A DNA stretch of 64,000 bases, from assembly GCF_020171525.1 (NCBI RefSeq), contig NZ_JAIVAI010000001.1, positions 558,001-622,000 of the forward strand, in the 5' to 3' direction. This stretch comes from Halobacillus yeomjeoni (GTDB taxonomy: Bacteria; Bacillota; Bacilli; Bacillales; Halobacillaceae). Of this stretch, positions 1-64,000 are shown in pieces (the first letter of the stretch is position 1; each line of letters starts with the position of its first letter). The notes under the pieces were generated by a model that was given only the letters and a program-made list of their open reading frames with translations, ran no database searches and was not told where the DNA came from. A program made the position numbers and the translations under genes.

Positions 1-1
1 T

Positions 2-220
2 GTAAGTGGATTATTTTTTGGACTGGTCATATCATTGACGATGCGGTCTTTTGGACAGCCTTTTTTGGCGTATTATCTGGCAGGGCTGCCATTCGATATC
101 AATCATGCACTTTCAAACTCAGCCTTCATCTTTGTACTGGCTACAGTCCTCGGACCTTTATTCCAGCAATATAAAAAAAGAAATGGTCTCAAGCCGGCAA
201 TCAGAAGTGCAGATGCATAA
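2..220 (+). CDS. C-terminal end of an ECF-transporter S-component-like membrane protein (5' truncated)
   Basis: The reading frame is open from the left edge of the window, so the N-terminus lies outside it; 72 residues are visible. The visible part is hydrophobic (about two membrane segments) and has an AYYLAGLPFDINHA stretch followed by a basic tail. From family knowledge this resembles the last helices of ECF transporter substrate-binding (S) components, which capture vitamins or other small molecules for the EcfAAT module. The substrate cannot be assigned from this fragment. A strong terminator follows 12 nt after the stop, so this is the end of its transcription unit. It could also be another small integral membrane protein. 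Confidence 0.5.
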   Translation, partial: VSGLFFGLVISLTMRSFGQPFLAYYLAGLPFDINHALSNSAFIFVLATVLGPLFQQYKKRNGLKPAIRSADA

Positions 221-231
221 AAGAATTCAAC

Positions 232-267
232 AAAAGGTCTCTTCAATTTTGAAGAGACCTTTTTTGT
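232..267 (+). terminator. Rho-independent terminator after the ECF-like gene
   Basis: A perfect GC-containing stem (aaggtctcttca / tgaagagacctt) with a short A/T loop is followed by a T run. It closes the first transcription unit. Confidence 0.9.
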
Positions 268-360
268 TTCGAATAATAATTATAATTCCCTACTTTTACC
301 ACGTTAATATTGTTGCGCTTTAACGCCTGTACTTGAGTGAAATTTCTGATAAATCTACAA

Positions 361-389
361 TTGAAGTGTTGTTAATAATTACCTTATAT
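361..389 (+). promoter_or_regulatory. Candidate SigA-type promoter for the 2-oxoacid dehydrogenase operon
   Basis: TTGAAG (361-366), a 17-nt spacer and TTATAT (384-389) lie 43 nt before the E1-alpha start. The -35 match is moderate and the -10 is imperfect. No SigL-type (-24/-12) element was recognised. Confidence 0.35.
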
Positions 390-432
390 GGTTGTTCAGA
401 AATTTAAGTGCTGGTGAAAGGGATGGTGACAG

Positions 433-1506
433 ATGAAAATGATCGATCAGTTTCCAATTGTTCAATACATCAATGAAAATGGAGTATTTACACAAAGCGA
501 ATTCGAAGAAGAAATGACACCTGCATTGTTACAGCAATTGTATGAGAAGATGCTGCGGGCTCGTCTTTTGGATCGTAAATGTATCAAATTACAACGCCAA
601 GGAAGATTGGGTACATACGCACCCTTTGAAGGTCAGGAAGCTGCACAAGTAGGGAGTGCTTTAGCTCTTGAAGAAGAAGATTGGATTTTTCCTACCTACA
701 GGGACCATGCAGCTACATTGACATTCGGCCATTCTATGCAGAACTTATTAGCGTATTGGGTAGGACGGATAGAAGGGTCCATCCCGCCTGAAGACAAAAA
801 CATCTTTCCACCCGCTGTCCCTATTGCTTCCCAAATCCTGCACGCCACAGGGGTGGCATGGGCTGAGAAGAAGAAGGGGACAAATCACGTTTCCCTCGTT
901 TATTTCGGTGATGGGGCAACTTCTGAAGGAGATTTCCATGAGGGACTCAATTTTGCAAGCGTTTTCAATGTGCCGGTAGTCTTCTTCAACCAAAACAATG
1001 GATATGCCATCAGTGTACCGATAGAGAAACAGATGAAATCTAAAACCATTGCACAAAAAGGACTTGCCTATGATATACCGAGTATCCGTATAGATGGAAA
1101 TGATATCGCAGCTGTTTATATAGAGACGAAAAAAGCTGTTGAGAGAGCGAGAAGCGGAGAGGGGCCTACATTGATAGAGGCTGTTACTTGGCGCTACGGA
1201 GCCCATACGACAGCGGATGATCCCACAAGGTATCGCGATCAAACGGAAAGTGACAGCAGAAGGAGAACGACGGATCCTTTATTAAGAATTGAAACTTATT
1301 TGAAGAACACCAACGTTTGGGATGAAGATTGGTTATCGAAAATTGAAGATCAGATTTCTGAAGAAATTTCAGGTGCAGTTGATAATATGGAGGGCATGCC
1401 GAAAGCTGATATTGACGATCTATTCTCTCATATTTTTAAAGATCCAACGTGGCAGCTTGAACAACAAAGGAAACATCATTTGGCTGTAAAGGGGGGACGC
1501 GACTGA
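433..1506 (+). CDS. 2-oxoacid dehydrogenase E1 component, alpha subunit (PdhA/BkdAA family)
   Basis: This is the thiamine-diphosphate subunit that decarboxylates a 2-oxoacid and, with E1-beta, transfers the acyl group to lipoyl-E2. The protein has 357 residues, the usual size. The ThDP/Mg motif is complete: GDG at residues 159-161 and NN at 188-189. A phosphorylation-loop-like segment (YGAHTTADD) lies near residue 260. The gene is the first of a three-gene operon and overlaps the next start by one base (TGATG). It is a divergent paralogue relative to housekeeping PdhA. Pyruvate, branched-chain 2-oxoacids or acetoin are all possible substrates, and the sequence alone does not decide. Confidence 0.88.
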   Translation: MKMIDQFPIVQYINENGVFTQSEFEEEMTPALLQQLYEKMLRARLLDRKCIKLQRQGRLGTYAPFEGQEAAQVGSALALEEEDWIFPTYRDHAATLTFGHSMQNLLAYWVGRIEGSIPPEDKNIFPPAVPIASQILHATGVAWAEKKKGTNHVSLVYFGDGATSEGDFHEGLNFASVFNVPVVFFNQNNGYAISVPIEKQMKSKTIAQKGLAYDIPSIRIDGNDIAAVYIETKKAVERARSGEGPTLIEAVTWRYGAHTTADDPTRYRDQTESDSRRRTTDPLLRIETYLKNTNVWDEDWLSKIEDQISEEISGAVDNMEGMPKADIDDLFSHIFKDPTWQLEQQRKHHLAVKGGRD

Positions 1507-2504
1507 TGTCTACGTCAGTGCAAATAAAACAACTTACGATGGTTCAGGCGATTACAGATGGAATGAAAGCGATGCTCGAAGAAGATGAGTCCGTACTCGT
1601 TTTAGGAGAAGATGTTGGTACAAATGGAGGAGTCTTTAGAGCGACTGAAGGGTTAATTGAATTATTCGGTGAAGAACGAGTCATTGATACTCCTCTTGCG
1701 GAATCCGGTATTATGGGGACTTCCATCGGATTATCAGTGAATGGTTTCAAGCCGATCGTTGAAATGCAGTTTTTAGGGTTCATCTATCCAGCATTCAATC
1801 AAATTATGACTCACGCATCCCGGATGCGTCAGAGATCGAAAGGGCGTTTTACGTGTCCAATCGTGATTCGCGCCCCTTATGGTGCTGGTGTAAAAGCTCC
1901 GGAAATTCATTCAGATAGTTCTGAAGCGATGTTTACGCATATCCCCGGTCTGAAAGTCGTCGTCCCTTCAAATGCTTACGATGCAAAGGGATTGTTGATT
2001 GCAAGTGTTGAAGATCCGGATCCTGTACTTTTTTTGGAGCCGATGAGATGCTACCGTTCTACAAAAGTCGAGGTGCCCGAAAACAAATATACTGTCGAAT
2101 TAGGAAAGGCAGAGTATGTCAAAAACGGAGAGGATGTAACTCTGCTGACATGGGGAGCTATGGTGGGAGACGTGATGAAGGCTGTAGCACCCTTGGAAGA
2201 AAAACTTGGGATTACCTGTGATGTAATCGATTTACGCACCCTTTATCCACTTGATAAAGATACGATTGAGGAATCTGTGAAAAAGACCGGGCGTGTAGTC
2301 ATAGTCCATGAAGCTCCTGAGAGCGGGGGATTGAGCGGCGATATCATCTCGGTCATCAATGATACGTCATTTTTCTATTTGAAAGCTCCCATACAAAAGG
2401 TCACAGGTTTTGATACACCAGTGCCTGTGTACTCTCTTGAACAAGAGTATCTGCCGAGTATGGAAAAAATTCAATACGCTGTAAAAACGACATTATCGTA
2501 CTAA
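1506..2504 (+). CDS. 2-oxoacid dehydrogenase E1 component, beta subunit (PdhB/BkdAB family)
   Basis: This is the partner of E1-alpha in the alpha2beta2 decarboxylase; 332 residues is normal for the family. The transketolase pyrimidine-binding domain (about residues 10-185) holds the LGEDVG and DTPLAESG motifs and the HSDSSEAMFTHIPGLKVV segment. The C-terminal transketolase domain follows, with IDLRTLYPLD and a VIVHEAPESGG motif. The start codon overlaps the E1-alpha stop, implying translational coupling. The sequence resembles PdhB and BkdAB about equally, so substrate is left open. Confidence 0.88.
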   Translation: MSTSVQIKQLTMVQAITDGMKAMLEEDESVLVLGEDVGTNGGVFRATEGLIELFGEERVIDTPLAESGIMGTSIGLSVNGFKPIVEMQFLGFIYPAFNQIMTHASRMRQRSKGRFTCPIVIRAPYGAGVKAPEIHSDSSEAMFTHIPGLKVVVPSNAYDAKGLLIASVEDPDPVLFLEPMRCYRSTKVEVPENKYTVELGKAEYVKNGEDVTLLTWGAMVGDVMKAVAPLEEKLGITCDVIDLRTLYPLDKDTIEESVKKTGRVVIVHEAPESGGLSGDIISVINDTSFFYLKAPIQKVTGFDTPVPVYSLEQEYLPSMEKIQYAVKTTLSY

Positions 2505-2516
2505 GGGGGACTAATC

Positions 2517-3713
2517 GTGGAAGTTAAATTGCATGATATCGGGGAAGGGATGCACGAGGCTGAAATTTTGAATTATTTCGTAAACAAAGGGGACCGCGTT
2601 CAAAATGACGCCCCGCTTCTGGAAGTTCAAACCGACAAAATGACGGCTGAGCTTACTGCTCCGGCTGAAGGAATCATAGAAGAAATCATGTTCCAACCTG
2701 GAGATGTCATAGAAGTAGGGACCACGATCCTGACGTTGAAGACTGAGAAAAAAGAGGGTGAAAGAAAGTCTGAAGGTGAACCTGTCCAAAAGCGTAAATC
2801 CCCAATCTTCCGAGTGAAAGCCTCACCTCATACTAGAAGGCTTGCCAGGGAACACGACGTAGATATTGAAAAGGTGGAAGGTTCAGGTAAAGGGGGGAGA
2901 ATCATTGATGAGGATATATTCTCTTACTTAGAGAACAAAGAATATGATGAACATCCAAAGGCAGATAGAAACGCCGTCTCAAATACTCCTGTTAAGGAAG
3001 CAGAAAAGGGAGTAGAAACCATTCCATTCCGTGGGCGGCGAAAGCAAATTGCAAAAAAAATGACGCAGTCGTTGTATACCGCTCCTCATGTTACCCACTT
3101 TGATGAAGTGGACATGACGGAATTGTTAAATTTGACCAATCATCTAAAAACTGGCAGTGACAAAATGGGAGGAAAAAAGGTTTCAGCAGCTGCTTTCTTT
3201 ATTAAGGCTTTGCAATTATCCTTAAAGCAACACCCTGTTTTTAATTCAAAATTAGATGAAGAGCAGGAGGAAATAAAGATTGAACAGACGTATAATATTG
3301 GACTTGCTACTGCGACAGAAGAAGGCTTAATTGTACCGGTGTTAAAGCATGTAGAATCACTTTCCTTACTTGAGATCCATCAACAGATGAAGACTTTAAC
3401 TGAAAAAGCTCAGCAAAACAGCCTGTCCGCAGATGAATTGAATGGTGGTACTTTCACTATCAGCAATGTGGGACCATTAGGGAGTACGGGAGCGACGCCG
3501 ATTTTGAATTTCCCGGAAGTCGGCTTGATGGCTTTTCATAAAACAAAGAAAAGACCGGTTGTTGTCGACGATGAAATTGTAATCAGAGAAATGATGAATA
3601 TCAGCCTGACTTTCGATCATCGTGTAGCGGATGGATCACAATCAGTGGCGTTTACAAATCAATTTATAGAATATATCGAAAACCCTCATTACATGTTTGT
3701 TGAAATGACATGA
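2517..3713 (+). CDS. Dihydrolipoamide acyltransferase E2 of the 2-oxoacid dehydrogenase complex
   Basis: E2 is the core acyltransferase that passes the acyl group from lipoate to CoA. Domains in order are one lipoyl domain (residues 1-75, lipoylated K41 in DKMTAE), a linker, a peripheral-subunit-binding domain (about 100-137, SPHTRRLAREHDV), and the catalytic domain (about 165-398). The active-site motif HRVADG places H368 and D372. The start is GTG behind AAGGGGG. A single lipoyl domain and 398 residues fit a typical Gram-positive E2. No dihydrolipoamide dehydrogenase gene follows, so the complex must borrow E3 from elsewhere. Confidence 0.88.
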   Translation: MEVKLHDIGEGMHEAEILNYFVNKGDRVQNDAPLLEVQTDKMTAELTAPAEGIIEEIMFQPGDVIEVGTTILTLKTEKKEGERKSEGEPVQKRKSPIFRVKASPHTRRLAREHDVDIEKVEGSGKGGRIIDEDIFSYLENKEYDEHPKADRNAVSNTPVKEAEKGVETIPFRGRRKQIAKKMTQSLYTAPHVTHFDEVDMTELLNLTNHLKTGSDKMGGKKVSAAAFFIKALQLSLKQHPVFNSKLDEEQEEIKIEQTYNIGLATATEEGLIVPVLKHVESLSLLEIHQQMKTLTEKAQQNSLSADELNGGTFTISNVGPLGSTGATPILNFPEVGLMAFHKTKKRPVVVDDEIVIREMMNISLTFDHRVADGSQSVAFTNQFIEYIENPHYMFVEMT

Positions 3714-3956
3714 ATGCCTGTGAATCATCAAAGTAGTTCAATCATGGGATTATATTTAATACAAACAAAGGGCTCTAGGATAGAACCTTGCAATCGGCTT
3801 CTATTCACAAGAAATTTGAAAACCAATTCTTCAAAAACAGAGTAATGATGATGAGTTTTACGGAAAGTATAAAAGCACTATTTTTAAGTGTTATGGCAGA
3901 AAAATAAACAGAGTATCTTGATCAAATCATTATAAAGAATCGATAGGAGGGCAGTC

Positions 3957-4814
3957 ATGGATACTATCAAAATGCAGGAAATCATACACCAAAATAAAAA
4001 TCGAACCTTTTATTACTTTTCGCCGGAGGATCCATCAGACCCCCTGCCATTGGTTTTTTGTTTCCATGGAGCCGGCAGCAGTGCCAGACACCATATGAAG
4101 ATATCACGTTTTCATAAACAGATGTATACATATCCGGCCATCTACGTATTTCCTGAAGCAATTCAAGTTGATGCTGAGCAGCGAATGACGAAACAGTGGA
4201 ACGAAGGGCGATCAAAAAATGCCTCTTACCAGAATGGAATTGATGATGTCGGGTTTACACTTGAAATCATTAATTGGTTCAAATCGTATTATCCACTGGA
4301 TGAGAGGCGGGTTTATGCCACAGGATTTTCGAATGGTGCCGCATTCAGCTGCCGTCTCGGTGTGGAGTGTCAGGAGGTTTTTGCTGGGGTCGGGGGTGTC
4401 GCAGGCCCGATTGTCCAAGAGATAGCTGAAGGTTGTGAGTGGATAAAACCTATGCCGTTTGTATTTTTTATGGGGACAGCGGATCCAATCGTACCTTTTG
4501 ATGGTATTTATACTGATGATTATGAAATTGATCAATTGAACTCAGCAGACTCTACAACGGAGTTGTTTGCAGCTTCCTGGGGTGAAAAAGCATTGAAAAA
4601 AAAGGAAGAGTCTCTAGATGAGTGCTCTGCTTGTAAAACAAGTTACTATGATCGATATGGTGAAGAAAAAGTACTTCAATATACAATAAAAGGGGGAGGC
4701 CACACCTGGCCGGGAGGTCCCCCATCGCAGGCCTCCAATTGGACAGGTGAAGTCTGTCACGGATTGGACGCCAGCATGCTGATCATGGGTCACTTGATGA
4801 ATTGTAATAATTAG
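3957..4814 (+). CDS. PHB-depolymerase/feruloyl-esterase-family alpha/beta hydrolase
   Basis: The protein has the layout of the Esterase_PHB/LpqC family: an oxyanion-type FCFHGAGSSA segment near residue 26, the nucleophile elbow GFSNG with S125, an acidic residue in GTADPIVPF, and H249 in GGGHTWPGG. These form a plausible Ser-Asp-His triad. It has 285 residues and starts behind a strong GGAGG site. No signal peptide is visible, although many relatives are secreted, so it is probably cytoplasmic. It is a single-gene unit between the dehydrogenase operon and sigX. The substrate (short-chain polyester, oligomer or aromatic ester) is not known. Confidence 0.75.
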   Translation: MDTIKMQEIIHQNKNRTFYYFSPEDPSDPLPLVFCFHGAGSSARHHMKISRFHKQMYTYPAIYVFPEAIQVDAEQRMTKQWNEGRSKNASYQNGIDDVGFTLEIINWFKSYYPLDERRVYATGFSNGAAFSCRLGVECQEVFAGVGGVAGPIVQEIAEGCEWIKPMPFVFFMGTADPIVPFDGIYTDDYEIDQLNSADSTTELFAASWGEKALKKKEESLDECSACKTSYYDRYGEEKVLQYTIKGGGHTWPGGPPSQASNWTGEVCHGLDASMLIMGHLMNCNN

Positions 4815-4955
4815 GCTTTGCTACGGATATTTACATTTCATTTCAATATTCGATATATTAGGTTCTCTATGTTTCCTTAGATCTTACTTACTAAATGTGG
4901 CCTGCAAGCGTAAATTTCTCATGTTTCATTCAGCCTTCTAACAATCCAAAGTTAT

Positions 4956-4984
4956 AAAGGACCCTTAAAGGTCCTTTTTTTATT
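4956..4984 (+). terminator. Rho-independent terminator downstream of the esterase gene
   Basis: The stem aaaggaccc/(t)aaaggtcctt is followed by a T run. It lies in a 398-base gap (4815-5212) that otherwise holds A/T-rich sequence and the sigX promoter; no further gene was seen there. Confidence 0.8.
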
Positions 4985-5159
4985 GCAGACTACTTGGGGT
5001 TCTCGTACGTGAAAGTTCTTTGCAGGATAGAGAGATAAATGGAACTTTAGTGACATTCTATTATTTTTACAGCATGATTGAAGCACGATTTCACATGCAT
5101 TTTATAACAATATTGATAAACATTGCCCCTATTCACTTTAAAGTATATTAAACTAAGGG

Positions 5160-5185
5160 TGTAACGTTTTCCATACATAAACGAC
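5160..5185 (+). promoter_or_regulatory. SigX-type ECF promoter upstream of sigX (autoregulation)
   Basis: TGTAAC (5160-5165), 16 nt, then CGAC (5182-5185) matches the known B. subtilis SigX-type consensus (TGTAAC, about 17 nt, CGWC). Transcription would begin near 5192, about 20 nt before the GTG start at 5213. An ATG at 5189 would lie at or before the transcript start, which supports the downstream start. Confidence 0.75.
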
Positions 5186-5212
5186 TAAATGAATGACAGG
5201 GAGGGACCTGTA

Positions 5213-5752
5213 GTGAGATCGTTTTTCGACGAAATATATGAGCGGTATCATCAAGATTTATATCAATTTGTTATCTATATGGTAAAAGATCGGGATTTGG
5301 CTCAAGACTTAGTCCAGGAAGTTTATATAAAGGTAATGAAATCATACCAATCTTTCGATGGCAGAAGCAGTGAAAAAACATGGTTGTTTTCCATTGCGAG
5401 ACACGTCACCATTGATTATTTCCGTAAACAGAAAAGGAAAAGAAAACGGGTGATGGACTTTTTTGATTGGGGGGAGCGGGGCGAACAAATCCAGGATCAT
5501 GACTCCCTTCCTGAAGAAATAGCTGTTCAGAATGATGAAATGAAAGAAGTTTTTCAAGCTTTGGGAAAATGTACGATGGATCAAAAGAGTGTAATCATAT
5601 TAAGATTTGTTCAAGGCATGTCCATACATGAAACGGCAGAAATATTGAATTGGAGCGAGAGTAAAGTGAAGACGACCCAGCATAGAGGTATGAAATCATT
5701 GAGGGATATGCTATCTAGCCAGGATCAAGGGGGAGTGCAGCGTGAAGCGTAA
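5213..5752 (+). CDS. sigX: ECF RNA polymerase sigma factor SigX
   Basis: This sigma-70 family ECF factor directs transcription of envelope-modification genes in B. subtilis. It has 179 residues from the GTG at 5213, which is preceded by GGGAGGGA at good spacing. Region 2 (LVQEVYIKVMKSY, then EKTWLFSIARHVTIDYFRKQ) and region 4 (LRFVQGMSIHETAEIL, SESKVKTTQHRG) are intact and closely resemble SigX. The next gene is its anti-sigma RsiX, overlapping by 11 nt. The resABCDE genes that precede sigX in B. subtilis are not present here. An in-frame ATG at 5189 is less likely because it falls at the predicted transcript start. Confidence 0.9.
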   Translation: MRSFFDEIYERYHQDLYQFVIYMVKDRDLAQDLVQEVYIKVMKSYQSFDGRSSEKTWLFSIARHVTIDYFRKQKRKRKRVMDFFDWGERGEQIQDHDSLPEEIAVQNDEMKEVFQALGKCTMDQKSVIILRFVQGMSIHETAEILNWSESKVKTTQHRGMKSLRDMLSSQDQGGVQREA

Positions 5753-6923
5753 ATCGTATTCAGACGAAGAATTGAAAAACATTCTAAAAGATATGCCGAA
5801 AGTTGAAGATCGTCAGTCTAAACATGATTTATACCGCTCTATTCAACCTGAGGTCAATAAATCGAAGCGTAAATTCGCTCCTTGGATCATGCCGGGTGTA
5901 GCGACAGCTGCTGTATTGGCGGTATTAGTGATCGTTGTCCCGATGGTCTTCAACTCTGCCAACCAACCACAGTTTGAAAGTGCGGATAGACTTACAGGAG
6001 AATCATCAAATCAACCAGAAGTCACAGAGGAGGACCCTCCACTTCCGAAGTTTGAAGAAGAATCAGGAGCTGGTGAAGAAGGAGCTTCTACTAAATCCAA
6101 TTCTCCCAATGAATTCTCTACCGCTGAGTCAGACTCAAGCCTGCAATTCGAACAAATGGTAATGCACAAGCCCATAGAGGATGTGTCCTTTCAGGCATAT
6201 ACCGGAATGAACGCTGAAGTAGTCATTCCTTTGACTTTAGGACCTGGTTTGGAGGCTTCCGACATCTCTTTAGAGGAGGCCGGTCTAAGTAACATCGATC
6301 TCTCTGAATTGACTTTTGAAGTGGACTCCGAGTCTGAAACAGCTACAGTGATTTTTCCCGAAAATTTCACAGTAAGTGGCAGTACTGCCGCTACTATGCT
6401 TGTGGAGACCATACGTTGGAAGCTTCAACCTGAGAACTTGACTCAAATTTCCATTAGAACGAAAAATGGATCGAAAGTAGATCTTGGGAATTATGGAATG
6501 TTGGATCAGTTGAAGCCTATAGATAACAAGAAATATGCGTATGTAATATATCAATTCAGTCAAGATAAACGACGTTTTCTAGCCCCTGTAGAATTGAAAA
6601 TCGGATCCATTGAGCAGGCGTTAAATGAAATGAAAGTGGATCGTTCCGAGAAATATTTGAGTTCTTCCGTTCCCGCACATGTTACGTTTACTCAAATTAC
6701 AAGCGATGGAGATACTCTTGTTTTGGATTTTGAACACGAACAATGGAAAAATGATCAACAGTTGCTTACGATGGTGGAAGCGATTCTTATGACTGCAAAA
6801 ATACATGGTTACAGCCAAGTATCATTTGAACCGTTAGAAAATCGGATTGGGTTTTATGATTTGAGCGGTCTTGTGGAAGTTCCAAATGCAGCGAATCCGA
6901 TTATGAACGAAAACTCCCCTTGA
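5742..6923 (+). CDS. rsiX: Anti-sigma-X factor RsiX
   Basis: This is a single-pass membrane anti-sigma factor that sequesters SigX. The short N-terminal cytoplasmic part (about residues 1-45, acidic and basic) is followed by one transmembrane segment (about 48-70, PWIMPGVATAAVLAVLVI). A long extracytoplasmic domain follows, beginning with an acidic, Ser/Pro-rich linker (about 75-135). It has 393 residues; the start is GTG behind GGGGGAG inside the end of sigX, giving translational coupling. The gene ends at a strong terminator. Identity rests on synteny and architecture, since anti-sigma sequences diverge quickly. Confidence 0.85.
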   Translation: MKRKSYSDEELKNILKDMPKVEDRQSKHDLYRSIQPEVNKSKRKFAPWIMPGVATAAVLAVLVIVVPMVFNSANQPQFESADRLTGESSNQPEVTEEDPPLPKFEEESGAGEEGASTKSNSPNEFSTAESDSSLQFEQMVMHKPIEDVSFQAYTGMNAEVVIPLTLGPGLEASDISLEEAGLSNIDLSELTFEVDSESETATVIFPENFTVSGSTAATMLVETIRWKLQPENLTQISIRTKNGSKVDLGNYGMLDQLKPIDNKKYAYVIYQFSQDKRRFLAPVELKIGSIEQALNEMKVDRSEKYLSSSVPAHVTFTQITSDGDTLVLDFEHEQWKNDQQLLTMVEAILMTAKIHGYSQVSFEPLENRIGFYDLSGLVEVPNAANPIMNENSP

Positions 6924-6946
6924 TTGATGTAAGCATTAACAAAATG

Positions 6947-6982
6947 GAACTCCTTCCCCTTGCCGGGGTGGGAGTTCTTTTC
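6947..6982 (+). terminator. Rho-independent terminator of sigX-rsiX
   Basis: The long stem gaactcc(tt)cccc / cgggg(tg)ggagttc with a short loop is followed by TTTT, 23 nt after the rsiX stop. Confidence 0.85.
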
Positions 6983-7038
6983 ATATGCACTCCTTCTCGT
7001 GTTACTATATAAAGGACGAGATAAAGGAGCGGTCCAAG

Positions 7039-7491
7039 ATGGATAAAGATCAATTAAGAGAAAAAATTTCTGAGAAGATGAAATTGATTCGTGTAGAGTA
7101 TGGATACACACAAAATCAAATGGCAGAGGTCCTGGGACTTTCAAAGAAAACATTGGTCCAAATTGAAAAAGAACGTACACTTGCAGGGTGGACGACAGTC
7201 GTTGCGGTATGTGCTTTATTCCAGGATAGTGAAGTGTTGAAAGGGTTACTCGGGGATGCACCCTTGGAAATACCTGAAACCATTGCTCATCATCAAGTCG
7301 AGCGTCCTCGTGGGAAAACGATGGGTGGGAAAGTATGGTGGTCATTGATTGCTGAAAGTGAGGAGTTCATTCTTCAGCAAAATGTTTTGAGCAAGCATTT
7401 CAGAATCATAGATCAATCCTATCACCGCTGGCTCTCAACTTTTGATGAAGAGGAAGCTAAAATCAGGTTTGAGGAACTGTCACAAAAATGA
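7039..7491 (+). CDS. XRE-family helix-turn-helix transcriptional regulator
   Basis: The protein has 150 residues starting at ATG 7039, eight bases after AAGGAGC. The N-terminal Xre-type DNA-binding domain (about residues 3-60) includes YTQNQMAEVLGLSKKTLVQIEKER. The C-terminal half (about 85-150) is not recognised and has a WWSLIAESEEFILQQN segment without membrane segments. It lies alone between rsiX and the convergent fer gene. Its stop codon is inside the fer terminator hairpin. No target can be named. Confidence 0.8.
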   Translation: MDKDQLREKISEKMKLIRVEYGYTQNQMAEVLGLSKKTLVQIEKERTLAGWTTVVAVCALFQDSEVLKGLLGDAPLEIPETIAHHQVERPRGKTMGGKVWWSLIAESEEFILQQNVLSKHFRIIDQSYHRWLSTFDEEEAKIRFEELSQK

Positions 7492-7511
7492 TCCCCCAAC
7501 ATGGGGGATCA
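7484..7511 (-). terminator. Terminator of fer (minus strand), overlapping the xre stop codon
   Basis: The perfect 10-bp stem TGATCCCCCA / TGGGGGATCA (7489-7498 and 7502-7511) has an A run at 7484-7488. Read on the minus strand this is a hairpin followed by TTTTT. The plus strand lacks a T run after the stem, so termination should act mainly on fer. Confidence 0.75.
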
Positions 7512-7516
7512 TCTGG

Positions 7517-7768
<252 letters not shown>

Positions 7769-7811
7769 TCATGAACCTCCTTATAGTTACGCCTCAAGTT
7801 GAACAGGTTCG

Positions 7812-7840
7812 ATTATGGATTGGTACATAGCTATTGTAAA
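7812..7840 (-). promoter_or_regulatory. SigA-type promoter of fer
   Basis: On the minus strand, TTTACA (plus coordinates 7835-7840), a 17-nt spacer and CATAAT (7812-7817) lie 46 nt before the fer start. Confidence 0.6.
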
Positions 7841-7895
7841 TCTCTCCCTATAACTTTTCAACAACTAACCCTAATGATAGAAAGGAGTGAGCCTG

Positions 7896-8966
7896 TTGTT
7901 TAATTGGATTCTATTGACCTGTGTTCATCAGTTGAAAGGAGAGAGGACGATCTCCGGAATTTTCAATTTATTGACAGGTAAACGCTCCTCTCAAACAATG
8001 CAGGATGCACGTGGGTATCGGCTTGACCAATTTTTCGGTATCTATAGTCACTTAGGTCGTGAACAGTTGGAACATCGATGTGTACAGTTAAAACAAAAAG
8101 ACTTAATCATTGTTGTAAATCATGCATTTCCTGTATTGACGGAAAAAGGTAAGGAATACCTTGCTCGTTATGACGGACCGGAATTCAAAAGTTTTGACGG
8201 TATGAAGAGTCACAGGATGGTGGAGGAATTCCAAAGGCGTGTCAGTTTGTTGATACAAACGTGGACGAATATCGGTCGGGGGAATAATGGGTTTATCCCA
8301 TTGGTCGATCATCCTAAAACCCAACGTATGGTGAAACAAATCTATCTGTCTACTAAAAAAGACACATCAAAATGGATTCATTCGATCCACAATGAAGTTC
8401 ATACATTGCTCAGTAAATTGAGCCCGGTCGAAGCTGAATTATTCGCTTACCGTCTGACAGGAGCAGAAGTGATCGGGATGACGAGAGAACAATTGAAAGA
8501 AAAATTTTCGTTGACGGTTGAAGATGTGGATATCTGCCTGCAGCATACGTATTATCACATTTTTCAGGAAGTGAAGAAGAATCCAGGGGATTATCCTGCT
8601 TTAACTTTATGTGTTTCTGGATTAGATGCTCAAAAGTTAATTACTGATTCTGCTAAAAGGACTTATCGATACATCGAACAAGGAATGACAATTGAAACGA
8701 TTACAAGAAAGCGCCGTTTGAAAGAAAGTACGATTCAGGATCATATTGTTGAAGCAGCTTTGGTCCTCCCTCAATTTTCGATTGATCAATTTTTATCAAG
8801 TGAGGATCAACAAACAATCGTCAGCACAGCTGATAGGCTCAAAACACAACGATTAAGACATATCAACCAAGAGCTTGAAGGAAGATTCAGTTACTTTGAA
8901 ATCCGCCTGGCATTAGCCAAGCATCAAATGAACGTAGAGAAAGGAAACCCTTATGCAAACGCATGA
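7896..8966 (+). CDS. ypbB: YpbB, helicase-associated helix-turn-helix protein
   Basis: This conserved Firmicutes protein always precedes the RecQ-type helicase RecS. It has 356 residues; the C-terminal part (about 255-350) contains the HTH_40-type segment (TRKRRLKESTIQDHIVEA) seen in helicase-associated proteins. The probable start is TTG 7896, eight nt after AAAGGAG; GTG 7887 would overlap the ribosome site. It overlaps recS by 14 nt. The biochemical role is not established; location suggests a RecS accessory or DNA-binding function. Confidence 0.82.
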   Translation: MFNWILLTCVHQLKGERTISGIFNLLTGKRSSQTMQDARGYRLDQFFGIYSHLGREQLEHRCVQLKQKDLIIVVNHAFPVLTEKGKEYLARYDGPEFKSFDGMKSHRMVEEFQRRVSLLIQTWTNIGRGNNGFIPLVDHPKTQRMVKQIYLSTKKDTSKWIHSIHNEVHTLLSKLSPVEAELFAYRLTGAEVIGMTREQLKEKFSLTVEDVDICLQHTYYHIFQEVKKNPGDYPALTLCVSGLDAQKLITDSAKRTYRYIEQGMTIETITRKRRLKESTIQDHIVEAALVLPQFSIDQFLSSEDQQTIVSTADRLKTQRLRHINQELEGRFSYFEIRLALAKHQMNVEKGNPYANA

Positions 8967-10485
8967 TTTAACCCGGCATTTAAAAGAAAACTTCGGCTTT
9001 TCCGAGTTTCGGGATGGGCAGGAAGCAATCATCAAAGATATAATGGATGGAAGAGACGTGCTGGGCATTTTGCCGACCGGAACTGGAAAATCACTTTGTT
9101 ATCAATTACCATCGATACTTTTATCCGGTGTCACTATTGTTGTCTCGCCTCTTATTTCTTTAATGGTTGATCAGGTAAAGCAGTTGAGAGCTTCGGGGTT
9201 CAAGTCAGTGACAGCTTTGAACAGCTTTATGGACAGGGAAGAACGGCTGGCAGCGATGAAAAACTTAAATAAATTTTCATTGATTTACCTTTCACCTGAA
9301 ATGCTGCAAAATGATTGGGTCAAACAATCACTTCATTCCATTAAGGTGGATTTGTTTGTCATTGATGAAGCTCACTGCATCTCGCAGTGGGGAGATGAAT
9401 TCAGGACGGATTATTTGAAATTGGATCAAGTGATCAAGGACTTGAATAGGCCGCCAGTATTGGCACTGAGTGCAACAGCCACACCTGAAGTGCAAAAAGA
9501 TATCATTGCTAAATTGGACTGCCCTGATATGAAACCCCACGTATATCCAATGGATAGGAAAAATATCAGTTTCGCTGTGGAGCAATTTCCTGACCCCGAA
9601 GATAAGATCACACGTATTGTAGACGTCCTCAAACAAAACTTTGCTCCAACAATGATATATTTTTCAAGTCGCCAATGGGCTGAAAAAGTTGCTTTCGCCT
9701 TACAGGATCAAGTACAGCAGCGGGTAGCATTTTACCATGGTGGAATGGAACAGACGGATCGTGTGCTTGTGCAGCAACAATTTATGAATGACCAACTGGA
9801 CGTCATTTGTTGTACGAGTGCTTTTGGTATGGGAGTGGATAAGCCGAATATTCGACTGGTCATCCATTTTCATTTTCCGCCACAACTTGAGTCGTTCATC
9901 CAGGAAGTCGGACGAGCAGGTCGGGATGGGGAGCCTTGCGCAAGTCTTGTACTTTTCACTCCAAAAGATCACTACTTACCCCAAATGTTGATTCAAAGTG
10001 AACTACCTGAAGAAACAGACGTATCAAAAGTCAGTCGTGCACTTCGATCATATTGGAAAGATGGGACGAATTTACCTGAGGATTCGGCTTTTTCAGCTGA
10101 AATGGAACTTTCGGAGTCTCAATGGAGCTTCATGAAGTTCCAGTATGAAAAATATGGAATTGTGGAAGGTAGAGCATTGATCATGGACCCTTCATCAGCT
10201 GAAATCCAGCAGGAAATTGTCCGATTCATGAAAGAGCGCTGGACATACAAACAAAATAAATTGACAGAAATATTGCAATGGATCCACCAATCAGGCTGCC
10301 GCAGAGAAAGCCTATACCGTTCGTTTCAAGAGCATGTTCGCGAACCATCTGTTGTCTGTTGTGACGCGTGCGGATTCAAGGTGGAGGAGTTGTGTTTCAA
10401 AGAAAATCAGGTTTCCTATATCTCTCAGTCTTGGGAAGACCGGCTGAAAGCGGTTTTCGGTCAGGGGGGATCTTATGACGCGTAA
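8953..10485 (+). CDS. recS: RecQ-family ATP-dependent DNA helicase RecS (YpbC)
   Basis: This is a 3'-5' DNA helicase of 510 residues, the short RecQ form. It has Walker A GTGTGKS (around residues 41-47), the DEAH box at 138-141, SATATP, the FATGMGVDKPN-like segment CTSAFGMGVDKPNIR, and arginine-finger motif QEVGRAGRDG. The zinc-binding cysteines follow (SGCRRESLYRSF and CCDACGF). No HRDC domain follows, as in B. subtilis RecS rather than YocI. It overlaps ypbB and the following protease gene, so the three are translationally coupled. Confidence 0.92.
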   Translation: MQTHDLTRHLKENFGFSEFRDGQEAIIKDIMDGRDVLGILPTGTGKSLCYQLPSILLSGVTIVVSPLISLMVDQVKQLRASGFKSVTALNSFMDREERLAAMKNLNKFSLIYLSPEMLQNDWVKQSLHSIKVDLFVIDEAHCISQWGDEFRTDYLKLDQVIKDLNRPPVLALSATATPEVQKDIIAKLDCPDMKPHVYPMDRKNISFAVEQFPDPEDKITRIVDVLKQNFAPTMIYFSSRQWAEKVAFALQDQVQQRVAFYHGGMEQTDRVLVQQQFMNDQLDVICCTSAFGMGVDKPNIRLVIHFHFPPQLESFIQEVGRAGRDGEPCASLVLFTPKDHYLPQMLIQSELPEETDVSKVSRALRSYWKDGTNLPEDSAFSAEMELSESQWSFMKFQYEKYGIVEGRALIMDPSSAEIQQEIVRFMKERWTYKQNKLTEILQWIHQSGCRRESLYRSFQEHVREPSVVCCDACGFKVEELCFKENQVSYISQSWEDRLKAVFGQGGSYDA

Positions 10486-11110
10486 AAGCCAAGCCGATCT
10501 TATCCATGAAATGACCGACCGGCAGGTTACTGTTCAGTTAATTATCAGTCAACTGATTTTTATTTTGCTGGCAGTTTTCGGTAGTTTGATTTTGTTTGAT
10601 TCCTTTTGGAGTGATTGGGGACGTTTATTTCAATTTTCCCTGCATCAATGGTTTTGGTATGGATGCATCCCCGGGCTGATTGTTCTTCTCATCGACATAA
10701 TTCTGGTGTATAGTTTACCTAAGAAGTATTACGACGATGGGGGAATCAATGAAAAAGTCTTTCGTAACCAATCGATTGGAAGTATTTTCGGAATTACACT
10801 TCTGATTGCTGTTTGTGAAGAGGTTTTGTTTCGCGGAGTTCTTCATACAGAGTTCGGTTATTTTGCAGCCAGCCTGCTTTTTGCCATCATGCATATCCGG
10901 TATTTGAAAAAAATCGTTCTTTTGGTTTCAGTCCTCTTTGTTAGTTTTTTTATTGGGTATGTGTATGAAATAACTGGTAATTTGATGGTTACGATCACTT
11001 CTCACTTTATCATTGATTTCTTTTTAGCTTTATGGATACGCTTTGGAAAATGGGGTGGGGCAGATGGGAGAAGAATTACAGCGACAAATCCATCACGAGG
11101 ATTGGAATAG
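10475..11110 (+). CDS. ypbD: CPBP-family intramembrane glutamic protease (YpbD)
   Basis: This is a polytopic membrane protein of 211 residues with about six hydrophobic segments. The CPBP/Abi motif EEVLFRG starts at residue 115. FAIMH supplies a conserved His and HFIIDFF a second, completing the family's Glu/His set. Relatives process prenylated or bacteriocin-related substrates; no substrate is known for YpbD. It overlaps recS by 11 nt and the next small gene by 47 nt. Confidence 0.85.
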   Translation: MTRKSQADLIHEMTDRQVTVQLIISQLIFILLAVFGSLILFDSFWSDWGRLFQFSLHQWFWYGCIPGLIVLLIDIILVYSLPKKYYDDGGINEKVFRNQSIGSIFGITLLIAVCEEVLFRGVLHTEFGYFAASLLFAIMHIRYLKKIVLLVSVLFVSFFIGYVYEITGNLMVTITSHFIIDFFLALWIRFGKWGGADGRRITATNPSRGLE

Positions 11111-11381
11111 CTCAGAGAATAATGAGGGGGAGACGAGTGTACTTGACCTCCCTCCGCGTAGTGAACTGCATGCGCAGAAGTCTACTAAAAAGAAAACAAA
11201 AAGGAAGCCCAGCACCATCTGGCTTCGTTTTTTATTTTTTGTTTTTATCTTACTCGTTTGTATGATTCTTTCCTACAACTACTGGGATGATTGGATCAAA
11301 GAGTTGGACCCCGAACCAGTATCAGGCGAAAAACAACCCCTCCATGAAGAAGTTACAGTGGAACAGAACTCTTCAGACTAG
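11064..11381 (+). CDS. Small single-pass membrane protein at the ypbE position
   Basis: The chosen start is ATG 11064, preceded by GGGGTGGGG; it gives 105 residues. A basic stretch (KKKTKRKPS) precedes one transmembrane segment (about residues 52-72), with a short acidic tail outside. It occupies the place of B. subtilis ypbE, whose product ends in a LysM domain. Here the protein stops soon after the membrane segment and no LysM is visible. The 47-nt overlap with ypbD is unusually long. Function unknown. Confidence 0.65.
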   Translation: MGEELQRQIHHEDWNSSENNEGETSVLDLPPRSELHAQKSTKKKTKRKPSTIWLRFLFFVFILLVCMILSYNYWDDWIKELDPEPVSGEKQPLHEEVTVEQNSSD

Positions 11382-11415
11382 CCGAATTCCTTATATGAGA
11401 ATTCGGTTTTTTCTT
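11381..11415 (+). terminator. Terminator of the ypbB-recS-ypbD operon
   Basis: The stem ccgaattc / gaattcgg with a 9-nt loop is followed by a T run, directly after the last stop codon. Confidence 0.85.
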
Positions 11416-11523
11416 TAAGAAAGGGCACCTAACATAGACCTCAACTTGATCTCTGATTTAAGAAGGAATCCTTTCCATAGATGGAGAAATAATAAGAGGA
11501 ATAGACTATAGAGAGGTGAATGT

Positions 11524-12159
11524 ATGTTTGTTAAAGGGATTATGAAACCAGCACACAAATCCTATAAAGCTCAAAAGGGTGAGGTGTTGAAGGATATTTT
11601 GGAAGTTCTTGAAGAGAATGATATTGAAGCGATGCCTGTAGTTGATAATGGCATCTTTGTAGGGATGGTGTCTAAGGGGATCATTTATCGAGCGTTCTTT
11701 AAAAGTGAAAACTCAGATAAAGATGCCTTTTTGAATGAAACGACTGCAGGGGATGTATGCGAACATCCGGATTACTATATTCATGACGAAGAAGTATTTG
11801 AACGGACACTCCCTTTATTCAAAGGTTTTCCTGTTTTAGCCGTTACAGACTCCAATCGGAAATTTCAAGGTTTAGTGACCCGTTTTGATGTCATAGAACA
11901 ATTCCAAAGCGCATTCGGAACGAAGAAGAAGGGAGTGCGTATCGCCTTCACTTCAGAAGAATCTGCAGGAAGAATTGAGCGACTAGGGAATATCATAAAG
12001 AGTCACCACGAAAATGTCATTTCGCTTGCGACTTTTGACGAAACAGATAAACTGGCAAGAAGGATCGTGTTGAAAGTCGAGAAAAATGATAATATCAAAC
12101 AGTTTACAAAGAAGCTTGAAAAAGAAGGCTTCCGTATCCTGAGTGTCAAAGAGGTTTAA
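11524..12159 (+). CDS. CBS-domain protein with C-terminal ACT-like domain (AcuB-like)
   Basis: The protein has 211 residues. Two CBS motifs cover about residues 1-130 (MFVKGIMKP at the start, PVVDNGIFVGMVSKG in the first repeat, LVTRFDVIEQF in the second). An ACT-like module follows (about 137-211, with a final EGFRILSVKEV strand). The CBS-CBS-ACT order is that of AcuB-type proteins, which bind adenine nucleotides and regulate metabolism. It is a single gene with its own GAGAGGTGAA ribosome site. No direct partner is visible nearby. Confidence 0.75.
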   Translation: MFVKGIMKPAHKSYKAQKGEVLKDILEVLEENDIEAMPVVDNGIFVGMVSKGIIYRAFFKSENSDKDAFLNETTAGDVCEHPDYYIHDEEVFERTLPLFKGFPVLAVTDSNRKFQGLVTRFDVIEQFQSAFGTKKKGVRIAFTSEESAGRIERLGNIIKSHHENVISLATFDETDKLARRIVLKVEKNDNIKQFTKKLEKEGFRILSVKEV

Positions 12160-12314
12160 GAAACAGGTCCCTTCGGGCGTGTGTTGATGTTATTTTATAA
12201 GCAAAAGGACTTTCTAATGAAATACCTGCCTGCTTATTGATCTTTATTACATCTCATTCTTAAAAGGCATTGCTCCTATAAGAAACTTCTGTGTTGAGAG
12301 AGCACAGAGCAGAT

Positions 12315-12358
12315 AGCTGACTCCTTATTAATGAAGTTGAGAGGAGTCGGCTTTTTTG
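12315..12358 (+). terminator. Rho-independent terminator between the CBS gene and ypbG
   Basis: The stem agctgactcct / aggagtcggc(t) has an 18-20 nt loop and is followed by TTTTTT. The rest of the 12160-12415 gap holds no recognised gene. Confidence 0.75.
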
Positions 12359-12415
12359 TGTTTGACAAAGTATGGTAAGATAAAATTTACAAATTTTTTA
12401 AGAGGTGCGGCACAT

Positions 12416-13186
12416 ATGTGGCTTGGAGTAGTAGTAATCACACTAATCTTAGGTTTGGTCATGTTCATCTATATGGTGCACAAGGCTCAAAGCGATCAGG
12501 TGAATAGAAAAACCATTAAAGCTGCTGAGTATCCATACGAACAACCTATGAACATTTTTTTTATTTCTGATATCCATAACCGAGCCCTCCGGCCCCGAAC
12601 AATGAATGAAGTCAAGGATGCCGATCTTGTGATCATAGGTGGAGACTTAGTTGATAAACGAACATCTATATCAAGGCTTAAGGAAAATTTAAAGGTTTTG
12701 AAGGAGTGGGGGGCGCCGGTTTATTTCATTCCTGGAAACAACGACCGTGAATTGATCGGGGAAGATTTAGTCAAGATTTTAGAAGGGAATGAAATCGTTA
12801 CTTTATCCAATACTGATGACATCGTAAGTCTATCCAATAACCGAAAAGTAGCCCTCACCGGGATAGACCCTTATTTTATGAAACCTAGAAGAGAAATGTA
12901 TCATTTGAAAGAGCGTTACCCATTTCAAATCCTTTGTGTCCATGATCCATATGTTTTTTACAACATGAATGAAAAGGATCGTGAAATGTATGACCTTATT
13001 TTGACCGGGCATACCCATGGAGGACAGATACGAATATTCGGTTTAGGTCCGTTTACGAGTGGAGGATGGTTCCAAAAGGATGGTAAACCATTGTTGGTCA
13101 GTGAAGGATATGGAACGACATTGCTTCCACTTAGGCTGGGGACAAAAGCTGAATGTCATATCATCACAGTAGTGAATGAAGACTGA
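12416..13186 (+). CDS. ypbG: Membrane-anchored metallophosphoesterase YpbG
   Basis: The protein has 256 residues from ATG 12416 behind AGAGGTG. One N-terminal transmembrane segment (residues 2-22) anchors a calcineurin-like phosphoesterase domain. All signature blocks are present: SDIHN, GGDLVD, GNND, VHDP and GHTHGGQ, which bind the two metals. Its physiological phosphoester is unknown. It occupies the ypbG position between recS and mecB. Confidence 0.82.
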   Translation: MWLGVVVITLILGLVMFIYMVHKAQSDQVNRKTIKAAEYPYEQPMNIFFISDIHNRALRPRTMNEVKDADLVIIGGDLVDKRTSISRLKENLKVLKEWGAPVYFIPGNNDRELIGEDLVKILEGNEIVTLSNTDDIVSLSNNRKVALTGIDPYFMKPRREMYHLKERYPFQILCVHDPYVFYNMNEKDREMYDLILTGHTHGGQIRIFGLGPFTSGGWFQKDGKPLLVSEGYGTTLLPLRLGTKAECHIITVVNED

Positions 13187-13221
13187 AAGTTTTGCAAAAG
13201 TATTAAAAAAAGTATACAAAT

Positions 13222-13251
13222 TTTACACAAGAAAATAGGTTCGGCTATAAT
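13222..13251 (+). promoter_or_regulatory. SigA-type promoter of the MerR/B12 regulator gene
   Basis: TTTACA (13222-13227), an 18-nt spacer and a perfect TATAAT (13246-13251) lie 32 nt before the start codon. The A/T-rich flank with gtatacaaattttacac just overlapping the -35 is a candidate operator for autoregulation, but no operator consensus was confirmed. Confidence 0.65.
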
Positions 13252-13283
13252 GGATGTAAATCCAAATAGTGGAGGAACGTCCA

Positions 13284-14186
13284 ATGGCTAGTACGAAACC
13301 GAAATACAACATAAAAGCCGTCTCACAAATGGTTGGCATTCAACCTGGCACGCTCAGAGCATGGGAGCGACGGTATCGCATGATCAGGCCGACGAGGAAT
13401 GAGGCGGGACATAGGTTATATACGGATGAACATATTAAAATATTAAAATGGTTGATGGAAAAAGTAGATAAAGGTTTTACCATTTCTCAAGCCGTTTCCT
13501 TACTGGAAAGCAGTGATCCTTTCACATCAGGTGGAAATAATGTTGTTGACACGAATCAGCTTGATTCCATCAGTAATGATTTGATCGAAGCATTATTATC
13601 CTTTAACGAACAGGAAGCTCAAAGAATCATGGATCACTCTTTCAGTTTATTTACCCCTGAGACAGTCGCCATTGATATCATCGGCCCTATGTTGATGAAG
13701 GTGGGAGATTTATGGGAGGTAAACAAGATTACAAGTGCTCATGAGCACTTTGCCAGCCATTTCTTAAGGTCAAGGATGGGGATGATGTTGTTATCCATTC
13801 CTGTTGAACCGATTTTACCTAAGGCTTTATTGGTCTGTGGTCCCGAAGAGCGTCATGAACTTGGGCTGTTGATCTTTGCCCTGTACCTTAAGCGCAAAGG
13901 CTATGACGTCATATACCTTGGACAGAGCATTATTCCTAAAGATATGGATACGGTCATCAGAGAAGTCGACCCTACCTATTTATTCATGTCTTGTACTCTA
14001 AAAAGGAATGTACCCGCCTCCCTTAAGATGGCAGAATCTCTACAGGATTCGTTCCCTGACTTGAAAATTGGTCTGGGGGGATATGCCTATCACAGCTTAT
14101 CTCCTTCAGAAAAGGAACGTGTACGACCTTTTGAAGTTGGAAACAATAAATCGGAGTGGGATGCCTGGCTGGCTGAAGAAAAGTAA
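13284..14186 (+). CDS. MerR-family regulator with a cobalamin-binding sensory domain (CarH/LitR type)
   Basis: The protein has 300 residues. A MerR DNA-binding domain (about residues 8-80) has the GTLRAWERRY motif and EAGHRLYTDEHI wing. A helical bundle (about 95-165) carries W144 then E154-H155, the W-x9-EH motif of AdoCbl photoreceptors. A Rossmann-type B12-binding domain (about 178-300) has E189-x-H191-x-x-G194, the cobalamin His-ligand motif. In characterised CarH/LitR proteins light breaks adenosylcobalamin and derepresses carotenoid or stress genes. Start ATG 13284 follows GGAGG. No carotenoid genes are in this window, so the targets are unknown. Confidence 0.85.
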   Translation: MASTKPKYNIKAVSQMVGIQPGTLRAWERRYRMIRPTRNEAGHRLYTDEHIKILKWLMEKVDKGFTISQAVSLLESSDPFTSGGNNVVDTNQLDSISNDLIEALLSFNEQEAQRIMDHSFSLFTPETVAIDIIGPMLMKVGDLWEVNKITSAHEHFASHFLRSRMGMMLLSIPVEPILPKALLVCGPEERHELGLLIFALYLKRKGYDVIYLGQSIIPKDMDTVIREVDPTYLFMSCTLKRNVPASLKMAESLQDSFPDLKIGLGGYAYHSLSPSEKERVRPFEVGNNKSEWDAWLAEEK

Positions 14187-14309
14187 AGAATCGCTTAAAA
14201 ATGTTTGCCCCTGTAAGATTGGGTCATATATAATTTGAAAAATGGTGCCATATTCGCATAAGCCATCATAAGATAAAGATAACACAGACTGTGACAGGGG
14301 GGCGATCAT

Positions 14310-14891
14310 GTGCGAATAGAGAGAATGACCAATGAGAAGTTTAAAATTTTCCTAACCTTTGATGATCTTATGGACAGAGGGTTGTCACGCGATGAATTAT
14401 GGAGCGACCTGCCCCGTGTCCATAGGATTTTCAGTGATATGATGTATGATGCAGGTGTTGAACTCGGTGTTGAGCTTACGGGAGTTTTACTTGTGCAGGT
14501 ATATTTATTACAAGCGCAGGGTATGCTCGTCGTGGTCACGCGAACTGAGTCGGAAGACTTAGAAGATGATGAAGACTACATGGAGTTGAAAGTGACATTG
14601 GATGAGAGTGAAGAGATGATGTTTTCCTTCGTTGACTTTGAAGATATCATTCAAGCTGGAATACATCTGCACAGACTGGATGTAACTGGGGGAAGCGTTT
14701 ATCATTATCAGGGTTCCTACTATATGCTCCTCCAAGATGAGGATATCACCCATTTAGACCCTGATCAGGTCATTGCGTTGTTATCTGAATTTGCTTCTGC
14801 ATCCGCAGCCACTTCTCATCGGTTGATTGAATACGGGAAGAAAATCATGGTTGGAGATGCATGCGAGACCATATATAAATATTTTGCTTAA
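14310..14891 (+). CDS. mecB: Adaptor protein MecB (YpbH), MecA paralogue
   Basis: MecA/MecB are adaptors that bring substrates to the ClpC ATPase. The 193-residue protein has an N-terminal substrate-binding part (MRIERMTNEKFKIFLTFDDL), a short acidic linker (EDLEDDEDY, about residues 75-85), and a C-terminal ClpC-binding domain ending IYKYFA. The length is nearer to B. subtilis YpbH than to MecA, and the gene order supports YpbH. Start GTG follows AGGGGGG. Confidence 0.85.
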   Translation: MRIERMTNEKFKIFLTFDDLMDRGLSRDELWSDLPRVHRIFSDMMYDAGVELGVELTGVLLVQVYLLQAQGMLVVVTRTESEDLEDDEDYMELKVTLDESEEMMFSFVDFEDIIQAGIHLHRLDVTGGSVYHYQGSYYMLLQDEDITHLDPDQVIALLSEFASASAATSHRLIEYGKKIMVGDACETIYKYFA

Positions 14892-14934
14892 TACGAAAAT
14901 TGTGAACGAAGCTTATCGCCTCGTTCTTTTTTAT

Positions 14935-15402
14935 TTGGCTCTGTTAAAGTCTGTTGTTGATATTTTAAACGATTACTAAATAGTCCTCGTCTGGAATTTG
15001 GGGGCCGGTCTGTTATTCACTCAGAGCATGGGATGGCAGGGAAAACAGTCCGCTTTCCGCGGGGAACGCTGAGCCTCCTCGAACTTCGTTCTCCGGGGTC
15101 TCACCTTGTTCCTTTTTCCTGCAGGAGTCTACCTGTTTTCCCTGCCATCCCGTTCGTAGTTGGAGTACTGGACTTCGGTAATGGACTTTCCGCTCCTTCT
15201 ACTTTGAAGAGGCGGCCTTTTAGAATGGCGAGACTCCTGTGGGATAAAGGTACATCGTGAGACCCCGGAAGGCGAAGCCTGAGGAGGCTCACGGTACCCC
15301 ACGGAAAGGGAGTCATTCTAAAAGGCCGCCTCATACAAATTCCAGGACAGAAAGAGCGAATACAAGCTCCCAGGCGAAATAACAACACCAAGCAATAACA
15401 GA
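14935..15402 (+). repeat. Compound inverted-repeat element, copy 1 (about 468 bp)
   Basis: This intergenic element fills most of the 14892-15608 gap and is closely matched at 32644-33061. It has short terminal inverted repeats (TCTGTTGTTG at 14950-14959 and CAATAACAGA at 15393-15402, one mismatch). Inside are two hairpin modules. Module 1 is bounded by perfect 19-bp arms at 15030-15048 and 15133-15151. Module 2 is bounded by perfect 18-bp arms at 15210-15227 and 15314-15331. The two modules carry the same core of about 77 bp in opposite orientation (about 15053-15130 and 15231-15308). No transposase is encoded. It is probably a non-autonomous dispersed repeat of halophilic or alkaliphilic bacilli. 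Confidence 0.85.
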
Positions 15403-15608
15403 TCCTTTTATTTATATCAGCCGGTTTAAAAGCATCAAGTGAGGATCTACCGCGGATTCCCAAAGAAGTTTTAAAACCTGATTATATGAAATGATGAAGG
15501 AAGAATGAAAGTGCTTTGTTTTTTAATAGAAGCGTATACATGAACATGTTAAGATGGAAGAGTAATATGATGTAATTTTTTATGTAGAAATGAAATGGAG
15601 TGTACCCG

Positions 15609-16541
15609 ATGAAGATTGCTGTTCTATATGGAGGAACTTCAGGAGAAAGAGAAGTTTCTTTGTCAACCGGAAAGGGAATAATACAAGCGTTGAAAAATAA
15701 AGGCCACGATGTCGTGGGGATTGATTTTTCACCTGAAAAAATAAGTGAAATATTGAAATTGGACGTCGATATGGTTTTCATTGGATTGCATGGACGTTTT
15801 GGAGAGGATGGCAGGATCCAAGGGTTATTGGATATGGTTGGCCTTCCTTATGTCGGTTCAGGGGTTTTGGCGTCAGCTCTAGCCATGGATAAAGCTAAAT
15901 CCAAACAAATTTTTTCTTCAAAAGGCATTCTTACTGCCAGGAGTGAATCCTATGATGTAACGAAACGTGAAACCTTTGACTCTATTCAAAAACATATTGA
16001 AACAACCTTTAATCTGCCGTTTGTCATTAAGCCTAATCAAGAGGGTTCTACGCTCGGTCTTACCATAGTAAAAGAAGCTTCTCAAATTAGACAAGGAATT
16101 GAAACGGCAGCACAATCCGATTCTACCATTCTTGTAGAAGAATATATCGGTGGCCGTGAAGTAACTGTTCCAGTCGTAGGTCAAAAAGGTAAGGAGCAGG
16201 CTCTGCCTGTTATAGAGATCATTCCAAAGAATGATTATTATGATTTTGACTCAAAATATAAACCAGGTGGTAGTGAACACATCGTTCCCGCTCATCTTGA
16301 CTTACCTTTGACTGAACGTCTGAAAGAGGAAGCCGTTTTGGCACATCAATTGTTAGGTTGTGAAGTGTACTCTCGAGTAGACTTCATTATCAATGAGAAC
16401 AATGAACCGATTATTTTGGAAGTCAATACATTACCTGGCATGACCCCGACGAGTCTGTTTCCGGACTCCGCACAAGAAGTCGGATGGAGTTATGATGATC
16501 TTATTCAAAAATTCGTTGAGCTTTCCTCGTCTCATAAATAA
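15609..16541 (+). CDS. ddl: D-alanine--D-alanine ligase
   Basis: This ATP-grasp enzyme makes the D-Ala-D-Ala dipeptide for peptidoglycan. It has 310 residues, the short Ddl form. Motifs include YGGTSGEREVSLSTG (N-terminal), GLHGRFGEDGRIQG, FVIKPNQEGSTLG (ATP-grasp), a YDFDSKYKPG loop and ILEVNTLPGMT (metal ligands). The start is ATG 15609 behind ATGGAG; the upstream GTG at 15600 overlaps that site. In B. subtilis ddl lies elsewhere next to murF, so this location between mecB and gudB is different. It may be a second ligase copy or the only one. Confidence 0.93.
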   Translation: MKIAVLYGGTSGEREVSLSTGKGIIQALKNKGHDVVGIDFSPEKISEILKLDVDMVFIGLHGRFGEDGRIQGLLDMVGLPYVGSGVLASALAMDKAKSKQIFSSKGILTARSESYDVTKRETFDSIQKHIETTFNLPFVIKPNQEGSTLGLTIVKEASQIRQGIETAAQSDSTILVEEYIGGREVTVPVVGQKGKEQALPVIEIIPKNDYYDFDSKYKPGGSEHIVPAHLDLPLTERLKEEAVLAHQLLGCEVYSRVDFIINENNEPIILEVNTLPGMTPTSLFPDSAQEVGWSYDDLIQKFVELSSSHK

Positions 16542-16682
16542 GTCCCCTCGCAATCGCTTACATTTCGTAGGGGGAAACCTGTATTTTCCTCAATAACCGC
16601 TTTCCATAAGTGGTATGAGGGTGTATACTATTGACTGAAAGACGAGCCAGAAAGCGAATGGATGGATATAGGAGGTAAATGG

Positions 16683-17963
16683 ATGGTAGCCGATAAGCCA
16701 ACAGATTCTGCAAATGAGATTAACGATAAACTTGACGTGTTGAAGTCCACGCAAACGGTGGTCAAAAAAGCGCTTGATAAATTAGGTTATCCTAATGAAG
16801 TATATGAATTAATGAAAGAACCTGTACGGATGATGACCGTTCGTATTCCGGTTCGCATGGATAATGACCAAATTAAAATATTCACCGGTTTCCGTGCCCA
16901 GCATAACGATGCTGTCGGCCCGACGAAAGGTGGCGTACGTTTCCACCCTAACGTCAGTGAAAAAGAAGTAAAAGCTCTTTCCATCTGGATGAGCCTTAAA
17001 GCCGGTATCGTAGACCTCCCATATGGTGGAGGAAAAGGCGGTATAATCTGCGATCCGCGTGAAATGTCATTCCGTGAATTGGAAGGGGTAAGTCGTGGGT
17101 ATGTTCGTGCGATCAGCCAGATCGTAGGACCAACCAAAGATATTCCTGCTCCTGATGTGTTTACCAACTCTCAAATCATGGCATGGATGATGGATGAATA
17201 CAGCCGTATCGATGAATTCAATAACCCGGGATTCATTACAGGGAAACCGTTGGTGTTAGGCGGGTCCCATGGTCGTGAAACCGCCACAGCCAAAGGCGTT
17301 ACAATCTGCATAGAAGAAGCGGCGAAGAAAAAGGGGATAGAAGTCGAGGGCGCAAGAGTCGTCGTTCAAGGTTTCGGAAATGCAGGCAGTTTCTTAGCGA
17401 AATTCATGCATGATCGCGGAGCGAAAGTCATCGGTATATCAGATGCTTATGGCGGCTTACATGACCCGAACGGTTTAGATATTGATTACTTACTCGATCG
17501 CAGGGACAGTTTCGGTACAGTTACGAATTTATTCAAAAATACAATATCTAACGAAGAGCTGCTTGAGTTGGATTGTGATATTTTAGTCCCGGCAGCTATC
17601 GAGAACCAAATTACAGAAGATAATGCTTATAACATAAAAGCGTCTATCGTTGTAGAAGCAGCCAATGGGCCGACAACATTAGATGCGACTCGCATATTAT
17701 CAGAAAGAGGGATCCTGCTTGTTCCGGACGTGTTGGCCTCTTCTGGCGGGGTCACGGTTTCTTACTTCGAGTGGGTCCAAAACAATCAGGGGTATTATTG
17801 GACAGAAGAAGAAGTGGAAGAGAAGCTTCACAAAGTGATCGTCAAAGGGTTTGACAATGTCTATAACACTGCGGAAACACGCCGGGTCGATATGAGACTT
17901 GCCGCTTATATGGTCGGTGTACGGAAAATGGCTGAAGCTTCCAGGTTCCGTGGATGGGTATAA
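16683..17963 (+). CDS. gudB: NAD-dependent glutamate dehydrogenase
   Basis: Catabolic glutamate dehydrogenase converts glutamate to 2-oxoglutarate and ammonia. It has 426 residues, nearly identical in layout to B. subtilis GudB. The glutamate-binding PYGGGKGG motif with the catalytic Lys lies near residue 115, and the Rossmann GFGNAGS motif near residue 225. The active-site region EVKALSIWMSLKAG has no duplicated triplet residues, unlike the cryptic gudB of B. subtilis 168, so the enzyme should be active. Start ATG 16683 follows GGAGGT. The gene is monocistronic with a terminator after it. Confidence 0.94.
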   Translation: MVADKPTDSANEINDKLDVLKSTQTVVKKALDKLGYPNEVYELMKEPVRMMTVRIPVRMDNDQIKIFTGFRAQHNDAVGPTKGGVRFHPNVSEKEVKALSIWMSLKAGIVDLPYGGGKGGIICDPREMSFRELEGVSRGYVRAISQIVGPTKDIPAPDVFTNSQIMAWMMDEYSRIDEFNNPGFITGKPLVLGGSHGRETATAKGVTICIEEAAKKKGIEVEGARVVVQGFGNAGSFLAKFMHDRGAKVIGISDAYGGLHDPNGLDIDYLLDRRDSFGTVTNLFKNTISNEELLELDCDILVPAAIENQITEDNAYNIKASIVVEAANGPTTLDATRILSERGILLVPDVLASSGGVTVSYFEWVQNNQGYYWTEEEVEEKLHKVIVKGFDNVYNTAETRRVDMRLAAYMVGVRKMAEASRFRGWV

Positions 17964-17980
17964 GTTGATTTGATCCACAT

Positions 17981-18014
17981 AATCTCCTATCATTTGTATG
18001 GTAGGAGATTTATT
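17981..18014 (+). terminator. Rho-independent terminator of gudB
   Basis: The stem aatctccta / taggagatt with a short loop is followed by TATT; it lies 17 nt after the gudB stop. Confidence 0.75.
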
Positions 18015-18067
18015 ATGTTTATAAACAAGCTTATCAAAGCTTCTGTCCGGAAAGAGGAGTGTTGAAG

Positions 18068-19039
18068 GTGCAACAGGAAAAAGTCATTATTATCGGAGGC
18101 GGACCTTGCGGGATGAGTACCGCCATTGAATTAAAAAGAGAAGGCATCGATCCATTAATTATAGAAAAAGGGAACATTGTCAATTCGATTTATCATTACC
18201 CCACACACCAAACATTTTTCAGTTCCAGTGAAAAACTGGAGATAGGGAATATACCGTTTATTTCTGAGCGTCAAAAACCGGTTCGTAACGAAGCTTTAGC
18301 TTATTATCGGGCTGTGGCAGAGCGTGAATCTTTGAGAATTCATGCTTTTGAGAAAGTAGTAGGAGTAACGAAAAAAGATGGGGAGTTCGTCCTTGATACT
18401 GAAAAGAAGACAGGTGAAAAAGGGCGGTATACTGCTGGAAGTGTCGTTGTCGCGACCGGGTATTATGATCAGCCGAACTATATGGGAGTAAAAGGAGAAG
18501 AGCTGCCTAAGGTCATGCATTACTTCAAGGAAGCTCACCCATACTACAATAAAAATGTTGTTATCATAGGTGGAAAAAACTCCGCAGCCGATGCAGCTCT
18601 AGAATTAGAGAAAGCTGGTGCCAAAGTTACGGTTTTATACCGTGGAGAACAATACTCGCAAAGTATCAAGCCATGGATTCTGCCTCAATTTGAGGGTCTT
18701 GTGCGAAAAGGGATTGTTGATATGGAGTTTTGTGCACACGTGAAAGAGATTACCGATGATGAAGTCATCTATGAATGCAAGGGAGAAATTAAACGAGTTG
18801 CTAATGATTTCGTCTTTGCTATGACTGGTTACCGTCCTGATCATCAATTCTTGAAGAAAATGGGGGTTGAAATCGATCAAGAAACAGGTCGCCCTCATTT
18901 TAATGAAGATACAATGGAAACGAACGTCGAAGGAATTTATATCGCCGGTGTCATTGCGGCCGGATACAACAATAACGAAATTTTCATTGAAAATGGACGC
19001 CATCACGGCGGTAAAATTGCCAAGGATATGAAACAATAA
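18068..19039 (+). CDS. ypdA: YpdA, bacillithiol-disulfide reductase (FAD/NAD(P)H)
   Basis: This flavoprotein of 323 residues reduces bacillithiol disulfide with NADPH (Bdr). It has the FAD-binding GGGPCGMS motif at the N-terminus, the second dinucleotide motif VVIIGGKNSAADAALE near residue 165, and a C-terminal GVIAAG FAD motif. The cysteine in GGGPCG is the conserved N-terminal Cys of the family. GTG 18068 is the best-spaced start after AAAGAGGAG. bshA in the same window supports bacillithiol use by this cell. It keeps its B. subtilis position next to gudB. Confidence 0.92.
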   Translation: MQQEKVIIIGGGPCGMSTAIELKREGIDPLIIEKGNIVNSIYHYPTHQTFFSSSEKLEIGNIPFISERQKPVRNEALAYYRAVAERESLRIHAFEKVVGVTKKDGEFVLDTEKKTGEKGRYTAGSVVVATGYYDQPNYMGVKGEELPKVMHYFKEAHPYYNKNVVIIGGKNSAADAALELEKAGAKVTVLYRGEQYSQSIKPWILPQFEGLVRKGIVDMEFCAHVKEITDDEVIYECKGEIKRVANDFVFAMTGYRPDHQFLKKMGVEIDQETGRPHFNEDTMETNVEGIYIAGVIAAGYNNNEIFIENGRHHGGKIAKDMKQ

Positions 19040-19045
19040 TTGAAC

Positions 19046-19075
19046 ATCCCGGGGGTTGGCTCCGGGATTTTTCTT
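19046..19075 (+). terminator. Rho-independent terminator of ypdA
   Basis: The stem atcccgg(g) / (t)ccgggat is followed by TTTTCTT immediately after the ypdA stop. Confidence 0.85.
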
Positions 19076-19129
19076 CCTGATCCAAAGAATTGCTCCACGT
19101 ATACATATGACAAGAAGGGTGGAATTTTG

Positions 19130-20089
19130 ATGAGTAAAGTGGTTTTGTTGACGACTGGCGGAACGATAGCAAGTGTACCTAATGAAGAATCAGGTAAACT
19201 GTCTTCAGGAGCCTTGACTGGAGAGGAATTGGCTCGAATGCTGAAATTACCTACAGATATTGATGTCACGATTGAATCTGTGTTTCAAAAACCGAGTATG
19301 CATATCGCTTTTGAAGATCTGCTTTTACTTAAAGAAAAAATTGAACATTATTTCCAGGACCCTTCTATTTCGGGTGTCGTTGTCACTCACGGTACGGATT
19401 CACTTGAAGAAAGCGCATATTTTTTGGACTTAACCATTGATGCTTCCCGACCTGTGGTTATAACAGGATCTCAGCGATCACCTGGTGAAATGGGGAGCGA
19501 TGCTTATATCAATCTCCGCCACGCGATTTATTCAGCATGCAGTAAGGATTTGCATGATGCAGGCGCCGTTGTAGTTTTCAACGAACGAATTTTCCCGGCT
19601 AAGTATGTTAAGAAAGAACATGCATCCAACATTCAAGGATTCAACGCATTCGGTTTTGGGTACCTGGGGATTATCGATAATGATGAAGTTCATATTTATC
19701 AAAAGCCTATCAAGCGTGAAAATTATGATGTCGTCAAAGAAATACCTAGAGTGGATATAGTTAAAACATACTCCGGTGCTGACGGTACATTCATCAAAGC
19801 GGCCAGGGAAAGCGGAGCAAAGGGAATTATTTTAGAAGGGGTTGGGCGTGGACAAGTCGCCCCTGGAATGATGCCTGAAATTATAAAAGCTATTGAGGAT
19901 GGGATTACCCTTGTGGTTACGACAACTTCGGAAGAAGGGTCAGTATACACAACATATGATTACTTAGGGAGTGCCTATGACCTATATAAGCATGGGGTGA
20001 TTATGGGGGATGATGATGACAGCAAAAAGGCTAGGATCAAGCTTGCAGTCATACTAGCTTCAGATTATGAAGGGGAGATTACTTACTGA
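19130..20089 (+). CDS. ansA: L-asparaginase, type I-like
   Basis: This enzyme hydrolyses L-asparagine to aspartate and ammonia. It has 319 residues with both catalytic Thr motifs: TTGGTIAS near the N-terminus and VVTHGTDSLEE near residue 85. There is no signal peptide, so it is cytoplasmic. Start ATG 19130 follows AAGGGTGGA. It is a single gene between ypdA and prsW. The symbol follows common naming and does not imply orthology to the ansAB operon gene of B. subtilis. Confidence 0.88.
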   Translation: MSKVVLLTTGGTIASVPNEESGKLSSGALTGEELARMLKLPTDIDVTIESVFQKPSMHIAFEDLLLLKEKIEHYFQDPSISGVVVTHGTDSLEESAYFLDLTIDASRPVVITGSQRSPGEMGSDAYINLRHAIYSACSKDLHDAGAVVVFNERIFPAKYVKKEHASNIQGFNAFGFGYLGIIDNDEVHIYQKPIKRENYDVVKEIPRVDIVKTYSGADGTFIKAARESGAKGIILEGVGRGQVAPGMMPEIIKAIEDGITLVVTTTSEEGSVYTTYDYLGSAYDLYKHGVIMGDDDDSKKARIKLAVILASDYEGEITY

Positions 20090-20332
20090 TCGAGTCCACA
20101 TCCACCCAAAAAAGTTAAAAAACCCGCTGCTTTTAATAATGGGGTAATCATGAGTGGTAGGAAAGGTATAGATACGTGAATGAACAAATTTAATAGTAAG
20201 CATTAACACAACCTATCTAAATAAGACATCCAAATCCTTTACATGGTGTGAATTGGTATTCATTCTATCTTTCATCTCCTCTACGTGGTACGATAAATTG
20301 TAGTGGATACATTGAAAGAGGGCTGATGCACT

Positions 20333-20992
20333 ATGGCGATATTAACTGCGGCGATTTCTCCTGCTGTTGCGATCATGACATTCATCTATTTAAGTAAGCG
20401 GATCGAATTAGAACCTCTGCCGCTTATCATCCGAATGTTTGTCATCGGAGTCATTATGGTGTTTCCATTGACATTCATTCAATATGCTTTTGAAACGGAA
20501 GGTTTATTTCAAACCCCCTTTTTGAAGTCGTTTTTTTTAGCGGGAGCTCTGGAGGAATTTTTCAAGTGGTTCTTTTTACTATTTGTTGCCTTTCGTCATG
20601 CGGACTTTGATCACCACTATGATGGTATTATATATGGAGTGGCGATCAGCCTGGGGTTTGCAACTATTGAAAATATATTTTATATCTTATCTAACGGTAT
20701 TGAAATCGCTCTTCTTCGTGCCATCTTCCCTGTTTCTTCTCATGCCTTGTTCGGATTGATTATGGGCTATTACATGGGAAAAGCAAAATTTATCGATGCT
20801 TCAACAAGGTTGTCGCTCTTATTGGCCTTGATTATTCCTGTTTTTTTACATAGTTTTTATGACTATATGATAACAGCTTTGGAACATACCTGGCTTTACT
20901 ATATCACTCCATTTATGATCGTTTTATGGATTATCGGATTCAGAAAGATCCGCCTCGCCAATCAACATCATGAAAATATGATGAAACTATGA
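20333..20992 (+). CDS. prsW: Intramembrane protease PrsW (YpdC)
   Basis: PrsW makes the site-1 cut in the anti-sigma RsiW in B. subtilis, starting release of SigW. The 219-residue protein has about seven membrane segments, the catalytic pair E74-E75 in GALEEFFKWF, and conserved histidines in SSHALFG and FLHSFYDY. It keeps its position before sleB. sigW/rsiW are not in this window. The 243-base gap upstream holds no recognised gene. Confidence 0.9.
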   Translation: MAILTAAISPAVAIMTFIYLSKRIELEPLPLIIRMFVIGVIMVFPLTFIQYAFETEGLFQTPFLKSFFLAGALEEFFKWFFLLFVAFRHADFDHHYDGIIYGVAISLGFATIENIFYILSNGIEIALLRAIFPVSSHALFGLIMGYYMGKAKFIDASTRLSLLLALIIPVFLHSFYDYMITALEHTWLYYITPFMIVLWIIGFRKIRLANQHHENMMKL

Positions 20993-21003
20993 CCATGTTT
21001 GTC

Positions 21004-21033
21004 TAAACCGCCGTTACCGGCGGTTTTTTTATT
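21004..21033 (+). terminator. Rho-independent terminator of prsW
   Basis: The stem aaaccgccg / cggcggttt with a TTAC loop is followed by a T run, 12 nt after the stop. Confidence 0.9.
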
Positions 21034-21041
21034 AGGGGGCA

Positions 21042-21071
21042 TGTATAAAGTTCTCAATCAGATAGAAACTA
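21042..21071 (+). promoter_or_regulatory. Candidate SigG promoter for sleB-ypeB
   Basis: TGTATA (21042-21047), a 17-nt spacer and GAAACTA (21065-21071) resemble the forespore SigG consensus (TGMATA, about 18 nt, CATACTA) with mismatches. It lies 40 nt before sleB, which is SigG-controlled in B. subtilis. Confidence 0.3.
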
Positions 21072-21111
21072 GCGGTATCAATATATTACTTGGTGCAGAG
21101 GTGATCTACTC

Positions 21112-21945
21112 ATGATTTGGAAGAAGACGATAATCGTGTTCCTGGGTATGGCCATGTTGATTTTACCTTTCTCCGAATGGGCGACAGTCCAGCCGGTCCA
21201 AGGGTTTTCCAATCAAGTCATTCAAAAAGGTGCCGTTGGTGACGATGTCATAGAACTGCAATCCAGGCTTCAATATTTAGGTTTTTATAAGGGTAAGATT
21301 GATGGGGTGTTCGGATGGGGTACCTATTGGGCGGTCCGGAATTTCCAGTCAGAGTTTGGATTAGAGATTGATGGTCTCGTCGGGCAGAATGTAAAAGACA
21401 AACTAGTCAAGGCCAGCAAATATGATGAAGGTTATGTGAAAGAGCAAATCAGGCAAGGGAACGAATTCACGTATTATGGCGGCGTACCAAAAGAGCAGCA
21501 AACGAAACAAACGCAGCAGAAAACACAACAACAAAAAGCAGCTAAACAGCAGCCGCAGGAACAAACTGCTGTCAATGTTCCGAGTGGTTATTCCCAAAAT
21601 GATATTCAATTGATGGCTAATGCTGTATACGGCGAAGCCAGGGGGGAACCGTACGTAGGTCAGGTGGCTGTAGCGGCAGTTATTTTGAACCGAGTAAGCA
21701 GCGCCTCGTTCCCGAATTCGGTTTCCGGTGTCATCTTTGAACCCAGGGCGTTTACCGCTGTCAGTGATGGACAAATTTGGCTCACACCGAATGAACAGGC
21801 TAAAGAAGCTGTGTTAGATGCGATTAACGGCTGGGATCCTTCCGGGCAGGCATTATATTATTTCAACCCGAATACTGCGACTTCCAGTTGGATTTGGTCG
21901 CGTCCACAAATTAAACAAATCGGAAAACATATCTTCTGTAAATAG
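21112..21945 (+). CDS. sleB: Spore cortex-lytic enzyme SleB
   Basis: SleB is a lytic transglycosylase that degrades muramic-lactam cortex peptidoglycan during germination. It has 277 residues: a signal peptide (1-30, hydrophobic to AVQPVQGF), a peptidoglycan-binding domain (about 35-102, two GDDVIELQSRL-type repeats), a Gln-rich linker (about 125-152), and the SleB hydrolase domain (about 160-277, MANAVYGEARGEP with the catalytic Glu). It is followed after 11 nt by ypeB, its stabilising partner. Confidence 0.94.
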   Translation: MIWKKTIIVFLGMAMLILPFSEWATVQPVQGFSNQVIQKGAVGDDVIELQSRLQYLGFYKGKIDGVFGWGTYWAVRNFQSEFGLEIDGLVGQNVKDKLVKASKYDEGYVKEQIRQGNEFTYYGGVPKEQQTKQTQQKTQQQKAAKQQPQEQTAVNVPSGYSQNDIQLMANAVYGEARGEPYVGQVAVAAVILNRVSSASFPNSVSGVIFEPRAFTAVSDGQIWLTPNEQAKEAVLDAINGWDPSGQALYYFNPNTATSSWIWSRPQIKQIGKHIFCK

Positions 21946-21956
21946 GAGGTGGAAGT

Positions 21957-23297
21957 ATGCTGAGGACTATCATCATCATTATTCTTAGCCTTACGACAGT
22001 GGGTTCAGCTGTTTGGGGTTATAAAGAAAATCAAGATAAAAACGCCGTTCTGATACAGGCCGAAAACAGTTACCAAAGAGCTTTTCACGACCTCACTTAC
22101 AATATCGACTTATTGAACGATAAAATAGGCTCGACATTAGCCATGAACTCAAGAAAAAGCTTATCTCCACAGTTGGCTGAAATTTGGAAGATAACTTCTG
22201 AAGCCAATACGGATGTAGGACAGCTCCCGCTTACGCTCTTACCATTCAATAAAACTGAGGAATTTTTGTTTGATGTAGGAGATTTCGCTTATCGTACTGC
22301 GGTTCGTGACTTAGAGAAAAAGCCTTTGAGTGAAAAAGAAGTGGAAGTATTAAAGACATTGCACAAGCAATCAGGGGAGATACGTAATGAATTGCGCAAG
22401 GTTCAAAATGTAGTGTTAAAAGATAACTTGCGCTGGATGGACGTACAGCTCGCGCTTGCGACCAATGATGAGGTCGGGGATAATACCATTATAAATGGGT
22501 TCAAAACTGTAGAAAAATCCGTTGATGGGTATACACAGTCTACAATGGAAGCCGGGATGGGAAATCGCGGACCGGAAAAAAGTTTTCGATATTTAAAAGG
22601 GGACAAAGTCAGTGAGGAAGAAGTCAAAAAGATAGCCAGCAATTGGCTTGAAAAAGTAGATCCGTCTAAATTGACCATTACGAAATCCGGCAAAGGGGCC
22701 GATGTACCAACTTATACAGCCTCTTTCCAATCAGGAGAAAAGAATGGTTACATCGATTTAACGGAAAAAGGCGGACATCCATTGACATTAATGATCAGCC
22801 GTCCTCTAAAAGACGCAGAAATCAGTTTACATGAAGCGTCCAATAAAGCGGTAAAATATCTTGGTGGACTTGAAGTCGAAGGTCTAGAGCTGATTGAAAG
22901 CAACCAGTACGATAAATTGGGCGTGTTCCGTTTTGTTTACACGAAGGATGGAGTTCGTTATTACCCGGATTCTATTGTCGTGAAAGTTGCTTTGGACAAT
23001 GGGGAAGTCCTGGGATTGTCAGCTCGTGAGTATTACAATTATCATAATGATCGAGGCTTGAATGATCCTGAGATTTCTGAAGAAGAAGCCAAGACTAAAG
23101 TCAACCCGCAATTGAAAATACAAGAAAATTATTTAGCTGTCATAGAAAATGACCTTAAAGAACAAGTCCTTTGTTATGAATTTTTGACGACGATGGATAA
23201 TACAACCTATCGGATCTTTATCAATGCATCAAATGGAGATGAAGAGAAAATAGAAACTTTGAAAGAGGCTGAAGTCAAATTCAATAAAGATGTTTAA
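21957..23297 (+). CDS. ypeB: Germination protein YpeB
   Basis: YpeB is required to localise and protect SleB in the spore inner membrane and cortex. The 446-residue protein has an N-terminal membrane anchor or signal (residues 1-20) and a long helical N-domain. Three C-terminal PepSY-type modules (about 215-440) include SEEEVKKIASNWL and SEEEAKTKVNPQL. Length and gene order match B. subtilis. Start ATG follows GGAGGTGG. Confidence 0.93.
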   Translation: MLRTIIIIILSLTTVGSAVWGYKENQDKNAVLIQAENSYQRAFHDLTYNIDLLNDKIGSTLAMNSRKSLSPQLAEIWKITSEANTDVGQLPLTLLPFNKTEEFLFDVGDFAYRTAVRDLEKKPLSEKEVEVLKTLHKQSGEIRNELRKVQNVVLKDNLRWMDVQLALATNDEVGDNTIINGFKTVEKSVDGYTQSTMEAGMGNRGPEKSFRYLKGDKVSEEEVKKIASNWLEKVDPSKLTITKSGKGADVPTYTASFQSGEKNGYIDLTEKGGHPLTLMISRPLKDAEISLHEASNKAVKYLGGLEVEGLELIESNQYDKLGVFRFVYTKDGVRYYPDSIVVKVALDNGEVLGLSAREYYNYHNDRGLNDPEISEEEAKTKVNPQLKIQENYLAVIENDLKEQVLCYEFLTTMDNTTYRIFINASNGDEEKIETLKEAEVKFNKDV

Positions 23298-23302
23298 TGA
23301 TG

Positions 23303-23333
23303 AGACCACTAACTATTAGTGGTCTTTTTATTA
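23303..23333 (+). terminator. Rho-independent terminator of sleB-ypeB
   Basis: The stem agaccacta / tagtggtct is followed by TTTTTATT just after the ypeB stop. Confidence 0.9.
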
Positions 23334-23411
23334 TGGCGATTTGTTCTTCCTTTTCGTGGTTGAACATGGGATAATTATACTCATACAAAAGGTGTAGAAG
23401 GAGCGATTCGT

Positions 23412-24074
23412 TTGCAGAGGATCAGCGTCGGGATGTCAATTACCCTGGAGGCATTCAATAATCAAAAAAATGAACAGGAAACATATAAATGCAAGTTAGT
23501 CGATAAAGACGATCAATGTATTTATATTGATTACCCTGTCAATCAAAACACAGGAAGAACCGGTTTCTTTTTGGAGGGTACCCAGTTCAAGGCAAGTTTC
23601 GTAGGAAAAGATAACTCCGTTTACCGGTTTGATACAGAAGTGGTAGCCAGAAAAAAGATGAAAATTCCTGTCATTCTGCTATCATTCCCGCAAGAGAATG
23701 ATTTAGTTCGTATCCAGCGGAGGAAGTACGTCAGAGTAGAAGCGTCCATAGACATATCGTTAAGAAAAGCCAACCATACATATACGACTATTTCACATGA
23801 CATCAGCGGTGGTGGAATAGCGCTGGCCAAACGTCCGTATGAGAATGTTTCGGTTGACGAGGAAGTCGAATTGACACTTGTGCTCCCCATGAATTCAGGT
23901 GAATATCAATATATAGAGACAAAAGGGAAAGTCGTCCGTTTGTCAGAAGTGAAACAAGGGTCATTAGAAAGGCTTTCGATTGAATTCAAGGATATGACAG
24001 AGAAAAAAAGACAATGGATCATACAATACAGTTTCGAGAAGCAGATGGAAATGCGCAAGCTCGGTATGAGCTAG
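23412..24074 (+). CDS. ypfA: PilZ-domain c-di-GMP receptor YpfA (MotI/DgrA)
   Basis: In B. subtilis this protein binds cyclic di-GMP and inhibits the flagellar stator MotA. The 220-residue protein has an N-terminal YcgR-like domain (about 1-95) and a C-terminal PilZ domain (about 98-212). The ligand motifs R100-x3-R104 and D130-x-S132-x-x-G135 are intact. The start is TTG behind AGGAGCG. It keeps its place between ypeB and cmk. Confidence 0.92.
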   Translation: MQRISVGMSITLEAFNNQKNEQETYKCKLVDKDDQCIYIDYPVNQNTGRTGFFLEGTQFKASFVGKDNSVYRFDTEVVARKKMKIPVILLSFPQENDLVRIQRRKYVRVEASIDISLRKANHTYTTISHDISGGGIALAKRPYENVSVDEEVELTLVLPMNSGEYQYIETKGKVVRLSEVKQGSLERLSIEFKDMTEKKRQWIIQYSFEKQMEMRKLGMS

Positions 24075-24145
24075 TTATTTTTATGGATTTCAATGAATCG
24101 GTTATGTTATTCTGTTGAAGTAAATGGAAACAACTATACTTAATG

Positions 24146-24176
24146 AAAGCGCGCTTCTATAAACAAGTGCGCTTTT
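24146..24176 (+). terminator. Rho-independent terminator of ypfA
   Basis: The stem aaagcgc / gcgcttt with a loop of about 16 nt is followed by TTTT. It is a weaker terminator than its neighbours. Confidence 0.55.
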
Positions 24177-24203
24177 GCACGTAGTAAGGAATGATGGAGG
24201 ATT

Positions 24204-24893
24204 ATGAAAAAGATGAATACTATGACTATTGCTATTGACGGCCCTGCAGCTGCAGGTAAAAGTACGGTTGCAAAAAAAGTAGCTGAAAAATTATCAATCA
24301 TTTATGTAGATACTGGAGCAATGTATCGTGCACTTACATGGAAGGCGATTCAAAACAGCATCAATCTGGAAGATGAACAAGCGTTGACGACACTGTTAGA
24401 AAAGACAGACCTTGAATTGGTGCAGTCTGATCATGGTCAGCGTGTGATTCTGGATGGTACAGATGTTTCAGATGATATACGGACTCATGAAGTGACCAAT
24501 CAAGTGTCAATCGTTGCCAAACATAAAAGCGTACGTGAAGAGATGGTAAAGAGGCAGCAGGATTTAGTAAAAAAACAAGGCGTCGTGATGGATGGTAGAG
24601 ATATAGGGACTCATGTGCTTCCTGATGCAGAGGTCAAGATATTCATGGTCGCTTCCGTTGCTGAACGTGCAGAAAGGCGTCATAAAGAAAATCTTGAAAA
24701 AGGGTATGACTCTGACCTTGAGCAGCTGAAGGAAGAGATTAGAAGACGAGATGAAATCGACTCCAACCGAGAGACAGCACCATTAGTCAAAGCAGAAGAC
24801 GCCATCGAAGTGGACACCACTTCTTTGAACATTGAACAAGTGGTTTCCAAAATCATTGAAATCATTGAAGAAAAAGGATTATTGGAGGCGTAA
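24204..24893 (+). CDS. cmk: Cytidylate kinase
   Basis: Cytidylate kinase phosphorylates CMP and dCMP with ATP. It has 229 residues with the P-loop GPAAAGKST (near residues 13-21), [10 protein letters not shown], and [15 protein letters not shown], the CMP-binding segment. ATG 24204 is used; ATG 24213 is an alternative with longer spacing to GGAGG. plsC begins 3 nt after the stop, implying one operon with ypfD. Confidence 0.94.
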
Positions 24894-24896
24894 GAA

Positions 24897-25481
24897 ATGA
24901 ACCTGTATAAATTAGGGAAGTTTATTTGTACTGTACTTCTATATCCCTTGTACCGGATCAAGGTCATCGGTAGAGAGAACATCCCGAAAGAAGGGCCTGT
25001 GCTTATTTGTTCCAACCACATCGCCAATGTCGACCCGCCTGTCGTAGGGATTACAAGCAACCGGGATATTTATTTCATGGCAAAAGAAGAATTGTTTAAA
25101 AACCCTGTACTTGGGGGTATATTGAAAAGAGTTCATGCATTTCCAATTAAACGCGGAATGCGTGATCGAAATGCGCTTCGTAAAGGCCTGGAAGTACTTG
25201 AGGGTAACAACGCTTTAGGTTTGTTCCCTGAAGGCACAAGGCAGAAGAGTGGAGAAGTTGGTCAAGGGTTAGCTGGAGCTGGTTTCTTTGCGTTACGTTC
25301 TGAAGCTTATGTCGTCCCGTGTGCAATCATAGGGCCGTATCGAACATTCAAGCCCTTAAAAGTGGTATATGGGAAGCCCATTGATATGACGGAATATCGA
25401 CAAGAGAAAGCCTCTGCGAAGGTCGTAACCGATCGAATTATGGAAGAAATCAGACAATTGCATAAAATTCATAGTGAATAG
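24897..25481 (+). CDS. plsC: 1-acyl-sn-glycerol-3-phosphate acyltransferase
   Basis: PlsC acylates lysophosphatidate to phosphatidate at the membrane. The 194-residue protein has one hydrophobic N-terminal segment, the catalytic NHIANVDP motif (H-x4-D), a FPIKRG block and the substrate-binding FPEGTRQKSG block. It sits between cmk and ypfD, an order common in bacilli other than B. subtilis. Confidence 0.9.
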   Translation: MNLYKLGKFICTVLLYPLYRIKVIGRENIPKEGPVLICSNHIANVDPPVVGITSNRDIYFMAKEELFKNPVLGGILKRVHAFPIKRGMRDRNALRKGLEVLEGNNALGLFPEGTRQKSGEVGQGLAGAGFFALRSEAYVVPCAIIGPYRTFKPLKVVYGKPIDMTEYRQEKASAKVVTDRIMEEIRQLHKIHSE

Positions 25482-25580
25482 GGCGTAATCACTTGACAAA
25501 ATCGTCTAAATATTAGAAGTTAGACAAAAGGGCATTTCTGTATTTAAGGTTGTGTCGGAAATTGAAGGAGGTAGCTTGGT

Positions 25581-26723
25581 ATGGATGAAATGAATCAAGA
25601 AGTATCTGGAATGCAAGAATTCTCTGCAGGGGACATCGTGACGGGTAAAGTCGTCAAAATCGAAGAAAAACAGGTCCTTGTAGATGTTGGATATAAAGTT
25701 GAGGGGATTGTGCCCATTAGTGAATTATCCAGCCTTCATGTAGAAAAAGCTTCTGATGCAGTAAGTGAAGGTGACGAACTGACTCTACAAGTGAAAAAAG
25801 TGGAAGATGATGAAATCGTATTATCCAAACGTGCTGTCGATGCTGACAAAGCATGGGAAGACTTAGAAGCTAAGTATGAGAGTGGAGAAATTTTCGAAGC
25901 TGAAGTCAAGGATGTCGTAAAAGGCGGTCTTGTCGTTGATATCGGCTTAAGAGGATTCATTCCTGCTTCTCTTGTTGAAACCTACTACGTAGAAGATTTT
26001 GAGGATTATAAAGGTAAAACATTGACCTTGAAAGTCGTGGAATTGGATCGTGAACAGAATCGCGTCATCCTATCTCATCGTGCAGTAGTTGAGGAAGAAG
26101 AATCTGCGAAGAAACATGAAGTGCTTCAGTCTCTTGAAGAAGGACAAGTTGTGGAAGGGACGGTTCAAAGACTCACTGATTTTGGTGCTTTCGTAAATCT
26201 AGGAGGTATTGACGGACTCGTACATATCTCTCAGCTATCTCATCAGCATGTCGAGAAGGCCTCTGATGTAGTAGAAGAGGGTCAGCGAGTAGAAGTCAAA
26301 GTTCTTTCTGTAGACCGTGACAATGAAAGGATTTCCCTTTCCCTGAAGGCAACTCAACCTGGTCCTTGGCATGACATCCAAAATAAAGTTTCACAAGGCG
26401 AAGTTTTAAATGGAACTGTTAAACGCCTGGTAAGCTTCGGTGCATTTGTCGAAGTATTCCCGGGAGTAGAAGGTCTTGTGCATATATCTCAAATTTCCAA
26501 CCGTCATATCGGAACACCTGATGAAGTCCTTGATGAAGGTCAACAGGTGGAAGTGAAAGTCCTTGATGTAGATGAAAACGCAAAACGTCTTTCTTTAAGC
26601 ATGAAGGAATTGGAGCGGGACGAAGCTCGCGAAGAAATCCAACAGTATGAAAAAGAAGAGGACAACTCCGGCTTTTCTCTAAGTGACATGATTGGTGACA
26701 AACTGGACAAGTATAAAAAATAA
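25581..26723 (+). CDS. ypfD: S1-domain protein YpfD (ribosomal protein S1 homologue)
   Basis: This RNA-binding protein of 380 residues has four S1 domains: about 15-85, 102-168, 189-257 and 274-343. Repeats 3 and 4 are the most alike ([24 protein letters not shown] and [25 protein letters not shown] share the core). It is shorter than the six-domain proteobacterial S1, as normal for Firmicutes. A GGAGG site precedes the ATG. Confidence 0.92.
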
Positions 26724-26740
26724 AAGAGTTGGTGAAGGGT

Positions 26741-27769
26741 ATGTCAAGGTCTGAAAGAAAGATCGATCATATCCGCCATGCCTTAGGTCATGACCGCGAT
26801 TTCCACAATCATTTTGATGATATGGATATCGTTCATCAAAGTTTAGCTCAGCTTGACTTTGATCAACTCAGCATAGATGCACAAGTAGGGGAACTTAATT
26901 TAAGTTCCCCTCTTTTTGTTAATGCGATGACTGGAGGCGGCGGAGAGAAAACGGAAGAAATCAATAGAAAAATCGCTGAAGTGGCCAGCAGGACTGGAAT
27001 TGGTATGGCTGTAGGGTCTCAAATGTCAGCACTTAAAAATCCCGAAGAACGTACTACATACGAGGTGGTTCGCCGGGTGAATCCGGAAGGTGTCGTTTTT
27101 GCTAATATAGGTAGTGAGGGAACCATTGAACAGGCGGAAGAAGCGGTGGAAATGCTTCAAGCCGATGCATTGCAGATTCATATCAATACACTACAGGAGA
27201 TGATTATGCCTGAAGGGGATAGGGATTTCACTCAACGATTGGAGAAAATCGAACGTATCCTTAATGGTATATCCGTTCCTGTGATCATTAAAGAGGTAGG
27301 GTATGGAATGTCCAGGGAGACTGTCAAAACATTAAAGTCTCTTGGTGTAAACTATATCGATGTAGGGGGGAGAGGGGGAACGAACTTCTCAAAAGTTGAA
27401 AACATGCGAAGGAAAAAGCAGCTGGCTTCGTACAACAACTGGGGAATTCCCACTCCGGTATCGGTTTTGGAAGCCAGGGAAAACCACCCTGATATCCATA
27501 TAATAGGTTCGGGCGGTATCCGTAATGGGCTGGATGGCGTCAAAGCCATGGTGCTTGGAGCACAGGCCTTTGGAATGGCAGGAGCTTTGCTTAGAGTCCT
27601 TTTGGATGAAGGAGAGCAGGCTTTAGAGGATGAGATTCTCCATATCCATCACGAAGTGAAAGTTGCGATGATGCTGTTAAATATTACTGATGTAAATCAA
27701 TTCAAAGATCAACCGTATGTTTTGTATGGGAAAACAAAGGAATGGGTGGATCAGCGATTGAGTCGCTAG
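26741..27769 (+). CDS. fni: Type 2 isopentenyl-diphosphate delta-isomerase
   Basis: This FMN- and NADPH-dependent isomerase interconverts IPP and DMAPP for isoprenoid synthesis. It has 342 residues from ATG 26741 (behind GAAGGG). Motifs include VNAMTGG, the AVGSQ segment, HINTLQE, KEVGYGMS and GSGGIRNGLDG (phosphate and FMN binding). It supplies precursors for HepS/HepT in this same window. Confidence 0.93.
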   Translation: MSRSERKIDHIRHALGHDRDFHNHFDDMDIVHQSLAQLDFDQLSIDAQVGELNLSSPLFVNAMTGGGGEKTEEINRKIAEVASRTGIGMAVGSQMSALKNPEERTTYEVVRRVNPEGVVFANIGSEGTIEQAEEAVEMLQADALQIHINTLQEMIMPEGDRDFTQRLEKIERILNGISVPVIIKEVGYGMSRETVKTLKSLGVNYIDVGGRGGTNFSKVENMRRKKQLASYNNWGIPTPVSVLEARENHPDIHIIGSGGIRNGLDGVKAMVLGAQAFGMAGALLRVLLDEGEQALEDEILHIHHEVKVAMMLLNITDVNQFKDQPYVLYGKTKEWVDQRLSR

Positions 27770-27799
27770 CTTATGACTATAGTCATAAGCTTTTTTATT
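27768..27799 (+). terminator. Rho-independent terminator of fni
   Basis: The perfect stem agcttatgact / agtcataagct is followed by a T run and overlaps the fni stop codon. Confidence 0.9.
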
Positions 27800-27921
27800 T
27801 GAGATGTTTAAAGAAGGTTTTTTACCCCCATAATAAAGAAGAACTATATTTTTGAATGAATTATGGTTGTAATCGAAATAAATCGGTTTGAATGGCTTTA
27901 CATATGGGGGGCGATGGAGTC

Positions 27922-28512
27922 ATGGAAGCGGAATTTTATTGGTACAGCTGGGTGATTGTCATTATCCTCTTCTTCTTTACACAAAAAGCTTCAATAAGGA
28001 ATCCGCTCCTCCTTTTGTGCAGTCTTTTGATGATTACATACAATATTACTCCGTATTTTTCTGAACATTTCATGTATATTCATACCTTTACGATAGCTAT
28101 TTTTGGTATTTACTATTGGATAAGGAATAAAAAGCGATTTCTCTTACATGTATGGCCATTTGTCCTCAGTATAGGTTATACATCTATTCAATTGTTTTTT
28201 CTGGTCAATCCAGTATGGTTGGAGTTTCCGGGGTTATCTTTGTTGGTTTTCCTGCTTCTGTATATTTTTCACAAGTTTTCAGATAGCGTGGAAAGTTTGA
28301 TAGGAATGTGGTTCTTAGTGAATGCTTGTGGAACTTTATGGTCATACTCAGTCTTCTCGCTTTTTTCTTTAGAAGGGTTGATTGAAATGAACGTTATTCT
28401 GTTATTTGTCATACAAGGATTGTTGTGGATTCTGATCCTCAACGGGGTGGACCATTTGAAAGCAAAGGTACAAAAACAAAAGTCGAGGAAGAAAGGGGCT
28501 GCTTGGGTGTGA
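27922..28512 (+). CDS. yphA: Integral membrane protein YphA
   Basis: The 196-residue polytopic membrane protein has about six hydrophobic segments and a basic C-terminal tail (KVQKQKSRKKG). Start ATG 27922 gives the length of B. subtilis YphA; an in-frame ATG at 27904 lacks a ribosome site. The stop codon overlaps the next start (GTGA), so it is coupled to the YIEGIA gene. Function unknown. Confidence 0.75.
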   Translation: MEAEFYWYSWVIVIILFFFTQKASIRNPLLLLCSLLMITYNITPYFSEHFMYIHTFTIAIFGIYYWIRNKKRFLLHVWPFVLSIGYTSIQLFFLVNPVWLEFPGLSLLVFLLLYIFHKFSDSVESLIGMWFLVNACGTLWSYSVFSLFSLEGLIEMNVILLFVIQGLLWILILNGVDHLKAKVQKQKSRKKGAAWV

Positions 28513-29396
28513 ATGAATATACGTACCCGATCATATTCGGAATTATTGTAGGAACCGCAGTGCGCGTTTTTATGCTGAGAAGCGATTATCGTCAATACCC
28601 TACGTATTTACATGGTAAAATCATTCACCTCTCCCTCGGCTTTATTGCAGCTGGATTAGGGACAATCGCTATTCCTTCCATAATGGAGAAAGAATTCACA
28701 GCAGTTACCTTTTTGACATTGGCTGCTTCCCAATTTCGAGAGGTAAGAAATATGGAGCGGAATACGTTGACAGAAATGGACGCTTACGAACTTGTTCCGA
28801 GGGGAAATACTTATATTGAAGGCATCGCAGTGGCTTTTGAAAGCAGGAATTACCTTGTCATATTTACATCATTCACTGTAACCCTCTGTTACTTGGCTTT
28901 CAATATTTGGGTGGCAGTGATAGCCACCGTGTTCTGTTTTATACTTTCCCACTTCCTGATGAGTGGTTCGACTTTAGCGGATATCGTTGAAGTAGAACAA
29001 TCTGAACTTTCGTTCGATGGGGCTGGACTATATGTCGATAACATTTATATCATGAACATCGGACTGCCTGAACGACAGGAAGAAATTCTTAAGTACGGGA
29101 TGGGGTTTGTACTGACTCCGAAATCTTTCAGTGTCCGGTCTACAATTGCGAACTTGGGACAAAGACAGGCCATTCTGCACGACGTTTCGGTCACATTAGG
29201 AGTATTTCGTGATTCTGGAACCCCCGCCCTTGTTCCATTGATTAAAAGAGATTTGAATGATGGACGAATCGGTGTTTTTATTCTCCCACAAGAGAAGGAT
29301 CCTGTCAGGGCAAAAGAGATCATATCCGCGGTTCCCGTGCTTGAAAATGCTATTCAAATGCCGACCAAGAGGAAAGGGCGGGGGGCAAAAAGATGA
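28509..29396 (+). CDS. YIEGIA-family membrane protein (YphB position)
   Basis: The protein has 295 residues with several N-terminal membrane segments and the diagnostic YIEGIA sequence (near residue 106) that names the family. The C-terminal half is soluble. The start is GTG 28509, overlapping the yphA stop; TTG 28503 is an alternative. The family is confined to spore-formers and its members are usually next to the small capping-complex gene that follows here. Biochemical role not certain. Confidence 0.82.
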   Translation: MNEYTYPIIFGIIVGTAVRVFMLRSDYRQYPTYLHGKIIHLSLGFIAAGLGTIAIPSIMEKEFTAVTFLTLAASQFREVRNMERNTLTEMDAYELVPRGNTYIEGIAVAFESRNYLVIFTSFTVTLCYLAFNIWVAVIATVFCFILSHFLMSGSTLADIVEVEQSELSFDGAGLYVDNIYIMNIGLPERQEEILKYGMGFVLTPKSFSVRSTIANLGQRQAILHDVSVTLGVFRDSGTPALVPLIKRDLNDGRIGVFILPQEKDPVRAKEIISAVPVLENAIQMPTKRKGRGAKR

Positions 29397-29578
29397 AGAT
29401 GGAAAAAGCGATTCTCGCTACAATAACGACCCAATCCAATAAAGTTTCTGGAGGTACGGCTGTTTTTCATTGTGAAACGAAAGAAGAGATGGAAGCAGTG
29501 GCTGCAAACCTTGAAGCCATATTGGATGGGATTGCCCACGCGCTGAATGAGCAATTGTATATCATCGTCAAACATTGA
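29393..29578 (+). CDS. Small partner protein of the YIEGIA protein (capping complex subunit type)
   Basis: The 61-residue protein starts with ATG overlapping the previous TGA and is preceded by GGGCGGGGGG, a very strong ribosome site. It is soluble and acidic, with an ILATITT strand, a GGTAVFHCETKEEMEAV helix-strand unit and an LYIIVKH end. Proteins of this size and sequence next to YIEGIA genes are annotated as capping complex subunits. The stoichiometry implied by the coupling suggests a physical complex. Confidence 0.72.
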   Translation: MKMEKAILATITTQSNKVSGGTAVFHCETKEEMEAVAANLEAILDGIAHALNEQLYIIVKH

Positions 29579-29788
29579 TACAAAAGAATTTCAATTGAGT
29601 ATTCTTCTTATTTTTGCTAAAATAATAAAGTTAATGGCTATCTGCTGTTCTGTGGGATTGAAGGCTGTTCAACAGCATGACCATAGACGGCAGTATTTTT
29701 TTCGTCAAAAGGGGAGAACCCCTTTGACGTTTCCTTACTGAAAATACGTGAAATAATGAAATTAGAATGGGGAAAGGATGATCCTTTC

Positions 29789-31099
29789 ATGAGAAAATCA
29801 GTAGTTGCTATTGTAGGGCGGCCGAATGTCGGTAAATCGACGATCTTCAACCGCCTTGTAGGAGAAAGAATTTCAATTGTAGAAGATACTCCAGGAGTGA
29901 CAAGAGACCGTATATATGCTGAAGCAGAATGGCTGACCACTCGTTTCAATGTCATTGATACCGGTGGAATAGAGCTTGGAGATGAACCTCTTCTCGTTCA
30001 AATGAGAGAACAGGCAAACGTGGCAATCGATGAAGCTGACGTTATCATCTTCATGGTCAATGGACGAGATGGAATTACAGGTGCAGACGAAGAAGTAGCT
30101 AAAATTCTCTATAAATCCAACAAACCTGTTGTACTAGCAGTCAACAAAGTGGATAACCCGGAGATGAGAGAAAACATTTATGAATTTTACAGCTTGGGAT
30201 TCGGTGAACCTTTCCCGATTTCCGGAACACATGGGCTCGGACTTGGTGACCTGCTGGATGAAGCGGTTAAACACTTTCCAGAGAAAGTACAGGAAGAAAT
30301 TGATGACGAGACGATCCGTTTCAGCTTGATCGGACGCCCTAATGTAGGTAAATCATCCCTTGTTAACAGTCTCCTCGGTCAGGAGCGTGTCATTGTTAGT
30401 AATGTCGCAGGAACGACACGGGATGCCATTGACACACCATTTACTAAAGATGGCCGGGATTTCGTCATCATAGATACTGCGGGGATGCGTAAACGTGGAA
30501 AGGTTTATGAAAATACAGAACGATACAGTATCATGCGTGCTCTAAAAGCGATTGAACGTTCAGACGTCGTATTGACTCTGATTGATGCTGAGACGGGTAT
30601 ACAAGAGCAAGATAAAAAAATTGCCGGTTATGCTCATGAAGCAGGAAAAGCTGTCATTATCGTAGTAAATAAATGGGATACGATGGACATCAAAGAGAAT
30701 ACGATGAAAGAATTCGAGGATAAAGTCCGTTCTAACTTCCGATTCTTAGACTATGCGCCGATCGTGTACCTGTCTGCCAAAACTAAAAAGAGAACACATA
30801 CTTTGATCCCAAGAGTGGTGGAAGCAAGTGAAAATCATGCCAAACGCGTTCAAACGAACATTTTGAACGAAGTGATCATGGATGCTCTGGCTATGAACCC
30901 TGCGCCATCGATCAAAGGACAGCCATTGAAAATATTCTATGCAGCTCAAGTTTCCGTCAAGCCGCCAACGTTCGTGGTTTTCGTGAACGAACCTGAGTTG
31001 ATGCATTTCACCTATGAACGTTTCTTAGAGAATCGTATTCGTGAAGCCTTCGGATTTGAAGGTACACCGATTAAAATTTACGCACGTAAACGTAAGTGA
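29789..31099 (+). CDS. der: Ribosome-assembly GTPase Der (EngA/YphC)
   Basis: Der has two tandem GTPase domains and a KH-like C-terminal domain and acts in 50S ribosome maturation. It has 436 residues from ATG 29789, identical in length to B. subtilis Der. P-loops GRPNVGKS occur at residues 10-17 and 182-189, with DTPG/DTAG, NKVD and NKWD G-motifs in the two domains. An upstream in-frame ATG (29756) is not supported by homology. The 210-base leader (29579-29788) holds a hairpin at 29704-29730 whose role is unknown. Confidence 0.95.
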
Positions 31100-31124
31100 T
31101 TTCGAGAGAAAGGGAGTAGGTATC

Positions 31125-32165
31125 ATGGAAAAAGTAGCTGTACTGGGAGCTGGGAGCTGGGGGACGGCTCTAGCCATGGTTCTCGCTGACAATGGACATG
31201 AAGTGAGATTATGGTCACATCGACAGGAACATGCTGACGAGATTAATGCCACCCATAAGAATGAAAAGTATTTGAAAGGGGTGCAAATCCCTGAAAGTAT
31301 CCACGCAAGCAACGATTTGAGCAGTGTTGTCAAAGGTGTCAAACACATTATTTTGGTCGTGCCGACAAAAGCGATGCGGGAAGTCTGCAAGGATCTTGTA
31401 AATGTGATGGATCAGGAAGTGATTCTTACTCACGCATCGAAAGGGATTGAACCTGAAACCTATAAGCGTGTTTCGGAAGTCATTAAAGAAGAGATTCCGG
31501 ATAAGTTTTATGAAGATGTCGTAGTTTTGTCAGGGCCAAGCCATGCAGAGGAAGTCAGTTTACGTCAGCCGACGACTGTAACTGTCTCTGCTGCTGATAT
31601 TAAAGTAGCAGAAAAAGTCCAGGATTTATTCATAAACCGTAATTTTCGAGTATACACCTCCCCGGATCTGACAGGTGTGGAGCTTGGCGGAGCCTTAAAG
31701 AATATTATTGCTTTGGGGGCAGGGATCTCGGATGGCTTAGGCTACGGGGATAATGCAAAAGCTGCTTTAATCACCAGAGGTTTAGCTGAAATCGCCCGTC
31801 TAGGGACAGCGATGGGGGCGAACCCGCTCACCTTTTCAGGGTTGACTGGAATTGGTGATTTGATTGTGACATGTACGAGCTCTCACAGCCGTAATTGGAG
31901 AGCAGGGAACAAGCTTGGCCAAGGAAATGATCTCGAAGAAGTCTTAGAGCAGATGGGGATGGTTGTAGAGGGTGTGCGGACCACTAAAGCCGCTTATCAA
32001 CTTTCCAAAAATCAAAACGTAGAAATGCCGATCACTTCAGGCATATATCAAATCCTCTTTGAAGGTGCAGATCCTCGCGATGTAGTCGATCAATTGATGA
32101 CAAGGATCCGTCGCCACGAAATGGAGGATCTGACAAATATTTTAGATGAACAAATGAATGACTGA
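31125..32165 (+). CDS. gpsA: NAD(P)-dependent glycerol-3-phosphate dehydrogenase
   Basis: GpsA reduces dihydroxyacetone phosphate to glycerol-3-phosphate for phospholipid synthesis. The 346-residue protein has the dinucleotide motif [10 protein letters not shown] at the N-terminus, the [10 protein letters not shown] block, and [28 protein letters not shown] with the catalytic Lys. It follows der by 25 nt, as in B. subtilis, and supplies glycerol-3-phosphate to the pathway that includes PlsC. Confidence 0.94.
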
Positions 32166-32226
32166 CAAATGACTTCCTCAGTGCATATACTATCCAGAAC
32201 CTATTGCACGAGGAGGTCAACTGTAC

Positions 32227-32487
32227 ATGAGTGATTTTCAAAAGAACATTTTTGATCATTTGAAGAAAAAGGCGGACATTGATCCGGAGGATGTGTTCAA
32301 TGTCGCGAACTCTGTGCAAAATGCAGATTTCAGTGATGAAAAGACGGTGCGTCGATTAGTTCGTCAACTAGCCAAGGTTGCAAACAAACCAGTTTCAAAG
32401 AAGAAGGAAGATAAGATCGTAGAAGCGATCACAAAACAGAATATGCCACTTGATATGAACACTTTAAGCAAGTTTCTTAAAGGCTGA
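32227..32487 (+). CDS. SpoVIF-family sporulation protein (YphE position)
   Basis: The 86-residue protein is helical and basic (SEKTVRRLVRQLAKVANKP-like core with a KKKEDKIVEAI helix). It has the pattern of the stage VI sporulation protein F family found only in spore-formers. The start follows GAGGAGG. It lies where B. subtilis has yphE, after gpsA. Its precise function here is inferred from family only. Confidence 0.7.
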   Translation: MSDFQKNIFDHLKKKADIDPEDVFNVANSVQNADFSDEKTVRRLVRQLAKVANKPVSKKKEDKIVEAITKQNMPLDMNTLSKFLKG

Positions 32488-32585
32488 CGCAAAGTTGGGC
32501 ACCTGATGAGGCGGCCATTCATACAATTGCATACAATAACTCGCAGTAATCATTATATATGAGCTGTGCGGGGATTATTTAGTCA

Positions 32586-32620
32586 ACCGGAGCAATACGT
32601 TTGCTCCGGCATTTTCTTGT
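32586..32620 (+). terminator. Rho-independent terminator after the SpoVIF-like gene
   Basis: The stem ccggagcaa / ttgctccgg is followed by a T-rich tract. It lies 99 nt after the stop and just before repeat copy 2. Confidence 0.8.
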
Positions 32621-32643
32621 GTTTGACAGCGTGTCTTTATTCT

Positions 32644-33061
32644 TTGGCTCTGTTAAAATCTGTTGTTGATAGTGTCCGGTCCGTTATTTACTGAGTGCAT
32701 GGGATGGCAGGGAAAACAGTCCGCTTTCCGCGGGGAACGCTTTAGCCTCCTTGAACTTCGTTCTCCGGGGTCTCACCTTGTTCCTTTTTCCCGCAGGAGT
32801 CTACCTGTTTTCCCTGCAATCCCTTTCGTAGTTGGTGTAACGTACTTGGGTTATGGCCTTTCTGACCCTTCTACTTTGAAGAGGCGGCCTTTTAGAATGG
32901 CGAGACTCCAGTGGGATAAAGGTACATCGTGAGACCCCGGAAGGCGCAGCCTTAGGAGGCTCGCGGTACCCCACGGAAAGGGAGTCATTCTAAAAGGCCG
33001 CCTCATACAAAACCCAGGGAGGAAAGCTCACATGTGAAATAACACCACCAAGCAATAACAG
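32644..33061 (+). repeat. Compound inverted-repeat element, copy 2 (about 418 bp)
   Basis: This copy has the same order and orientation as copy 1 at 14935-15402. Terminal repeats are at 32659-32668 and 33052-33061. Module 1 arms are at 32701-32719 and 32805-32823 (one mismatch). Module 2 arms are at 32882-32899 and 32986-33003 (perfect). It is about 50 bp shorter, mainly because the segment after the left terminus is missing. Most internal differences are single-base. It fills most of the 760-base gap 32488-33247; the rest (33062-33247) shows no gene. No coding capacity is supported. Confidence 0.85.
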
Positions 33062-33247
33062 AACAGAGTGTTTTTAAAGTTACTTAATGGATGTGAAAGG
33101 TGAAGCCTGGGTCCTTCTTTCTCCTGTCTACCTATAAAAATCTAAAAGGGTGTGAGTAGGGCACCCGTATGGAACTTTACCGGTGCGTTCAGGTTTGAAC
33201 ATGTGGTATAATACCAGAAGCAAATTGTGTATAAGAGGAGGAAAATC

Positions 33248-33445
33248 ATGTCTGAATCAATGCTCAAGATGTACATATCGTTCGCTGGAATCATTTTATT
33301 ATTCCTGTCGATCGGGCTCATCTTGTTAAGCAGACATAAATTGAATGGCATCCTCGCCGGGGTCGTTGCTTTCATCGCGTGGGTATGCATGATCATCGGT
33401 GGATTGATCATTTTTTATATCGTTTTTAGTGGACCGACAGCTTAA
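33248..33445 (+). CDS. Small membrane protein, DUF2768 type
   Basis: The 65-residue protein starts at ATG 33248 after AGAGGAGG. It consists of two membrane segments (about residues 7-26 and 35-60) joined by a short SRHKLNG loop. It fits the DUF2768 family of spore-formers, which lies before yphF. The next gene starts 18 nt later, so the two are probably one operon. Function unknown. Confidence 0.7.
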   Translation: MSESMLKMYISFAGIILLFLSIGLILLSRHKLNGILAGVVAFIAWVCMIIGGLIIFYIVFSGPTA

Positions 33446-33463
33446 GAAAAGGAGGGTTTCAAC

Positions 33464-34189
33464 ATGAAGTGGCTGAAATTACTGACCATGCCTTTACTTG
33501 CCATTGTGTTAACAGGCTGTCTGTACCCAAGCAATCAGCTTCAAAAAAACCAAGTACCTAATCAGGTACAATTAGATACGATACAAAATGCGGTCGATAC
33601 TTATAAAGAAAATACAGATGGGTTGCTGCCGATCAAGACGAAACCTCAGGATACACCGGTATTCCAAAAATATTTGCTGGATTTCAGTAAATTGAAGCAG
33701 CAAAATCTAATCGGTGAACTCCCTGGTACTTCTTTTGAAAACGGGGGGCATTATCAATACGTAATCATCCATCCTGAAGAAGATCCGACTGTGAAAGTGT
33801 TGGATTTAAGAACGACGGAATCCGTACGCTCTCTCCAGGTTAAAATAAAGTTTTACCAGGATAACAATCGATATCCTCCATTAGGCGAACCGATCGCCCG
33901 TGGATTTTATAAGCTCGATTATGAAAAGTTGGGAATGGACGAGCCTCCAATGGTTGACAGCCCATATTCTCAGCATAAGCTGCCCGTATATTTGGATGCT
34001 CAAGGGAATGTAAAGATTGATTACCGTAAAGACTTATACAATTATCTCCAAAACAAAGAACACTCGTATCAACCTGGAGAGGATATCCGTTACCTGCTGA
34101 CCGACCATGCTCCGTTCGTGCCTGGATATTCCGATCCTTACACTGTCAAAGATGGAGAACCTATATTCATGAGTGACTATGAATCATGA
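33464..34189 (+). CDS. yphF: Lipoprotein YphF
   Basis: The 241-residue protein has a lipoprotein signal with lipobox LTGC (Cys near residue 19) and a hydrophilic, Pro-rich mature part. It should be anchored to the outer face of the membrane. Position before spoIVA matches B. subtilis yphF. There is no known enzymatic motif. An AAAGGAGG site precedes the ATG. Confidence 0.8.
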   Translation: MKWLKLLTMPLLAIVLTGCLYPSNQLQKNQVPNQVQLDTIQNAVDTYKENTDGLLPIKTKPQDTPVFQKYLLDFSKLKQQNLIGELPGTSFENGGHYQYVIIHPEEDPTVKVLDLRTTESVRSLQVKIKFYQDNNRYPPLGEPIARGFYKLDYEKLGMDEPPMVDSPYSQHKLPVYLDAQGNVKIDYRKDLYNYLQNKEHSYQPGEDIRYLLTDHAPFVPGYSDPYTVKDGEPIFMSDYES

Positions 34190-34194
34190 TTATT

Positions 34195-34225
34195 CCGCTT
34201 TCTTTATAGAAAGCGGTTTTTTTTA
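34195..34225 (+). terminator. Rho-independent terminator of yphF
   Basis: The stem ccgctttct / agaaagcgg is followed by an eight-base T run. It lies at the start of the 418-base gap 34190-34607, which otherwise holds only the spoIVA promoter region. Confidence 0.9.
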
Positions 34226-34525
34226 TTGTTCCTGACATTCCTTTCTTTGACTTCACTTCAACCTTTTTTTGAATTAGGATGCCTGCCCCACCTCCAGCTG
34301 CGACCTGCAATTCAATTATTAAATCCATGCACTTGGTTTGTTATGTAAAACCAATAACAGACATAAACTAGGCCATAATAAAAGATGAAGATGAAAAGGA
34401 GCTGAAATATAACAATACTCTATAAAAATTTGTTTTTAGAATGGAATAGAAGATAGTTTCATAAACTGAGATATGAGCATTCATCCTTGCCGTCCTACTC
34501 CTCATATGAAAGAGATTAAATTCTT

Positions 34526-34555
34526 GCATATTTATCTAGGACAACATCATAGAAT
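34526..34555 (+). promoter_or_regulatory. SigE-type mother-cell promoter of spoIVA
   Basis: GCATATT (34526-34532), a 15-nt spacer and CATAGAAT (34548-34555) match the SigE consensus KMATATT / CATACAMT with one -10 mismatch. It lies 52 nt before the spoIVA start, which is SigE-driven in B. subtilis. Confidence 0.75.
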
Positions 34556-34607
34556 TAGATTGTCTAGGCTTGTATGTTGTTGAAATTCAATTTTGGGAGG
34601 GGATCCT

Positions 34608-36086
34608 TTGGAGAAGGTGGATATCTTCAGTGATATCTCCAAAAGGACAAATGGAGATATTTATTTAGGTGTCGTAGGGGCAGTTCGTACAGGGAAATCT
34701 ACATTCATAAAGAAATTTATGGAGTTAGTTGTCCTGCCTAATATGGAGGAGGAATCCGATCGTGAACGTGCGTTGGATGAACTCCCTCAGAGTGCTGCAG
34801 GTAAAACGATTATGACGACAGAACCGAAATTCGTACCAAATCAAGCGGCAAAAATCAATATCGACGACCACTTGGATATCCGGGTACGAATGGTCGACTG
34901 TGTTGGGTACGCGGTGAATGGTGCTGTTGGTTACGAGGATGAGCACGGGCCTAGAATGATTCATACACCTTGGTATGAAGAAGCGATACCGTTTCATGAA
35001 GCGGCCGAAATTGGAACACAAAAAGTGATCCAGGAGCATTCAACAATCGGAATCGTTGTAACGACCGATGGGACCATTGGTGAAATATCCAGACACGATT
35101 ATGTTGAAGCAGAAGAAAAAGTCGTCGAAGAGTTAAGAGAGGTCGGAAAGCCTTTCATCATGATTGTCAACTCCGCTCAGCCCCACGCGTCAAGTACAGA
35201 GCAGTTAAGGGCTGAACTTCAGGAGAAGTATGATATTCCTGTCCTTGCTTTATCAGTAGAAAGCATGCGCGAGCAGGACGTTCAGAATGTTTTAAGAGAA
35301 GCATTGTTTGAGTTCCCAGTCCTCGAAGTCAATGTCAATCTACCGAGCTGGGTCATGGTGCTGGATTCCCGTCATTGGCTGAGGAACAATCTTCAAACTG
35401 CCATTGAGGAAACAGTCAAGGATATAAAAAGGCTTCGTGACGTTGATTCAGTCATAGGAAATTTTGATGAATATGAATATATTACCGGTGCTCATATATC
35501 CGGGATGGATTTAGGGGAAGGCATCGCCGAAATTGATCTGCAAGCACCTGAGCATTTATACGATCATGTATTAAAAGAAATTGTAGGAGAAGAAATCCGC
35601 GGCAAAGATCACCTGCTTGAAATCATGCAGGATTTCGCTCATGCCAAGAGAGAATACGACCAAGTGGCTGATGCGCTGCAAATGGTCAAACAGACTGGAT
35701 ATGGGATTGCAGCTCCAACCCTTGAGGATATGACCCTTGATGAACCTGAAATTATCAGACAGGGCTCACGGTTCGGTGTCCGTTTGAAAGCTGTCGCTCC
35801 TTCAATCCATATGGTGAAGGTAGATGTCCAATCGGAGTTTTCTCCAATCATCGGTACTGAGAAGCAAAGTGAGGAACTGGTGAGGTACTTGATGCAGGAT
35901 TTCGAAGAAGATCCACTGTCCATCTGGAATTCAGACATATTCGGACGCTCACTGAGCTCCATTGTCAGAGAAGGGATTTCAGCCAAGCTTGCGTTAATGC
36001 CGGAAAATGCTCGATACAAACTACAGGAAACGTTGGAGCGAATCATCAATGAAGGCTCCGGCGGCATGATAGCAATCATATTATAA
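34608..36086 (+). CDS. spoIVA: Spore-coat morphogenetic ATPase SpoIVA
   Basis: SpoIVA polymerises on the outer forespore membrane, driven by ATP hydrolysis, and forms the coat basement layer. It has 492 residues from TTG 34608, behind GGGAGGGG, the same length as B. subtilis. The Walker A motif GAVRTGKS is at residues 24-31 (K30), with the adjacent IMTTEPKFVPN switch region. The C-terminal end GSGGMIAIIL, which contacts the membrane through SpoVM, is conserved. The upstream in-frame ATG-like start is not supported by homology. Confidence 0.96.
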   Translation: MEKVDIFSDISKRTNGDIYLGVVGAVRTGKSTFIKKFMELVVLPNMEEESDRERALDELPQSAAGKTIMTTEPKFVPNQAAKINIDDHLDIRVRMVDCVGYAVNGAVGYEDEHGPRMIHTPWYEEAIPFHEAAEIGTQKVIQEHSTIGIVVTTDGTIGEISRHDYVEAEEKVVEELREVGKPFIMIVNSAQPHASSTEQLRAELQEKYDIPVLALSVESMREQDVQNVLREALFEFPVLEVNVNLPSWVMVLDSRHWLRNNLQTAIEETVKDIKRLRDVDSVIGNFDEYEYITGAHISGMDLGEGIAEIDLQAPEHLYDHVLKEIVGEEIRGKDHLLEIMQDFAHAKREYDQVADALQMVKQTGYGIAAPTLEDMTLDEPEIIRQGSRFGVRLKAVAPSIHMVKVDVQSEFSPIIGTEKQSEELVRYLMQDFEEDPLSIWNSDIFGRSLSSIVREGISAKLALMPENARYKLQETLERIINEGSGGMIAIIL

Positions 36087-36118
36087 CGGCTCCGAGAGGG
36101 CCGTTTTAATTTTTTTAT
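36085..36118 (+). terminator. Rho-independent terminator of spoIVA
   Basis: The stem aacggc(t)c / (a)gggccgtt is followed by TTAATTTTTTT and overlaps the spoIVA stop region. Confidence 0.75.
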
Positions 36119-36322
36119 AAAAAATTTCTCCCGGAAAAGAGGGTTTTATTATAATCATGTCGTATTTACCGTTATAAGGGATTGAAAAGTGCTGTGAATC
36201 CCATCATATCAAGGGTTGGAGCAACTTGAACGTTCTTCAGGTTTATGGTACGCTACTCTTGAAATGAAGCGGAATTCAGTCGCAGAAATCGCGTTGTAAT
36301 GCGATTTCTAAAGGTTTCTCTA

Positions 36323-36351
36323 TTGAATTTCGTAGAAAACTCGTTTAATAT
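36323..36351 (+). promoter_or_regulatory. Candidate SigA promoter of hbs
   Basis: TTGAAT (36323-36328), a 17-nt spacer and TAATAT (36346-36351) predict a start near 36358. A perfect GTCATCA-AA-TGATGAC hairpin (36359-36374) would then sit at the extreme 5' end of a leader of about 90 nt. A second perfect hairpin (36284-36309, 9-bp stem) lies upstream of the promoter. The 361-base gap 36087-36447 shows nothing else. Confidence 0.5.
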
Positions 36352-36447
36352 AAGGCTTGTCATCAAATGATGACTGTCCATAACACATTTAAAGTGGTAA
36401 CCAATCCACTTGAATGAGATGAACCCTCTTGGGAGGAGGTGAATGTC

Positions 36448-36720
36448 ATGAACAAAACAGATCTAATCAACTCAGTATCTGAAAAAGCGGATCTTTCTAA
36501 GAAAGATGCTACACAAGCTGTAGATTCCGTATTCGAATCTATCATGGATTCACTAAAAGATGGTGAGAAAGTACAACTTATCGGTTTTGGTAACTTTGAA
36601 GTTCGTGAGCGTGCGGCTCGTAAAGGTCGTAACCCACAAACTGGTGAAGAGATTGAAATCTCTGCAAGTAAAGTACCAGCTTTCAAACCAGGTAAAGCCC
36701 TTAAAGATGCGGTTAAATAA
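36448..36720 (+). CDS. hbs: HU-family DNA-binding protein HBsu
   Basis: This histone-like dimer coats and bends chromosomal DNA. It has 90 residues from ATG 36448, preceded by GGGAGGAGGTG. Typical HU features are MNKTDLI, the [25 protein letters not shown] beta-arm (in two halves), and [11 protein letters not shown]. Its strong ribosome site fits high expression. Confidence 0.96.
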
Positions 36721-36738
36721 TTAACTACATAGGGCTGG

Positions 36739-36770
36739 AAAAGGGTGCAGTCTGCACCCTTTTTCTTTTT
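36739..36770 (+). terminator. Rho-independent terminator of hbs
   Basis: The stem aaaagggtgcag / ctgcaccctttt has almost no loop and is followed by T-rich sequence. Confidence 0.9.
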
Positions 36771-36908
36771 TGCCTCAAACTTGAAATCTCTCTGTTCAAA
36801 GATGGCTTTACAATAAATTTTTTTGGATAAACTATAATAAACGTCAATTTTTTGACATGGCTGAACTTGTAAGAGATAGTATTAGTACAAGAGAGGAGCG
36901 GATACTTA

Positions 36909-37133
36909 ATGGCTAAAGACAACAATGACTTTTTTGTGATCAAAGCGATGGAAGATGGAGTGAATGTCATCGGTTTGACCAGAGGGACAGACACAAGGTT
37001 TCACCATTCTGAAAAACTTGACCGAGGTGAAGTGATGATCGCGCAATTCACGGAACATACTTCTGCTGTGAAAGTACGGGGGAAAGCGGTCATCCAGACG
37101 AGCCACGGTGAAATGACCAATGAAGCAGAGTAA
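36909..37133 (+). CDS. mtrB: trp RNA-binding attenuation protein TRAP
   Basis: TRAP forms an 11-subunit ring that, with bound tryptophan, wraps leader RNA with repeated GAG/UAG triplets. It has 74 residues. The RNA-contacting K36, K55 and R57 (K37, K56, R58 in B. subtilis) and the tryptophan-pocket segment GLTRGTDT are intact, so it should be functional. folE, which precedes mtrB in B. subtilis, is missing here. Five GAG/TAG triplets lie just before its own start. Confidence 0.95.
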
Positions 37134-37183
37134 AAGCAGGCGCTGTACTCTGCACATACATAAAAGCGTCGAATTGTGATATA

Positions 37184-37192
37184 TGCTATAAT
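37184..37192 (+). promoter_or_regulatory. Extended -10 promoter element for hepS
   Basis: TGC followed by TATAAT (37187-37192) is an extended -10 element. No clear -35 is seen. It lies 35 nt before the hepS start. Confidence 0.5.
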
Positions 37193-37227
37193 AAACGTGG
37201 TTTTAATAGCGTTCAAGAAGGGGCCAG

Positions 37228-38031
37228 GTGATCAAGTTGCACTCATCAAACACTTATATTAAAGACTTAAAACAGAAGATAGCTGAGAAAGTTCGCCATC
37301 CTTTTTTGGCAGAATTCATACCTGAGCCGGACATTGACGAAGATAAGTTGGTGATCCTGTCCTCTATAATGGACCACACGAAGTTGAGCTCCGTCAAAAA
37401 AGAACAATATGTCATCACTACGATGCTGGTTCAAATCGCGCTCGATACCCATGATTTGGTGACTCTTACCGAAGATGATGATGATCGGGATACTGTCAGG
37501 CAGCGTCAATTGACTGTACTGGCTGGAGACTATTATAGTGGCTTGTATTATTATCTGCTTTCTCAACTTGATGATATTCCAATGATCCATACGCTGGCCG
37601 GCGCTATTAAAGAAATTAACGAATTGAAGATGGAGTTATATTATAAGGATGTGGAATCGTTCCAGGAATTTTTGAGCGGTGTGAAAAAAATCGAATCTTT
37701 ATTGATTCAAAGGGTTGCTTCATATGTTCAAAAGACGACGATCAATGATATGGCTGGAGAGTGGCTTCTTGCAAAGAAACTCTTACAGGAAAAACGCAGC
37801 TACATGGAAGGGAACTTCTCCCCTTTGATCAATGTACTGATCAACCGGCCTAATATTTCAGGAAACAGCGGACAAGTCCTCCTGAACATTGAACAAATAC
37901 TGCAAAACCATATCCATAGACTTGAAACGACTGTGTCTCAGCTGCCGATTCACTTCAATTGGCTCAAGTCTTATGTCCATTCAGCGATCCATCAACAATT
38001 CAACCAGAGACAGATTGCGGAAGAAGGGTAA
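37228..38031 (+). CDS. hepS: Heptaprenyl diphosphate synthase component 1
   Basis: HepS is the small, non-catalytic subunit of the heterodimeric heptaprenyl diphosphate synthase that makes the menaquinone-7 side chain. It has 267 residues, is helical and has no DDxxD motif, as expected. The probable start is GTG 37228. The hepS-menG-hepT order is conserved. Identity rests on sequence pattern plus this context. Confidence 0.88.
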
Positions 38032-38033
38032 AT

Positions 38034-38738
38034 ATGCATCCACAAACGAAAGAAGAACGTGTCCATCACGTATTTGAAAAAATATACAATCGATACGATC
38101 GCATGAACTCTATCATTTCATTCCAGCAACATAGAATTTGGCGTAAGGATGTCATGAAGCGGATGAACGTGAAAAGAGGAGACCATACATTAGATGTGTG
38201 CTGCGGTACAGGGGATTGGACGATGACGCTCGCAGAAGCCGTCGGCAGGAAGGGTAAAGTCATCGGTCTCGATTTCAGTGAAAATATGTTATCCGTCGGT
38301 ATTAAAAAGAAGCTTGCAAACCGTATCAGTCAAGTTGAATTCCAACATGGAAATGCCATGGAGCTTCCGTTTGAAGACAATCAATTCGATTTTGTGACCA
38401 TCGGCTTCGGCTTGAGAAACGTGCCTGACTACAAACAGGTCTTAAAAGAAATGCACAGAGTAGTTAAGCCTGGTGGAAAGGTTGTATGTCTTGAAACGTC
38501 CCAGCCAACCAACCCCCTATTCAAGACGGTATACTATTTTTATTTCAAGAATATCATGCCTTTGTTCGGAAAAATGTTCGCCAAGAGCTATCAGGAATAT
38601 AGCTGGTTACATGAATCTGCCAAAGACTTTCCTGGTAAAGCAGAATTGAAGCAGATGTTTCAGGAAGCGGGGCTGCAAAATGTTGAAGTAAAGTCTTACA
38701 CAGGCGGCGTAGCAGCTATGCATATGGGTGAAAAGTGA
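38034..38738 (+). CDS. menG: Demethylmenaquinone methyltransferase (MenG/UbiE family)
   Basis: This enzyme methylates demethylmenaquinone with S-adenosylmethionine, the last step of menaquinone synthesis (also named menH or gerCB). It has 234 residues from ATG 38034, with YNRYDRMN, the SAM motif [31 protein letters not shown] and LRNVPDY. It starts 2 nt after hepS and is followed by hepT. Confidence 0.93.
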
Positions 38739-38757
38739 TAGTTAGGAATGAAATATT

Positions 38758-39729
38758 ATGAAATTAGCTATGATTTATTCTTTTTTAAAACAAGATTTAT
38801 CTGTGATTGAAAAAGCCGTCAATGAAACGATCCAATCAGATAATCCTGTATTGAGAGAGGCTTCCAGTCAATTATTACAGGCAGGCGGAAAACGGATCCG
38901 CCCTGTTTTTGTTTTACTTGCAGGTAAATTCGGGGACTATGACATTGAGAGAATGAAGGCAGTCGCCGTTTCACTGGAACTCATACATACAGCTTCACTT
39001 GTACATGATGATGTCATAGATGAAGCGGAGGTCAGGCGTGGAGAACCGACCATTAAATCCCGGTGGGACAACCGTATAGCCATGTACACGGGGGACTATA
39101 TTTTTGCTCGTTCCTTGGAAAACCTTTCTGCTTTGGATGATCCTCGTGCACACCAAATTTTAGCTAAGACGATGGTGGAACTGTGCCTTGGTGAAATCAA
39201 ACAGATTGAAGACAAATATGATACCAATCAAAATGTTCGTACTTATTTGCGAAGGATAAAGCGGAAAACAGCTCTTCTTATAGCCGCCAGCTGCCGAATG
39301 GGAGCAATTGCTTCAAAAGTGAATGAAGAAGAGGAGAAAGCTTTGTTCCAATATGGATACTATGTGGGTATGTCCTATCAAATCATCGATGATGTCCTCG
39401 ATTTTACAGCTTCAGAAGAAGAGCTGGGCAAGCCTGCAGGCAGTGACCTCTTACAAGGGAATATCACTCTTCCTGTTCTTTATTCTCTGGAGGATGAAGA
39501 ATTCAAGCAAGAGCTTGACCACCTGTATTTAAGAAAAGAAGACCTGACTACTGAGGATATTGCTCCTGTCATCAAGAAGATCAAAACAAACGGCTCCATT
39601 GAACGTTCATTGAAAATCAGTGATCGTTATTTGGCGAAGGCGTATGAATCCTTATCCAAACTCCCGGCCAACCGTGCGAAGCAGACGCTGAAGGGAATTG
39701 CCAAGTATATTGGAAAAAGAAGGACATAA
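38758..39729 (+). CDS. hepT: Heptaprenyl diphosphate synthase component 2
   Basis: HepT is the catalytic trans-prenyltransferase subunit that elongates to C35. It has 323 residues with both Asp-rich motifs, DDVID (near residue 83) and DDVLD (near residue 210), plus GGKRIRP and KTALLIAASC. Compared with B. subtilis it lacks a short N-terminal extension; MIYSFLKQD aligns with MAYSFLNDD. ATG 38770 is an alternative start. Confidence 0.94.
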   Translation: MKLAMIYSFLKQDLSVIEKAVNETIQSDNPVLREASSQLLQAGGKRIRPVFVLLAGKFGDYDIERMKAVAVSLELIHTASLVHDDVIDEAEVRRGEPTIKSRWDNRIAMYTGDYIFARSLENLSALDDPRAHQILAKTMVELCLGEIKQIEDKYDTNQNVRTYLRRIKRKTALLIAASCRMGAIASKVNEEEEKALFQYGYYVGMSYQIIDDVLDFTASEEELGKPAGSDLLQGNITLPVLYSLEDEEFKQELDHLYLRKEDLTTEDIAPVIKKIKTNGSIERSLKISDRYLAKAYESLSKLPANRAKQTLKGIAKYIGKRRT

Positions 39730-39819
39730 TTGTATTGCCATCATCTATTGTTTTTGTTAGACTTTTTATGGCACTTGTTAAAAGCGCTTTCACACAATAC
39801 ATAAGATGAGGTGTATGAC

Positions 39820-40266
39820 ATGGAAAAGACTTTTTTGATGGTTAAACCTGATGGTGTACAACGTAATTTGATCGGAGACATCACGTCTCGTTTTGAAAAG
39901 AAAGGTTTCCAGCTGGTTGGAGCTAAATTGATGCAGATCCCTACATCTCTGGCTGAAGAGCATTATGGTGAGCACAAGGAAAAGCCATTCTTTGGTGAGT
40001 TGGTTGAATTTATCACTTCCGGACCTGTTTTCGCAATGGTATGGGAAGGTGAAGATGTCATCGCAACCGCTAGAAATATGATGGGGGCTACGAAACCAGC
40101 AGAAGCTGCTCCTGGCACGATTCGCGGAGACTATGGTGTAATCGTGGGTAAAAACATCATTCACGGGTCGGATTCACCTGAAAGTGCTGAAAGAGAAATC
40201 GGACTTTTCTTCAATTCTGAAGAGTTGGTCGATTATCAAAAGAACGATTTGAACTGGATCTATTAA
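39820..40266 (+). CDS. ndk: Nucleoside diphosphate kinase
   Basis: Ndk balances NTP pools by transferring phosphate through a His. It has 148 residues from ATG 39820 behind GAGGTG. It has the typical [16 protein letters not shown] start, the [17 protein letters not shown] segment with the catalytic His, and an FF-SEEL end. It lies between hepT and cheR, as in B. subtilis. Confidence 0.96.
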
Positions 40267-40274
40267 GGTCTAAG

Positions 40275-40306
40275 AAAACCGCCTGTGCAGGGCGGTTTTT
40301 TTATTC
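40275..40306 (+). terminator. Rho-independent terminator of ndk
   Basis: The stem aaaccgcc / ggcggttt is followed by a T run, 9 nt after the stop. Confidence 0.9.
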
Positions 40307-40442
40307 ATTGACGCAGTTATACTTTCAAGGCTGAACCTATGAATAATCAGTGAGTCATCGCTTGTGAAGAAAGGATTCAAATTTTACTTATTCTATTTGT
40401 TCCAGTAGTCTGATAGTGAATGTTCATTATGAAGGGGAACGA

Positions 40443-41219
40443 ATGATGACTGATGGGTACGTTGATTTTATTAGAAGGTTTCATATAAAGACAGGCATTG
40501 ATTTATCACTTTATAAAGAAGCACAAATGAAAAGGCGCTTGACGACATTAAGAAATAAGCGGGGGTTTGCGGGTTTCGGTGACTACTTTGAAGCTCTGAT
40601 TACCAATCCACATCTATTGGAAGAATTGAAAGAGAGGATCACAATTAATGTATCAGAGTTCTATAGGAATAAAGCAAGGTTCGAGGTGTTGGAAAATAAG
40701 ATACTTCCCGTTCTACTTGGTCAAAAACGAAGGCTTAATATTTGGAGCGCAGCTTGTTCAACTGGAGAAGAACCGTATACAATAGCGATGATTTTAAGGA
40801 GCTATCTCCAACCTGGTCAATTTAAGATCACTGCAACAGACTTGGATACGGCTTCATTGAAAAAGGCTGAAAAGGGATTCTATCCAAAGCAGCAGCTGAA
40901 AGAAGTTTCTCAGACTGCCATGAATCAGTATTTTGAAGAAGAGACGGATGGATACAAGGTAGTGGACGAAATCAAACGAAGTATCACTTTCAAGCAGCAC
41001 AACCTTTTATCAGAACCTTACCCTGCAGGATTTGACTTGATTGTCTGCCGTAATGTCCTCATTTACTTTACTGAAGAAGCCAAGCAGGAAGTTTATATGA
41101 AATTTCATAGAGCGTTGAATAAAGAAGGATTTTTATTTGTAGGAAGCTCTGAACAGATTTTTTCACCGGATCGATTTGGGTTCGCTTTGTTTGACTCCTT
41201 TTTCTATCAAAAAAGATGA
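40443..41219 (+). CDS. cheR: Chemotaxis protein methyltransferase CheR
   Basis: CheR methylates glutamates on chemoreceptors using S-adenosylmethionine. It has 258 residues. The N-terminal CheR domain (about 8-60, YKEAQMKRRL) and catalytic domain (about 70-258) are complete, with INVSEFYRN, WSAACSTGEEPY, ATDLDTASLKKA and IVCRNVLIYF. The start is ATG 40443, or ATG 40446, after AAGGGG. It is the only chemotaxis gene in the window, at its usual place before the aro genes. Confidence 0.93.
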   Translation: MMTDGYVDFIRRFHIKTGIDLSLYKEAQMKRRLTTLRNKRGFAGFGDYFEALITNPHLLEELKERITINVSEFYRNKARFEVLENKILPVLLGQKRRLNIWSAACSTGEEPYTIAMILRSYLQPGQFKITATDLDTASLKKAEKGFYPKQQLKEVSQTAMNQYFEEETDGYKVVDEIKRSITFKQHNLLSEPYPAGFDLIVCRNVLIYFTEEAKQEVYMKFHRALNKEGFLFVGSSEQIFSPDRFGFALFDSFFYQKR

Positions 41220-41365
41220 TATATACAAATGTAAGCGTTATATATATAGATAATAAAAAAATTTGAATATTTAAAGAACACAAACATGGAAGCTTATGAT
41301 ATAGTAGTACATAAATTTTCAGCTGAAACAGAGCTGAGGTATCAATTGATAGGAGGGATGAGTCC

Positions 41366-42535
41366 ATGCGCTATTTAACTGCTGGTGAATCACATGGAAA
41401 ACAATTGACGACGATCATCGAAGGGGTGCCTTCGCATTTACCTCTTCTAAGAGATCAAATCAATGAGTCTTTAATCCGTAGACAAGGCGGATACGGACGT
41501 GGCAAACGTATGCAGATTGAAAAAGATTTAGTAGAAATTACAAGTGGTGTGCGTCATGGATATACATTAGGTTCTCCAATAACTTTAGTCGTACATAATG
41601 ATGATTTTAAGCATTGGACAGATATCATGGGAGAAGACCCTTTACCGGAAGATACAAAGAATATCCGTCGTACTGTGACTAAGCCCAGACCTGGTCATGC
41701 GGATTTGAATGGCGGTATGAAGTATGGCCATCGAGACATGCGTAATGTTCTTGAAAGGTCTTCGGCTCGTGAAACAGCTGCCAGAGTTGGTGCCGGAGCC
41801 GTTGCCAAAGTACTGCTGAAAGAACTGGGTATTGAAGTGGCAGGTTATGTTCGGGAAATCGCAGGTATTGTAAGTGATGTGGACGAAAACCTGACATTAA
41901 AGGAACGAAGAGAGATATCAGAAGCTTCTCCTGTCCGCACTTTTGATGAAGGAGCGGCACAAAAGATGATGGAAGCGATCGATCAAGCCAAAAAAGAAGG
42001 AGATTCTATCGGAGGCGTAGCCGAAGTTTACGTAGAAGGGATGCCCCCTGGTTTAGGTTCATACGTACAATACGACCGAAAGCTTGATGCAAAAATTGCA
42101 AGCAGTGTAATGAGTATCAACGCGTTCAAAGGGGTGGAGTTCGGCATCGGTTTTGAAGCAGCACGCCGAAATGGAAGTCAGGTTCATGATGAAATTCTTT
42201 GGGATGAAGAAAAAGGATATTCCCGCCGTACCAACCGACTAGGTGGATTTGAAGGTGGAATGACCACGGGCATGCCGATTGTCGTCAAAGGAGTCATGAA
42301 ACCGATCCCTACTTTATATAAACCGCTCCAAAGTGTAGACATCGAAACAAAGGAGCCTTTTTCAGCAAGTATCGAACGTTCGGACTCATGTGCAGTCCCT
42401 GCTGCATCCGTCGTCATGGAGCATGTCGTCGCTTTCGAACTGGCCAAAGCGATCACAGAAGAATTCCCGGCTGACTACTTTCCACGCTTGAAACGTGCAG
42501 TGGACGATTACCGTGAGGAAGTACGAGGGTTTTAA
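41366..42535 (+). CDS. aroC: Chorismate synthase
   Basis: This FMN-dependent enzyme converts EPSP to chorismate (aroF in B. subtilis naming). It has 389 residues with [41 protein letters not shown] and [15 protein letters not shown] motifs. It is the first gene of the aromatic operon and follows GGAGG. The next gene starts 1 nt after its stop. Confidence 0.95.
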
Positions 42536-42536
42536 T

Positions 42537-43616
42537 ATGGATGCTCTCCTCATTCAAGCAAGCAATCATGATTATGAGGTCGTTTTTGAAGCGGGGGTTC
42601 GCCATCGACTCTCTGAGCATATAAAGAAGGCTTATACGTCGATTCATATCATCTCGGATGAGCAGGTAGCCGGTTTATATCTTTCTTCGATAGTGAAGAG
42701 CCTGGAAGCTGATCATCAAGTGCACACTTCTATCGTTCCAGCTGGTGAAGCATCTAAGAGCATGAAACAATATCAATACCTTTTAGATCGATGTGTGGAA
42801 AGTAAGATGGATCGCAACTCGCTGATTATAGCTCTCGGAGGAGGTATGATAGGCGACTTGGCTGGCTTTGTAGCATCCACTTATTTGCGCGGGGTGGAAT
42901 TTTGGCAGATGCCGACGACCATTTTAGCTCATGACAGCAGTGTCGGCGGGAAAGTGGCTATCAATCACCCTGCTGGAAAGAATTTAATCGGAAGTTTTTA
43001 TAACCCAGCCAAAGTCGTTTATGATATTGAAACCCTGGTTACTCTCCCTGATCATGAGCTTCGCTCAGGGTATGGGGAAGTAGTCAAGCATGCATTGCTG
43101 TCAGACAAAGAATGGTTTTTTGACCTTTTAAACAGTAGGATTGACACCCTTACTAAGGATCATATATCAAATGATCTTCGTAAGGGTATAAGGGTGAAAG
43201 CGGATATAGTCGAGCAGGATGAACGTGAGCATGGGATAAGAAAACACTTGAATCTTGGCCATACACTGGCCCATGCACTTGAGGCTGAGCTTGGTTATGG
43301 AACAGTCACTCATGGAGAAGCTGTTGCAGTGGGAATCTTGTTTGCCATGCAGCTAAGTAAAGATATACTCCATTCGGATTTACCAGTAGATGATTATGTA
43401 AACTGGTTGGATGAAAACCACTATCCAATGAAAGTGTTGAAAGAAGTAAGCCCTGAAGTGTTGGTGAAGCGTATGAAATGGGATAAAAAGGCTGTGGATG
43501 GAAAGATCCATTATATTCTTCTTGAGCAAATTGGTTCTCCAATCCTCCACCAGATTTCAGATAAAGAACTTCTCAGGCATTTGAATCGTTTTTATAGCGA
43601 GGTGGTCTATTCATGA
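42537..43616 (+). CDS. aroB: 3-dehydroquinate synthase
   Basis: AroB makes 3-dehydroquinate from DAHP with NAD and a metal. It has 359 residues from ATG 42537. Motifs include ALGGGMIGDLAGFVASTYLRG (split: the GGG turn and the DLAGFVA helix), PTTILAHDSSVGGK, GYGEVVKHALL and a metal-binding HLNLGHTLAHALE. It overlaps aroH by 4 nt (ATGA). Confidence 0.95.
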   Translation: MDALLIQASNHDYEVVFEAGVRHRLSEHIKKAYTSIHIISDEQVAGLYLSSIVKSLEADHQVHTSIVPAGEASKSMKQYQYLLDRCVESKMDRNSLIIALGGGMIGDLAGFVASTYLRGVEFWQMPTTILAHDSSVGGKVAINHPAGKNLIGSFYNPAKVVYDIETLVTLPDHELRSGYGEVVKHALLSDKEWFFDLLNSRIDTLTKDHISNDLRKGIRVKADIVEQDEREHGIRKHLNLGHTLAHALEAELGYGTVTHGEAVAVGILFAMQLSKDILHSDLPVDDYVNWLDENHYPMKVLKEVSPEVLVKRMKWDKKAVDGKIHYILLEQIGSPILHQISDKELLRHLNRFYSEVVYS

Positions 43617-43975
43617 TCAGAGGGATACGAGGTGCGACAACTGTTGAAAATAACCATGCTGATGAAATCGTCCAAAGGTCCGCTGAGCTACTAAAGGATC
43701 TCGTGCAGCAAAATGGGATCCAGCCGGATGATATAGTTTCTGTATTTTTCACGGTGACTGAGGATGTGACGGAGGCCTTTCCTGCTAAAAGCATACGTGA
43801 ACTGGAAGGTTGGACGTACGTCCCGGTCATGTGTATGCGGGAAATCCCAGTCCCCGATAGTTTACAGAAATGCATAAGGGTCATGGTTACAGCTGAAACC
43901 ACAAAGGACCAAGCTGATATCCATCACATCTATCATCATGAAGCACAAGAACTGAGACCAGATTTAAAGAGATGA
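43613..43975 (+). CDS. aroH: Chorismate mutase (AroH type)
   Basis: This monofunctional trimeric mutase converts chorismate to prephenate. It has 120 residues, close to the B. subtilis enzyme. Features include [34 protein letters not shown] and [11 protein letters not shown] with the catalytic Arg residues, and a C-terminal HIYHHEAQ segment. hisC follows after 13 nt; the trp operon normally found at this junction is missing. Confidence 0.94.
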
Positions 43976-43988
43976 GAGGAGAATACTT

Positions 43989-45083
43989 ATGAAAGCAAAA
44001 GAAATTTTAAAAACGATGAAACCATATAAGCCCGGAAAGGGAATTGAAGAAGTAAAAAAGGAATTCGGTTTGGAGCGAATCGTCAAACTGGCTTCAAATG
44101 AAAACCCGTACGGTTTCTCACCAAAAGTTGCTGAAGAACTGCCTAAGCTGATTTCTCATTTGGAAATCTATCCGGATGGGTATGCAGCTGCCATCCGTAA
44201 AAAAGTGGCTGATTTTATAAACGTAAATGAGGAACAATTGATCTTTGGTAACGGGTCAGATGAAGTGGTTCAAATCATTTGCCGTGCTTTTTTAGAGCAG
44301 GGTGCGAATACCGTCATGGCTACACCGACCTTCCCGCAATACCGTCATAACGCTTTGATTGAAGGAGCAGAAGTGAGAGAGGTCCCATTAGTAGACGGGC
44401 ACCATGACTTGGAAGAGATGCTTGCACAGATCGATGCCGACACCCGTGTTTTGTGGATTTGTACGCCGAATAACCCTACAGGTGTTCATATCGATCGTGA
44501 AACGATGACATCCGTTTTAGATCGCGTACCTGAGCATGTGCTCGTAGTGATGGATGAAGCTTATTATGAATATCTCGAATCTGATGACTACTTGGAATCT
44601 CTCGAAGTTCTCGATCAATATCCTAATTTGATGGTTCTTCGTACATTTTCAAAAGCGTATGGCCTGGCAGGACTTCGAATCGGGTACGGGGTGGCTTCTC
44701 CAGAAATCATCCATGCCTTAGAGCCGGCGCGGGAGCCATTTAACACATCCACCGTGGCACAAGCTGCCGCTTTGATCGCGATCGACGATCAAGACTTTAT
44801 TCAAAAGTCAGTGAAAGAGAATAAAGAGAATAAAAAAGCATTGATGCAATTCTGCGATGAGAATGGTCTGACTTACTATGATACTCAAGCGAACTTCTTA
44901 TTGATTCACCTTCCGATCAGTGGAGACGAAATGTTCAAACACCTATTGTCCAAAGGATTCATCGTCCGTTCAGGTGAGGCGCTGGGACTTCCAAATTCAA
45001 TCAGGCTTACAATTGGAAAGCGTGAGGATATGGAAAGCATCCAGGAGGAAATGAAACAAAAGATTGCACCAGGCGTGAAATGA
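43989..45083 (+). CDS. hisC: Histidinol-phosphate aminotransferase (also aromatic aminotransferase)
   Basis: This PLP enzyme serves histidine, and in B. subtilis also tyrosine and phenylalanine, synthesis. It has 364 residues with [20 protein letters not shown], a DEAYYEY Asp and the PLP-lysine motif [15 protein letters not shown]. It sits between aroH and tyrA; its stop overlaps the tyrA start, so the pair is translationally coupled. A role in the aromatic branch fits this context. Confidence 0.93.
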
Positions 45084-46183
45084 TGAAAAAGAAAGTACTG
45101 TTTGTCGGCCTGGGACTTATCGGCGGCTCCCTTGCCATGAATGCATCTAAGAAAGAAGACGTCTTCATCATGGGCTTGGATGAGAATGAAGATTCTTTGA
45201 ATTCCGCATTAAAGCATGGAGTCATCGACCAGGCTGTCAGAGATTTCAAAAGAGCGGTAAAAGAAGCAGACATCTGTGTTCTGGCTACACCCATTTCAAT
45301 TACGATCGAATACTTGAATCTATTAGATACGGTCGATCTACAAAAGCCTTTACTCGTGACAGATGTTTCTTCTGTAAAAAATAAAGTGCTGGATGCTGCC
45401 AATCAATTGCAGCATCCGATGATTTCATTTGTTGGAGGCCACCCGATGGCGGGATCTCACAAACAGGGGTATACGGCTGCTAAACCTCATTTGTTTGAAA
45501 ATGCGATTTACGTGTTGACTCCATCTGTTCATGCTTCAGATAAAGAAGCTGAACAGTTGAAGGAGCTGTTTTCTGAAACGAATGCAAGGTTTTTGACATT
45601 TTCCACCCGTGAACACGATGAAATGACGGCTGTCATCTCTCACTTTCCACATTTGATTGCATCATCTCTCGTTCATCAAGCGAAAGACTGGCAGGTGACG
45701 CACCCGTATATAGAACATTTGGCGGCGGGCGGCTTTAAGGATATTACCAGAATCGCCTCAAGCAACCCGAAGCTTTGGCAGGATATCTTTTTCCAAAACC
45801 GTACGCTGCTCATTTCCATGATTGATGACTGGGTAGAAGAAATGGGGAAAGTACGAACGTTTTTACAAGAGCAGGAGAGCGACCGTACATACCAGTACTT
45901 ACTTGAAGCGAAACAATATCGGGATGGCTTACCTAAAAAAGAAAAGGGTGCGATTCCATCCTTTTATGACATTCACGTGGATATTCATGATCAGCCGGGT
46001 GCGATTCATGATGTCATCGGTCTGCTTGCGCAACATGAAATCAGTATTAAGAACATACAGATACTTGAAATCCGGGAAGGCATCACAGGCGTATTGAGAA
46101 TCAGTTTTGCAACAGAACAAGATCAACTTGCAAGTAAACATGTGCTAGAGCTCCACCAATATGAAGTTATGCTTCAACAGTAA
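45080..46183 (+). CDS. tyrA: Prephenate dehydrogenase with ACT domain
   Basis: TyrA oxidises prephenate to 4-hydroxyphenylpyruvate with NAD. It has 367 residues: an N-terminal Rossmann fold ([12 protein letters not shown]), a [12 protein letters not shown] catalytic segment near residue 120, a helical dimerisation region (about 170-285), and a C-terminal ACT domain (about 298-367, [18 protein letters not shown]) for feedback by tyrosine. It is coupled to hisC and followed by aroA. Confidence 0.94.
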
Positions 46184-46195
46184 AGGGGTGAAAGG

Positions 46196-47485
46196 ATGTC
46201 TACCATTGAATTGACACCACCGAAAAAAGGAATAAACGGAACGATAGAAGTCCCGGGGGATAAATCGATCTCACATCGTGCGGTCATTTTTTCAGGAATA
46301 GCAGAGGGGACGTCGAAAATCACCAATTTCCTGACGGGTGAAGATTGTATGCGGACCGTCCAGGCGTTCCGTCAGATGGGAGTTTCAATCGAACAGCATG
46401 AAGATGAACTCACTGTCCACGGGAAAGGAATTCGTTCTTTGAGCGAACCTGTCGCCCCGATCAATTTCGGCAATTCTGGGACAACCGCACGATTGATGAG
46501 CGGAGTCCTTGCAGGTCTCCCGTTGTTTTCAACTGCTTTCGGTGATGAATCGCTCTCTAAGCGGCCGATGGATAGAGTCGTCGTTCCCTTACGTGACATG
46601 GGAGCGAAAATCAGTGGCAGAAAAAACGGCGGACTGCTTCCTCTTTCTTTTGACGGTAGTCGATTAAAAGGGACTACGCATGAACTACAGGTGAGAAGTG
46701 CACAAGTCAAATCTTCATTACTGCTTGCGGGAATGCTGGCTGAAGGTGAAACGAAAGTGATCGAAGCAGGGACAACTAGAAACCATACGGAAATGCTTAT
46801 GCCTCAATACGGTATCGACTTAGAAGTTGAAGGTCGAGTGATTACAATAAAAGGTGAACAACAGCCAAAGGCGGCTGATTTGAGAGTGCCGGGTGATATT
46901 TCTTCTGCTGCATTTTTTATTGTAGGTGCAGCCATTACACCTGGCAGTAGGCTGACGATCCGTAATGTAGGTCTGAATGTCACAAGGAATGGAATTGTCC
47001 AAGTGATGAAGTTGATGGGAGCAAATATCACTACAACCGTCCATACTCATATTGGTGACGAACCTGTAGGTGATATCCATGTTGAGTCAAGTACATTGAG
47101 TGCCATTTCCATTGAAGGTGATATGATCCCGAATGTGATTGATGAAATTCCTATCCTGGCTTTGGCCGCTACGCAAGCGGAAGGGACGACAGAAATCAAG
47201 GATGCCAAAGAACTGAGATTCAAAGAAACGGATCGAATAAAAGCGGTTGCTGAAAATCTTAGAAAATTAGGTGCCAAAGTAGAAGAGAGGGAAGATGGTC
47301 TTCAAATCGAAGGGGAAGCATCTCTATCAGGAGGAACGCTTCAGTCATTTGGAGATCACAGAATTGGAATGATGGGCGCGATCGCCTCTCTCATTTCAGA
47401 AAATGTCATTTCCATTCAGGATAAAGAATGCATCAATATTTCCTATCCTTCTTTTTTCAATGATTTAAAAAAGGTACTTCTTTAA
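46196..47485 (+). CDS. aroA: 3-phosphoshikimate 1-carboxyvinyltransferase (EPSP synthase)
   Basis: This enzyme joins PEP to shikimate-3-phosphate (aroE in B. subtilis naming). It has 429 residues with GDKSISHRA, NFGNSGTTARLMSG, a KRPMDRV block, SAQVKSSLLLAG and KETDRIKA. The two-domain layout is complete. It starts 12 nt after tyrA. Confidence 0.95.
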   Translation: MSTIELTPPKKGINGTIEVPGDKSISHRAVIFSGIAEGTSKITNFLTGEDCMRTVQAFRQMGVSIEQHEDELTVHGKGIRSLSEPVAPINFGNSGTTARLMSGVLAGLPLFSTAFGDESLSKRPMDRVVVPLRDMGAKISGRKNGGLLPLSFDGSRLKGTTHELQVRSAQVKSSLLLAGMLAEGETKVIEAGTTRNHTEMLMPQYGIDLEVEGRVITIKGEQQPKAADLRVPGDISSAAFFIVGAAITPGSRLTIRNVGLNVTRNGIVQVMKLMGANITTTVHTHIGDEPVGDIHVESSTLSAISIEGDMIPNVIDEIPILALAATQAEGTTEIKDAKELRFKETDRIKAVAENLRKLGAKVEEREDGLQIEGEASLSGGTLQSFGDHRIGMMGAIASLISENVISIQDKECINISYPSFFNDLKKVLL

Positions 47486-47550
47486 TTTATTTTCATAGTT
47501 TCCATATAGCTCTCATACGATATAAAAAGCCTGATGGAGGTTTGTATCGT

Positions 47551-48417
47551 ATGGGAGCTTATTGGTTCAAGGTAGAAAAAGATAGTAAGGAACTTTTTGA
47601 AGAATGGACAGTATATGGTCAAAAGTTCGTTAGAGACCGAGTGGGGCAGGAACATTATATGTACATGGATCTATCAACCTTTGATGTGACTCCTGGATTA
47701 GTGTTTATGGATATTAATCATCCACTTGAAGGCTCTCCACATCCTCACCAAACAGCGGAAGAATACATAAAAAGAGGATGTACCCTTCTACTGATTCAAC
47801 ACCTAGTGTCTAGCATACGGCATTACCGGGAGGTTTATGACTCTTTATTGAAAAAATTAGAGGGTCTTCCATTGGATTATATGATAATCCCGACGGTGCC
47901 GGCTAAGATCGTCCGACCTGAAATGGTCCGCTACTTTGCTAGGAAGGGATGCCCCTTTTTATGTATTGAAGTGAACAATGTAACTGATTTTGCTAATGTT
48001 TCTTGGGAATGGCTGGCTCAGGCACAAGGGCACAAGCGGATTCCTTTGACAATATTCGTCAAAGATTCCGAAAATACGAATGAGAACTACCCGGAATTGT
48101 GGTCTTCACTTTGCAATCGATATGATATCATTAGACTATCAGACTTACAGGACGATGAAGTGGTATCTGGTCAAAACTTGAAGGATAGTGGGATCTTTCC
48201 TCATAAAGGGAGTTTCATCACAGGTGGCCAAGCCGATTACAACTTGTCATTGAAACAAAAGGTTCCATTGTTTGATGAACAAGCCAAATTCAGATATCAT
48301 GATGCTGTTCCAAATGTTACTGTAATGAATGGAAAAGTGAAGCAAGTGAATCAAAAGGTTGTAGACCGTGAGCCTGGCTCACATCTCACAGTGAAGGTTC
48401 ATAAGCATTTTGTGTAA
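47551..48417 (+). CDS. Uncharacterised protein resembling a metal-ligand-free amidohydrolase
   Basis: The 288-residue protein lies between aroA and ypiA. Two parts look like dihydroorotase/hydantoinase-type amidohydrolases. Near residues 48-56 TPGLVFMDIN aligns with the strand that normally carries the HxH metal ligands, but here the residues are D-x-N. Near residues 218-232 SGIFPHKGSFITGGQADYN matches the usual G-x-x-P-x-K-G-x-x-x-x-G-x-x-AD C-terminal motif, and a VTVMNGKV strand follows. It is shorter than active enzymes. This suggests a degenerate, non-catalytic member; function unknown. The start is ATG 47551 after GGAGG. Confidence 0.6.
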   Translation: MGAYWFKVEKDSKELFEEWTVYGQKFVRDRVGQEHYMYMDLSTFDVTPGLVFMDINHPLEGSPHPHQTAEEYIKRGCTLLLIQHLVSSIRHYREVYDSLLKKLEGLPLDYMIIPTVPAKIVRPEMVRYFARKGCPFLCIEVNNVTDFANVSWEWLAQAQGHKRIPLTIFVKDSENTNENYPELWSSLCNRYDIIRLSDLQDDEVVSGQNLKDSGIFPHKGSFITGGQADYNLSLKQKVPLFDEQAKFRYHDAVPNVTVMNGKVKQVNQKVVDREPGSHLTVKVHKHFV

Positions 48418-48435
48418 GAAAGAAAGGATGTCATC

Positions 48436-49695
48436 ATGGAGGAAATACAAAAAGCCATCCGTCTGATGGAAAGTCAGAAGACGGAAGAAGCAATAGATAC
48501 ACTCACTAAATACCTGCCGGAAGCTGATGAAGAGGAACGGTTTACCATTGCTGAACTCTATCTTCAGTGGGGAATGTTGAATGAAGCGAAAATGATTCTG
48601 CAAGAGCTTATGCAGCGCTACCCTAAGGAACAGGAATTGAAAGTCATGATGGCAGAGATCCACATCGACTTGGATGAAGACGACGAAGCGATAGAAATTC
48701 TGAATCAGTTTGGACCAGAAGACGAAGATTATCTTCAAGCTCTCGTCCAATTGGCCGATTTATATCAAGCCCAGGGGCTCTACGAAGTAGCAGAACAAAA
48801 ACTGCTTACCGCAAAAGAGGTGGAGCCGAATTCTGCAATCATCGATTTTGCACTAGGAGAACTGGCTTTTTCAAATGGAGAATATGCTAAAAGCGTACCA
48901 TACTATGAAAATGCCATGCATCACCAGCCGGTGATCGGTGATATAGAAGTAGCCACCCGACTTGCTGAAGCATACGCAGCCAACGGGGACTTTGAACAGT
49001 CACTGGAGTATTTCCAAAAGGTAGAAGAAGAAAACCCCGATGTCATGTTCCGCTATGGATTTGTCGCTTTCCAAGCGAATCGAAATGATATAGCGATCCA
49101 TGTCTGGGAGCACCTGATCGATAAAGACCCATACTTCCATTCCGTATACCCACACCTGGCTCAAGCCTACGATTCTGAAGGAATGCCGAAAGAAGCGCTT
49201 GAAATGGCTAAAAAAGGGTTGGCGAAAGATGAATATAACAAAGAGCTTTACCATCTTGCTGGTACACTCTCTCACAGACAAGGAAATAAAGACGAAGGCT
49301 ATCAGATGATGCGTGAGGCTGTGGCACTCGATCCTGGTTATAAAGAGGCTGTACTTTTCCTTATCGAAAACTATAAAGAAGACGGGGATTACGAAGCAAT
49401 TATTGAATTGATCAACCAACTTCTATCCATGGGAGAAGAAGATCCGAATTATTTATGGGAGCTTGCGCAAGCCTATGAAGAAGAAGAACAATTTGATGAG
49501 GCCTTGGTTCAATATCAACAAGCTTATCCATCACTCAAAGAGGATTCCGACTTCTTGAAATCATATGGTTACTTCCTCGTAGAAGAAGGCCGTATGCAAG
49601 AAGGCTTGCGAACTTTCAAAGAGTATTTAGCGATTGATCCGACGGATACCGAAATTGAAGAATTTGTTGAGAGGCTGCAAGAACAGAACGATTAA
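48436..49695 (+). CDS. ypiA: Tetratricopeptide-repeat protein YpiA
   Basis: The 419-residue soluble, acidic protein is built almost wholly of about ten TPR units (for example EALVQLADLYQAQGLYEVAE near 95 and KELYHLAGTLSHRQGNKDEG near 270). TPR arrays mediate protein contacts. The gene starts 18 nt after the amidohydrolase-like gene and is followed by ypiB, as in B. subtilis. No enzymatic motif is seen. Confidence 0.88.
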   Translation: MEEIQKAIRLMESQKTEEAIDTLTKYLPEADEEERFTIAELYLQWGMLNEAKMILQELMQRYPKEQELKVMMAEIHIDLDEDDEAIEILNQFGPEDEDYLQALVQLADLYQAQGLYEVAEQKLLTAKEVEPNSAIIDFALGELAFSNGEYAKSVPYYENAMHHQPVIGDIEVATRLAEAYAANGDFEQSLEYFQKVEEENPDVMFRYGFVAFQANRNDIAIHVWEHLIDKDPYFHSVYPHLAQAYDSEGMPKEALEMAKKGLAKDEYNKELYHLAGTLSHRQGNKDEGYQMMREAVALDPGYKEAVLFLIENYKEDGDYEAIIELINQLLSMGEEDPNYLWELAQAYEEEEQFDEALVQYQQAYPSLKEDSDFLKSYGYFLVEEGRMQEGLRTFKEYLAIDPTDTEIEEFVERLQEQND

Positions 49696-49716
49696 TAAGG
49701 CGCAGGAGGGGCGCAT

Positions 49717-50277
49717 ATGCAAACACCTATTTCTGTCGATGAGAAAAAGGATTTTGTCCGCTGGTTTTTAAATCATTATCAATTGAAAAAACGAGAGAGC
49801 GTTTGGATTCTCAACTATTTAATGAATCATGAGTCGTTGTTGTCGAGTGTCCATTTTGTCCAGGAAGTGAAGTTCTGCCCCAGGGGAATGGAAATCAGTG
49901 CCCAGGGAGTTTCCGATCCTCCGTTCAGGTTTTATAAAGGTCAGGTCATGACGAACGATGCGGAGAAATCCTTTCATGATTTAAGAATGAACCAGGATGA
50001 GCCGGTGTACATCCAAATGAATTTTGATAATGCACAGCAGTCCTCCAAATATGCTCTCGTCCTTGAGGAAAACCCTTACCTTCCAAAAGATTATTATTTG
50101 AATGATCGCGATCGGAATGAAGCGAACCGTTTGTTAACCCTCAGTCTCTTAAAACATCGGCAAAGGGAAGTGGAAAGTCGAATAGATGAAGCTTTGGTCA
50201 GTGGAAATCGCGAACAATTTAAAGTTTTGTGCAAGGAAGTTACGAAAATCAAAAAAGAGATGAGTTCGTTCCTATAA
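49717..50277 (+). CDS. ypiB: YpiB (UPF0302), ReoY-type protein
   Basis: The 186-residue protein has an N-terminal UPF0302 domain (about 5-108, FVRWFLNHYQLKKRESVWILNYL split by helices) and a C-terminal IDEAL-type segment (about 140-186, RIDEALVSGNREQFKVL). The Listeria homologue ReoY promotes ClpCP-dependent degradation of MurA. mecB, another ClpC-linked gene, is also in this window. The start follows GGAGGGG; a terminator follows. Confidence 0.88.
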   Translation: MQTPISVDEKKDFVRWFLNHYQLKKRESVWILNYLMNHESLLSSVHFVQEVKFCPRGMEISAQGVSDPPFRFYKGQVMTNDAEKSFHDLRMNQDEPVYIQMNFDNAQQSSKYALVLEENPYLPKDYYLNDRDRNEANRLLTLSLLKHRQREVESRIDEALVSGNREQFKVLCKEVTKIKKEMSSFL

Positions 50278-50289
50278 TAAAATAAGTAG

Positions 50290-50329
50290 TCAGGAGCATC
50301 GACAGATGTCTCCTGATTTTTATTTTTTA
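50290..50329 (+). terminator. Rho-independent terminator of ypiA-ypiB
   Basis: The stem tcaggag / ctcctga with a loop of about 15 nt is followed by TTTTTATTTTTT. Confidence 0.75.
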
Positions 50330-50372
50330 CAAAGTTTAGTACAATGTTTATAACAAATAAAAGGATGGATGA

Positions 50373-50831
50373 ATGATGCGCTGGACAAAGACAGATACTA
50401 CCCAATACTTACCTGAAAAAGAATATGTTGATACAGTGTTGATCCCGTTGATTCCATTCGACCCTGCTTCGGATGGTCATATGGTGAAACAGGCGTATCA
50501 AAAGGAATTGAACCACGTTTTCACCAACTTAATCGAAAAAGAATATAAAGGCCGGATTTTCCTGGCTCCGGATTACCATTATTTGAACGGGCAGAATGAA
50601 AGGGAATTGGACCGTGTGAATCAATGGATTGCCACTTTTGAAAAGCAGCCGTTCAAACATATTTTCCTGTTCACATTCGATCCGAAATGGAAAAAGCATG
50701 AGTTTGATTTAGAAGGGGAATTGATTTGGGTACCCGGGCCGAGTTCGGGGAATATCCAGTCAACAGAAACTCAATCGTTTGTTAAAGAACAAGCCCATCA
50801 AATCAGTGAATTGATCCAAGCATATTGGTAA
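50373..50831 (+). CDS. ypiF: YpiF, DUF2487 family protein
   Basis: The 152-residue soluble protein keeps the family features DTVLIPLIPFDP (near residue 21), IFLAPDYHYL and FLFTFDPKW. It precedes qcrABC as in B. subtilis. The start is ATG 50373, with ATG 50376 next to it, behind AAGGATGG. Function unknown. Confidence 0.8.
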   Translation: MMRWTKTDTTQYLPEKEYVDTVLIPLIPFDPASDGHMVKQAYQKELNHVFTNLIEKEYKGRIFLAPDYHYLNGQNERELDRVNQWIATFEKQPFKHIFLFTFDPKWKKHEFDLEGELIWVPGPSSGNIQSTETQSFVKEQAHQISELIQAYW

Positions 50832-50863
50832 ATCGAAAAGTTACGACAAGGTTTGATAATTTA

Positions 50864-50892
50864 TTGACCGCGCCTTCAGATTGCGCTATCAT
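50864..50892 (+). promoter_or_regulatory. SigA-type promoter of qcrABC
   Basis: TTGACC (50864-50869), a 17-nt spacer and TATCAT (50887-50892) lie 71 nt before qcrA. The spacer contains a gcgc..gcgc pair. Confidence 0.65.
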
Positions 50893-50962
50893 GGTAATGT
50901 CCTAGTAAACTGTGTGTAAACAATCCATGTCGCATGGATTCCAGCATAGAGGGGGGAAAAGA

Positions 50963-51469
50963 ATGAGCGATAAAAAACGAGTATCCCGTCGTCAGTTTTT
51001 GAACTACACATTGACTGGTGTAGGCGGTTTCATGGCTGCTGGTATGATGGCACCAATGGTTCGATTTGCGATCGATCCGGTTTTGAAATCTCAAGAAGGC
51101 GGCGATATGCATTCCGTTGCTTCTATTGATGAAATTACGAATGAACCACAACGTTTCGAGTGGACCATTGAACAGGTTGATGCCTGGTATGAATCAGAAG
51201 TTCAAAAGACGGCTTGGGTCTACAAAGATGAAAATGGCGAAGTTGTAGCGTTATCACCAATCTGTACACACTTAGGTTGTACGGTTGACTGGGGTTCCCA
51301 GGAGGAACACCCTAATGAATTCTTCTGTCCATGTCATGGTGGACGTTATACTAAAGATGGTGTCAACGTGAAAGGTACTCCACCGACAGCACCTCTGCCG
51401 TATTACGATCACAAAGTAAAAGATGGCATGCTTTATCTTGGTGATACAATTTCTAGAAAGGGGGAATAG
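50963..51469 (+). CDS. qcrA: Menaquinol:cytochrome c reductase, Rieske iron-sulfur subunit
   Basis: QcrA carries the [2Fe-2S] cluster of the bc-type complex. It has 168 residues from ATG 50963 behind GGGGGG: a Tat-like RRQFLN N-terminus, one membrane anchor (about 15-38), and the cluster motifs CTHLGC and CPCHGG, each giving one Cys and one His ligand. It is the first gene of qcrABC; qcrB follows after 2 nt. Confidence 0.95.
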   Translation: MSDKKRVSRRQFLNYTLTGVGGFMAAGMMAPMVRFAIDPVLKSQEGGDMHSVASIDEITNEPQRFEWTIEQVDAWYESEVQKTAWVYKDENGEVVALSPICTHLGCTVDWGSQEEHPNEFFCPCHGGRYTKDGVNVKGTPPTAPLPYYDHKVKDGMLYLGDTISRKGE

Positions 51470-51471
51470 AC

Positions 51472-52146
51472 ATGCTGCAACGAATTTATGATTGGGTGGA
51501 CGAGCGTGTTGACATTACCCCGTTATGGCGAGACATCGCCGATCACGAGGTGCCAGAGCATGTTAACCCGGCCCACCATTTTTCTGCTTTCGTTTACTGT
51601 TTCGGAGGACTGACATTCTTCGTAACTGTTATCCAGATTCTATCTGGTATGTTCTTGACGATGTATTACGTACCTGACATAGAAAATGCTTGGAAATCTG
51701 TTTATTATCTTCAGAGAGAAGTAGCTTACGGTCAGATTGTACGCGGTATGCACCACTGGGGTGCCAGCCTTGTAATCGTAATGTTATTCCTACATACGTT
51801 ACGAGTATTCTTCCAGGGCGCTTATAAGAAACCTCGTGAATTGAACTGGGTAATCGGAGTTCTATTATTCTTTGTCATGTTAGGTCTAGGTTTCACTGGA
51901 TACTTACTTCCGTGGGATAACAAAGCGTACTTTGCAACTCAAGTAGGTCTTGAAATCGCCGCAGCGACTCCGTTTATCGGAGATGATATCCGTACGTTAC
52001 TTGCAGGTGATCCAGAGATTGTAGGAGCACAGACGTTGACTCGTTTCTTTGCGATTCACGTATTCTTCTTGCCGGCTGCATTGTTCGGATTAATGGCATT
52101 CCACTTCGTTTTAATCCGTAAACAAGGTATTTCCGGACCACTATAA
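51472..52146 (+). CDS. qcrB: Menaquinol:cytochrome c reductase, cytochrome b6 subunit
   Basis: The 224-residue membrane protein has four transmembrane helices carrying the two b hemes. His residues in RGMHHWGAS and LHTLRVF, and in RFFAIHVFFLP and AFHFVLIRK, are the expected ligands. An early Cys (FVYCFGG) probably binds the additional covalent heme c known in B. subtilis QcrB. It is the middle gene of the operon. Confidence 0.95.
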   Translation: MLQRIYDWVDERVDITPLWRDIADHEVPEHVNPAHHFSAFVYCFGGLTFFVTVIQILSGMFLTMYYVPDIENAWKSVYYLQREVAYGQIVRGMHHWGASLVIVMLFLHTLRVFFQGAYKKPRELNWVIGVLLFFVMLGLGFTGYLLPWDNKAYFATQVGLEIAAATPFIGDDIRTLLAGDPEIVGAQTLTRFFAIHVFFLPAALFGLMAFHFVLIRKQGISGPL

Positions 52147-52174
52147 AATGTAAGTCAATAAAGGAGGGAAAGCT

Positions 52175-53002
52175 GTGCATAGGGGAAAAGGGATGAAGTT
52201 CGTCGGTGACTCACGAGTCACGGCGGAACAAAAAGCCAATTTACCAAAAGACTATTCGGAATATCCAGGTCGTACAGAAGCCTTCTGGCCGAACTTCCTT
52301 TTGAAGGAATGGCTTGTAGGGTCAGTATTCTTGATCGGGTTCCTTATTTTGACTGCTGCTCACCCATCACCACTTGAGCAACAGGCGGATCCGACAAACG
52401 CTGCGTATATTCCATTGCCAGACTGGTATTTCTTATTCTTATACCAATTCTTGAAATATGAATTTGCAGGCGGGGAATTCATCGTACTCGGTGCGATCGT
52501 CATGCCTGGTTTAGCTTTCGGAGCTTTATTACTTGCTCCATTCTTGGATGTAGGACCTGAACGTCGTCCTCACAAACGTCCAATTGCAGTAGGACTGATG
52601 ATCCTAGGGTTCATCGCTACTTTCTGGTTGACGTTTGAATCTGTTCAACATGCTGACTATGAAATGCGTTCTGAAAAATATAGCGTAAACGTTGAAGCAG
52701 TTGAATCTGAAATCAACAAAGACCATCCCGGCTACGCTGCTTATGAAGCTAACTGTCTGAGCTGTCACGGCGACGCTCTTCAAGGACAAGGAAACTATCC
52801 TTCACTGACGGATACAGAAAAGTCTGTAGAAGAGATCAAAGACATCGCTGTAAATGGTATCGGATCTATGCCTGCCGGTATTTTCAAAGGCTCTGACGAA
52901 GAGCTTCAGCAATTAGCTGAATTCATCAAAAATGCTGGTTCCGGTGGTGGCGGCGAATCTGGTGGCGAAGGCGACTCAGAAAAAGATTCAGGCTCCCATT
53001 AA
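52175..53002 (+). CDS. qcrC: Menaquinol:cytochrome c reductase, fused subunit IV and cytochrome c
   Basis: The 275-residue protein is a fusion. Three membrane helices of the subunit-IV type (about 45-165, with LPDWYFLFLYQ) are followed by an extracellular cytochrome c domain (about 185-255) with one heme motif CLSCH and a distal GSMPAG Met. A Gly/Ser/Glu-rich tail ends the protein. The start is GTG behind GGAGGG, as supported by MHRGKGMKFVGDSRV. Confidence 0.94.
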   Translation: MHRGKGMKFVGDSRVTAEQKANLPKDYSEYPGRTEAFWPNFLLKEWLVGSVFLIGFLILTAAHPSPLEQQADPTNAAYIPLPDWYFLFLYQFLKYEFAGGEFIVLGAIVMPGLAFGALLLAPFLDVGPERRPHKRPIAVGLMILGFIATFWLTFESVQHADYEMRSEKYSVNVEAVESEINKDHPGYAAYEANCLSCHGDALQGQGNYPSLTDTEKSVEEIKDIAVNGIGSMPAGIFKGSDEELQQLAEFIKNAGSGGGGESGGEGDSEKDSGSH

Positions 53003-53024
53003 TTGAACATAATAGTATTGCAAC

Positions 53025-53055
53025 AAGCCGCGCTCACTCGAGTGCGGCTTTATTA
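53025..53055 (+). terminator. Rho-independent terminator of qcrABC
   Basis: The stem aagccgc / gcggctt with a loop (gctcactcgagt) that can itself pair is followed by TATTATT. Confidence 0.75.
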
Positions 53056-53072
53056 TTATAGGAGGTGACCTT

Positions 53073-53657
53073 ATGAAAAATATAGTCTCCTACATATTGA
53101 CCAACCGCACGTTTTTAGTGATTTTGTTTTTCATCAACCTGCTTGGCACGATCTATGGGTATATTTGGTATGAATCACAATTATCGATTACAGAACCGAT
53201 TTTTCTGATATTCGTACCAGATAGTCCAACAGCAAGCTTGTTTTTCACGATATTTTTAGGTTTCTATATCTTCGGGAAACAAGTTCCTTACGTAGAGGCA
53301 TTAGCTGTTATTACGCTATTGAAATATGGGGTTTGGGCCGTAGTCATGAATGGTCTCACTTTTATTGAATACGGCAGCCTTCCATGGACGGGATATATGC
53401 TTGTCATTTCACATGGGGCGATGGCTGTGCAAGGTTTATTGTATGCCCCTTATTATGCAATCAGGATGAGACACCTGGTTTTTGCAGCCGTTTGGACGCT
53501 GCATAATGATGTGATTGATTATGTCTTTGGGCAGATGCCTATTTATCCTGCCATCGTAGACCATATGGATGAAATAGGGTACTTTACGTTTTGGTTGAGC
53601 ATTTTCTGCATAGGGGCTGCTTATGCTGTGACTCAGCGCAAAACAGCAGCGGTCTAA
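53073..53657 (+). CDS. ypjA: YpjA, DUF1405 membrane protein
   Basis: The 194-residue protein has about six membrane segments and conserved family features IYGYIWYESQL and WTLHNDVIDY. It starts behind GGAGGTGA, 70 nt after qcrC. Function unknown; position matches B. subtilis. Confidence 0.85.
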   Translation: MKNIVSYILTNRTFLVILFFINLLGTIYGYIWYESQLSITEPIFLIFVPDSPTASLFFTIFLGFYIFGKQVPYVEALAVITLLKYGVWAVVMNGLTFIEYGSLPWTGYMLVISHGAMAVQGLLYAPYYAIRMRHLVFAAVWTLHNDVIDYVFGQMPIYPAIVDHMDEIGYFTFWLSIFCIGAAYAVTQRKTAAV

Positions 53658-53716
53658 ATTTTGTGATGAATTCATAGACTCTCTGTAAGACCTTTTATGG
53701 AGAGGGGAGAAGTGAA

Positions 53717-54427
53717 GTGGGACGAGCAGTTTTAGTAATTTTTTGTTCCCTTTTTTTCACGCTCACGCCGTTCAACCAAGCATATTCGACAATGTTGGAA
53801 GATAAAAATCAATGGCAGTCGTTTACCGATCAATATAGATGGCTTATTGAAGATGGGAAATTCGAGCTGGCAGAACGTATGTTGCATAGACGCCTTCCTC
53901 ACATGGAACAATATATAAAAACGTTAAAAACAGAAGAGCAGACCGTGTGGAGGGACTTGTTGACCGTTTTGCTTCAAGATGAAGGAACTCCGACTGAAAA
54001 GGATGTCTTCCGATTTCAAATGATGGTGAATGTAAGTACAGCTCCTGACCCTATAGTAGAAGCTGGGACTTTTGTTCAGGACTTAAAAGGTGCGCTTGAA
54101 AATCCGTTTGCTTCCATTGTGAAAATAGAGTCGCAATGGGAAGTAATCGCTCCAATGCTTGATGCGTATTACGAAAAAGAAGCCGTGAGTGAAATTTCTG
54201 AGAAGATAAGAACACTCTCCCATGAAGACACGTTTTATACAAGAGAAGCTGCAATTGAAGCTGTGGGACAACTGCTGGATGCCCCTGAGGAAATTCGTAT
54301 GGATGCACTTTGGTGGACCGCTTTTTTAGTCGGTGGTACGATAGTTTTGACACTCTTCTATGTAGCTTTGCAGAAGATGAAAGCGAACCAAAGACAATCT
54401 CGCTCAAAGAGAAGAGATAATAGTTGA
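53717..54427 (+). CDS. ypjB: Sporulation-associated protein YpjB
   Basis: The 236-residue protein has a signal-like N-terminus (hydrophobic residues 4-18), a soluble external domain, one C-terminal membrane segment (about 197-217) and a basic cytoplasmic tail (KMKANQRQSRSKRRDNS). The start is GTG behind GAGGGGAGAAG. In B. subtilis ypjB expression is linked to sporulation; mechanism unknown. Confidence 0.82.
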   Translation: MGRAVLVIFCSLFFTLTPFNQAYSTMLEDKNQWQSFTDQYRWLIEDGKFELAERMLHRRLPHMEQYIKTLKTEEQTVWRDLLTVLLQDEGTPTEKDVFRFQMMVNVSTAPDPIVEAGTFVQDLKGALENPFASIVKIESQWEVIAPMLDAYYEKEAVSEISEKIRTLSHEDTFYTREAAIEAVGQLLDAPEEIRMDALWWTAFLVGGTIVLTLFYVALQKMKANQRQSRSKRRDNS

Positions 54428-54492
54428 TTTTTTTGACTAGTTTGACTAAAATTGACCTATAAAGATCAACATCCAAGACGGAGGAATGAAAC

Positions 54493-55167
54493 ATGAGTTT
54501 TATTATTTATTTTGCCCTGCTTTTAATTATTCCATTGTGGGCACAGTCGAAAGTGAAAAAAACGTATAAGAAATATTCAAAGGTTCCAACATCATCATCA
54601 TTGACTGGTGCAGAAGTAGCACGAAAAATCCTTGATGATAATGGATTATATAATGTAGCTGTCGAAGAAGTCAGAGGAAAGTTATCGGATCATTATGATC
54701 CTCGCTCCAAGGTCGTCCGATTGTCATCTGACAACTATCATGGGCGCTCAGCAGCTGGAGCAGCCGTAGCTGCCCACGAAGTCGGACACGCGATTCAAGA
54801 TGCGCAGGATTACGCATTCCTACGCTTCAGGAGTGCGCTGGTACCTGTTGCGAGCTTCGGTTCTAACATCTCTATTTTCCTGATCATCGGCGGTTTCCTT
54901 TTCGGCATGATGAACTTGGCTCTGCTTGGAATCATTTTCTTCGCAGCGGCTGTATTGTTCCAACTGGTCACTTTACCTGTTGAGTTCGACGCTTCCAACC
55001 GGGCCATGAGCCAGTTGGTTTCAACCGGGATCATTCGTAACGACGAAGAGCGTCAGACGAAGAAAGTGTTGAATGCTGCAGCGATGACTTATGTTGCTGC
55101 TGCACTTGTTGCCCTTGCTGAACTGATTCGTTTTATTCTGATGTTTACAGGAATGGGAGAAGAATAA
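54493..55167 (+). CDS. Zinc metallopeptidase, YugP-like
   Basis: The 224-residue membrane protein has an N-terminal membrane helix, a short soluble part with the HEVGH zinc motif (near residue 96, in AAHEVGHAIQDA), and three or more later membrane segments. A VEFDASNRA motif probably gives the third zinc ligand. It belongs to the YugP-type family. In B. subtilis the ypjB-ypjC junction has no such gene, so this is an insertion relative to that order. A convergent terminator follows. Confidence 0.85.
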   Translation: MSFIIYFALLLIIPLWAQSKVKKTYKKYSKVPTSSSLTGAEVARKILDDNGLYNVAVEEVRGKLSDHYDPRSKVVRLSSDNYHGRSAAGAAVAAHEVGHAIQDAQDYAFLRFRSALVPVASFGSNISIFLIIGGFLFGMMNLALLGIIFFAAAVLFQLVTLPVEFDASNRAMSQLVSTGIIRNDEERQTKKVLNAAAMTYVAAALVALAELIRFILMFTGMGEE

Positions 55168-55174
55168 TACGAGC

Positions 55175-55207
55175 AAAACGCCCGATTCATTACGAATCGG
55201 GCGTTTA
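55175..55207. terminator. Shared bidirectional terminator between the peptidase gene and ypjC
   Basis: The perfect stem aaacgcccgattc / gaatcgggcgttt ends both convergent genes, with T-rich sequence on each side. Confidence 0.9.
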
Positions 55208-56083
55208 TTAGTCTTCCAGTGGTTTTTTATCTTCATCTAATGTGAATCCCTCTCCCATGACATCATGAACGTGGCTGACTGCCACGAAAGCATGGGGGTC
55301 AATTTGATCGATGATGGATTTTAGTCTTACAATTTCATTTTTACCAATGACACAATATAACACATCACGTTTCGCACCCGAAAAAGACCCTCTTCCTTCA
55401 AGGACAGTGACTCCCCGGTCCATTTCCTTCATGACTTGAGCAGAAATCTCATCACTTTTCTCTGAGATGATGGTCGTTCCCCGGGCGGCATAGGCTCCTT
55501 CCTGGATGAAGTCGATGACTCTTGCTCCTACGAAAACGGCTACTAAGGTATACATCCCTTTGATCGAATTCAAATAAGTGATGATGGAAACGAAAATAAC
55601 AACAGCATCGAAAACGAACATGGCACGGCCCATACTCCAGCCTAAATATTTATGAATCAGTCGTGCAATAATATCGACGCCACCAGTCGTTCCACCATAT
55701 CTGAAGATGACACCAAGGCCGACACCAATAAAAACGCCGGCGAACAATGAAGCGAGGGTCAAATCGTCGGCCAGGTCAATTTCAATCATATACTCCTGGA
55801 AAATTCGGATGAAAACCGACACTCCGACAATACCGATCAACGAATACAAGAATGTATTTCTTCCTAGTATCTTCCACCCTACAATCAGCACGGGAATATT
55901 AAGTACTATGTTCATGACAGCCGGATCCCAATCGAATAAGTATAATAGCAATAACGTAATGCCGGTGAAACCACCCTCTCCAAGCTCATTTTGAATATTA
56001 AAGTGAACCAGTCCGAAAGAGAAGATCGCTGCACCGATAATAATAAAAATCAAATTTTTCAATCGTAATCCAAAAATTTTCAA
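55208..56083 (-). CDS. ypjC: YitT-family membrane protein YpjC
   Basis: The 291-residue protein has about five N-terminal membrane segments (DUF161-type, with GGTTGGVDI) and a C-terminal soluble DUF2179 domain (about 215-283, GVTVLEGRGSFSG). The start is TTG on the minus strand, behind GGAGGTGA. It is the only long minus-strand gene apart from fer. Relatives are often called YitT transporters, but no substrate is known. Confidence 0.85.
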   Translation of the reverse strand: MKIFGLRLKNLIFIIIGAAIFSFGLVHFNIQNELGEGGFTGITLLLLYLFDWDPAVMNIVLNIPVLIVGWKILGRNTFLYSLIGIVGVSVFIRIFQEYMIEIDLADDLTLASLFAGVFIGVGLGVIFRYGGTTGGVDIIARLIHKYLGWSMGRAMFVFDAVVIFVSIITYLNSIKGMYTLVAVFVGARVIDFIQEGAYAARGTTIISEKSDEISAQVMKEMDRGVTVLEGRGSFSGAKRDVLYCVIGKNEIVRLKSIIDQIDPHAFVAVSHVHDVMGEGFTLDEDKKPLED

Positions 56084-56241
56084 TCTCTCACCTCCACGAT
56101 ATGGTCAAGTCGCACGATTATTATTATAGAGAACTTCTTTACAACCGGCAATCCATCACATAGAAACCGAAAAATTTGTCAAACAGGTTCCTTTTGGCTA
56201 CCATTTAGGGAGATACTTATGATAAGGCGGGGAATGACAAA

Positions 56242-56586
56242 ATGAATTTTACGACAAAAGATATACAAAAGCGTGTAGACGAATACATATCTCAATTTAA
56301 GGAAGGCTATTTCTCTCCATTAAGTCTGCAGGCGAGACTGACAGAAGAAGTAGGAGAACTGGCTCGTGAAGTCAATCATCGATACGGGGAAAAACCAAAG
56401 AAATCCTCTGAAAAGGAGAAAGCGTTAGAAGAGGAGTTAGGGGATGTCATCTTCGTATTGACTTGCTTTGCTAATTCTCTTGATATAGACCTTTCAGAAG
56501 CATTTGAACAATCGATGAGCAAAATAGAAACTCGTGATAAGAATCGTTGGACGAGAAAAGAAGGGGAAAATACCAATGAAGGATAA
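56242..56586 (+). CDS. ypjD: MazG-type nucleotide pyrophosphohydrolase YpjD
   Basis: The 114-residue protein is a single MazG domain. It has [12 protein letters not shown] (metal-binding EExxE pattern) near residue 33 and [16 protein letters not shown] near residue 66. Relatives hydrolyse (d)NTPs to NMPs. It overlaps dapB by 11 nt, starting a chain of coupled genes. Confidence 0.88.
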
Positions 56587-57379
56587 CATACGTATTATTG
56601 TCGCCGGCCCTAGAGGGAAAATGGGGATGGAAGCTTTGAAAATGATTGATAAGCAGTCGAATTTTTCTCTTGCAGCCTGCATCGACCGTAAAAATGATGG
56701 ACAAAAGGTAAGCGATATAGATGGACTTCCTGATTTGGATGCTCCAATCTATACTAATCCTGAAAACGCCCTTATGGAAACGGAAGCAGATGTATTATTA
56801 GATTTAACAACACCGGAATATGGTTATAAACATGGAAAACTCGCACTGGAATACGGTGTGCGTCCCGTCATAGGAACGACAGGTTTTTCTCAAGATCAAT
56901 TGGATGAATTGACCAGGCTGGCAGAAGAAAAGGGCATAGGTGCGGTAATTGCTCCGAACTTTGCTGTCGGGGCTGTGTTGATGATGCAGTTCTCCAAATG
57001 GGCAGCTAAGCATTTTCCTGATGTAGAAATCATCGAAAAACATCATGATCAAAAATTGGATGCCCCATCAGGGACAGCTGTCAAAACGGCGCAATTAATC
57101 CAGGAAGCGCGCGAGCCTCATCAGCAGGGTCATGAAGAAGAAGAGGAGACCTTGAAGGGAGCCCGTGGAGCGGATATTGATGGTATGAAAATACATAGTA
57201 TGCGCCTGCCTGGGCTGATCGCCCACCAGGAAGTCGTTTTCGGAGGCCTCGGGCAAACGTTGACGATCAAGCATGACTCTCATCATCGCGAGTCGTTCAT
57301 GAGCGGTGTTAAGTTATCAGCTGAAAAAGTGATGGATTTAGATGTTCTTGTCTATGGCCTGGAACACTTGCTTGATTAA
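56576..57379 (+). CDS. dapB: 4-hydroxy-tetrahydrodipicolinate reductase
   Basis: DapB reduces HTPA to tetrahydrodipicolinate for lysine and diaminopimelate. It has 267 residues from ATG 56576. Motifs are [12 protein letters not shown] (NAD(P) binding), [18 protein letters not shown], the substrate motif [15 protein letters not shown] with catalytic His and Lys, and an HxxxxxRLPG block. It overlaps ypjD. Confidence 0.95.
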
Positions 57380-57393
57380 GGGGAGGAATGACT

Positions 57394-57810
57394 TTGAATA
57401 TTGCATTGATTGCCCACGACGAAAAGAAAAAAGATATCATACAATTCGCAGTCGCTTACCATCATATTTTGAAAGGTCACACTTTATTTGCAACAGGAAC
57501 GACAGGTAAACGTATTTCTGAAGAAGCTGATCTGACCATCCATCGTTTCAAATCCGGTCCTCTAGGAGGCGATCAGCAAATCGGAGCGAAGATTGCTGAA
57601 GATGAGATGGATATGGTTTTATTTTTCCGAGACCCGCTTACTGCTCAACCTCATGAACCTGATATCACCGCACTCATACGTTTGTGTGATGTGTACCAGA
57701 TCCCATTGGCGACAAACATGGCCGGGGCGGAAATTTTGGTTCGTGCCTTGGATCGTGGAGACCTTGCATGGAGAAGTATCGTAAAAGATAAGAAGAACAA
57801 CCAGGAGTGA
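57394..57810 (+). CDS. mgsA: Methylglyoxal synthase
   Basis: MgsA converts dihydroxyacetone phosphate to methylglyoxal. It has 138 residues from TTG 57394, seven nt after GGAGG; ATG 57388 is too close to that site. Motifs include [29 protein letters not shown] with the catalytic Asp region, and [14 protein letters not shown]. bshA follows 6 nt after the stop; bshB1 is absent. Confidence 0.93.
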
Positions 57811-57816
57811 ATGATT

Positions 57817-58950
57817 ATGGCTAAAATAGGAATTACTTGTTACCCCACGGTCGGGGGCTCTGGGGTAATCGCAACAGAACTCGGAAAACTCTTAGCTGAA
57901 AAAGGTCATGAAATTCATTTTGTAGCATCTCAAGTACCTTTTCGGCTTAACCGTGTTTACCCGAATATTTACTATCATGAGGTAGAAGTTAACAATTACC
58001 CCGTATTTCAACATCCACCTTATGATTTGGCATTAGCTGCAAAAATGGCAGATGTCATCAATAGAGAGGAACTGGATATCCTTCATGTCCATTACGCAAT
58101 GCCTCACGCAATATGTGCTATTTTAGCCAAGCAGATGTGTAATCGTGATGTCAAAATCATCACTACACTGCACGGAACGGACATTACCGTCCTAGGTATC
58201 GATTCCAGCCTTAAAGAAATGATAAAGTTCGGTATAGAAGCCTCCGATCGAGTCACTGCTGTATCAAGCAGTCTGGTTTCGCAAACCCAGGATATGCTGG
58301 ATACGACGCGGGAGATCGACGTTATTTACAACTTCGTAGACGAGCGGGAATATTACCGTAAAACGAACGAAGAATTGAAAGAACACTATTGCATTCAAGA
58401 AGATGAAAAAGTTTTGATCCATATTTCTAACTTCAGAAAAGTTAAACGGGTCCCGGATGTGATACGATCCTTTGCAAAAATTGAGAAAGAAGTTCCGTCC
58501 AAGTTGTTACTCGTTGGAGATGGGCCGGAGTATTCTGATTGTTATCAGTTGGTCAAAGATTTAGGCATTGAAGATAAAGTTCTTTTCCTAGGTAAACAAG
58601 ATAATGTCAGTGATTTGTTGTCCATTTCAGATATGAAGCTGCTTTTATCAGAGAAAGAAAGTTTCGGGCTGGTATTATTGGAAGCTATGGCGTGTGGAGT
58701 TCCTTGTATCGGTACTAACATCGGCGGCATTCCTGAAGTCATCGATCATGGAGAAACAGGATACATTGCAGAACTTGGTAACATCGATCAGATTGCAGAC
58801 TACGCTGTAAAGATCTTGACGGATAATGAGTTATTGAATTCCTTATCAGTAAATGCCAAACAAGTCGTGAATAACAAATTCGCTTCTTCTACAATTTTAG
58901 AAGAGTATGAAAGATTGTATGGACAGGTGCTGCACAATGAATCCTACTAA
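57817..58950 (+). CDS. bshA: N-acetyl-alpha-D-glucosaminyl L-malate synthase BshA
   Basis: BshA is the GT-B glycosyltransferase that starts bacillithiol synthesis from UDP-GlcNAc and malate. It has 377 residues from ATG 57817 (nine nt after CAGGAG), the B. subtilis length. N-terminal motif [15 protein letters not shown], central [10 protein letters not shown] and the C-terminal nucleotide-sugar motif [16 protein letters not shown] are present. It overlaps cca. The next enzyme, BshB, is not encoded here. Confidence 0.94.
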
Positions 58951-60148
58951 TGAAAAAGTATTCCAACCCGCATTTGAAGTCATTGAGAAGATAGAACAAG
59001 CGGGAGGGGAAGCATATATTGTAGGTGGAGCTGTCCGGGATTATATATCAGGGAGACCCATCGGTGACATTGACATCGCTACGTCTGAAAAGCCGGGGCG
59101 TATCCAAGAGATTTTTGATAAAGTGATTCCAGTCGGGATCGAACACGGAACCGTCATTGTTCGCCATCAGTCCATTTCTTATGAAGTGACGACTTACCGT
59201 ATTGAAGAAGGGTACGAAGACTTCAGACACCCCGATGAAGTGACGTTCGTTAAAGATATTAATCAGGATTTAGCACGGCGGGATTTCACTATGAATGCAA
59301 TGGCAATGGATCGTCATGGTAACATCGTGGATCCTTACGAAGGAAAAAAAGCTATTGAGAAGCAATTGATCATTGCTGTAGGGGATCCTGTCATTCGATT
59401 CCAAGAGGATCCTCTAAGAATGATGAGAGCTGCTCGTTTCTCAAGTCAGATGAATTTCAATATTGACTTGGGCACCTTGGAAGCTATGAACGAACAAGCT
59501 CATCTGCTTCAAAACATTTCAATAGAACGCATAGCAGAAGAGACGGTGAAGCTGTTTTCAGGCCGGGGGTTCGACAATGGGATAAAAGCGCTTGTTCAAA
59601 CAGGCCTGGTCAATCATCTTCCCTTGATGAATCAGGTGGAAATGCAGCCGAACGCACCGAAAGTACCTCTTCAGTCGTGGCCGGAGATTATCGTTTATGG
59701 TATCAGAATAGGTATTGATACAACCATCGGAAACTGGGCTCGTCAATGGAAGCTCTCTAATAAGGTCAAAAAAGAAGCAGAACATCTCTTTTATGCTTTC
59801 AGTCAGTTTACTACGAATAAAGAAGTAAGCAATCTACTCGTTTATCGACTCCCGTTTCCTTTATTTGAAGCATTTGACCGTCTTCTTCAAGCTGCTGAAG
59901 TGTATGAAGGTTCTCTTGTGGAAGAAATGAAAAATAAGCATGAAAAGCTGCCGATCTTTTCAAAAAAAGATATTGCTTTTCAGGCCAAGGATTTGATACA
60001 AATGTATCCTGATACGCCTAAGGGTCCATGGATAGCAAAGGCGATCGATGAAATTGAGCAGGCCATATTAGACAATCGTTTACCTAATGATTATGAAAAG
60101 ATAAAGGAGTGGGTCGAGAAATGGAATCCACCCGAAAACAACTCATAG
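58937..60148 (+). CDS. cca: CCA-adding tRNA nucleotidyltransferase
   Basis: This enzyme adds or repairs the 3' CCA of tRNAs. It has 403 residues, a class II nucleotidyltransferase. The head domain has VGGAVRD and DIDIATS catalytic Asp residues (about residues 27-48), the neck [10 protein letters not shown], and [16 protein letters not shown], followed by the helical body. ATG 58937 lies inside the end of bshA. It overlaps birA by 28 nt. Confidence 0.94.
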
Positions 60149-61113
60149 AATTGCTGGAAAACCAAGAAGGGTATATATCAGGTCAACAGCTGTCCGATTC
60201 TTTGCACATTTCAAGGACGGCTGTTTGGAAACACATGAATGAACTGAAGAAAGACGGATATGAAATCGAAGCCGTGCAAAGAAAAGGGTACAAGATCGTT
60301 TCTTATCCTGATAAAATAAGTACGAACACATTACAGTGGGGTCTGGACACGAATTGGATGGGTCAGAATCTGTATCATTATGATCAAGTTGAATCCACCC
60401 AGCAAATCGTCCATGAGATGGCGAAGCAGGGAATGCCCCACGGTACGGTCGTCGTTGCCGATGAACAGGTGAGAGGAAAAGGGCGTATGGCAAGAAATTG
60501 GCATTCCCCGAAGGGCAAAGGGATATGGATGAGTATCCTGTTACGACCGAATCTGCCGCCGATACAAGCCCCACAGTTGACACTCATGGCAGCAACTGTA
60601 CTTGCTAAAATGATTTCAGAAGAATCTGATTTGAAACCACAAATCAAATGGCCGAACGATTTGTTGGTTCATCATAAAAAGATTTCAGGTATATTAACAG
60701 AAATGCAGGCGGAGCATGATCAAATACAGTACGTCGTTTTAGGAATAGGTATGAATGTGAATCAGGACTTGAGTGAAATTCAACAGGAAATAAGCCATAA
60801 AGCCTCTTCTTTAAAGATTGAGTCAGGCAACCATTGGAGTATTCCAAAGACGATACAGTCCATTCTGCGTCAGTTTGAAATTACATACGACCAATATGTA
60901 AAAGAAGGGTTCCAACAAGTGAAAAAAGAATGGGAACGGTATGGTTACAAAATTGGAGAGGAAGTTACCATTTCTACAATGAAAAAGACATGGGAAGCGA
61001 CTCTCATTGGGATTGAACCAGATGGTGCGTTAAAAGCACGTGACCGATCTGGCAATGAAGAAAAACTTTATTCCGCCGAAATTCATTGGGGAGAAGGAGG
61101 ATATCATGCTTAA
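60121..61113 (+). CDS. birA: Bifunctional biotin-protein ligase and biotin repressor BirA
   Basis: BirA biotinylates carboxylases and represses biotin genes. It has 330 residues from ATG 60121. An N-terminal winged helix (about 5-65, [22 protein letters not shown]) is followed by the ligase domain (about 85-265) with [18 protein letters not shown], the KWPNDLL active-site motif and [10 protein letters not shown]-terminal SH3-like domain ends it (about 275-325). It overlaps cca at the start and panB at the end. Confidence 0.94.
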
Positions 61114-61927
61114 CAAACACCAGTTCAATAAAATGAAAAATGAAAACAATAAAATTGCAATGATCACTGCTTACGACTATCCTTCTGCCAAAATGGCTGA
61201 GGAAGCACAGGCGGATATGATATTAATCGGAGATAGTCTGGGGATGACTGTATTAGGTTACGACTCTACCATCCCAGTCACTTTGGAAGACATGATTCAC
61301 CATGGAAAAGCCGTGAAAAGAGGAGCACCGCATACCTTCAAAGTTATTGATATGCCTTTTATGTCCTATCATATTTCCATGGAAGATTCCTTGAAAAATG
61401 CAATGAAACTTTATCAAGAAACAGAAGCCCAGGCTTTGAAGCTGGAAGGCAGCGGAGAAGTTGTAGGGACGATGGAAAGACTGGTACACGCAGGAATTCC
61501 GGTAGTTGGCCATATCGGCTTAACTCCTCAGTCCGTTAATGTACTTGGAGGATATAAAGTACAGGGAAAGGATAAGGATACCGCCAATCAACTATTGGAG
61601 GATGCTCTGCAGATCGAAGCAGCAGGTGCTATGGCGCTCGTTCTGGAATGTGTTCCAAGACAGCTGGCCGAATTGATTTCTTCCAAACTTACTATTCCTA
61701 CAATCGGAATTGGTGCAGGAGCGGATTGTGATGGACAAGTCCTTGTTTATCATGACATATTGAAATATGGCGTAGAACGCCTTCCGAAATTTGTGAAACC
61801 TTATTATGATAGTAACAAAGCCTTAGGTGATGCGGTGAAAACTTATGTTCAAGAAGTGAAAGACGGATCATTCCCTGAGGAAAAACATACGTTCACAATG
61901 GATCGAGACAGCCTACCTGAAAAATAA
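61106..61927 (+). CDS. panB: 3-methyl-2-oxobutanoate hydroxymethyltransferase
   Basis: PanB makes ketopantoate, the first committed step of pantothenate synthesis. It has 273 residues from ATG 61106, behind GAAGGAGG. Motifs include [26 protein letters not shown] and IPTIGIGAG. It overlaps birA by 8 nt and is followed by panC after 11 nt. Confidence 0.95.
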
Positions 61928-61938
61928 GGAGCTTAACA

Positions 61939-62805
61939 ATGGAACTGTACAGTGATATCAAAAAAGTGCAGCAGATGGTATCCAATTTGCATCAACAAGG
62001 GGAAACGATAGGATTCGTACCTACAATGGGGTATCTGCATGAAGGGCATGAACGATTGATCCAACGCGCCCGACAGGAAAATGACTATGTGATACTCAGC
62101 ATATTCGTCAACCCGCTGCAATTTGGAGAAAATGAAGATTTAGATCATTATCCAAGAGATGAAAAGCATGACAGAGCAATCGCTGAAAGAAATGGGGTCG
62201 ACATGATTTTTTTCCCGACCGTAGATACGATGTACCCAAATCCTCTTTCAGTTGAAATGACTGTGACTAGACGTGCTGATGTCCTTTGTGGCCGGAGCCG
62301 GCCTGGTCACTTCGAGGGAGTCGTAACGGTTCTTGCCAAACTATTCAATATATGCCGCCCTACACATGCTTATTTTGGTATGAAAGATGCACAGCAAATT
62401 GCAGTGGTAGACGCTCTTATTGAAGATTACAACTTTCCTGTCAAACTGGTGCCGGTCCCAACGGTCAGAGAGCAAGATGGACTTGCCAAAAGCAGCAGGA
62501 ATGTAAATCTCACAGATAAAGAAAGAGAAGAAGCCCCCGCAATACAGGAAGCATTGCAGAAAGGCAGGGAAATGGTCCAGCAGGGTATAAAAAATCCTCT
62601 GACTATTAAAAACGAAATACGAAAGTTTCTTGAAAGCAAAACTCATGGTAAAATAGATTATATTGAGTTATTGTCTTATCCAAAACTGCAAGACGTTCAT
62701 CATATCGAAGGTCAAGTCATATTAGCCACAGCCGTTTATTATGAAAAAGCGAGGCTGATCGACAATGTTGTCTTTGATGCGGATGGCCAACTTGCTTATG
62801 GATAA
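61939..62805 (+). CDS. panC: Pantoate--beta-alanine ligase
   Basis: PanC condenses pantoate with beta-alanine using ATP. It has 288 residues with FVPTMGYLHEGHERL (HxGH nucleotide motif), SIFVNPLQFGENEDLD, SRPGHFEGVVTVLAKL, FGMKDAQQ and the KMSKS-like LAKSSRNV segment. It is the second gene of panBCD. Confidence 0.95.
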   Translation: MELYSDIKKVQQMVSNLHQQGETIGFVPTMGYLHEGHERLIQRARQENDYVILSIFVNPLQFGENEDLDHYPRDEKHDRAIAERNGVDMIFFPTVDTMYPNPLSVEMTVTRRADVLCGRSRPGHFEGVVTVLAKLFNICRPTHAYFGMKDAQQIAVVDALIEDYNFPVKLVPVPTVREQDGLAKSSRNVNLTDKEREEAPAIQEALQKGREMVQQGIKNPLTIKNEIRKFLESKTHGKIDYIELLSYPKLQDVHHIEGQVILATAVYYEKARLIDNVVFDADGQLAYG

Positions 62806-62826
62806 GAATTCAAGGAGGATATGAAC

Positions 62827-63216
62827 ATGTTTCGCACCATGATGAAGTCAAAAATACATCGTGCCAGAGTCACAGAAGCGAATTTGAATTACGTTGGAAG
62901 TATTACAATTGATCAAAACCTTATGGATCAAGTGGGGATTCTTCCACATGAGAAGGTCCAAGTGGTTAATAATAATAACGGGGCGCGTTTAGAAACTTAT
63001 GTCATCGCTGGTGAAAGAGGAAGCGGCGTCGTTTGTCTGAACGGTGCAGCTGCTCGTCTCGTTCAACCTGATGATGTCGTGATCATTGTTTCTTATGCCA
63101 TGCTGAGTGAGGAAGAATTGGCGGATTTCAAACCGAAAATCGCTTTGATGGGCGAAAACAACCAAGTTGAAGAAATCATCGAAGAAGAACCGCCATTGAC
63201 AGCCTTACCTTTTTAA
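62827..63216 (+). CDS. panD: Aspartate 1-decarboxylase proenzyme
   Basis: PanD makes beta-alanine from aspartate through a pyruvoyl group formed by self-cleavage. It has 129 residues from ATG 62827, eight nt after AAGGAGG; ATG 62821 is too close. The cleavage site is G24-S25 in YVGSIT. The pocket segment [11 protein letters not shown] and CLNGAAARL are conserved. It ends panBCD. Confidence 0.95.
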
Positions 63217-63362
63217 ACAGCCCTCCTGTAATAGGTTTCAGTAGACTAAGAAAAAGATAAGCAGTGAAGAGGGGATCTTTGCCGGAAAGAAGGCAGGGTC
63301 CTTCCTTTTTGTAAAGCTTAGGGAGTTCCCTACAGCTTTTCTACATTGAAAGAGGGGTACTT

Positions 63363-64000
63363 ATGACTACTTTTGCGATCGTCGATTTAGAGACAACAGG
63401 GAATGCAGCATCAAAAGGGGACAGGATCATTGAGATCGGAGTCGTTTTGATGCAGTTGAACGGTGAAATTATCCAGGAATTCTCTACTCTTGTGTATCCG
63501 GAGAGAGATGTTCCGCCCTTCATCACTTCTCTTACCGGCATCCATGAAGATGATTTGCTTGATGCCCCTTTGTTCTCAGAAGTTACAGACGAAGTTTATC
63601 ATTTAATGAAAGACAGTTATATTGTCGCGCACAACATCGAATTCGATCTCGGTTTCTTGAACGAGGAGTTCAAAAGGTGTGGATACCCACCCTTACATAA
63701 TCCGATCATTGACACGGTCGAAATGGCTAGAATTTTATTACCTGGGTCGGCAAGCTTCAAGCTTGGGCAGCTTTCCGAACAACTGGGGCTTGGCCATGAT
63801 CAGCCTCATAGGGCACTATCTGACGCAAGAGTGACCAGTGATTTACTTAATTATCTGCTCCACCGTTTGAATCAACTTCCGGAGCGGACGTTGGAACACT
63901 TGTTAAAGGTGGAAGGAAAACTTAAAAGTGAATGGCGCCCCTTCATTCGGAAGTCCATAGAAAATAATCGTTACGAACAAACAAGCCCATATCCATTTGA
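63363..64000 (+). CDS. dinG: ATP-dependent helicase/exonuclease DinG, N-terminal part (runs off the window)
   Basis: The visible 212 codons encode a DEDD-type 3'-5' exonuclease domain. The three motifs are DLETTG (near residue 8), HNIEFDLGF (near 92) and HRALSDA (near 150). The frame stays open at the right edge. B. subtilis DinG has this domain fused to an XPD-like helicase and follows panD, so the same fusion is likely here, but the helicase part is outside the window. The 146-base gap upstream shows a weak hairpin near 63283-63311 only. Confidence 0.85.
   Translation, partial: MTTFAIVDLETTGNAASKGDRIIEIGVVLMQLNGEIIQEFSTLVYPERDVPPFITSLTGIHEDDLLDAPLFSEVTDEVYHLMKDSYIVAHNIEFDLGFLNEEFKRCGYPPLHNPIIDTVEMARILLPGSASFKLGQLSEQLGLGHDQPHRALSDARVTSDLLNYLLHRLNQLPERTLEHLLKVEGKLKSEWRPFIRKSIENNRYEQTSPYPF

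Follow-up and report, generated by a model that had tools for sequence, protein, structure and literature searches.

The window, the whole 64,000-nt stretch of the Halobacillus yeomjeoni genome that was analysed, carries two copies of an element in which two mutually inverted hairpin modules lie between terminal inverted repeats (TIRs) (Table 1). Both copies were found where the initial annotation had placed them, in the same order and orientation, and they are 94% identical over 66 nt and 92% identical over 283 nt. Copy 1 (14937-15405, 469 bp, GGCTCTGTTA...AACAGATCC) is flanked by 8-bp target duplications, and no clear target duplication was seen by eye around copy 2. The terminal repeats that had been described are present, but the ends quoted for them, TCTGTTGTTG and CAATAACAGA, stop slightly short of the real ones. 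The only open reading frame of at least 100 aa over copy 1, with 120 aa, has no Pfam match up to an E-value of 0.1.

Table 1. Coordinates of the element copies and their parts in the window.
Feature	Position	Strand	Remark
Intrinsic terminator of upstream gene	14904..14932	+	read by eye; copy 1 lies in its T-rich tail
Copy 1 insertion site (L001)			scored as abutting a terminator-like hairpin; relatives have similar terminators without the element
Left target-site duplication, copy 1	14929..14936	.	TTTTATTT
Left terminal inverted repeat, copy 1	14937..14963	+	GGCTCTGTTAAAGTCTGTTGTTGATAT; relatives have intact IS1595-family elements with similar ends
Module 1 5' arm, copy 1	15030..15048	+	100% complementary to 3' arm
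Module 1 core, copy 1	15049..15132	+	CGCTTTCCGCGGG...GAGCCTCCTC...GGGGTCTC...CAGGAGTCT
Module 1 3' arm, copy 1	15133..15151	+	
Module 2 arm, copy 1	15209..15227	-	module 2 reads on the - strand
Module 2 core, copy 1	15228..15313	-	diverged homologue of module 1 core
Module 2 arm, copy 1	15314..15332	-	
Right terminal inverted repeat, copy 1	15379..15405	-	
Right target-site duplication, copy 1	15406..15413	.	TTTTATTT
Copy 2 (L025)	32646..33062	+	left-spacer deletion, degenerate right end
Module 1, copy 2	32701..32823	+	arms 32701-32719 / 32805-32823, one mismatch
Module 2, copy 2	32881..33004	-	arms 32881-32899 / 32986-33004, perfect

A MITE-type element and its IS1595 relatives

A genome search, in which 40 of 155 candidates were scored, located the element as full or partial copies in at least about 40 places. 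The outcome named beforehand as fatal to the idea of a mobile unit, namely two copies only with no arm covariation and no single modules elsewhere, is contradicted by this number, by covarying arms and by the existence of one-module elements. At many loci, TIR pairs starting with GGCTCTGTTA... are accompanied by 8-bp AT-rich duplications, and at 33 distinct sites 7 or 8 of the 8 duplicated bases match. The other listed elements of the genome measure 104-581 bp, except for one of 1079 bp that contains a transposase remnant. The comparison of empty sites in relatives, which the initial annotation had recommended, revealed that most relatives have no core at either place: 20 of 21 relatives lack it up to 700 nt from site 1, and 19 of 21 up to 760 nt from site 2. 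TIR-like motifs with up to 2 mismatches were found within 700 nt of site 1 in two of the 21 relatives (L304 and L306). The features that define a MITE are thus all observed, i.e., TIRs with target duplications, multiple copies without a transposase gene and sites that are empty in relatives; the window copies belong to a MITE-type multicopy transposon, and the non-autonomous mobile unit suspected in the initial annotation is supported. Insertion sites fall in the tails of intrinsic terminators in 17 of 33 cases, compared with 3-6% in controls, a preference that would explain in a simple way how the element can spread while harming genes little.

Relatives contain intact IS1595-family elements that have similar ends and are bordered by perfect duplications (L072, 951-2569; L077, 506-2504), and the L072 protein scores 211.9 bits against NF033547, where the cut-off is 75. 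In the present genome, a remnant of this transposase with 69% identity over 75 aa lies within an element bounded by TIRs and target duplications. PF12762, the domain searched for to find an intact IS1595 transposase, has no match in this genome, which is 98.5% complete and so leaves its absence uncertain; 6 of the 61 genomes examined have a match. ISL3 was rejected as the parent family because PF01610 has no match here and the IS1595 elements of relatives share similar ends. By eye, none of the palindromes listed from inside four IS1595 loci resembles the core. Since no intact transposase was found in this genome, we infer, rather than observe, that the element is moved in trans by a transposase of the IS1595 family.

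Structure and distribution of the hairpin modules

Module 1 has 19-bp arms, as annotated, and the arms of module 2, given as 18 bp, are really 19 bp long. The mutual complementarity described for the two loops was found as well: it reaches 79% across 78 nt in copy 1, and 76% across 59 nt in copy 2. The accompanying picture of one core shared by two unrelated stems has to be replaced: the modules are homologous hairpins, each with its own arms and core, inverted with respect to one another. The core is itself an imperfect palindrome, and each module has arms of its own sequence that pair with one another.

Folding was computed for copy 1, as DNA. The modules as single-stranded DNA, on either strand, reached z-scores of -6.6 to -8.3, with none of 200 shuffles as good. 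Folded alone, they have energies of -31.6 and -39.3 kcal/mol, and the predicted minimum free energy (MFE) structure of the whole copy is one large hairpin of -99 kcal/mol, so that the single large hairpin proposed as an alternative fold appears energetically possible for copy 1. A one-module element (L051) and a module-less element of 104 bp (L063) both have perfect target duplications, which suggests that insertion does not strictly require switching between two hairpins and one, or indeed the modules themselves, unless modules disappeared at a later time.

The supposition that arm pairing is conserved was borne out by compensatory changes. Outside this genome (n = 151), pairing with the arm's own partner scored 9.67 compared with 3.48 for swapped partners, the maximum of 20 shuffles being 3.71. 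In an RNAalifold alignment of 50 diverse modules, 13 of 27 consensus pairs have changes on both sides that keep the pair, and the same 50 modules contain 26 invariant columns, the core boxes, together with conserved mismatches.

Within the family, 38 of 44 genomes carry the module, and it was found under 27 genus names; many related genomes have anything from a handful to well over a hundred copies. The core pattern is matched 73 times in this genome, against 0 for a reversed-pattern control. Among the 82 distinct modules of this genome, 32 sit inside elements bounded by TIRs and target duplications and another 42 lie no more than 450 nt from one or more end-like motifs. The same core recurs in shells with different ends, for example of the GGCTGTTTTCGTAAA and TTTCGAGAC types, while the arms change and covary. 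The unnamed module might be a cis-acting DNA device shared by MITEs that differ in their ends, perhaps acting through HUH (RAYT) proteins, where a folded DNA signal, read by its sequence boxes and with free choice of paired arms, would let a passenger transposon spread; we consider this broader form doubtful. A phage origin was rejected, with no match in 50,697 phage records or in a pattern scan of viral contigs, as was plasmid spread, with 4 matches in 72,556 plasmid records, of the core alone and covering 17% of the query. Self-termination by the module was likewise rejected, as no T-run was seen by eye directly after the arms.

The covariation could instead reflect RNA folding, the module being a structured RNA, such as a regulatory, processing or transcription-blocking hairpin, that is carried by the MITE. 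Besides the compensatory changes, two consensus pairs are conserved as U-G in 50/50 and 49/50 modules, and the remaining pairs of the RNA-optimised alignment of 50 modules comprise 29 G-U and 14 A-C. Many insertions lie directly past a terminator, in a position where any read-through transcript would include the module. When each module keeps its own register and G-T and A-C are scored equally, however, the wobble excess vanishes: 14 G-T against 24 A-C in 79 distinct arms (p = 0.14) and 5 of each in the apical loops. Another arm count gave 23 and 47, respectively, and 140 terminator-like hairpins, used for comparison, have 51 and 15. Of 14 elements with tandem neighbour genes, 9 have module 1 on the strand of those genes, which shows no clear bias. 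A known Rfam family was rejected, with no match in the window at the gathering score and sub-threshold matches at chance level, none convincing, in the copy 1 stretch. As these tests point in opposite directions, RNA stays a candidate, which we regard as unlikely.

Module conservation and a possible role in spread

MITEs are usually viewed as ends plus filler. Here, divergence in the spacers is about 4 times that in the modules. Two-module copies located by left end and left spacer alone number 17, window copy 1 among them, and in all 17 the modules are less diverged than the spacers, with regional values of 1.2-3.8% in the former and 8.0-10.1% in the latter. The histories of modules and spacers agree (Mantel 0.41 and 0.52, compared with 0.37-0.55 between spacers), which speaks against homogenisation alone, and on this basis the idea that gene conversion by itself keeps the modules conserved was rejected. 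Shared variants occupy 45 of 246 module sites and 130 of 169 spacer sites, whereas for private changes the difference is 1.7-fold (94/8552 in modules against 107/5641 in spacers), and the private-to-shared ratio differs between the two (Fisher p = 2.8e-5). The low divergence of the modules comes mainly from depletion of inherited variants. With "private" defined within the 23 best-aligned copies, modules have 66 changes in 246 sites and spacers 88 in 169, and constraint in place is therefore possible as well.

Perfect palindromes could also be kept by replication slippage and template switching in modules that have no function, with spacers appearing fast through subfamily structure and misalignment. 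Among 12 distinct compensated arm changes, eight are confined to one copy each, the pattern expected of one-step template switching, and core 1 is inverted in three copies; template-switch correction, instead of selection, could be the source of the perfect arms. Such correction would erase the core boxes and the conserved mismatches, however, and the slower evolution of modules was measured in copies located without using modules, which makes a lack of function improbable.

Our preferred reading, held with slightly better than even confidence, is a MITE moved by IS1595 in trans whose cargo is a module working in cis as folded DNA. An IS1595-family transposase would recognise the GGCTCTGTTA... 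ends, make 8-bp duplications and insert preferentially into the AT-rich tails of intrinsic terminators. The cargo is two inverted hairpin modules of a kind found across Bacillaceae and relatives, built as fixed core boxes inside a long, imperfect palindrome and flanked by arms whose sequence varies while their pairing is kept. More tentatively, the module may act in cis as a folded DNA hairpin, in single strands or as a cruciform, and the transposase or a host protein may have to recognise it for the element to spread; lineages with broken modules would leave few descendants, and resident copies would decay. That constraint is much stronger in the interior than in the spacers, and shows mainly in inherited variants, points to a cis-acting part used during spread, and the module is probably a DNA hairpin needed at that stage. 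The system would offer a clean, testable case of hairpin recognition by a transposase, or otherwise a large class of structured RNA that has escaped recognition.

Comparison with known systems

The module could alternatively be a REP/REPIN-like unit, mobilised by a chromosomal RAYT (TnpA-REP, HUH) and later lodged in MITE shells. The 17 genomes of the genus that carry a RAYT-like Y1 gene, this one included, all have 7-180 core matches (at least 13 in 16 of them), compared with 4-16 in five same-genus genomes without such a gene (Mann-Whitney p = 0.005, which is not independent because the genomes are related). According to PMC8266576, REPs are recognised as folded single-stranded DNA, with a conserved bulge in E. 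coli. However, a core lies within about 2 kb at only 1 of 20 fetched RAYT loci (21 genes), three tested Y1 proteins score 67.5, 66.3 and 55.9 against the NCBIfam RAYT cut-off of 80, and most modules are enclosed by or close to TIR ends, as described above. The GTAG tag of REPs, which stands 5' of the palindrome, was rejected: among 202 modules, 5 have it within 8 nt of the arms on one side and 2 on the other, with about 4 expected by chance on each side. The link between RAYT and modules is only correlative, and such an origin is very doubtful.

As far as the consulted parts of PMC3733652 and PMC8266576 describe them, REP, BIME and REPIN units resemble the modules as high-copy imperfect palindromes with conserved mismatches and inverted pairs. 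In the present genus, RAYT-like genes are found in most module-rich genomes. In contrast, the module measures about 120 nt and a REP 20-50. RAYT genes are typically flanked by palindromes, some by unrelated TIRs (PMC3733652), whereas here they are unflanked, the GTAG tag is missing and the modules lie mostly in or beside TIR elements.

IS1595-family MITE-type elements share with the present element the TIR GGCTCTGTTA... and 8-bp AT-rich duplications; the difference lies in the long structured modules, more constrained here than the spacers. Bcr1, NEMIS, ERIC and RUP are, like the present element, short non-coding elements beside genes that are able to fold. They probably differ from it in ends and sequence. 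Structured MITEs of the Bcr1 type differ further in that here one core is found in shells with different ends, with covarying arms. All four, Bcr1 being that of B. cereus, are named in PMC3733652. Bhal-1, a 74-bp structured repeat of Bacillus halodurans with 36 copies, is similar in size, host class and conserved fold, as judged from its description in the part of PMC2267715 consulted, where no mobile element is described for it. By that description, and not by sequence, Bhal-1 may be the present core in another host.

Mobile element, parent family and target choice

Both copies of the element reported in the window by the initial annotation were present as described, with minor corrections only, and its view of a non-autonomous mobile unit was upheld: the element is of MITE type, as judged by pairs of terminal inverted repeats (TIRs) with duplications, many copies, and core-free sites in relatives. 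It is multicopy in this genome rather than limited to these two copies. A full-length query returned 119 matching pieces in the 3.27-Mb genome, including at least 40 long forward matches at separate places, some of them partial (40 of 155 candidates scored), while the end motif GGCTCTGTTAAAG, allowing at most one mismatch, occurred 120 times compared with 0 for a reversed-pattern control. Among the matches listed, the closest named one was from Halobacillus litoralis (L122), which makes Halobacillus the probable host genus.

Coordinates of the window copies and of associated features
Feature	Location	Description
Copy 1	window 14937-15405	469 bp, between 8-bp duplications TTTTATTT
Insertion site of copy 1	window 14904-14936	terminator of upstream gene, with copy 1 in its T-rich tail
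Copy 2	window 32646-33062	without part of left spacer; right end worn
Arm-like stretch	window 32504-32519	16-nt resemblance to module 2 arm, upstream of copy 2 by ~130 bp; may be left over from a further copy
Palindrome	L077 1285-1344	60 nt, inside IS1595-family element
Y1 transposases	L246 (G000:C6:51501-51836 and 59436-59762)	two, RAYT-like, 274 and 197 aa, ~8 kb apart

TIR pairs were listed with at least 6 of 8 duplicated bases, and 33 distinct sites had 7 or 8 of 8. The elements detailed measured 104-581 bp, plus one of 1079 bp (L060) carrying a transposase remnant. This remnant is 69% identical over 75 aa (E 4e-23) to the transposase of L072, assigned to the IS1595 family by NF033547, indicating IS1595 as the parent family. 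Intact IS1595-family elements in relatives (L072, L077) have similar ends and perfect 8-bp duplications; a domain search of this genome found neither IS1595 nor ISL3 transposase domains. Empty sites were compared in 21 same-genus genomes, most of which lacked the core at either site: it was absent at the orthologous site of copy 1 in 20 and of copy 2 in 19, and TIR-like motifs lay near site 1 in two. In several relatives (e.g. L297, L300, L308-L315), site 1 has the terminator and no element.

A terminator-like hairpin with a T-run adjoined 17 of the 33 insertion sites. Two control sets of 2000 positions each, taken from the regions flanking 30 copies, gave 59 for random positions and 114 for positions following AT-rich octamers (3-6%). 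Insertion favours intrinsic terminators, at their T-tract or AT-rich tail. By rough ORF calling, 14 of the 18 elements were placed between tandem genes and two within an ORF. A derivative with an identical deletion of most of module 1 was observed at five loci (L041, L044, L046, L065, L286), three with 8/8 and one with 7/8 duplicated bases; since these are different sites with duplications, it seems to have transposed once module 1 was mostly gone.

Form and distribution of the hairpin module

The initial annotation had described one core in both orientations; the inverted relation holds, and the cores belong to two homologous hairpins, modules 1 and 2, which are mutually inverted. Nor are copies of single modules missing elsewhere. 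Of 61 genomes examined, counting this one, 46 gave core matches, and an exact core pattern was present in 38 of 44 family genomes, with 0 to 180 occurrences per genome and none for the control. The core also occurred in at least 118 stretches under at least 27 genus names, which we take to be mostly Bacillaceae and Planococcaceae. One Arthrobacter-labelled contig (L181) carries a module, possibly through mislabelling or contamination.

Modules are housed in elements of at least two end kinds, GGCTSTGTTAAA and GGCTGTTTTCGTAAA, with 8-bp duplications for either. No end of either kind was recognised at 80 of the 114 modules from named genomes or at 26 of the 37 from further relatives. Ends of the GGCTGTTTTCGTAAA kind also occur at L071, a locus with an IS1595 domain. 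In relatives G002 and G010, two inverted modules lie inside elements with TTTCGAGAC-type ends (L229, L240, L242-L244). The arms of the L077 palindrome match the GAAGACTCAGTTTCGAGA ends of TTTCGAGAC-type elements, of which it may be a short relative or relic. At three loci (L036, L067, L274) the module 1 core is inverted beside a native left flank, compared with 42 copies in native orientation; by eye, L036 and L067 resemble module 1/module 2 chimeras, as though arms had recombined.

Constraint and pairing within modules

In 35 copies, retained from 43 supplied loci for a single aligned piece of 300 nt or longer, divergence from consensus per site ranged, by region, over 2.8-5.5% in modules and 9.8-17% in spacers and ends. 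Because selection of copies by their modules was to be avoided, the left end and left spacer alone were also used as query. Both modules were present at 17 of the 30 loci obtained, and they evolved more slowly than spacers in all 17 (left end 2.4%, being part of the query; right end 6.8%); at the remaining 13 a module was wholly or partly missing, or diverged. Distances among modules track those among spacers. Inherited variants occupied 45 of 246 module sites versus 130 of 169 spacer sites, an approximately fourfold depletion, and private changes were 1.7-fold lower in modules (0.011 vs 0.019 per cell). Private rates were equal (0.0098 vs 0.0101) when the 23 best-aligned copies were counted against all 35, and lower in modules when counted within those 23 (66 in 246 sites vs 88 in 169). 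Selection on spreading lineages is the simplest reading of the constraint, while selection in place is possible.

Arm covariation was assessed in 241 modules (233 distinct) collected by a pattern demanding core boxes, and arms paired better within modules than with swapped partners: mean score 11.9 versus 3.9-4.2 overall, 9.67 versus 3.48 outside this genome and 16.0 versus 7.6 inside it, means that include the 14 lowest-scoring modules (3 or less). RNAalifold, applied to 50 of 97 dissimilar modules (the window's copy and 49 random draws), found both sides changed in 13 of 27 pairs. Among the 233 distinct modules one core pair switches as a unit (C-G 162, T-A 63, intermediates 3 and 3, other 2), as does a second (G-C 214, A-T 11, intermediates 3 and 2, other 3). 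Arms of this genome's copies showed 12 distinct compensated versus 3 uncompensated doubles, and single-sided changes were commoner than compensated ones (28 private, 11 shared).

The evidence on whether the module acts as DNA or as structured RNA is divided, with a lean to DNA. Under scoring neutral between G-T and A-C, the 79 distinct arms retained from 261 modules held 14 and 24 of these, respectively, and apical hairpins 5 and 5; a further arm count (202 of 233 modules) gave 23 and 47. Terminator-like hairpins of named loci gave 51 and 15, so the missing G-T excess in arms counts against RNA. A structured RNA is favoured by two positions kept as U-G and by the remaining pairs of an RNA-optimised alignment (29 G-U vs 14 A-C), whose alignment and structure were picked by an RNA energy model. 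Of 14 elements, 9 had module 1 on the same strand as the tandem genes beside it.

Comparison with REP/RAYT and other repeats

Y1 transposases were found in 47 of 61 genomes examined, and core matches were more numerous in 17 same-genus genomes with a RAYT-like gene than in 5 without (p = 0.005, kinship ignored). The longer Y1 protein of L246 has a C-terminal HTH_23 match barely above cut-off. In PMC3733652 and PMC8266576, RAYT genes flanked by palindromes and a GTAG tag are typical of REP systems, whereas here the core flanked RAYT genes at 1 of 20 loci and no such tag was found at the modules. PMC3733652 also reports no obvious correlation between transposase presence and repeat families. On these grounds the module was not assigned to REP/RAYT systems. 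No description of the module was found in the literature searched, most subscription papers being beyond reach, and novelty is unproven. Bhal-1 of B. halodurans, described in PMC2267715, might share the module core.
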